Virus record (IMG/VR): IMGVR_UViG_3300034418_011092
Coordinates: 1-23,021 of that record
Direction: 5' to 3' (one strand)
DNA: 23,021 nucleotides
DNA from: a virus
Shown: positions 1-23,021 of the stretch, one piece after another
How the letters are laid out: each line of letters begins with the position of its first letter
Numbering within the stretch: position 1 is the first letter of the stretch
Program-made: the position numbers and the translations under genes
The notes under the pieces: generated by a model
Databases searched by the model: none
What the model was told of the DNA's origin: nothing
Seen by the model: the letters and a program-made list of their open reading frames with translations, nothing else

Positions 1-1992
1 TAACGGATACTCTGCGATTGTATCATTCCATACAGAGTTAATAATCGAAGTGGGGTCGTCACCTTTTCCAATACTTTCATAAATCAGCCTCTGAGCATTT
101 TTTGCAGTTGCATTAGGGCCGTTTTCTAAAATAAACTCAATTATCTGATAGTAGTTATTAATTGCAGTTTCTGCATTAGCACATGCCGGCCACTCATCAA
201 AAACAATAGAGTTGTCTATAAATATCTTCTTAATGGTGTATTCTGTTTGATACAAGTCTCCTGCAGGGTTTACCCTCCAGTTCTTCATTGCAAGTATCAT
301 CAGCTCTCTGGCACGATTAAACGCCCAAATGGTATCTTCTAGTTGTCCAGAGATGTGAATCAGAGTGTTTCCTTCGTAATACTTTTCTGCAAATTCTATA
401 GAGAATACATTGCCTCCGTTTTTCATATCAGAAGCGACGGCGTCAATAAAATATCCCAGGTCTCTATTACAAAGTTTTGCAGATTTATTTATTTGCGTGC
501 CTTCATCTACATCGCCAATAGACGCAGTTGCAAGATTATTTAGTGCATTTGTAAGAATAGAGAAGAGACTATCTACTTTAGCCTTTATAGGATTATTAGA
601 AGTTAAGTTTCTAATGCGGCTTCTGAGATTATCATAAGCAAAAATCGAAGCAATTCTTTCTATATCTGGATCGAATATAGTTGTTCCGTCGATATAAAAC
701 TGAGTAGCTTCAGATATTCTTGAGGTTCCCCAGTTTCCTATATCTTCTGCAATTGCAATTGCAATAAGTTCAATGTCTCTCTTGCACTTTTCTTCTGTAG
801 GTAACAATGTGCCATAATTAAAGAGCACATCGGCCCATACATCATCTACTAAGTTATGGAGATTGTAATATATGGCCTCTTTTAAATCTTCTTGTTCTTC
901 TACTGTTGGAAAGAACGAAAGCGACTCATTTTGGATAGAGTCGCCTACGTATCCAAACAGTCTATCTATCCTTGTTCTAAAATAAGAAAACTCTGGGCCT
1001 GGAATTAGTGCTTTTAGTTTGTCTCTTATTGTATTAAAAATCTGTACTGTTAGTGACTTTTCTAATACTGGAGAAAAAATAGAAGAGATAAAGTCTCCGT
1101 TTACATTAAAATAAGCCGAGGTAAATTCGTAACTATTTGAAAATCCTCCATAGAACAAGTCTCTTGCAATTGAGAGTACAAGAAGCTTAGAGTCTCTTGT
1201 ACATTTACCGTCAGCATCACTTACGTTTCCAGGCGATGACAGAGAAACTTCGCCAATCGACTGCGCAACTACACTAACTCTATTTGATAATAAAATTTTA
1301 TATACTTCGCGCGCTTTTTGATCGTAAATTGTTAAGTTAGGAAGAGCGAAATTTCTTGTATATAACTCATTAATTGTTTCGTCTTTTATTAAAGCTTTGT
1401 TTGCAAGGATCGATTCTGCCGCGTCTAAAACTTTACCTAAATCCCCAGAGTAAGATGCCCTTACGGCGGATTTAATAGATGCCTTGGCAGACTGAGGAGT
1501 TAAGCCATCATTTGCATCGTCGCCGTCTTTCGCGACCCAATATACGTTTTCAAATACAGGACTTTTCCAATTAAAACTCCCAGTAGAGTTTGCAATAGGA
1601 ATCTGTCCTTCTAAAGGAGAGGCACCGGTGGCATCTTTTAATGTCCCTGTAAAAATTGCATTCCCAGAAAAATTAATATCTCCAGAAAAATCAATATTTG
1701 CGCTTGCTGTTCTATCTACAGATACTGAAAGATACTGAGGGTGGTCGTCGTTCTCTAAACCTGATAGAGTACCATGGTCAAACGCCTGTAGAGTTAAAGA
1801 AAGTACCGGAGAATTAAAATCTCTAGGATTAATACTGAATACGCCTAAATCTAATTCCGCTTCTATCGCTCTAGAGGATTCATTACCAATGAATACATGA
1901 TCTCTTCTTAGGGGGAGATCGTTACTTTGCTCGAGCTGCAAATCTGCGTTCAATAATTTTGAATCACAATTTTTTCCAAAAAGATTGGCCAC
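1..1992 (-). CDS. Tail-fibre/adhesin-like virion protein, 3' end outside window
   Basis: A continuous reading frame of 664 codons runs off the left edge, so the C-terminus is missing. The start is GTG at 1990-1992: an in-frame TAA lies six codons upstream and no ATG intervenes. Seen: a fibre-type motif NDDHPQYL near residues 79-86, followed by a G-D-I-N-F-S-G repeat-like stretch (about 100-112). A DUF1565/parallel-beta-helix-like entry motif, YVAKDGDDANDG, lies near 150-161. Three diverged copies of a C-x-R-D helical module then begin at C264, C403 and C508. DDHPQYL and the G-D-x-N-D-G motif are known from phage fibre and virion proteins. I infer a structural fibre or baseplate-attached adhesin. 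It lies 38 nt downstream of the protease gene and has its own GTTTAAAG element (2018-2025), so it may be transcribed separately. SD is weak (AAGAA). Exact virion position unknown. Confidence 0.72.
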   Translation of the reverse strand, partial: MANLFGKNCDSKLLNADLQLEQSNDLPLRRDHVFIGNESSRAIEAELDLGVFSINPRDFNSPVLSLTLQAFDHGTLSGLENDDHPQYLSVSVDRTASANIDFSGDINFSGNAIFTGTLKDATGASPLEGQIPIANSTGSFNWKSPVFENVYWVAKDGDDANDGLTPQSAKASIKSAVRASYSGDLGKVLDAAESILANKALIKDETINELYTRNFALPNLTIYDQKAREVYKILLSNRVSVVAQSIGEVSLSSPGNVSDADGKCTRDSKLLVLSIARDLFYGGFSNSYEFTSAYFNVNGDFISSIFSPVLEKSLTVQIFNTIRDKLKALIPGPEFSYFRTRIDRLFGYVGDSIQNESLSFFPTVEEQEDLKEAIYYNLHNLVDDVWADVLFNYGTLLPTEEKCKRDIELIAIAIAEDIGNWGTSRISEATQFYIDGTTIFDPDIERIASIFAYDNLRSRIRNLTSNNPIKAKVDSLFSILTNALNNLATASIGDVDEGTQINKSAKLCNRDLGYFIDAVASDMKNGGNVFSIEFAEKYYEGNTLIHISGQLEDTIWAFNRARELMILAMKNWRVNPAGDLYQTEYTIKKIFIDNSIVFDEWPACANAETAINNYYQIIEFILENGPNATAKNAQRLIYESIGKGDDPTSIINSVWNDTIAEYPL
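352..1203 (-). repeat. Three C-x-R-D modules in the fibre-like protein
   Basis: Three diverged protein repeats of about 40 residues start at C264, C403 and C508 of the first minus-strand protein. The shared pattern is C-x-R-D, about 8 hydrophobic/alanine-rich residues with A-x-x-D, then G (usually GG) and an F/Y-rich helix ending in a short G/N loop. Spacing is 139 then 105 residues, so unrelated linkers separate the units. From memory, similar modules occur in structural proteins of marine myoviruses; no function is known to me. Confidence 0.6.
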
Positions 1993-2017
1993 TGAGTTCT
2001 TATTTTATCTAATTGTC

Positions 2018-2025
2018 CTTTAAAC
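2018..2025 (-). promoter_or_regulatory. GTTTAAAG element upstream of the fibre-like gene
   Basis: Exact GTTTAAAG on the minus strand, ending 25 nt before the GTG start at 1992. It lies in the 38-nt gap after the protease stop codon. It is one of eight copies (one imperfect) found at gene leaders in this window and is inferred to be a late-promoter core. Confidence 0.5.
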
Positions 2026-2030
2026 GGAGT

Positions 2031-5000
2031 TTAAGTATCAGATTTAGTAGTGTAGGGATAAATATCGTTTTCTAAGTCAAAAATTTGTTTTGGCGTTAGG
2101 ATAATAGGATTAGGCTCGGGCTCTTTTTTCTTATCTAAATCTTCTATTTCAAATTGCTTAGTTACTCTGTAGGGAACAGGCGCCTCTACAAAATTACCAA
2201 GAGAGCCAATTTGAACAACGTCGTAGCCAATCTCTGGAGTCTTTTGTCTATTGTACGATGTGCACTTATTCACCCCGGTTTTTAAACAATATAGCTTACG
2301 CCAAAATTCTTTAGGGCTAAAATTAATAAGCTGATTATAATTTGCAATTGTTGCCGGTACGTCAGAAAGAACCTCCCATAGGCACACGGTGTCTCCGCAT
2401 TCTCCTTCTGTTAAGAAGAAATCTCCTTTTCTATAGAAAAATTCTTTTCTTACTCGTGTTTCATTCCAGCTATCAGTGCCAGAATTTTTTAAACATTTTT
2501 CGAACTCTTCTGCATTAAATACCAGAGGATTAAGACAATTTTGCGCAGAGGTTTCATACACTGCTTCGGACCAAGTGCTTTCTATATTTCCCCACTCATC
2601 ATAAAAATAATCAATAGAGTAGAATGAGTAGGTTTGTTTTAAGAAATCTATGGTAGGAAGGCCGACTGGTATTGTTGTCTTTACGCTACAAACTTTTTTC
2701 CATAAGTTAAATTCAAATGGACCAGGAGTAGATAATATATTTTGTATGGCTTCATAGACAGATAACTCAAACCCATCATTTTCTATAAGCAAAACTCTAT
2801 CACCGGCAAAATATGCCACAAATTGTCTGTACCTAGCCACGCTCCATCTGGAGTCAGTCTGTGAAAAAATAATATTTGGAGTTTGATCAGATATTTCCCA
2901 AGGAAACTCTATTCCACCCCAAGAAGAAAATATACCTTTTTGTGTGTTATAAAAACTATATTTTTCCAATAACTGATCTATTGAATCTCCGCATGTGTTT
3001 TGATTTCCGCAAAGATCATTTTGTAATATAGGATCACTATCTACGTTTAATCTTCTTAGATTGAATGCCTGGCTCTCATTTAGACATTTAACATCGCCAA
3101 AAAGATTTATATTTGTTTTTAAATCTATAAATACAGACGCAGTAAATATCTCTTGGAGTACTGACCCATCTCCATTTATATCAAATGTAACTTTGCATCT
3201 CAAAAAATAATCATTGGAAGATAAAGAGGTTATATCTTCAGGAGTTAGTAACAACTCAATATCAGTTTTTCCCTCTATATCAGACCAACTTGAGTTATTG
3301 AGAGATATCTGCCATTGATAGCTTACATTTTGTATGGATGTAGAAGCTACCTCAAAGGTAATGTTTTGATTTTCGTTAGAGTCTCCTCTAACATCTACCT
3401 TTGAAGGTGGTTGTTGGATTATATCTACAAAGGGATTTAATGTTAATGTTATTACATCGGAAAACTGAATATTACCAATTACGTTATCTACCTTGCATCT
3501 ATAGGTATCTAAATAATCTGCGCCAGACGCAATAAATGAATAGTTCGCAGAATTAGAGTTAGGAATATCTTCCCAAATTGTACTTCCGTCTTCTTTCTTT
3601 TGCCAAGTATAAATATAAGATAGTATCGGGTTATTAATCTCTACGACTACTCCTAGTCCTATCTCATCTCCTATAGACGCTGTAATTGCAGAATCAACTA
3701 CGCCTTTTATTTCATATGAATCAGTTACTTCTATTACAGAACTGGATGTTGTAAAAGGTGAGCCTTGTGCTAATCCACCTGGATCGATAATTACGCATCT
3801 GTAGGTTCCCGCAGAAGATAAGGGAATTCTTGGGAAAGTTAATACTCCACTAGAGTTTATTTCTACTAATTCCCATGAACTTCCGTTAAATTTTTCCCAT
3901 CTAAAGGAAGGCGACCTTCCATCGCTTAATGTCGCACCTGCAGAAATAGAAAGCTCCTCTCCTTCTATTACTGAGATAGACTCAATAGGAGACCCAGTTA
4001 TTGTCAGTACTACGTCAAATATTGTTAATCTTGCAGGCAGAGAACGTAGCGGAGAGTTAAAGGATATATTATCTTGTACTACACAACGATATAACGCCTC
4101 ATCTGAGCTATTTATATTGAATAACTCTAATATAGATCCGTTAGCGTTTAATATATTTGTCCAAGATTGTCCTGAGTTTACAGATTTTTGCCACTGATAG
4201 GTAATTGCCCCTGCACCAGAAGACGAAGCTTCTACTTCAAACGTTGCGGATCCGGCAACAAACGAAGAAACATTGTCAGGTTGGTTGGTTATTGATAGAG
4301 TGGACTTAGAAACTGATAAGAAAGCAGAGGCTGAAATAACCGTGGAGTTAAGAGCTAACTCGTCGAATAAAACGCAGCGATATAACCCAGAATCTTGATC
4401 TGTTACGTTTTGTAAAGTAAGTATAGACTGGGTTGCAGAATTTATTGATCCCCAAGTTTGTCCGTCATTAAACGACCTTTGCCATTGGTACTCTAGAGTG
4501 CCGCCTGAATCAGTTACTGCATTTACTCTGAAGGTTGCAGCTTCGCCAAAATCAACCCTGGTCGGTTGAGGTTGAGTGATGATTGTAATTGTAAATACAG
4601 GAAGTACACTTAGTACTATTGTATTTGAAATTACTGGAGAATTAAACGCATCTACGCTAGAGACTACGCACCTATAGCTCCCAGAATCTTCTTCTTCTGA
4701 TGGGTCTTTAAAATACGACGCTCCTATTTCCTCTGCTAAATCTTCCCAAAGAGACGTAATTGTATTAAATTTTTGCCATTGATACGACAGGGAAATGCCC
4801 GCAACACTTACCCCAGCAGAAACAAATAAGTTAAATGGTGTGGTAAGAATTGTAGAAGTGTCATTTGATTGGGCTTCTATAGAGATATACGACGTTACAG
4901 ATAGCGTAGATACACTAGAGTAAACAGAGTTATAAGGACCGTTGGGAATAATGAGTACTCTGTACTCTGTGCCATCTTGAGAAATATTGTTTATTTTTTC

Positions 5001-7151
5001 TGAATATATCGCACTAAAAACGCCGGGAATTATTGAAAATTCAGACTCTCCCGGTAGTTTCTTTTCCCATTGGTATGTATAAGAATCTACGAATTGATTG
5101 ATACCAGGTGATATCGATAATACAATATTTCCAAATGGATTAGTTGTAACAGTTGGAGGGAGGTTTACTGATATGGTTATATCAGGAACAGTCTCATTAT
5201 AAAGAATAATGGGATCTTGTCCGAAAAGATTGTTAAACTCTCTCCATTCTATTGCGTTTTCCGTAAAAGGATCCGCGCCTAACTCAAAGTCAGTTACTGT
5301 GTCTTGTTTTTGTACTACGTTGTTTATGTAAGACTTAATTATTTTTGTGGTCCAGTTTCTATATTTAGATAACTTACTGGCAATGAATCCTGCGGCTACG
5401 GGGGAAGAGGATGATGTTCCGTCAATTGTGCCATCATACGCAGGAACATTTAACCAAGAATAAAAAGAATCAGAGTCGTATCTTTCATACTTTGTTCCGG
5501 TTCCGGTACCTACTAAAGCGCTTAGTACATCTCCACCGGGAGAGAAAATATCCACGCCTTTACCGGCGTTACTATAATAATCTTTACTTTCTTTACTATT
5601 TATATCTTTATACGAAGATAACGCGCCTACGGATATAGTTCTGTATCCGCCATTTTGCTCAGTAAACCCTCCTGCGTCCGCGGGAAAACCTCTTCTATTT
5701 ATATATTCTTTTTGTGTTTCGACGGGATTTGTATTTGTTCCAGCAAAGAACCAGTTGTCGTAATCAGGCCCGCTAGGTACATCTTGTTTTTGATTATAAT
5801 TACCTGCACTAGCAAAAAATATAATGTCCTGAAAATCGTCTAATAATTCGTCTCCAGATGATCTTAGACTTTGCGCAGCAAGAAGATTATAGGAAAATGT
5901 TCTATCAGTATCATATGAAGATATTCCCTTTAAAAAATTTGGGGCGTTTGCTATGCCAGTGTAAGAAGCAGCAGCGTTTGTCCTAAACTTATAGCTGCCT
6001 ATGTCTGTTATAGTGCTAATATACCCATAACTATTATTAATAACGAGCGGATCCCTTGTGTTATTCCTGTTAGGATTTAATGGCTTATTTTCATGAAATA
6101 TCTTTGTTATATCAAAGCAAACAGAAGGGGTGTTTATTAAATAACTAATACTATTGCCAATCTGCGCCGCAATTGTCCATTTATTTGCGTTAAACGCCCA
6201 ACCAAAAGTCCTGCCATATGCCATCGAAGCAACAGGTGTGCCATGATCTGCAACAGTGGCCGCAGGAACATTAGAAAAATCTCCACATACCGCAGCGCGA
6301 GTGTATCCGTCGTCTATGCTTGGAATGGTTCCTACAGACGCAAATTTCTCAGATCTCTTTGTACTATCTCTCCACCAATTTCTTGCGGCCTGCTCATCAC
6401 AAGTCAGCCTACCTAAATAGGTTACTACAAGGCCATTAGAAATAAAATAATCTGGATCGATATAGTATGGTCCATCGAGAACAAGATCTCTTACTAAAGA
6501 GACCTCAATTCCTACGTTTACGAACTCTGGATGGCCCATCCAAACACCATCGTCGATGATAAGCACATCGACGTCAGATCCATCCTCGTCTTCTTCGTAT
6601 TGAAAAGAGGAAGGCGAGATATTTACGTTCCCACCAAAATTTCTATTGAGGGAAAAACCATCAACGTTCGGAGAAGCAACTAATGGCGTATAGCTAAAAG
6701 GATCGGCTTTTGTTTGTGTTCTTAAAAGTCCCCAACTACTTCTAAAGTATTCTGCCTGACCGGGCACAGCAGGAGATATCGGAGGACCGTCAGTTGCGGG
6801 AGGTAGGGTTCTGTAAATTTTGTACCCTGCAAATGGCGCAGGGTCTGATAGACTCGGAAGAACCTGAGGAAACCTATTTACCAAAGCGTCTGCTTTTGGC
6901 CTTGGATAGGTCTCCATGTGAAAACCTGGATCTAGTTCAACATAATCTACTTTATTATTAGATCTGAGTAACTCTGCCTCCTCCTCATCTAATAAATACG
7001 TAGAGCGATATTTTGAATATTCTTTTTTATCAGAGCACTCGCAACACCTACTAGGCACATTGTCGCATAATGTGCCGTCTGTAGTTAAGAGTTCATGTAT
7101 CTCCGACCAAGCGGAGGGTGATTTTACGCGTACTACGTAATGCTTCTTCAT
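2031..7151 (-). CDS. Subtilisin-like (S8) serine protease with seven Ig-like domains
   Basis: A 1706-aa multidomain protein. The catalytic triad of the subtilase family is visible: D200 in IIDDGV, H303 in DHGTPVA, S580 in GTSSSSP, plus oxyanion N451 in ASAGN. The D-H spacing (103 residues) is longer than usual, so the domain carries insertions. Seven Ig-like domains of about 97 residues follow (about 654-1344), most with a YQW core and a YRC F-strand signature. Two tandem C-terminal modules (about 1394-1625) resemble carbohydrate-binding modules. The N-terminus is not an obvious signal peptide, and the first 190 residues could be a propeptide or virion-docking domain. The start is well supported by GGAGGGAG 8 nt upstream. 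It follows the tail-tube gene by 32 nt, so it is probably co-transcribed with it. Inferred: a virion-associated exo-enzyme that digests host surface protein, or a maturation protease. The triad is complete, so activity is plausible. Confidence 0.85.
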   Translation of the reverse strand: MKKHYVVRVKSPSAWSEIHELLTTDGTLCDNVPSRCCECSDKKEYSKYRSTYLLDEEEAELLRSNNKVDYVELDPGFHMETYPRPKADALVNRFPQVLPSLSDPAPFAGYKIYRTLPPATDGPPISPAVPGQAEYFRSSWGLLRTQTKADPFSYTPLVASPNVDGFSLNRNFGGNVNISPSSFQYEEDEDGSDVDVLIIDDGVWMGHPEFVNVGIEVSLVRDLVLDGPYYIDPDYFISNGLVVTYLGRLTCDEQAARNWWRDSTKRSEKFASVGTIPSIDDGYTRAAVCGDFSNVPAATVADHGTPVASMAYGRTFGWAFNANKWTIAAQIGNSISYLINTPSVCFDITKIFHENKPLNPNRNNTRDPLVINNSYGYISTITDIGSYKFRTNAAASYTGIANAPNFLKGISSYDTDRTFSYNLLAAQSLRSSGDELLDDFQDIIFFASAGNYNQKQDVPSGPDYDNWFFAGTNTNPVETQKEYINRRGFPADAGGFTEQNGGYRTISVGALSSYKDINSKESKDYYSNAGKGVDIFSPGGDVLSALVGTGTGTKYERYDSDSFYSWLNVPAYDGTIDGTSSSSPVAAGFIASKLSKYRNWTTKIIKSYINNVVQKQDTVTDFELGADPFTENAIEWREFNNLFGQDPIILYNETVPDITISVNLPPTVTTNPFGNIVLSISPGINQFVDSYTYQWEKKLPGESEFSIIPGVFSAIYSEKINNISQDGTEYRVLIIPNGPYNSVYSSVSTLSVTSYISIEAQSNDTSTILTTPFNLFVSAGVSVAGISLSYQWQKFNTITSLWEDLAEEIGASYFKDPSEEEDSGSYRCVVSSVDAFNSPVISNTIVLSVLPVFTITIITQPQPTRVDFGEAATFRVNAVTDSGGTLEYQWQRSFNDGQTWGSINSATQSILTLQNVTDQDSGLYRCVLFDELALNSTVISASAFLSVSKSTLSITNQPDNVSSFVAGSATFEVEASSSGAGAITYQWQKSVNSGQSWTNILNANGSILELFNINSSDEALYRCVVQDNISFNSPLRSLPARLTIFDVVLTITGSPIESISVIEGEELSISAGATLSDGRSPSFRWEKFNGSSWELVEINSSGVLTFPRIPLSSAGTYRCVIIDPGGLAQGSPFTTSSSVIEVTDSYEIKGVVDSAITASIGDEIGLGVVVEINNPILSYIYTWQKKEDGSTIWEDIPNSNSANYSFIASGADYLDTYRCKVDNVIGNIQFSDVITLTLNPFVDIIQQPPSKVDVRGDSNENQNITFEVASTSIQNVSYQWQISLNNSSWSDIEGKTDIELLLTPEDITSLSSNDYFLRCKVTFDINGDGSVLQEIFTASVFIDLKTNINLFGDVKCLNESQAFNLRRLNVDSDPILQNDLCGNQNTCGDSIDQLLEKYSFYNTQKGIFSSWGGIEFPWEISDQTPNIIFSQTDSRWSVARYRQFVAYFAGDRVLLIENDGFELSVYEAIQNILSTPGPFEFNLWKKVCSVKTTIPVGLPTIDFLKQTYSFYSIDYFYDEWGNIESTWSEAVYETSAQNCLNPLVFNAEEFEKCLKNSGTDSWNETRVRKEFFYRKGDFFLTEGECGDTVCLWEVLSDVPATIANYNQLINFSPKEFWRKLYCLKTGVNKCTSYNRQKTPEIGYDVVQIGSLGNFVEAPVPYRVTKQFEIEDLDKKKEPEPNPIILTPKQIFDLENDIYPYTTKSDT
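2277..2973 (-). repeat. Tandem C-terminal W/YxxGD modules of the protease
   Basis: Residues about 1394-1625 hold two diverged copies of one module. Each has YSFY, then W-x-x-I-x-x-x-W, then R-x-x-x-x-Y/F-x-x-GD, an aromatic strand, a proline, a closing W-[KR]-K-[VL] and C-x-KT. The Y-x-x-G-D...P...W order resembles CBM5/12-type chitin/carbohydrate-binding modules, and carbohydrate binding is an inference from that pattern alone. Confidence 0.5.
3121..5190 (-). repeat. Array of seven Ig-like domains in the protease
   Basis: Seven consecutive units of about 97 residues (about 654-1344). Typical units contain TYQWQK or SYQWQ (C strand), an L-x-x-x-x-x-x-D-x-x-x-YRC segment (E-F strands) and a closing S-V/L-T-V strand. 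The F-strand cysteine is conserved in five or six units. The partner B-strand cysteine is replaced by V, I or A, so the classical disulphide is absent. Units have diverged at DNA level, which suggests old duplication. Ig-like domains are known on many tailed-phage virion proteins as surface-adhesion decorations. Confidence 0.8.
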
Positions 7152-7159
7152 CTATTAAT

Positions 7160-7167
7160 CTCCCTCC
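7160..7167 (-). promoter_or_regulatory. Strong ribosome-binding site of the protease gene
   Basis: GGAGGGAG on the minus strand, 8 nt before the ATG at 7151. It is one of the two best Shine-Dalgarno sequences in the window and it fixes the protease start. It contrasts with the SD-less leaders of the genes behind GTTTAAAG. Confidence 0.8.
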
Positions 7168-7176
7168 GATCAAGGT

Positions 7177-7195
7177 ACCTATATCAGTTATAGGT
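7177..7195. repeat. Small inverted repeat over the tail-tube stop codon
   Basis: ACCTATA-TCAGT-TATAGGT is a perfect 7-bp stem with a 5-nt loop that holds the TGA stop of the tail-tube gene (read on the minus strand). It has no following T-run, so it is not a standard terminator. It could be a weak attenuator or RNA-stability hairpin between tube and protease, or chance. Confidence 0.3.
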
Positions 7196-7612
7196 GAACG
7201 TATCCATTACAAATGTCAACTCAAGAGTTGAAACATTAGTCGAAGCTCTATCCGCCTGACCAAAATTAATCGAAGTGATTTGAGCATCAGGGATTGTGAT
7301 TGTTCTGTTGCCTAGGGGCGAAGGGTCTTCACCGCAGCTAACAGGGGTCACTGTGAGGGTAATAAATGAGCAGTCGTATGTCTTCCAGAAGTCGACAATG
7401 TCGGCGTGCTTTTCAGGATCGAATGGAGCAGACACAGTTACTTCGGACAATGTACGAGGACCCTTAAGCTGGAAAATACGTCCTCTTACACCATCGGCGT
7501 ACTGAGTGGTACCTGATGTATCTCGGATTCCAGAGAAAGTTGTGAAGTAGTGCTGGAAAGGCGAAGCCTGGATCCAATACTGCGCCTGAGTGATGGGCTT
7601 ATAAGAGAGCAT
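7184..7612 (-). CDS. Probable tail tube protein
   Basis: A 142-aa beta-rich protein. It opens with a short aromatic N-terminus (QYWIQASPF), has repeated S/T-rich strands, the segment FWKTYDCSFITLTVTP and a strand-rich C-terminus ending LTFVMDTFTYN. Size and strand pattern match contractile-tail tube subunits (about 140-165 aa, T4 gp19-like fold). I see no sequence motif that proves it, so the call rests on length, beta pattern and its place between portal and other tail genes. It has a leader with GTTTAAAT 34 nt upstream and no Shine-Dalgarno. The protease gene follows at 32 nt. The sheath gene lies 13 kb away on the other strand, unlike the usual adjacent sheath-tube order. Alternatives: a neck or other small tail protein. 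Confidence 0.5.
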   Translation of the reverse strand: MLSYKPITQAQYWIQASPFQHYFTTFSGIRDTSGTTQYADGVRGRIFQLKGPRTLSEVTVSAPFDPEKHADIVDFWKTYDCSFITLTVTPVSCGEDPSPLGNRTITIPDAQITSINFGQADRASTNVSTLELTFVMDTFTYN

Positions 7613-7646
7613 AGCAGTTATGAATTATGCAATATTTCTATTTACT

Positions 7647-7654
7647 ATTTAAAC
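7647..7654 (-). promoter_or_regulatory. GTTTAAAT element upstream of tail tube
   Basis: One-mismatch copy of the GTTTAAAG element, 34 nt before the ATG at 7612, between the portal stop and the tube start. It matches the position and orientation of the other copies; the last base differs. Confidence 0.4.
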
Positions 7655-7671
7655 TAGGTTGAATATATCAA

Positions 7672-9537
7672 TTATTGAAAATACGGATCGAACCATCTCC
7701 AGTAGCCTTTGGCTTCTGGGTCAAGAGTTACTGCTTCTCTATGCACAGCGTATCTATTTATTCTAAATACATTGTGATAAAGAGTTACAAGGTCAGATAC
7801 ATCATTTTCCTCCATCCCTTCTGATTCAATTAGAGCTTTTAGTCTATATAGCTCAGTTTCTGATTTAGACTTAGACTCTGCAGCCTCAGCAGGGACCCTA
7901 CGCAAATCTTTTATTTCTTCGAGTAATCTCTCTATTACAAAGACAATTTCCCCTGGCGAGGTAAACTCGTCTATGTCTAACTTGGAGATCGCCATCTCAT
8001 TTCCTGTAGAGTCGCTTACAATTCTTTGGAAACCTACGTCGTCTAATGTACCCTTAAAGTTTGAGGAAATTGTTTGAGAAATCTTTTGCTTTTCAGAAGT
8101 TTCTTCAAAGTCAAATAGCTTCATCAGATCGGCTCCAAAGTCCATGTCTTCAGTTTCAGACATTGGGGCCTCTTCACCTTCTTGAGGAGGTGCTGCGCCC
8201 ATTCCGCCCATCTCTGGTGGCATTTCTTGCTTAACCAAAGAGGGAATATTGAGCTTTTCTCTTAGCCAATCGACATCTTCTACTGCATAACCAAGTGCAC
8301 CGAGCTGAGATAGAACCTGGACAATACGCACTGGGTCTTCGCGTTGCTTAAGATCCTCAAAGTTACGTACAAGACGCGGAGGATTTTTTCCAGGATAGTT
8401 GAGTTCAACAATCCATCGGACCAACGTAGAGTTAATTGTTTCATCAAGCTCTTCAGAAAACGCTTTAGCTTTGCGCATACGCACAGAGTCGGCGATTTGA
8501 TCGCGGGCGAATGAGCCAACACTTCCTGTCTCCTGGCCAACAGTTGTTTCGCCGTTAATCACAAAGCTAATTTGCTGATCAATATAGCTAACTAATTGAT
8601 CATATAGTTCCGGCCTTCCATTACTTTCCAGCCACTGAATATCCATCTCATCGGGCAAAACAATGGCGGTTTCTTGGCCCATTCTTTGAAGAGCGGTAAA
8701 TAACGCGTTCACTTCTTCTTCGGGTGTACCAAGACTAAATTTACCAACAGCTGTGGGCGTTGTATGTTTATCCGCGTATTGCAGCCAGAAATTAAGCAGA
8801 GTTCTTCTAAACTCGACAAGCGGATATAGTTGTCGGCCTAGGCCCGAACCATGCACGTCCATGAAATTACTATAGGCCCAGTGCCTATGTAATATCATCG
8901 ATCTAAGAGGAATTCCCATGCCCTCAACTGGCGAGAACATTGTAATAAGTCTAGGACTAATTGTCCCGTCTTCATTGAGCTTAAATAGGAACCTCCTAGG
9001 ATCCCGAATTTTAATCTCTGATGGAACAATATACTTCCCTTGCCTCATCCAGCAGATTTCTGCAATCGACATTCCTAGAATTATCGATTCGCACATTCCT
9101 CTGACAAATGTATCAAATCCAGAGTTCGTAGATACAAGGGCTTCTTTTCCATAAGACTGCCTTGTATTGCTGCCCATTCTATTGATTACTTGGCGAACAA
9201 ACTCGGCAACTTCTTCATCCTCAGGAGAATCAGAAGCGGGATAAACTTCCCAGTTTCTTTGTACAATTTCCCCTATAAGTTTTTCCCAAGCAGCGAGAAT
9301 TTGGCTATCATTAAATAGCCTCATGTATTTCTCAATAGCCCTAGGGCCACCACCACCCTCTTCTAGAAGGATGTCATCTCTACGAGGAAGGATTACTCCG
9401 CTGGTTAGATAAGGTGCTCCTGAATAGGAATACGGATCGGATTTATATCCGGCTAAATTACCTTGAGAAACTCCGAGGGAAAAATACCGGTCAAAAAACC
9501 CCGCCTTTATATGTCTCTTAGGATCTTTAGAGGTCAT
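7672..9537 (-). CDS. Portal protein, Mu gp29/DUF935 type
   Basis: A 621-aa protein. It forms the dodecameric ring at the capsid vertex through which DNA is packaged and ejected. Seen: the N-terminal portal wing region (WEKLIGEIVQRNWEVYP, residues 84-100), the GSGLGRQLYPLVEFRR segment (230-245) leading into NFWLQYADKHTTPTAVGKF (249-267), and the stem/crown segment GETTVGQETGSVGSFARDQI (329-348) with a long helix to about 380. These match the DUF935 portal family as I know it. A glycine/proline-rich acidic linker (about 437-465) is followed by a helical C-terminal extension to 621, longer than the family's usual size (about 500). The start at 9537 shares ATGA with a six-codon upstream frame and has no Shine-Dalgarno. 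GTTTAAAG lies 30 nt upstream. Terminase and capsid genes are not in the window. Confidence 0.9.
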   Translation of the reverse strand: MTSKDPKRHIKAGFFDRYFSLGVSQGNLAGYKSDPYSYSGAPYLTSGVILPRRDDILLEEGGGGPRAIEKYMRLFNDSQILAAWEKLIGEIVQRNWEVYPASDSPEDEEVAEFVRQVINRMGSNTRQSYGKEALVSTNSGFDTFVRGMCESIILGMSIAEICWMRQGKYIVPSEIKIRDPRRFLFKLNEDGTISPRLITMFSPVEGMGIPLRSMILHRHWAYSNFMDVHGSGLGRQLYPLVEFRRTLLNFWLQYADKHTTPTAVGKFSLGTPEEEVNALFTALQRMGQETAIVLPDEMDIQWLESNGRPELYDQLVSYIDQQISFVINGETTVGQETGSVGSFARDQIADSVRMRKAKAFSEELDETINSTLVRWIVELNYPGKNPPRLVRNFEDLKQREDPVRIVQVLSQLGALGYAVEDVDWLREKLNIPSLVKQEMPPEMGGMGAAPPQEGEEAPMSETEDMDFGADLMKLFDFEETSEKQKISQTISSNFKGTLDDVGFQRIVSDSTGNEMAISKLDIDEFTSPGEIVFVIERLLEEIKDLRRVPAEAAESKSKSETELYRLKALIESEGMEENDVSDLVTLYHNVFRINRYAVHREAVTLDPEAKGYWRWFDPYFQ

Positions 9538-9554
9538 TTGGTATTTTTAGACAT
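9534..9554 (-). CDS. Possible six-residue leader peptide before portal
   Basis: ATG at 9554 opens a frame encoding MSKNTK, whose TGA overlaps the portal ATG (ATGA). A purine-rich GAAGAA lies 3 nt upstream of this ATG, while the portal ATG itself has no SD. Ribosomes could load here and reinitiate on the portal. This is inference; so short a frame can arise by chance. Confidence 0.25.
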   Translation of the reverse strand: MSKNTK

Positions 9555-9567
9555 TATTCTTCAGTAT

Positions 9568-9575
9568 CTTTAAAC
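9568..9575 (-). promoter_or_regulatory. GTTTAAAG element upstream of portal
   Basis: Exact GTTTAAAG on the minus strand, 30 nt before the portal ATG. It lies in the 42-nt gap after the stop of the 58-aa gene. Inferred late-promoter core. Confidence 0.5.
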
Positions 9576-9579
9576 TTAG

Positions 9580-9756
9580 TTACTGCATAGCATCATCCAT
9601 TTTTGTAAGATCAACAAGTACAGTCTCTAAATCCATGAGTCGTTCTAGAAGTTCTTCTTTACATATCTTTCCTTCTTCCCATTCTTTGATGAGTTCGTCG
9701 GCTCCATCGACCATTACATTATACCCAGAGGTCAAGACATTAATTCCTTTTTCCAT
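9580..9756 (-). CDS. Small acidic helical protein, 58 aa
   Basis: The frame starts with ATG at 9756, inside the last 25 nt of the 321-aa gene, and ends with TAA at 9580. The product is acidic and mostly helical. Residues about 20-45 (ELIKEWEEGKICKEELLERL) follow a helix, a G-K-I turn, then E-E-helix pattern like SHOCT-type short helical hairpins. Function is unknown. The overlap with the preceding gene suggests translational coupling. A later ATG (M15) could be the true start but has no better ribosome site. It sits just before the portal, where small head or packaging accessory genes often occur; a role there is only a guess. Confidence 0.55.
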   Translation of the reverse strand: MEKGINVLTSGYNVMVDGADELIKEWEEGKICKEELLERLMDLETVLVDLTKMDDAMQ

Positions 9757-10697
9757 GATTCTTGTTCTTTGCTGATAGATTTGTAAAATTCTTTGTAAGT
9801 TTTACGCCATTTTTCGTCGTATTTCCTTACGTATTTGAAGTAGTTTTTTGACCAAGATTCTACGTCATATAAATCTTTATACTCATTAGGAACATTTTTT
9901 GAAAAGATAGACAGCTCAATTGCAAGGATTGCGCTAATAAAGTCTCCTCGTTTTAGGATCATTTGCTTTTCTAGCGCATCGATAGAGATATGTTTAAATT
10001 TTTCTCCTATCTCTTTAAAGAGAGGCGATTGCTTAATATCTAATCTCTTTTCTTCCTTTACTTTTTTAATTGTTTCTTGGTACGCGTTATCAAGTATATC
10101 CGCAATAAAGCTTGAGTTGAACTCAATATCTGTTTCGTTGTTAATCTCTCTCCAGAATTTTTTAAATGATTCATAACCTTTTACAATTGTGATATTTGAA
10201 TAGGATTGAAGCTTTTGCCTAATGTCTCTTTTTGCTACATCAGAGTAGTGGATGTCTTTGCTTTCTGGCCAGAAAGCACTACGTTGAGCCAAAGAGTTTG
10301 CCCATAAAAACGTGGTTAGGAGCTTTTTAATTCTAGAATCAGCGAGATCTTTTTTTGGAATATCATCGATGTCCTCTATTGCTCTTTTCCAGTCATAAAA
10401 TACATCTAGGGCCTTATTTTCTGCAGCGCAGTACACCGGAGTTTTTGCAAGTTTGCCGATATGCTGTTCACCAAGTTCTCCGTACCCTGTGATGTCGTTA
10501 ATAAGCACGTCGTCTTCCGACATACTCTGCGATGTAATTACCCTAGGTTTCTGGACATTTTTTATCTGCGCATTAAACTCATGTAACCACCTCTCGTGGG
10601 AGATCTGCTGCTCTGTCTTCCAGCGATCGTGCGCAAGAATCTTATCAAGAAGCTCTTCTTTAAGATTACTTAATGCTAGAATCTCCAGAGTTTGCAT
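9732..10697 (-). CDS. Unknown helical protein, 321 aa
   Basis: I do not recognise a family. The protein is rich in K, E, W and aromatic residues and looks mainly alpha-helical, with charged segments such as KKVKEEKRLDIKQ near residue 210 and a very basic, tryptophan-dotted C-terminus (KWRKTYKEFYKSISKEQESW, about 296-315). No signal peptide, membrane segment or catalytic motif is apparent. I chose the ATG at 10697; an in-frame TTG nine bases upstream is possible but less likely. The start overlaps the end of the LOG-like gene by 32 nt and the end overlaps the 58-aa gene by 25 nt, so the three minus-strand genes form one tightly packed operon led from the 11155-11162 element. Confidence 0.75.
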   Translation of the reverse strand: MQTLEILALSNLKEELLDKILAHDRWKTEQQISHERWLHEFNAQIKNVQKPRVITSQSMSEDDVLINDITGYGELGEQHIGKLAKTPVYCAAENKALDVFYDWKRAIEDIDDIPKKDLADSRIKKLLTTFLWANSLAQRSAFWPESKDIHYSDVAKRDIRQKLQSYSNITIVKGYESFKKFWREINNETDIEFNSSFIADILDNAYQETIKKVKEEKRLDIKQSPLFKEIGEKFKHISIDALEKQMILKRGDFISAILAIELSIFSKNVPNEYKDLYDVESWSKNYFKYVRKYDEKWRKTYKEFYKSISKEQESWKKELMS

Positions 10698-11133
10698 CGG
10701 TTGCAAGTTTGCGTAATTTTACATCTATAAAGCTAATTATATCACGATAGTTCCAGCAGTTGTCAATCTTGTTAAATAATTTATGATCGATTCGCCCGAG
10801 GTCCATGCCCGCTGTCATAAGCCGATTTACATCATCCCAGCAATTGCTTCCTGCTTCGTCGAATAAAAATATTCTCTTATCATCTTCTATTTCTTGCTTT
10901 TCTAAAAATCCGAGCACATTGAAAAAGTGAGATAGCATCGGAAGATCCCAACCAGCAAAGACTATAAAGTCCGAGGACTTAATCGTAGCTTCTGTAATCG
11001 ACTGTCTACTCTTAACCTCTATGTTTTCCTTTTCCGTTAAAATTTGCTCTAAATGAACAACCATTTTGTTTAAGTCAGATACCGTATCTACGGATCTTGC
11101 CCTAATAATTGTTACAGAGATCTTACTTGACAT
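10666..11133 (-). CDS. LOG/SLOG-like Rossmann-fold protein, degenerate motif
   Basis: 155 aa. The second half follows the layout of LOG-family (cytokinin-type phosphoribohydrolase, formerly annotated as lysine decarboxylase) and related SLOG nucleotide-binding proteins. It has a hydrophobic strand (SDFIVFAGW, 54-62), a helix (LPMLSHFFNVLGFLEK, 64-79), a strand (KRIFLFDEAG, 86-95), then WDDVNRLMTAGMDLGRID (99-116) and a closing helix. The diagnostic PGGxGTxxE motif is replaced by AGWDLPMLSH, so the family's usual phosphate-binding and catalytic residues are missing. I infer a nucleotide- or metabolite-binding relative without the standard activity; a divergent fold match is also possible. It leads the minus-strand operon and has GTTTAAAG 21 nt upstream, divergent from the 1288-aa gene. 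Confidence 0.55.
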   Translation of the reverse strand: MSSKISVTIIRARSVDTVSDLNKMVVHLEQILTEKENIEVKSRQSITEATIKSSDFIVFAGWDLPMLSHFFNVLGFLEKQEIEDDKRIFLFDEAGSNCWDDVNRLMTAGMDLGRIDHKLFNKIDNCWNYRDIISFIDVKLRKLATDANSGDSSIK

Positions 11134-11154
11134 AGTTTAGTTTAAGCTACAAAG

Positions 11155-11162
11155 CTTTAAAC
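11155..11162 (-). promoter_or_regulatory. GTTTAAAG element of the left-going operon
   Basis: Exact GTTTAAAG on the minus strand, 21 nt before the ATG at 11133. With the plus-strand copy at 11168-11175 it forms CTTTAAAC-CTAAA-GTTTAAAG, a perfect 8-bp inverted repeat with a 5-nt spacer. Confidence 0.5.
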
Positions 11163-11167
11163 CTAAA

Positions 11168-11175
11168 GTTTAAAG
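11168..11175 (+). promoter_or_regulatory. GTTTAAAG element of the right-going operon
   Basis: Exact GTTTAAAG, 20 nt before the ATG at 11196. It overlaps a second near copy (GTTTAAAA, 11175-11182). It is back to back with the minus-strand copy, so both operons could be fired from one 21-bp site. Confidence 0.5.
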
Positions 11176-11195
11176 TTTAAAAAAAGCTTCTTGAT

Positions 11196-14100
11196 ATGTT
11201 ATCTGCACTAACACAAAGACAGTTGGAATCAGTTTTTGTCAATCTACCCAGAATTATCGAGGATGCTTTTAAGTCTTACGAGCTAAAAGAAGGCGCTTTT
11301 GAAGTCAGAGCAGAAAAAGAGCTATATAATGAACTGTATTTAGACTTAATAAATACTGTATTTGAAAGGATAGAAGGAGAACAACCTATAAGAATCCTTC
11401 CGTTTTACAATAAGCTCTTATTTATTACAATAAAATTAAATTTTAACACCGAGCGATTTTTAAGTTTATTAAAGTTAATCGAAGTTGGAGTAATAGCCTA
11501 TCTGGATAGAGAGGGCATTAAAAATACAAATATAGAGCAATCTTTTTTAAGATACATAGAGAGCATCTCTAATGCAATAAAAACAAGAGATATATTTTTA
11601 AAAGGAACTAATGTTGACGAGTTAATACAAATAATCGATGAATACGCTCCGTCTACAGCAATTGTAAACCGGACAATTGCCGCCAGTAGACTGGATGGTA
11701 GAAGAATATATTCGTTATTCAGTAAAGATTTTTATTGGGAGTATCAGAAGAAGCAAAATCAAAAAAGCGAAGTTTTTTCTGGTATTAGAAAAACGGTCTA
11801 TAATAATAAGCTATACCTCCTTAACCAAGGGATCGCAATACCAAGTTATGACTCATTTGACGATGAAGAGTGGGGAGAGTATACTTCAAAGTATTTAATA
11901 AAGTCAAAAACTTTTAACGAAAAGCTCAATAGCAACCTAAAAACATATATAAGTAATGCGCTAAAAACTTCAAAGGACATAAACTCAAGCATATCCGATT
12001 CTAAGGTAGAACAGTTAGAATCTAATATTACTTACGATCAGAAAGATTTAAAATCAAGCTTTGGAGGAGCTGGGGAAAACGTAGTAGAAAATGTAATTTT
12101 ACTCAAGACAATTTTAAAATATTTTGGAAATTCTCAAGCTTCTCCGGTGGGTAGCGTAGACTACATTTCTTTGCTATGCGAATATTTATACGCGTTTTGC
12201 TTTGGAAGAAAAATAAACGGAGGATTTTCTGATGTAGGAGGAACGAGTCTTTTAGGAGATTTTAATACGTTATTTTCTTACGGCTCTAATGTAAACAAAA
12301 TAGCGGGGTTAAAATTTTTAGAAGGATTCAAGTCTTTGAAATCTTTTAGTCAAAACCTAGATCTTCCTTTAGATATTGAAATCAAAGAAGAAAAAGAAAA
12401 ATTAATCTACTCAGCGATATATAATCCAATTTATGCAAAGTATATCTCTGGGATAAAGGATAGGTATATTGCAGAAGATCGAAATCCTTATATCAAAGAG
12501 GTCGGTGTAGATTTGATTTTATTTGGATTAGAGACTATACTTCAAACTGCTAATAGACTCGGAGATACAATCGAGGCAATTAAAATTAGCTTAGATCAAT
12601 CAGGAATACTGCCAGGATACGAAGGCTTAGGACCCATCTCTATTCAAATAGAAGAATTTAGCAAGGTATTTATTACTACATCTGAGCTAGATACAAAGTA
12701 CGCTAACTCTAAGATACTTCCAGGATTTAATGGGCTACTTAAGTATTTAGTTTCTTCTTATCAGAAATTATCGGACACCGTTATCTATCCCTCATTTACT
12801 TCGGAATCTTTAGAAAATTTTAATGAGTGGGGAAGAGAAGTAGAAAATGCTCTAGGAAGACTGATATCAAATATCAAAAACTTAGGATATAGTCCAGGTA
12901 ACTTCGTGCCTAACATCTCATTTAAATACTCGGCAAAAGATAGAGAGATAGTTATAGATCAGTTAAGATCTCTTAATTTTCAAGAGAATGAAATAAATAA
13001 GTTTTTGTCAGTAGAAAGTTTTGAGGAACTGTTGTCAATATTTTCTCCTATAACAGATTCTTTAGATCAAGTTTCCTTCTTTAAAGGATACGAACTAACT
13101 CAGCTTATATACGAATTTGGTGGAGAAAGCGCCGTAGATAATTACCTATCTTATTTGTATTCTCAGGATGAAAATGGATTACTGAGAGTATTGAATAATA
13201 CGTTAAAGAACAAAAACAAGGTGTCTATTTATAATGAAAATAGATTTGGTAAGTTAGTGGGTTTATTGATTAATTTAACTTTTGCAATAGATCCCGATCA
13301 ATTAGCTTTATTTAAAGATTATCTTTCTGGAAGTAACTTGGATCTATTTAAATCAATCGAGTTTTTATTGCAAAACAGAAATGCAAATATTTTGTTAGAT
13401 AAAGATAATATCGAAATTTTAGCTCCTTTAGTAGAATCTTTAATTTATGGAAGATCGATATTTGGATATAATTCTTACTCTATTGGATATGGTGTTGCGG
13501 ATAGAGAAGCTCCTCTTGCTTTACAACAATTAGAAGATTTAATAGACAAAGATTTAGGAAGAGCATCAATACCTCTCCTGCGTAATCTTTTTGATAAGTT
13601 TAACGGATTATCAGTTAAAGAGCTCATTAAGATAATCGGGCCGGGCTCTTTCAACACAGAATATGGTCAATTAGTAAATGGATATGAAGGTGGTAAGCTA
13701 ACAAAGCTTATTAACTATGCCTATTTTAGTGGGTTATTGCACAGAATTAGTTATTATACAAACTCTTACCAAGTACCTAATTTTTACATCTCTCCTGACG
13801 TTTCAATTAGGCTCGATCAATTTTTAGTAATACTTGAGAGCATAAAAGATCTTTTAAATATTGTATTGACAAATCTTTCTGGCTCAATTGAGTTTCCGTT
13901 TGAAGACACAAACTCAAATCTTTATTCCTTTGAGAACATATTTAATACTCAAAATAAAAAGATAGAAGAAATTTCAAAAATTGTAAGAAATTTAGTACCT
14001 ATTAATAGAGACATTTCAAACATAGCCTCTCCGAGCATTAATGGCGAAGCGATTATTGTAGGAGCACCTGGCACCGGAAACTCTCCGATACCAGAATCAA

Positions 14101-15062
14101 TACCTATTGAAAACTCAATTACTCCAGAACAAGCTAGTCAATTATCCACTGTTATCTCTAGAGACTACTCATTTATCTCTGATAAAAAATTTAATAGCAC
14201 ATCAGAATCAGATATAATTAACAAGTTTGTTAAGTTTATTGAAAAAAGTAGGAAAATCTCAAAGTTAAATAGTGGTCAGTCTTTAATTAGCGAAAATATT
14301 ATCACAGAAGAAAATTCTAATTTACTTAAAAACCCCACCACGACGCAAGAAGACAAACCTTTGGTTTCCCTTGGAGATGATAAAAATGTCGAAGGTATGC
14401 TTCCTGCATTTTATACATCGACACCCTTTTCAGAAGGCGTAGAAAAAGACCAAGAAGATCTTCTTATTTCTAAAAAATTAATTTCAAAATTTGATCCATT
14501 AGAATCTTGTAAAAAGTTCGGAGGAGAAAATTGCGAAGATAGGGTGCAAACTAATATAAATACGTGCGGCGCAATAACAAATTCTGCCATATACCCAGAA
14601 AAAGACACAGCGCCGGTTTCTACGGTGTTAAATGGAAGCGTTCCTATCGATAGACCTTTGGGCTCTTCTGATCCTCAAACAAGACTATCTAATGTTTTCA
14701 TTCCTAATGGAAAAAATAACAAACCAGGATATTTTGATCTTTTAGGAGATGGTGTAAAAATAACTACTAACTCAGAGCCGGTACGATTGAACATAGACGC
14801 GGAGCCTTATGTATTTAAAAAAGAATCTTCTTTGGACAAAGAGGGTTTATTATCTCAGTACTATAGCTCAGAGTTCGGATTAATTGAGGCGATTAAAGCT
14901 GGGTGGGAAAAAGACGATCCATTTAACTGTTCATTACTCGAGGACCCATATGCGTACCAAGCATGCATGAACTTATTAAAATGTAAAAAATTTAAAAGAG
15001 AAAAAGGAATGTCCGTATTAAAATTCTGTCCTAAGACTCTTGCAGGAGGGTTATTGAAGTGA
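11196..15062 (+). CDS. Very large unknown protein, probably a virion component, 1288 aa
   Basis: I do not recognise a family. Most of the 1288 residues are I/L/K/N/S-rich and appear helical with few aromatic clusters. Two related segments near residues 471-520 share I-L-P-G-[YF]-x-G-L, followed by a helix. The last 190 residues differ: they are rich in cysteine (about 1105-1130 has C-K-K-F-G-G-x-N-C; the extreme C-terminus has several C-x-K/C-x-x-L pairs), P, D and S. Many long unknown phage genes next to fibre genes are baseplate or tail-tip proteins, and that is my inference from position. It leads a plus-strand operon behind a GTTTAAAG element. Its TGA overlaps the GTG of the next gene (GTGA), so the two are coupled. 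The start is ATG without a clear SD. Confidence 0.75.
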   Translation: MLSALTQRQLESVFVNLPRIIEDAFKSYELKEGAFEVRAEKELYNELYLDLINTVFERIEGEQPIRILPFYNKLLFITIKLNFNTERFLSLLKLIEVGVIAYLDREGIKNTNIEQSFLRYIESISNAIKTRDIFLKGTNVDELIQIIDEYAPSTAIVNRTIAASRLDGRRIYSLFSKDFYWEYQKKQNQKSEVFSGIRKTVYNNKLYLLNQGIAIPSYDSFDDEEWGEYTSKYLIKSKTFNEKLNSNLKTYISNALKTSKDINSSISDSKVEQLESNITYDQKDLKSSFGGAGENVVENVILLKTILKYFGNSQASPVGSVDYISLLCEYLYAFCFGRKINGGFSDVGGTSLLGDFNTLFSYGSNVNKIAGLKFLEGFKSLKSFSQNLDLPLDIEIKEEKEKLIYSAIYNPIYAKYISGIKDRYIAEDRNPYIKEVGVDLILFGLETILQTANRLGDTIEAIKISLDQSGILPGYEGLGPISIQIEEFSKVFITTSELDTKYANSKILPGFNGLLKYLVSSYQKLSDTVIYPSFTSESLENFNEWGREVENALGRLISNIKNLGYSPGNFVPNISFKYSAKDREIVIDQLRSLNFQENEINKFLSVESFEELLSIFSPITDSLDQVSFFKGYELTQLIYEFGGESAVDNYLSYLYSQDENGLLRVLNNTLKNKNKVSIYNENRFGKLVGLLINLTFAIDPDQLALFKDYLSGSNLDLFKSIEFLLQNRNANILLDKDNIEILAPLVESLIYGRSIFGYNSYSIGYGVADREAPLALQQLEDLIDKDLGRASIPLLRNLFDKFNGLSVKELIKIIGPGSFNTEYGQLVNGYEGGKLTKLINYAYFSGLLHRISYYTNSYQVPNFYISPDVSIRLDQFLVILESIKDLLNIVLTNLSGSIEFPFEDTNSNLYSFENIFNTQNKKIEEISKIVRNLVPINRDISNIASPSINGEAIIVGAPGTGNSPIPESIPIENSITPEQASQLSTVISRDYSFISDKKFNSTSESDIINKFVKFIEKSRKISKLNSGQSLISENIITEENSNLLKNPTTTQEDKPLVSLGDDKNVEGMLPAFYTSTPFSEGVEKDQEDLLISKKLISKFDPLESCKKFGGENCEDRVQTNINTCGAITNSAIYPEKDTAPVSTVLNGSVPIDRPLGSSDPQTRLSNVFIPNGKNNKPGYFDLLGDGVKITTNSEPVRLNIDAEPYVFKKESSLDKEGLLSQYYSSEFGLIEAIKAGWEKDDPFNCSLLEDPYAYQACMNLLKCKKFKREKGMSVLKFCPKTLAGGLLK
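15044..15050 (+). promoter_or_regulatory. Strong ribosome-binding site that decides the GTG start of the LRR gene
   Basis: AGGAGGG lies 8 nt before GTG at 15059, inside the end of the 1288-aa gene. The next in-frame ATG is about 92 codons downstream, so GTG is taken as the start. Confidence 0.8.
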
Positions 15063-15880
15063 AAATATCCACGAACTTTTTAATAGAAGAAGAAGGACTT
15101 GTATTTCTTCCTTTTGATAAAAAACAGACCAGGTCTTTTAATTATGTGAGATTTGAAGATCAAGAATTAGTTTCAAATGACATAGTTAAATTACAAAAAC
15201 AAAAAACTAACTCTGCACGAATTTCTATTGATACGCAAGATATCTCTATAAAAGAGTTAAAACTAACGAACCAAAATATATTAACTTGGGATGATTTATG
15301 GATTGATAACTTCGATGGAAGTAGTATTGATCCTATGATCGAATCAATTAACCTTCAAAGAAATTCTTTACTTTACGTAAACTTTAATTTAAAAAGAGAT
15401 AAGTTAAGATTTTTAAACTTAGAAGGTAACGCAAATCTGAAAACTTTTATAGGAACAGAGTTGAATGCTTTAGAAGTCTTAGATTTAAGTAATTGCATAA
15501 ACCTAGAGTCTGTAAATCTAGGGTTGTCTAAGAATATTAGGATGTTAAGTTTAAAGAATTGTAGGTTAACTGAAGCTGGGCTAGAACAGGTACTATCCTC
15601 TTTTATCCCTACAAAAACTGCTTCTGCAAACATTAGACCAGGATCTTTACCTCCCTTTAGAAAGCTCTATGAAACTCTTCTAGATCTTAGGGGTAATGAC
15701 ATAAATTGGGGGAATAGAAGAATAGCTTCTAAAATAAGATTATTAGTTACAAACAATTGGTTGGTTTTATGGGATAACCCTCCGCCCACAAGCGTAATTC
15801 CTATTCAAATGTACGCATTTTTCCCTAAGAATATAAAGGACACAGAAATTTCTCGGTATTATGGCAGACCTTCGCTCTAG
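15059..15880 (+). CDS. Leucine-rich-repeat protein
   Basis: 273 aa, starting with GTG. Leucine-rich repeats are plainly visible: LKLTNQNI (67-74), LRFLNLEGNANLKTF (116-130), LEVLDLSNCINLESV (138-152), IRMLSLKNCRL (160-170) and LLDLRGNDI (207-215). The flanks at 1-60 and 240-273 are not repeats; the C-terminus is proline/aromatic-rich. LRRs form curved solenoids that bind proteins and are rare in phage virion genes. The gene is translationally coupled (GTGA) to the 1288-aa gene and overlaps the fibre gene downstream by 20 nt. I infer a fibre-attached, tail-tip or host-binding adapter; a cytoplasmic effector of the host cannot be excluded. Confidence 0.8.
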   Translation: MKISTNFLIEEEGLVFLPFDKKQTRSFNYVRFEDQELVSNDIVKLQKQKTNSARISIDTQDISIKELKLTNQNILTWDDLWIDNFDGSSIDPMIESINLQRNSLLYVNFNLKRDKLRFLNLEGNANLKTFIGTELNALEVLDLSNCINLESVNLGLSKNIRMLSLKNCRLTEAGLEQVLSSFIPTKTASANIRPGSLPPFRKLYETLLDLRGNDINWGNRRIASKIRLLVTNNWLVLWDNPPPTSVIPIQMYAFFPKNIKDTEISRYYGRPSL

Positions 15881-16940
15881 ATTTATTGAAGATTATGCTG
15901 GAGGTTTGTTAAACGTCTCCAGGCAAGAGTTGGCTAGCACGGGTGAGGTGCTATCTCAGGATGGATTTTTGTCCGATGCATCTTCTTTTGTCGAAGATGG
16001 CACAGGATCGAAGAGTGGATTAAAGCTTGGACTATCTCTTTGTGAGGTGGTCGATCCTACAACCGAACAAGGCGCAGTTAACGTAAGATACGCCGATAGA
16101 ACTTACGCTAGCATTCGTGATTTAAAAATCTTTTCTACTGCGATTGCATCTGCTCAGGCGGCATTGGCCGATGCCACCTCGTCTTCTATAACAAACCTAG
16201 AGACTGCATTTGAGCTTCTGGAAGACTCCCAAGATTCTCTGCAAAATCAAATAGACACAAATAACACTCTTTTTGATGAAAAAATTGCGAGTATTACTTC
16301 TTCGATTAGCCAAGCAAACTTGGCAACAAACGCAGAACCGGGGATTATAGAAATTGCAACACCCGGCGAGGTTGCTTCTTTTAACGATACGACAAGGGCC
16401 GTGGTACCTAGTACCCTTGGGAGCGTTAGAGGGGTGGCTGATGGATTTGCGTCGTTGGATGGCGATGGTCTACTTCCAGTTACAGAACTACCTCAAATCC
16501 CGGCAGAAAAAATCCCCGTGTTACCATTGAGTAACATTCCAGTACTCGATGATAGCAAAATCCCTCTTTTAGAAGTATCTAAAATACCCGTCCTTCCGGC
16601 GAATAAGCTCTTAACAGCTCCCGTCCCATGGGTAGCAACCGCTGCAAATTTTGAACTAAGCGCTAATTTTACTTTTGCTCATTCAGGGACAGGGACAGAG
16701 TTATTACTAGGAGCGGCAAATACAACTAACGATGTTGTCGGAACATCAGGTTTTATTTATGTTACAAACAGCACAGGCGTAAGCTTGTTGAGCATAAATT
16801 CAACTGATTGGAAGCCTACGATCGGTACTTGGGTTGATCCAGAGACAGGAGAAGACGGCTTATCTGGCAATTTGTTAATAGGCTATTACATAGCCAATGT
16901 AGGCGTGGTAATTTACACAGCAACTAGAGTAGGAACCTAA
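15861..16940 (+). CDS. Tail fibre protein
   Basis: 359 aa. Seen: N-terminal attachment-like domain (1-100); coiled-coil-like helix (about 105-150); EPGIIEIAT with TTRAVVP (159-183), the classical fibre signature of the E-x-G-[IV]-[IV]-E-[IL]-A-T...R-A-V-x-P type; GFASLDGDGLLPVTELP (195-211), the shaft-entry motif; then an octapeptide IP repeat (217-248); and a beta-rich distal domain (about 255-359). This is a typical short tail fibre layout, which binds the host receptor. The start ATG at 15861 overlaps the LRR gene by 20 nt; no SD is visible, suggesting coupling. The next gene begins 1 nt after its stop codon. Confidence 0.85.
   Translation: MADLRSRFIEDYAGGLLNVSRQELASTGEVLSQDGFLSDASSFVEDGTGSKSGLKLGLSLCEVVDPTTEQGAVNVRYADRTYASIRDLKIFSTAIASAQAALADATSSSITNLETAFELLEDSQDSLQNQIDTNNTLFDEKIASITSSISQANLATNAEPGIIEIATPGEVASFNDTTRAVVPSTLGSVRGVADGFASLDGDGLLPVTELPQIPAEKIPVLPLSNIPVLDDSKIPLLEVSKIPVLPANKLLTAPVPWVATAANFELSANFTFAHSGTGTELLLGAANTTNDVVGTSGFIYVTNSTGVSLLSINSTDWKPTIGTWVDPETGEDGLSGNLLIGYYIANVGVVIYTATRVGT
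16509..16604 (+). repeat. Octapeptide IP repeats in the fibre shaft
   Basis: Residues 217-248 hold four successive eight-residue units of pattern [KN]-I-P-[VL]-L-x-x-[SN] (for example KIPVLPLS, NIPVLDDS, KIPLLEVS, KIPVLPAN). An earlier I-P pair at 213 is out of phase. Such regular I-P repeats are common in trimeric fibre shafts. Confidence 0.75.
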
Positions 16941-16941
16941 A

Positions 16942-17784
16942 ATGGCAGGGAACTCGTCTTCGCTATTTATAGGGCGGAATAAAAGAACGTTATTTTTGCC
17001 ATCTATTGATTTTACGACCGTAATTGACACTAGTGGCTCTAATTCCGCGTACTATAACACGTTTTATGTAATAAATAGATACTCAGAGCTAGAGACTAAT
17101 TTAAAAAACTTAGGTATAGGGGCGTTTCCCTCTAGGGTAAATAAATATAGTTTTTGTATTGGCAGCACAGTTGGTACTGCATTGTCAGCAATTGAAAGAA
17201 ACGTAGTAATAAATGGCAGTCTTTTTACAAGGTGGGCAACAGGAGATAATTTTCAAAATGACACCGTAGCTCTTGGAAACCTATCTATAAATTCCCAAGA
17301 CGGAATAATAAATTCTGCAAACTTAGTCAGTGGTACAGATCGAGGATACGACACAAATGCAATAAGAGTGGTCTTTGGGATTTCTAACGACATTACTGCA
17401 AACACCACTCAAACATTTAACACTACGGACCTATTTCCATATAAGTATGTAGGATTACATAGTCTTACGTTTTCTTATATAGCAGGACAAGATCAAGGAC
17501 CAAATCCGGTTCCTGCAGGGACTTGGGTAGGGTTTTTCTATGAAACAAATACATTAGGCACTGCAATCTACATCAACGGAACCGTTATTAACTATAGAAA
17601 AGAAGTGCCCATTGCAAGTGTTGGCGTAGGTGGTCTTACAATAGCATCACAACGTTGTGTTACGCGGGCAATAAATACTAATGGCGCACTATATATCTCT
17701 GAGCAATTTAACTCCGCAGCCCGCGCTACGCAATTATTCGAGTCATTTAGCGAGATTATAAAGGACAACCTGACCCTAGTCTAA
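16942..17784 (+). CDS. Fibre-like beta-rich virion protein
   Basis: 280 aa, rich in S, T, N, G and Y and alternating beta strands (for example FYVINRYSEL near 42-51; VNKYSFCIGSTVG near 66-78). No family is recognised. It begins 1 nt after the fibre gene ends, with AGGA about 11 nt upstream, and it ends the plus-strand operon. Its 3' end overlaps the end of the opposing 115-aa gene by 9 nt. Composition and place suggest a second fibre subunit or receptor-binding tip; this is inference. Confidence 0.65.
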   Translation: MAGNSSSLFIGRNKRTLFLPSIDFTTVIDTSGSNSAYYNTFYVINRYSELETNLKNLGIGAFPSRVNKYSFCIGSTVGTALSAIERNVVINGSLFTRWATGDNFQNDTVALGNLSINSQDGIINSANLVSGTDRGYDTNAIRVVFGISNDITANTTQTFNTTDLFPYKYVGLHSLTFSYIAGQDQGPNPVPAGTWVGFFYETNTLGTAIYINGTVINYRKEVPIASVGVGGLTIASQRCVTRAINTNGALYISEQFNSAARATQLFESFSEIIKDNLTLV

Positions 17785-18123
17785 AAACACTTCCTCAAGG
17801 ATAGATTTTTTTAGCCGAATTGAGTAAATCGGCCCGACTTTTTTAAACACTACCATCATAATATATTCTCTTTCGTCTTTCTTAGTGGGTAAAAGTTGCT
17901 CTCTAATGGAAATATAAGCATCTCTGCCCCCGAGCATAAGCTCAATTTGCTTGGTATCAAATATCCAAGAGATGTCATCTTGGCTTTTTGTGGCTACATA
18001 TAATCCTATCGGGGCGTTATTTAATACGGCGCTCCTAAACCCAGGAATGAGCGTTTTTTCTTTAGAATAAATTCCTTCAAATATAGTCCTAATTTTATCT
18101 TGTTCTTCTGGATTTTCAAACAT
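17776..18123 (-). CDS. Unknown 115-aa protein coupled to dCMP deaminase
   Basis: The frame opens with GTG at 18126 or ATG at 18123. I chose ATG because it shares its A with the TGA of dCMP deaminase (TGATG), a typical coupling arrangement. The protein has mixed alpha/beta character, with hydrophobic strands (APIGLYVATKSQDD near 37-50; EYIMMVVFKKVGPIYSIRL near 85-103) and no cysteine. I do not recognise a family. Its coupling hints at a nucleotide-metabolism or host-takeover role, but that rests on neighbourhood only. The stop overlaps the opposing fibre-like gene by 9 nt, leaving no room for a terminator. Confidence 0.7.
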   Translation of the reverse strand: MFENPEEQDKIRTIFEGIYSKEKTLIPGFRSAVLNNAPIGLYVATKSQDDISWIFDTKQIELMLGGRDAYISIREQLLPTKKDEREYIMMVVFKKVGPIYSIRLKKSILEEVFLD

Positions 18124-18530
18124 CACATTCGCTCCACTTCTACGCCAAGTTTACGAAGTACGTCGATTCCTTCGTTAATTCTATACTCGTTTCTGTAATA
18201 AACTTTTTTAATACCGCTCTGAGCAATCATCTTTGAACAATCAGGACAAGGACTATGAGTGCAAAACAGCTCTGACTTGTCAATGGACTCGGAAGATTTT
18301 GCCATCTTTACCAAAGCATTTTGTTCTGCATGGAGAACAAAGGGATTGGTAGTTCCGTCTTCTAGCTCACAGCAATTGGTATGAAAACCCGACGGAGTTC
18401 CGTTCCACCCATGCGCCAATATGCTCCCGTTTTTAACTACAATTGCGCCTACCTTGAGCTTTTTACAATTAGAAACCTGGGCAAATAGTTCTGCAGTTTT
18501 CATGTACGCTTCTTTTATCTCAGGTTTCAT
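18123..18530 (-). CDS. dcd-like (dCMP deaminase): Deoxycytidylate (dCMP) deaminase
   Basis: 135 aa. It converts dCMP to dUMP, feeding dTMP synthesis in the infected cell. The zinc-dependent cytidine-deaminase motifs are complete: H67-A-E69 (HAEQNAL) and C95-x-x-C98 (SPCPDCSKMI), with GWNGTPSGF (41-49), typical of phage and bacterial dCMP deaminases. It lies within the family's size range and shows no truncation. A good SD (AGAGG) precedes the ATG and a TATAAT hexamer lies about 24 nt upstream, without GTTTAAAG. It is coupled to the 115-aa gene. I infer earlier expression than the structural genes. The symbol is descriptive; dcd properly names dCTP deaminase. Confidence 0.93.
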   Translation of the reverse strand: MKPEIKEAYMKTAELFAQVSNCKKLKVGAIVVKNGSILAHGWNGTPSGFHTNCCELEDGTTNPFVLHAEQNALVKMAKSSESIDKSELFCTHSPCPDCSKMIAQSGIKKVYYRNEYRINEGIDVLRKLGVEVERM

Positions 18531-18553
18531 AAACTGCCTCTAGTGTTGTATAT

Positions 18554-18559
18554 ATTATA
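18554..18559 (-). promoter_or_regulatory. Possible sigma70-type -10 box of dCMP deaminase
   Basis: Perfect TATAAT on the minus strand, with the start codon 23 nt downstream. No convincing -35 hexamer is visible 16-18 nt upstream. It overlaps the end of the gene at 18563-18862 region by position only (just downstream of its stop). A+T-rich context could give this by chance. Confidence 0.35.
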
Positions 18560-18562
18560 TCA

Positions 18563-18862
18563 CTATATGGGCTTGTGGTTTATTTTTTTGATGCCTTGTT
18601 CATCTTTTAAAAACTTTTTATAAGCCTCAAAATGTCTGACGTCTTCTTCGCCTAAAAATACTTTGCCAGTTTTGGGTGGTCTAACTCTTTTCTTTTTAAG
18701 AGCCGGAGGTTCGTAAGTTAGTTCTTCTTGAGCCGTAGCATCATTAAAAAAATTTTCTAGTTCATCTTGAGTAGGAACAGAAGACATTATTACTTCTGTA
18801 TTATGTTGCTCTTGGGACGAACTAGAGTTAGTTAGTTTTGTTGTTTTTCTTCTAGTTGTCAT
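18563..18862 (-). CDS. Unknown basic protein, 99 aa
   Basis: No recognised family. The first 25 residues are T/S/K-rich; residues 30-50 are acidic (DELENFFNDATAQEE); residues 55-70 are very basic and proline-rich (LKKKRVRPPKTGK). It looks partly disordered. Its ATG overlaps the TGA of the preceding 132-aa gene (ATGA), and GAAGAAGAG upstream serves as SD, so it is probably the second gene of a late-type transcript led by the element at 19276-19283. Small virion or scaffold-associated protein is possible, unproven. Confidence 0.65.
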   Translation of the reverse strand: MTTRRKTTKLTNSSSSQEQHNTEVIMSSVPTQDELENFFNDATAQEELTYEPPALKKKRVRPPKTGKVFLGEEDVRHFEAYKKFLKDEQGIKKINHKPI

Positions 18863-19257
18863 ACTCTTCTTCTTTTACATGTGCTGCACCCGGCCCAACC
18901 CTGTACTCTAGACGGGCCAACGTACTGAGTTCCTGGAGCGTCGGTTAAAGGACCGGACTCATATAGCCCTGGAGCAAGACTCGAGCTCTTTCTCGTGGCT
19001 TTTTCTGTCCAGTTTTGCCATCCCCACATATCTTCGGAACCATAGACATGGGGACTTTGTTGAGAGTTGTTTGCCATATTTGCTCTAGTCGCGTAACTAG
19101 GTCCTGGATTTACCCTATTAGAACTCCGTAGGTATCTATCTTGAGATAACGCTTGGCGCACATAAGAGGTGTTTTGCGTAGTTCTGTCTCTATAGTCAGA
19201 GTTGCTACGCGATCCTTCCCAGGATTCATAAGGAGAACTTGATGAATTTATAGCCAT
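18859..19257 (-). CDS. Unknown low-complexity protein, 132 aa, with C-terminal CxxCKRRR
   Basis: The protein is dominated by S, N, R, Y, G and P and lacks long hydrophobic stretches, so it is probably disordered. Two tryptophan pairs (WGWQNW near 78-83) break the pattern. The C-terminus is GCSTCKRRRV, with a C-x-x-C and a basic tail. I do not recognise a family. AGGAAAAAG upstream gives a moderate SD, and GTTTAAAG lies 18 nt before the ATG. Coupled by ATGA to the 99-aa gene. A small virion or packaging-associated part is plausible from context only. Confidence 0.65.
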   Translation of the reverse strand: MAINSSSSPYESWEGSRSNSDYRDRTTQNTSYVRQALSQDRYLRSSNRVNPGPSYATRANMANNSQQSPHVYGSEDMWGWQNWTEKATRKSSSLAPGLYESGPLTDAPGTQYVGPSRVQGWAGCSTCKRRRV

Positions 19258-19275
19258 GTTCTTTTTCCTAATGAT

Positions 19276-19283
19276 CTTTAAAC
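19276..19283 (-). promoter_or_regulatory. GTTTAAAG element of the 132/99-aa operon
   Basis: Exact GTTTAAAG on the minus strand, 18 nt before the ATG at 19257. It is divergent from the plus-strand copy at 19301-19308, with 17 nt between them. Confidence 0.5.
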
Positions 19284-19300
19284 ATAAAATTAAAATTAGG

Positions 19301-19308
19301 GTTTAAAG
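19301..19308 (+). promoter_or_regulatory. GTTTAAAG element of the tail-chaperone operon
   Basis: Exact GTTTAAAG, 25 nt before the ATG at 19334. It is the second back-to-back pair in the window, this time with a 17-nt spacer. Confidence 0.5.
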
Positions 19309-19333
19309 AAAATTACATATATAAGCCATAACT

Positions 19334-19678
19334 ATGCCCTCGAGTAAAATGTCAAGACCTGGCGCAGAAGCAGGAGAACAACTTGATATCTCTAATGATT
19401 TTGATTTTGGAGATCCAGAGGTAGTCCCTGTAGAAGTATCTGAAGGTAAATATATTTATTTAAAAGAGCCTTGTGCAGAGGATCTGATCCACATTTCCGA
19501 TATAAATGACGATGAAAAACTAAGCGAAATTGAGGCCACATTGCAAACAATTTGCGTTCTTCATATGCCAATAAATGGCGGAAAGAAACTAACGATGAAA
19601 GACGCAAAAAAACTCACTGCAAGACAGCTCAAAAAAATTGGAGAAGCAATGGGGGCTCTATTAGGATCAAATGAGTGA
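19334..19678 (+). CDS. Tail assembly chaperone-like protein, 114 aa
   Basis: The middle segment VPVEVSEGKYIYLKEPCAEDLIHI (about 32-55, broken here for description) has the strand-G-strand-E/K-P-x-x-x-D-L pattern of phage tail assembly chaperones. It is followed by a helical C-terminus with an LTMKDAKKLTARQLKKIGEA segment (about 86-105). The family binds tape-measure or tail proteins during tail assembly; known members sit upstream of the tape measure. Here the sheath gene follows three genes later. No SD is evident. It overlaps the next gene by 8 nt. I see no evidence for a programmed frameshift joining the two. Assignment is by pattern, so moderate confidence. Confidence 0.5.
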   Translation: MPSSKMSRPGAEAGEQLDISNDFDFGDPEVVPVEVSEGKYIYLKEPCAEDLIHISDINDDEKLSEIEATLQTICVLHMPINGGKKLTMKDAKKLTARQLKKIGEAMGALLGSNE

Positions 19679-20090
19679 TGAGTACGTAATAGAAAGAGAG
19701 CATAATTACACCGTATCTATAGAAGATAAAAACAAAAAAAGATTAGTATTTAGGGACATAACAGGACAAGATTTAGAGTTTTTAGAAAGGTTTATTAACA
19801 AAGAAAAAGAATTAAACTTAGAAGATGTTATAAAAATTTTGGAATTATTAAATGTTTCAAGTACTTCTATAAGAAAGATTACACCTAGAGTAATCAAAGA
19901 AATATTTGAAATTGTAGCAAAAGAAATACTATGTAATTTTATGACAAAACTTCAGTGGTTAGAAGTTTGTTATGCTTTACAAAATAATTCTTTTGTTGCT
20001 TTATCTTTTTTTGAATCTCAACCAATGACAAAAGTTATGGCAATGATTCAGGTTCATAAGAAAGCAGTCGATGGAATCAAAAGCTCTTAG
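19671..20090 (+). CDS. Second tail assembly chaperone-like protein, 139 aa
   Basis: It begins with AGGA 8 nt upstream and overlaps the previous gene by 8 nt. Residues 13-35 (TVSIEDKNKKRLVFRDITGQ then DLEFL) repeat the beta-strand then D-L-E-F-L layout of the preceding protein, and the rest is helical. The C-terminal third is methionine- and phenylalanine-rich (SFFESQPMTKVMAMIQ near 112-127). I read it as a partner chaperone of the preceding protein, or a small tail-initiator-associated protein. Position between the chaperone and the sheath fits assembly, not catalysis. Function not proven. Confidence 0.45.
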   Translation: MSDEYVIEREHNYTVSIEDKNKKRLVFRDITGQDLEFLERFINKEKELNLEDVIKILELLNVSSTSIRKITPRVIKEIFEIVAKEILCNFMTKLQWLEVCYALQNNSFVALSFFESQPMTKVMAMIQVHKKAVDGIKSS

Positions 20091-20096
20091 AAATAA

Positions 20097-20339
20097 ATGA
20101 CCGACGAATTACGCTTAAAACTTATTTTAATCTTATGCTCAGTAACAGTTGATAAAAACCAATCTAGGTTAAGGGAACTTGTGCAAGTTTGCTCTTACTA
20201 TGTGACTGATAATGATTTTAATAAGATTATGCGTAAGTCTTTAAAAATCTTAGAAACACAAAAATGCGGTATTGAAAGCTGCACGGATTGGCTAATGAAT
20301 AATCTTTTTGAGTTGTACAAGAACAATTTGGAAGATTAA
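20097..20339 (+). CDS. Unknown helical protein, 80 aa
   Basis: A small protein starting ATG at 20097, 6 nt after the preceding stop. It is helical, with hydrophobic segment LILILCSVTV (about 8-17) and paired cysteines (C57, C62). No family recognised. It belongs to the tail-assembly operon by spacing. Only a weak purine-rich site precedes it. The same string ATAAATGACCG recurs at 20345-20355, just before the sheath promoter. Confidence 0.6.
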   Translation: MTDELRLKLILILCSVTVDKNQSRLRELVQVCSYYVTDNDFNKIMRKSLKILETQKCGIESCTDWLMNNLFELYKNNLED

Positions 20340-20358
20340 AGGTTATAAATGACCGTTT

Positions 20359-20366
20359 GTTTAAAG
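20359..20366 (+). promoter_or_regulatory. GTTTAAAG element upstream of tail sheath
   Basis: Exact GTTTAAAG, 39 nt before the sheath ATG, the longest leader of the set. It lies in the 66-nt gap after the 80-aa gene. Confidence 0.5.
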
Positions 20367-20405
20367 ATCGATTGAAAGGCCTCTTACTTTGTAAAGAATT
20401 ATTTT

Positions 20406-23021
20406 ATGGCTAATCCTGTAAACATCAATGTTGGCGCCATCCAGCGCCCTGGAGTGTTTGTTACTCAGTCATCGACTGGTGGATTACCTCAACCCCTAGC
20501 CTCTCACGCTATTGGTTACATTTTTGGTTCTACTCCGGTAGATCCATACGATGCAAATCCCGTCGAAGAGTATTCATCTCTCCCTCCTTACCAACCCACC
20601 CAGGTTGGTTCGCTAGAGGACTTTGTTCAGAAAGCAGGTGGTGTACCAACTGCTGCTAACAGTCCTCAGTCCATTATTTCTTACGATTCAGTAAGAGCAT
20701 TTTTTGATAATGTCGGTGTAAATGGAATTCTATACTACACCCGCGTAACCCCTACTCCTGAGACAAAAATTGTCGTGAGCAAAGGAGCAGGTTGGAATCT
20801 ATTTTCTTTGAAACTTGGTGGAAGATACTTTGGAGATAAGTCTCTGGGTATCAATGATGCCGAAGGCGTAGAAATTAGAGTTATCTCAACTACTTCTTTA
20901 GATGCAAATGATAACGCATTTGATATCGTAGGATATTTGAGAGAAGAAGATCCTGATTTTAGCACATTCTATAGAATCGAGCAAGACGACGAAGAATCAA
21001 AGAACGCTACTTTTAGAATTTATTCTAAAGATACCCGCGTAATTCCCGTTGTTGATACCTTCAAGGCTTATCAGATTTCTGATACTGCATACGCAACTCC
21101 AGAAAACGCAGGAGCGGTCAATCAGTACGTTCCGATTAAAGAGCTTAATTTCCGTTGCGTTGCAAGAGACGTACTAACACAAGAAACACCTCTATTTGTT
21201 TCTGGTGCGGCTATTGGAAACTTTTTAGAAGCAACTTCAGTTACTGCGAATACAAATGGCACGAACTCTTTTGAAAGTGCTAGTGGAAAAATCAGAGTAG
21301 CTGATATCACTTCTCTATCTATTGGGACCGATGCTCTTGCTCCTGGAGACAAGGTTGTTTTAGAAGGTATTGACTTAGGTCAGGCATATAACGGAGCCGG
21401 TGAACTTCCCGCTGGTGGCGTTTTTTATAGCACAATCTACGAAGTACTGAGCGTAGATGCCCCAGATGATTCCTTTATTCTTGATAACGGCTCTGGTTCG
21501 CCTCTTCTCTTCACTTCTAACGATTTAACTTCTGTAGTAAGAGTTCGTAGATTGGCTTATGATCCTTCAGAAGCTACTGAAGTATACCAAGCTATCGAAG
21601 ATTTTCTAATTGACCAGGAAATCTATGCTACTGCAGCTGACATCCCCGATGACAAAATTGTTGCGGTATCGAGCGATGAAAGAGTAGGAAAAGATGATCA
21701 TATCCGCTGGAGTGACTCATTCGCTGCTTATTATCAGTGGGATGCTGGAACTACTGCATTTACACCAGGTGCAGATGGCACGGGTCTTAGCGTAATTCCA
21801 CAAGGTACAATTACCTCGGTTGGTGGTAATGTAACAAGAACCGGATATGTTCCTGATAGTGTTCAAGTTTTCTACGTAAACGTAGCAGGCGAAAACAGAG
21901 TAATCATCGCCAATGGCGCTACTCCTGCGGAACTAACCGATAGCATCACTACTTCGCTCAAAGAAATTCTTCAAGAAAAAGAACTCGATGGGTTCTACAT
22001 CGTTGAGTCGGTAGAAGTTGACTATGAAACTGCGCTCGGAGCGGGTAATTATGCCCCGAATAACGGCGAAGCAATCGGAACAACCTTAGCTGTAGCAGGT
22101 GCTCCTGCCCTCCGTCCTTCGGCCGATGGTAGAGAACTCACAGGCTCACTTAGCGTAACTTCTGGAAATACCACAGTCCTAGGCACAAGATCTGCTCAAA
22201 CAGGGACCATTGAACTCCAAGCAAATGGATCATTACTGGGTACAAACACAAACTTCCTTAGCGTAATTGCTCCTGGTTACAGAATCCTTATCGGATCTGA
22301 TACCTACGAAGTAGTTAGTGTTGCTTCAAACTCCCAGGCAATTGTTCGTAATCCTGGAAGCGCAACTGTTGCTTCTGGTGCTTCATATAGCATCGTAAGT
22401 TCTAGATTTACTGAGGAGCTATATGGCGGTGCTTCTATTGTTATCAATGGATATCGCTTTACAGTTAATTCCGTAACCAATGACGGAGAAATTGTAGTTG
22501 CTGAACAGCCCGCATTTACCTCAAGTTCAACACAAGGATTCTTAGATAGCTCTTCTGCTAATGGATTCTATCGCCACGATTATATTCTTAAGGTAAAAAT
22601 TACCTCTAAAAATGGTACTTCTTCGCCTATCGTACCTGGCTTAAATCGCTATGGTAAAAAAGACGAGAATATTATCAGAGCCAACTCAATCGACGAAGCC
22701 GCAGACTTTGCAAACTATAAGCTTTCTGCAAAAGCAAGATCACAAGACTTTACCTATGCCATCGAGCAAGGTATGGGATCCGGTGATTTCCGTCCTGGAT
22801 TCTTAATGGCTCCAGAGGCTTTTGCTGGAATTAAGTCAGAAGTGGGCGGATTAAGCAAAACCCAAGCACGTGAAGAAAGAGTAAAAGTTACTCAATCTCT
22901 CTTAAAAGCTGCTGAGGGTAAGCTAGGAGGAACAGAAGGAATCTCTGGAACTCAACATATTGCCTTGGTTGATTGCGGATCTGATGAACTAAGCCTAAGC
23001 GAAGTTCAAGACGAGCTGTCA
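20406..23021 (+). CDS. Tail sheath protein, 3' end outside window
   Basis: At least 872 codons, running off the right edge. The sheath subunit forms the contractile outer cylinder of the tail. Seen: an N-terminal sheath signature (RPGVFVTQSS about 14-23, then IGYIFGSTP near 37-45, SLEDFVQKAGG near 69-79), a DIPDDKIVAVSS segment in the middle and FRPGFLMAPEAF near 795-806, where sheath C-terminal domains begin. It is longer than T4 gp18 (about 660 aa) even though cut. The excess includes inserted beta-rich domains at about 280-395 and 600-666; the latter has the G-T-x-x-x-x-x-G-T-N-T-x-F-x-S-V-x-x-G-Y-x-I layout of a small phage virion domain. ATG start has no SD, only AAAGAA upstream. Tube and sheath are far apart on opposite strands. 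Confidence 0.88.
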   Translation, partial: MANPVNINVGAIQRPGVFVTQSSTGGLPQPLASHAIGYIFGSTPVDPYDANPVEEYSSLPPYQPTQVGSLEDFVQKAGGVPTAANSPQSIISYDSVRAFFDNVGVNGILYYTRVTPTPETKIVVSKGAGWNLFSLKLGGRYFGDKSLGINDAEGVEIRVISTTSLDANDNAFDIVGYLREEDPDFSTFYRIEQDDEESKNATFRIYSKDTRVIPVVDTFKAYQISDTAYATPENAGAVNQYVPIKELNFRCVARDVLTQETPLFVSGAAIGNFLEATSVTANTNGTNSFESASGKIRVADITSLSIGTDALAPGDKVVLEGIDLGQAYNGAGELPAGGVFYSTIYEVLSVDAPDDSFILDNGSGSPLLFTSNDLTSVVRVRRLAYDPSEATEVYQAIEDFLIDQEIYATAADIPDDKIVAVSSDERVGKDDHIRWSDSFAAYYQWDAGTTAFTPGADGTGLSVIPQGTITSVGGNVTRTGYVPDSVQVFYVNVAGENRVIIANGATPAELTDSITTSLKEILQEKELDGFYIVESVEVDYETALGAGNYAPNNGEAIGTTLAVAGAPALRPSADGRELTGSLSVTSGNTTVLGTRSAQTGTIELQANGSLLGTNTNFLSVIAPGYRILIGSDTYEVVSVASNSQAIVRNPGSATVASGASYSIVSSRFTEELYGGASIVINGYRFTVNSVTNDGEIVVAEQPAFTSSSTQGFLDSSSANGFYRHDYILKVKITSKNGTSSPIVPGLNRYGKKDENIIRANSIDEAADFANYKLSAKARSQDFTYAIEQGMGSGDFRPGFLMAPEAFAGIKSEVGGLSKTQAREERVKVTQSLLKAAEGKLGGTEGISGTQHIALVDCGSDELSLSEVQDELS

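Follow-up and report, generated by a model that had tools for sequence, protein, structure and literature searches.

The DNA analysed here (the window, 23,021 nt) is a fragment of a TIM5-like cyanomyophage, and its portal protein exhibits 85% sequence identity to that of S-TIM5. With a list of 19 genes the intergenic DNA totals 414 nt, close to the roughly 400 nt first estimated. The 8-mer GTTTAAAG occurs eight times exactly over both strands, against an expectation of 1.89 (sd 1.30; maximum of 5 in 100 shuffles), a value within the one to two copies of the original prediction. Seven of the eight copies lie in sense orientation 18-39 nt before a gene start, as first noted (Table 1). In the stretches from -60 to -6 of the window genes, GTTTAAAG ranks first among 845 distinct 8-mers (7 seen against 0.16 expected), and of the 560 8-mers sharing its composition the runner-up reaches just 2. 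The one intragenic copy, also noticed beforehand, is probably a chance copy and was left out of the promoter count.

Table 1. Positions of GTTTAAAG, its variant and sigma70-like sites in the window
Feature	Position	Strand	Gap to start (nt)	Start	Gene or context
GTTTAAAG	2018-2025	-	25	1992	tail-fibre-like
GTTTAAAT (variant)	7647-7654	-	34	7612	tail tube
GTTTAAAG	9568-9575	-	30	9537	portal
TGATATAAT (sigma70-like extended -10)	10736-10744	-		10706	ORF
GTTTAAAG	11155-11162	-	21	11133	divergent pair, left half
GTTTAAAG	11168-11175	+	20	11196	divergent pair, right half
GTTTAAAA	11175-11182				overlaps GTTTAAAG at 11168-11175
GTTTAAAG	15549-15556	+			within gene 15059-15880; no listed start within 60 nt downstream
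TGATATAAT (sigma70-like extended -10)	18554-18562	-		18530	counterpart of the S-TIM5 deaminase gene
GTTTAAAG	19276-19283	-	18	19257	second divergent pair, left half
GTTTAAAG	19301-19308	+	25	19334	second divergent pair, right half
GTTTAAAG	20359-20366	+	39	20406	tail sheath

Several of these arrangements recur in the relatives. The variant GTTTAAAT, found at its predicted place before the tail tube gene, is present in S-TIM5 at 60542-60549 before a start at 60584, with the same spacing as in the window. The first divergent pair has its S-TIM5 counterpart at 57041 (minus strand) and 57054 (plus strand), and the 39-nt gap of the sheath leader is identical in S-TIM5 and S-TIM54. The T4 late motif had been said to be absent from these leaders, and indeed the window leaders exhibit GTTTAAAG, not TATAAATA. 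The two sigma70-like sites also have equivalents in S-TIM5: TGGTATAAT stands 19 nt before the start of the deaminase gene, and the counterpart of the site at 10736 is at 57475, before 57522. Words of the TGNTATAAT type show no excess in the window alone (2 seen, 1.5 expected).

The word in S-TIM5 and S-TIM54

S-TIM5 and S-TIM54, both deposited as complete, were analysed with their deposited annotation. In each genome no upstream 8-mer is more over-represented than GTTTAAAG (25 seen in S-TIM5 and 28 in S-TIM54, against 1.04 expected each), and a start lies within 60 nt of 25 of 36 copies in S-TIM5 and of 28 of 38 in S-TIM54. The check proposed beforehand, namely counting the word across related genomes and locating it with respect to gene starts, is strongly in favour of the original prediction on both points. 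In S-TIM5 the word is found at -60 to -6 of 17 of the 47 virion/packaging genes and of 8 of the 165 others (p = 1.6 × 10-7). This enrichment lends support, by gene content, to a late-promoter reading. Among the genes located at 10-39.4 kb the same stretch holds the word in 0 of 65 (S-TIM5) and 1 of 64 (S-TIM54).

The statement that the word precedes nearly all operon-leading genes stands only in part. It holds in the window, where all four leaders at strand switches (11133, 11196, 19257 and 19334) carry it, but not genome-wide, the exact word being present at 10 of 31 such leaders in S-TIM5 and 12 of 29 in S-TIM54. In S-TIM5, 11 of the 36 copies are more than 60 nt from any start, and 30 of the 47 virion genes have no exact copy within the upstream stretch. 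Twenty-six of the 47 have none of eight listed word variants; these would need operon read-through or other promoters.

The word is retained at 56% GC (L090 and L091), and in the window it outranks the other 559 8-mers of its composition; on these grounds AT-richness is rejected as the cause of its excess. A literature search, with the S-TIM5 genome paper outside its reach, returned no report on promoters of TIM5-like phages. In the text accessible to it, the string GTTTAAA appeared in a table of host-type promoters of a Pseudomonas phage and in a table of CRISPR repeats, neither of them about GTTTAAAG.

A one-base switch within the lineage and the phage SigF

Over 80 portal loci, the commoner upstream word is GTTTAAAG in 56, GTTGAAAG in 20 and neither in 4. 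Portal leaders were compared at 71 of these loci (omitting L047, L067, L071-L074, L076, L119 and L121), and 69 exhibit GTTTAAAG or GTTGAAAG. The fourth base of the word is T in 49, G in 20 and unassigned in 2, with T and G distributed by clade; the two misses (L080 and L093) do have GTTTAAAG once a wider stretch is read. On a portal tree built from S-TIM5, S-CBWM1 and 58 of the 80 loci, the T to G switch is one change on one branch (43 T and 16 G rows). The GTTGAAAG clade is apparently derived: GTTTAAAG is taken as ancestral mainly because it occurs in both deep branches and in L085, the contig sister to the GTTGAAAG clade, which still has GTTTAAAG. The branch of S-CBWM1 is very long, a caveat for its use as the root.

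In all of 23 longer records, assigned to a group by their portal or, where SigF had served to fetch them, by their SigF, the word of the record's own group is the more numerous. Some GTTTAAAG records also have more GTTGAAAG than the reversed control (G001, 10 versus 5; G002, 10 versus 2; G003, 8 versus 2), and a single upstream GTTGAAAG is present in S-TIM5 and likewise in S-TIM54. Outside the TIM5 group, the isolate with the nearest portal is S-CBWM1 (36%). Its word is a different one, GGGTAAAA, with 33 forward copies and 1 reverse. It often stands 23-29 nt before genes, and 62-95 nt before capsid, sheath and one more gene. This phage encodes two annotated sigma factors.

The phage-encoded sigma factor invoked in the original prediction has a candidate in SigF, which is annotated in S-TIM5, S-TIM54 and numerous relatives and covaries with the promoter word. 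A sigma-family protein is found in 7 of the 23 relatives' records, all 7 incomplete; no SigF was seen within the 23-kb record of the window. Sigma regions 2 and 3 are present in SigF by sequence, with weak scores (23.7 against Pfam region 2, cut-off 24). The best-scoring models are SigF and SigB/SigF/SigG; the curated SigF family is not reached (43 bits, cut-off 261) and Pfam region 4 gives no match. For the predicted C-terminal domain the nearest folds are those of region 4 (best Z of 7.2, a middling value; 3.2 Å over 67 residues; Foldseek E > 1), and SigF may keep a region-4-like domain. The model of the whole protein has a low pTM (0.34), and whole-protein matches have a global rmsd of about 18 Å from domain placement, so that our statements are limited to domains. 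The S-TIM5 SigF gene belongs to a run of genes on one strand, the first of them with GTTTAAAG at 122783, and TGGTATAAT is found 73 nt before the gene preceding SigF; the corresponding gene pair of S-TIM54 has no exact copy of TGNTATAAT.

We compared 44 SigF rows, taken from S-TIM5, S-TIM54 and 42 loci, leaving out short, cut or near-copy sequences (L019, L023, L032, L034, L038, L041, L142 and L153) and other loci of records already in the set (L123-L129). Residue 77 is histidine in 34 rows and glutamine in 10, the two sets being drawn by SigF sequence and not by the word of each locus. GTTTAAAG is upstream in 24 of the 34 His77 rows and in none of the 10 Gln77 rows, and GTTGAAAG in 3 and 8, respectively. 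L022, a His77 locus, lacks GTTTAAAG and has a single GTTGAAAG upstream. Neither word is found in 7 of the 44 rows (L024, L026, L027, L031, L040, L139 and L144), and in 4 a word occurs only outside -60 to -8 (L028, L130, L137 and L145). Between residues 13 and 140, 28 columns share no residue between the His77 and Gln77 sets, and the agreement of sigma and promoter rests on one evolutionary split. A search of six records (fragments of 4-47 kb), run without a positive control, gave no match to a SigF of the L085 lineage. We find the case evenly balanced for and against the proposal that the late regulon of one lineage was re-addressed, its word passing from GTTTAAAG to GTTGAAAG together with a change in the SigF that the phage encodes (candidate change: His77 to Gln in region 2.4), with GGGTAAAA as the word of the more distant S-CBWM1. 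If true, these phages would provide a naturally occurring series of orthogonal sigma-promoter pairs.

Architecture of the sites and possible readings

Column counts were made on nonredundant sites (109 of 293 for GTTTAAAG, 77 of 118 for GTTGAAAG). Substitutes for the first G and for the fifth base, A, of the word are almost never tolerated, as would be expected of the flipped A of a -10 box. In the 35 nt upstream of the 109 GTTTAAAG or the 77 GTTGAAAG sites no column exceeds 0.35 bit, i.e. there is no conserved -35; the sites look like a single box of the -10 type. Counting offsets from the first base of the word, the 77 GTTGAAAG sites exhibit C at offset 8 (87%) and T, A, G and R at offsets 13-16 (74, 87, 73 and 92%). 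This TAGR is the second fixed feature of the clade, 5 nt downstream of the word, and TAG begins precisely at offset 13 in 42 of the 77 sites. It is placed as a start site would be. Within the GTTTAAAG clade this feature is weak and loosely spaced: TAGR begins at offsets 12-16 in 17 of 109 sites (shuffled control: mean 6.4, maximum 16 in 1000 shuffles). The word stands only 6-7 nt before ATG in 8 of the 109 GTTTAAAG and 3 of the 77 GTTGAAAG sites, with starts from our own ORF calls, and at 68140 of S-TIM54 with a deposited start. Such sites leave no room for a -35 reading.

We consider it likely, on these sequence features, that the late promoters of TIM5-like phages have GTTTAAAG as their recognition core, a single-element extended -10 box read by SigF. 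SigF, as a phage-encoded group-3-like sigma bound to the host RNA polymerase core, would recognise the 8-bp word alone, with no -35 box. The DNA would be melted at the word, and RNA synthesis would begin some 6-8 nt downstream of it, on or next to a T-purine step, which reads TAGR in the GTTGAAAG clade. Because of this start position leaders would be short, mostly about 10-35 nt, and close to zero where the word is 6-7 nt before ATG. SigF and its promoter set would co-evolve, with GTTTAAAG in most of the lineage and GTTGAAAG in one apparently derived clade. What is found is a fixed word in a fixed upstream range, in sense, before genes of late type, lateness being judged by gene content; the late temporal class is the one suggested by this pattern, and the agreement of the words with the SigF groups suggests the link between sigma and promoter.

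The word might instead be the -35 box of a SigB/SigF-type promoter having a separate -10 box 12-15 nt downstream. It resembles the group-3 -35 box (GTTTAA for Bacillus sigma-B), the S-TIM5 leaders are AT-rich downstream of the word, the phage sigma scores best against the SigF and SigB/SigF/SigG models, and region 4, to which its predicted C-terminal domain is nearest, is normally the reader of the -35 box. However, gaps of 18-22 and 6-7 nt to the start codon would then place the RNA start inside the gene, and the GTTGAAAG clade has no -10-like block 12-15 nt downstream, its only strong feature there being TAGR. The short gaps and the position of TAGR lead us to reject this reading as unlikely. 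The same short leaders bear on a phage activator, like T4 MotA, working with host sigma70. A fixed word on both strands before one gene class could be an activator box, and sigma70-like TGNTATAAT sites exist in S-TIM5. Yet a box near -30 requires a downstream -10 box, none is conserved in either clade, many leaders are too short, and gaps of 6-7 nt to the ATG do not suit it; such an activator is very unlikely.

TAGR at a fixed distance in the GTTGAAAG clade also resembles a T7-type start region and might suggest a promoter for a phage RNA polymerase of the single-subunit kind. PF00940, which matches the positive control Syn5, nevertheless matches none of S-TIM5, S-TIM54, S-CBWM1 and four IMG/VR fragments (0 of 7), and we give this possibility hardly any credence. 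Closeness to start codons would be natural in an RNA-level element, i.e. a translation or processing signal, but the preference for virion genes, the back-to-back copies in divergent gaps and the leaders where the word is too near the ATG make this explanation highly improbable.

Comparison with known systems

The TIM5-like phages form a lineage of marine cyanophages distinct from both the T4-like and the T7-like ones. With a late-promoter word, the operons of their numerous virion genes without a name could be mapped and late genes could be recognised in metagenomic fragments, and a sigma factor changing together with dozens of its promoters would be a testable case. The -10 box of cyanobacterial group-3 SigF and Bacillus SigB is GGGTAA/GGGTAT, which GGGTAAAA of S-CBWM1 resembles, and the phage SigF has its best scores against models of this group. 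In contrast to these sigmas, it is far below the curated cut-offs, has no Pfam region 4 match and goes with promoters lacking a conserved -35.

The T4 late promoter (gp55/gp33) is similar in having a lone 8-bp box in the -10 position without a -35, sites on both strands before virion genes and a sigma-family reader; it differs in its word, the window leaders having GTTTAAAG and not the T4 TATA box. Whole-record counts of TATAAATA against the reversed word (S-TIM5, 16 versus 12; S-TIM54, 17 versus 10) have low power, as the T4-like Syn9 itself gives 9 versus 6. No gp33 homologue (phrog_254) was found in five TIM5-like records, three of them fragments, whereas all three T4-like cyanophage controls match. 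Those controls (Syn9, S-PM2 and P-SSM2), also phages of marine cyanobacteria, have no excess of GTTTAAAG over the reversed word (3 versus 7, 7 versus 18 and 7 versus 10, respectively). In T4 such roles are divided among gp55 and gp33, whereas a single SigF chain appears to combine regions 2 and 3 with a region-4-like domain. If true, this would be akin to the "fused" late sigma which, according to a T4 review, had not been found (PMC2988020); the same review records a related change of the late word in Aeromonas phage Aeh1 (PMC2988020).

The phages phiEco32 and 7-11 also combine a phage-encoded sigma with one extended -10-like motif (TAATGTATA-type) before structural genes; host promoters serve their early genes and the sigma gene is read from both kinds of promoters (PMC4331800). 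They differ from the TIM5-like phages in word and lineage, and the likeness noted here is one of motif arrangement. T4 gp55 and the phiEco32 sigma work in a similar way, so that the kind of system proposed here is already known.

Distribution of the upstream word

This 23,021-base virus fragment encodes a portal protein that matches, over its full length, that of cyanophage S-TIM5 (85% identity) and those of three more TIM5 isolates (84.5-85%). Its tail sheath and tail tube genes both match their own families, and in S-TIM5 the genes flanking the corresponding divergent gaps follow a similar order. The word GTTTAAAG had been predicted to be a late promoter before operon-leading genes, read by a phage-modified or phage-encoded sigma factor. 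The claimed excess is real, with eight copies in the window against 1.89 expected; seven copies indeed lie in sense orientation 18-39 nt upstream of gene starts, and the variant GTTTAAAT lies 34 nt upstream of the start at 7612. Within the -60 to -6 stretches of the 19 window genes, GTTTAAAG ranks first among 845 distinct 8-mers, well above other words of the same composition. Upstream GTTTAAAT recurs in 50 of 80 related loci, where the gene behind it may not always be that of the tail tube.

The predicted upstream excess also holds genome-wide, GTTTAAAG being the top upstream word (rank one among 8440 and 8390) in S-TIM5 and S-TIM54, respectively. These genomes contain 36 and 38 copies, 25 and 28 of them within 60 nt upstream of deposited starts (1.04 expected). 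The word precedes 17/47 and 17/46 virion or packaging genes, and 8/165 and 11/163 other genes; across the 10-39.4 kb block, which has many host-like genes, it precedes 0/65 and 1/64. Two S-TIM5 counts go against a tidy picture: exact GTTTAAAG is absent before 30 of the 47 virion genes and is carried by just 10 of the 31 strand-switch leaders. No excess of GTTTAAAG was found in Syn9, S-PM2 or P-SSM2.

Positions or numbers of sequence features in the window and related records (L154, S-CBWM1 89070-139069)
Feature	Record	Position or number	Remark
GTTTAAAT variant	window	7647-7654	before tail tube gene; same distance in S-TIM5
Portal protein	window	7672-9537	
1706-aa protein	window	2031-7151	stretches that we take to be subtilisin-like active-site motifs, then apparent Ig-like domain repeats; counterpart 485 aa in S-TIM5, 2140 aa in S-TIM54
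Leucine-rich-repeat-like protein (by eye)	window	15059-15880	flanked by virion-type genes
GTTTAAAG close to ATG	S-TIM54	68140-68147	
GATTAAAG	S-TIM5	25201, 26678, 29363, 30023, 85719, 133205, 156385, 170433	
GGTAAAA, 23-29 nt before annotated start	L154	9	portal, tape measure, peptidase, others
GGTAAAA, 4-6 nt before annotated start	L154	2	
GGTAAAA, 62-95 nt before annotated start	L154	3	capsid, sheath, one hypothetical
GGTAAAA, >300 nt from annotated start	L154	2	

A one-base variant and the proposed promoter anatomy

When 80 portal loci from IMG/VR were compared for their commoner upstream word, 56 had GTTTAAAG, 20 had GTTGAAAG (fourth base T to G) and four had neither. Loci at or below 61% portal identity all have GTTGAAAG except L103, which is at 60% and has GTTTAAAG; L098 and L114, at 63%, complete the 20. 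The portal leader alone, with a script-chosen start codon, gives 49, 20 and two among 71 loci, and both of the latter hold GTTTAAAG when a wider stretch is read. The portal tree shows one change of word label: the GTTGAAAG clade has an SH-aLRT support of 100 (quick method), and its sister locus L085 carries GTTTAAAG. Each of the 23 longer records has more copies of its own group's word than of the other, for instance G008 and G009 with 28 and 39 copies of GTTGAAAG versus 4 and 3 of GTTTAAAG. A simultaneous change of one base in so many sites points to an altered reader.

Columns were counted over nonredundant sites (77 GTTGAAAG, 109 GTTTAAAG). Several GTTGAAAG phages exceed 50% GC, so that signals stand out. 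C directly follows GTTGAAAG in 87% of its sites, and offsets 13-16 (the word's first base being 0) are T 74%, A 87%, G 73% and R 92%, TAG beginning exactly at offset 13 in 42/77. The downstream feature of GTTTAAAG is weaker and looser, with TAGR at offsets 12-16 in 17/109 sites (shuffled mean 6.4, largest 16). By substitution counts, the first G and the fifth-base A are nearly invariant in both clades, and the main variants tolerated in the GTTTAAAG clade include second-base T to A and last-base G to T. In the 35 nt preceding the 77 GTTGAAAG sites every column stays at or below 0.35 bit, and a -35 block is likewise lacking in the 109 GTTTAAAG sites. Could the word itself be a -35 box? The T-purine-G step 5 nt past it, and start codons sometimes just 6-7 nt away, make this unlikely and fit a -10 box with the start site downstream. 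In S-TIM54 and at locus L092, GTTTAAAG lies merely 6-7 nt before ATG, where transcription is predicted to start at the ATG itself; leaderless late mRNAs are possible there.

SigF as the candidate reader

S-TIM5 and S-TIM54 both have a gene annotated SigF. Its product scores weakly, though genuinely, against sigma families, and searching solved structures with a profile found cyanobacterial SigA over regions 2-3. In a predicted model from the close relative L028 (pTM 0.34), residues 1-227 align with sigma factors, and the C-terminal 75 residues alone are nearest to sigma region 4, with a middling best Z of 7.2 and Foldseek E above 1. A first SigF profile matched 7/23 records, among them the GTTGAAAG records G008 and G009 at weaker scores; a second scan gave 11 loci, nine from other contigs.

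Residue 77 is His in 34 SigF rows and Gln in 10. Upstream GTTTAAAG accompanies 24/34 His77 and 0/10 Gln77 rows, and upstream GTTGAAAG 3/34 and 8/10, L022 being the sole His77 locus with GTTGAAAG alone. Within columns 66-92, placed by gapless match to SigA regions 2.3-2.4, columns 70, 73, 77, 78 and 88 split the two sets without exception. We singled out residue 77 because it presumably adjoins the position of the sigma70 residue reading the -12 base. Since 28 columns (residues 13-140) split the sets and the tree holds a single split, it is a candidate specificity residue and no more.

Other possible promoter classes and known systems

TGNTATAAT, a sigma70-like extended -10 with 25 copies in S-TIM5, precedes the genes for the deaminase, NrdA and ThyX, and is also found 73 nt upstream of the gene preceding SigF. 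We infer an order in which host-driven transcription would supply the first SigF, which would then drive self-amplified late transcription; the published 7-11/phiEco32 scheme has the same order (PMC4331800). TGATATAA is also among the top S-TIM5 upstream words (10 versus 0.49 expected). GATTAAAG is enriched upstream in S-TIM5, S-TIM54 and the window pooled (16 versus 1.0 expected); 7/8 of its S-TIM5 places precede genes without virion annotation, and it is perhaps a second promoter class.

The outgroup S-CBWM1 (portal identity 36%) encodes two annotated sigma factors. Its 50 kb at 89070-139069 contain no GTTTAAAG and 16 forward-strand GGTAAAA places. Over the whole record, GGGTAAAA is strongly one-sided, with 33 forward copies and one reverse (reversed word, 4 and 1); it is often placed 23-29 nt upstream of genes and is probably the late promoter of S-CBWM1. 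The common shape G-N-N-T/G-A-A-A suggests the same box type with shifting specificity.

Among the matches listed in a non-exhaustive literature search on S-TIM5, TIM5-like and cyanophage promoters and sigma factors, the word is unreported; as far as this shows the TIM5-like variant is new, an earlier mention being possible. The kind of system is already known from T4 and phiEco32. In phiEco32, a sigma factor of the phage goes with one extended -10 motif (PMC4331800). Each T4 late promoter is a -10 box of 8 bp that lacks a -35; gp55 recognises it, with gp33 sitting at the flap (PMC2988020). No gp33 homologue was found in five TIM5-like records. The proposed TIM5-like promoters would work the same way as those of T4, through a different word.
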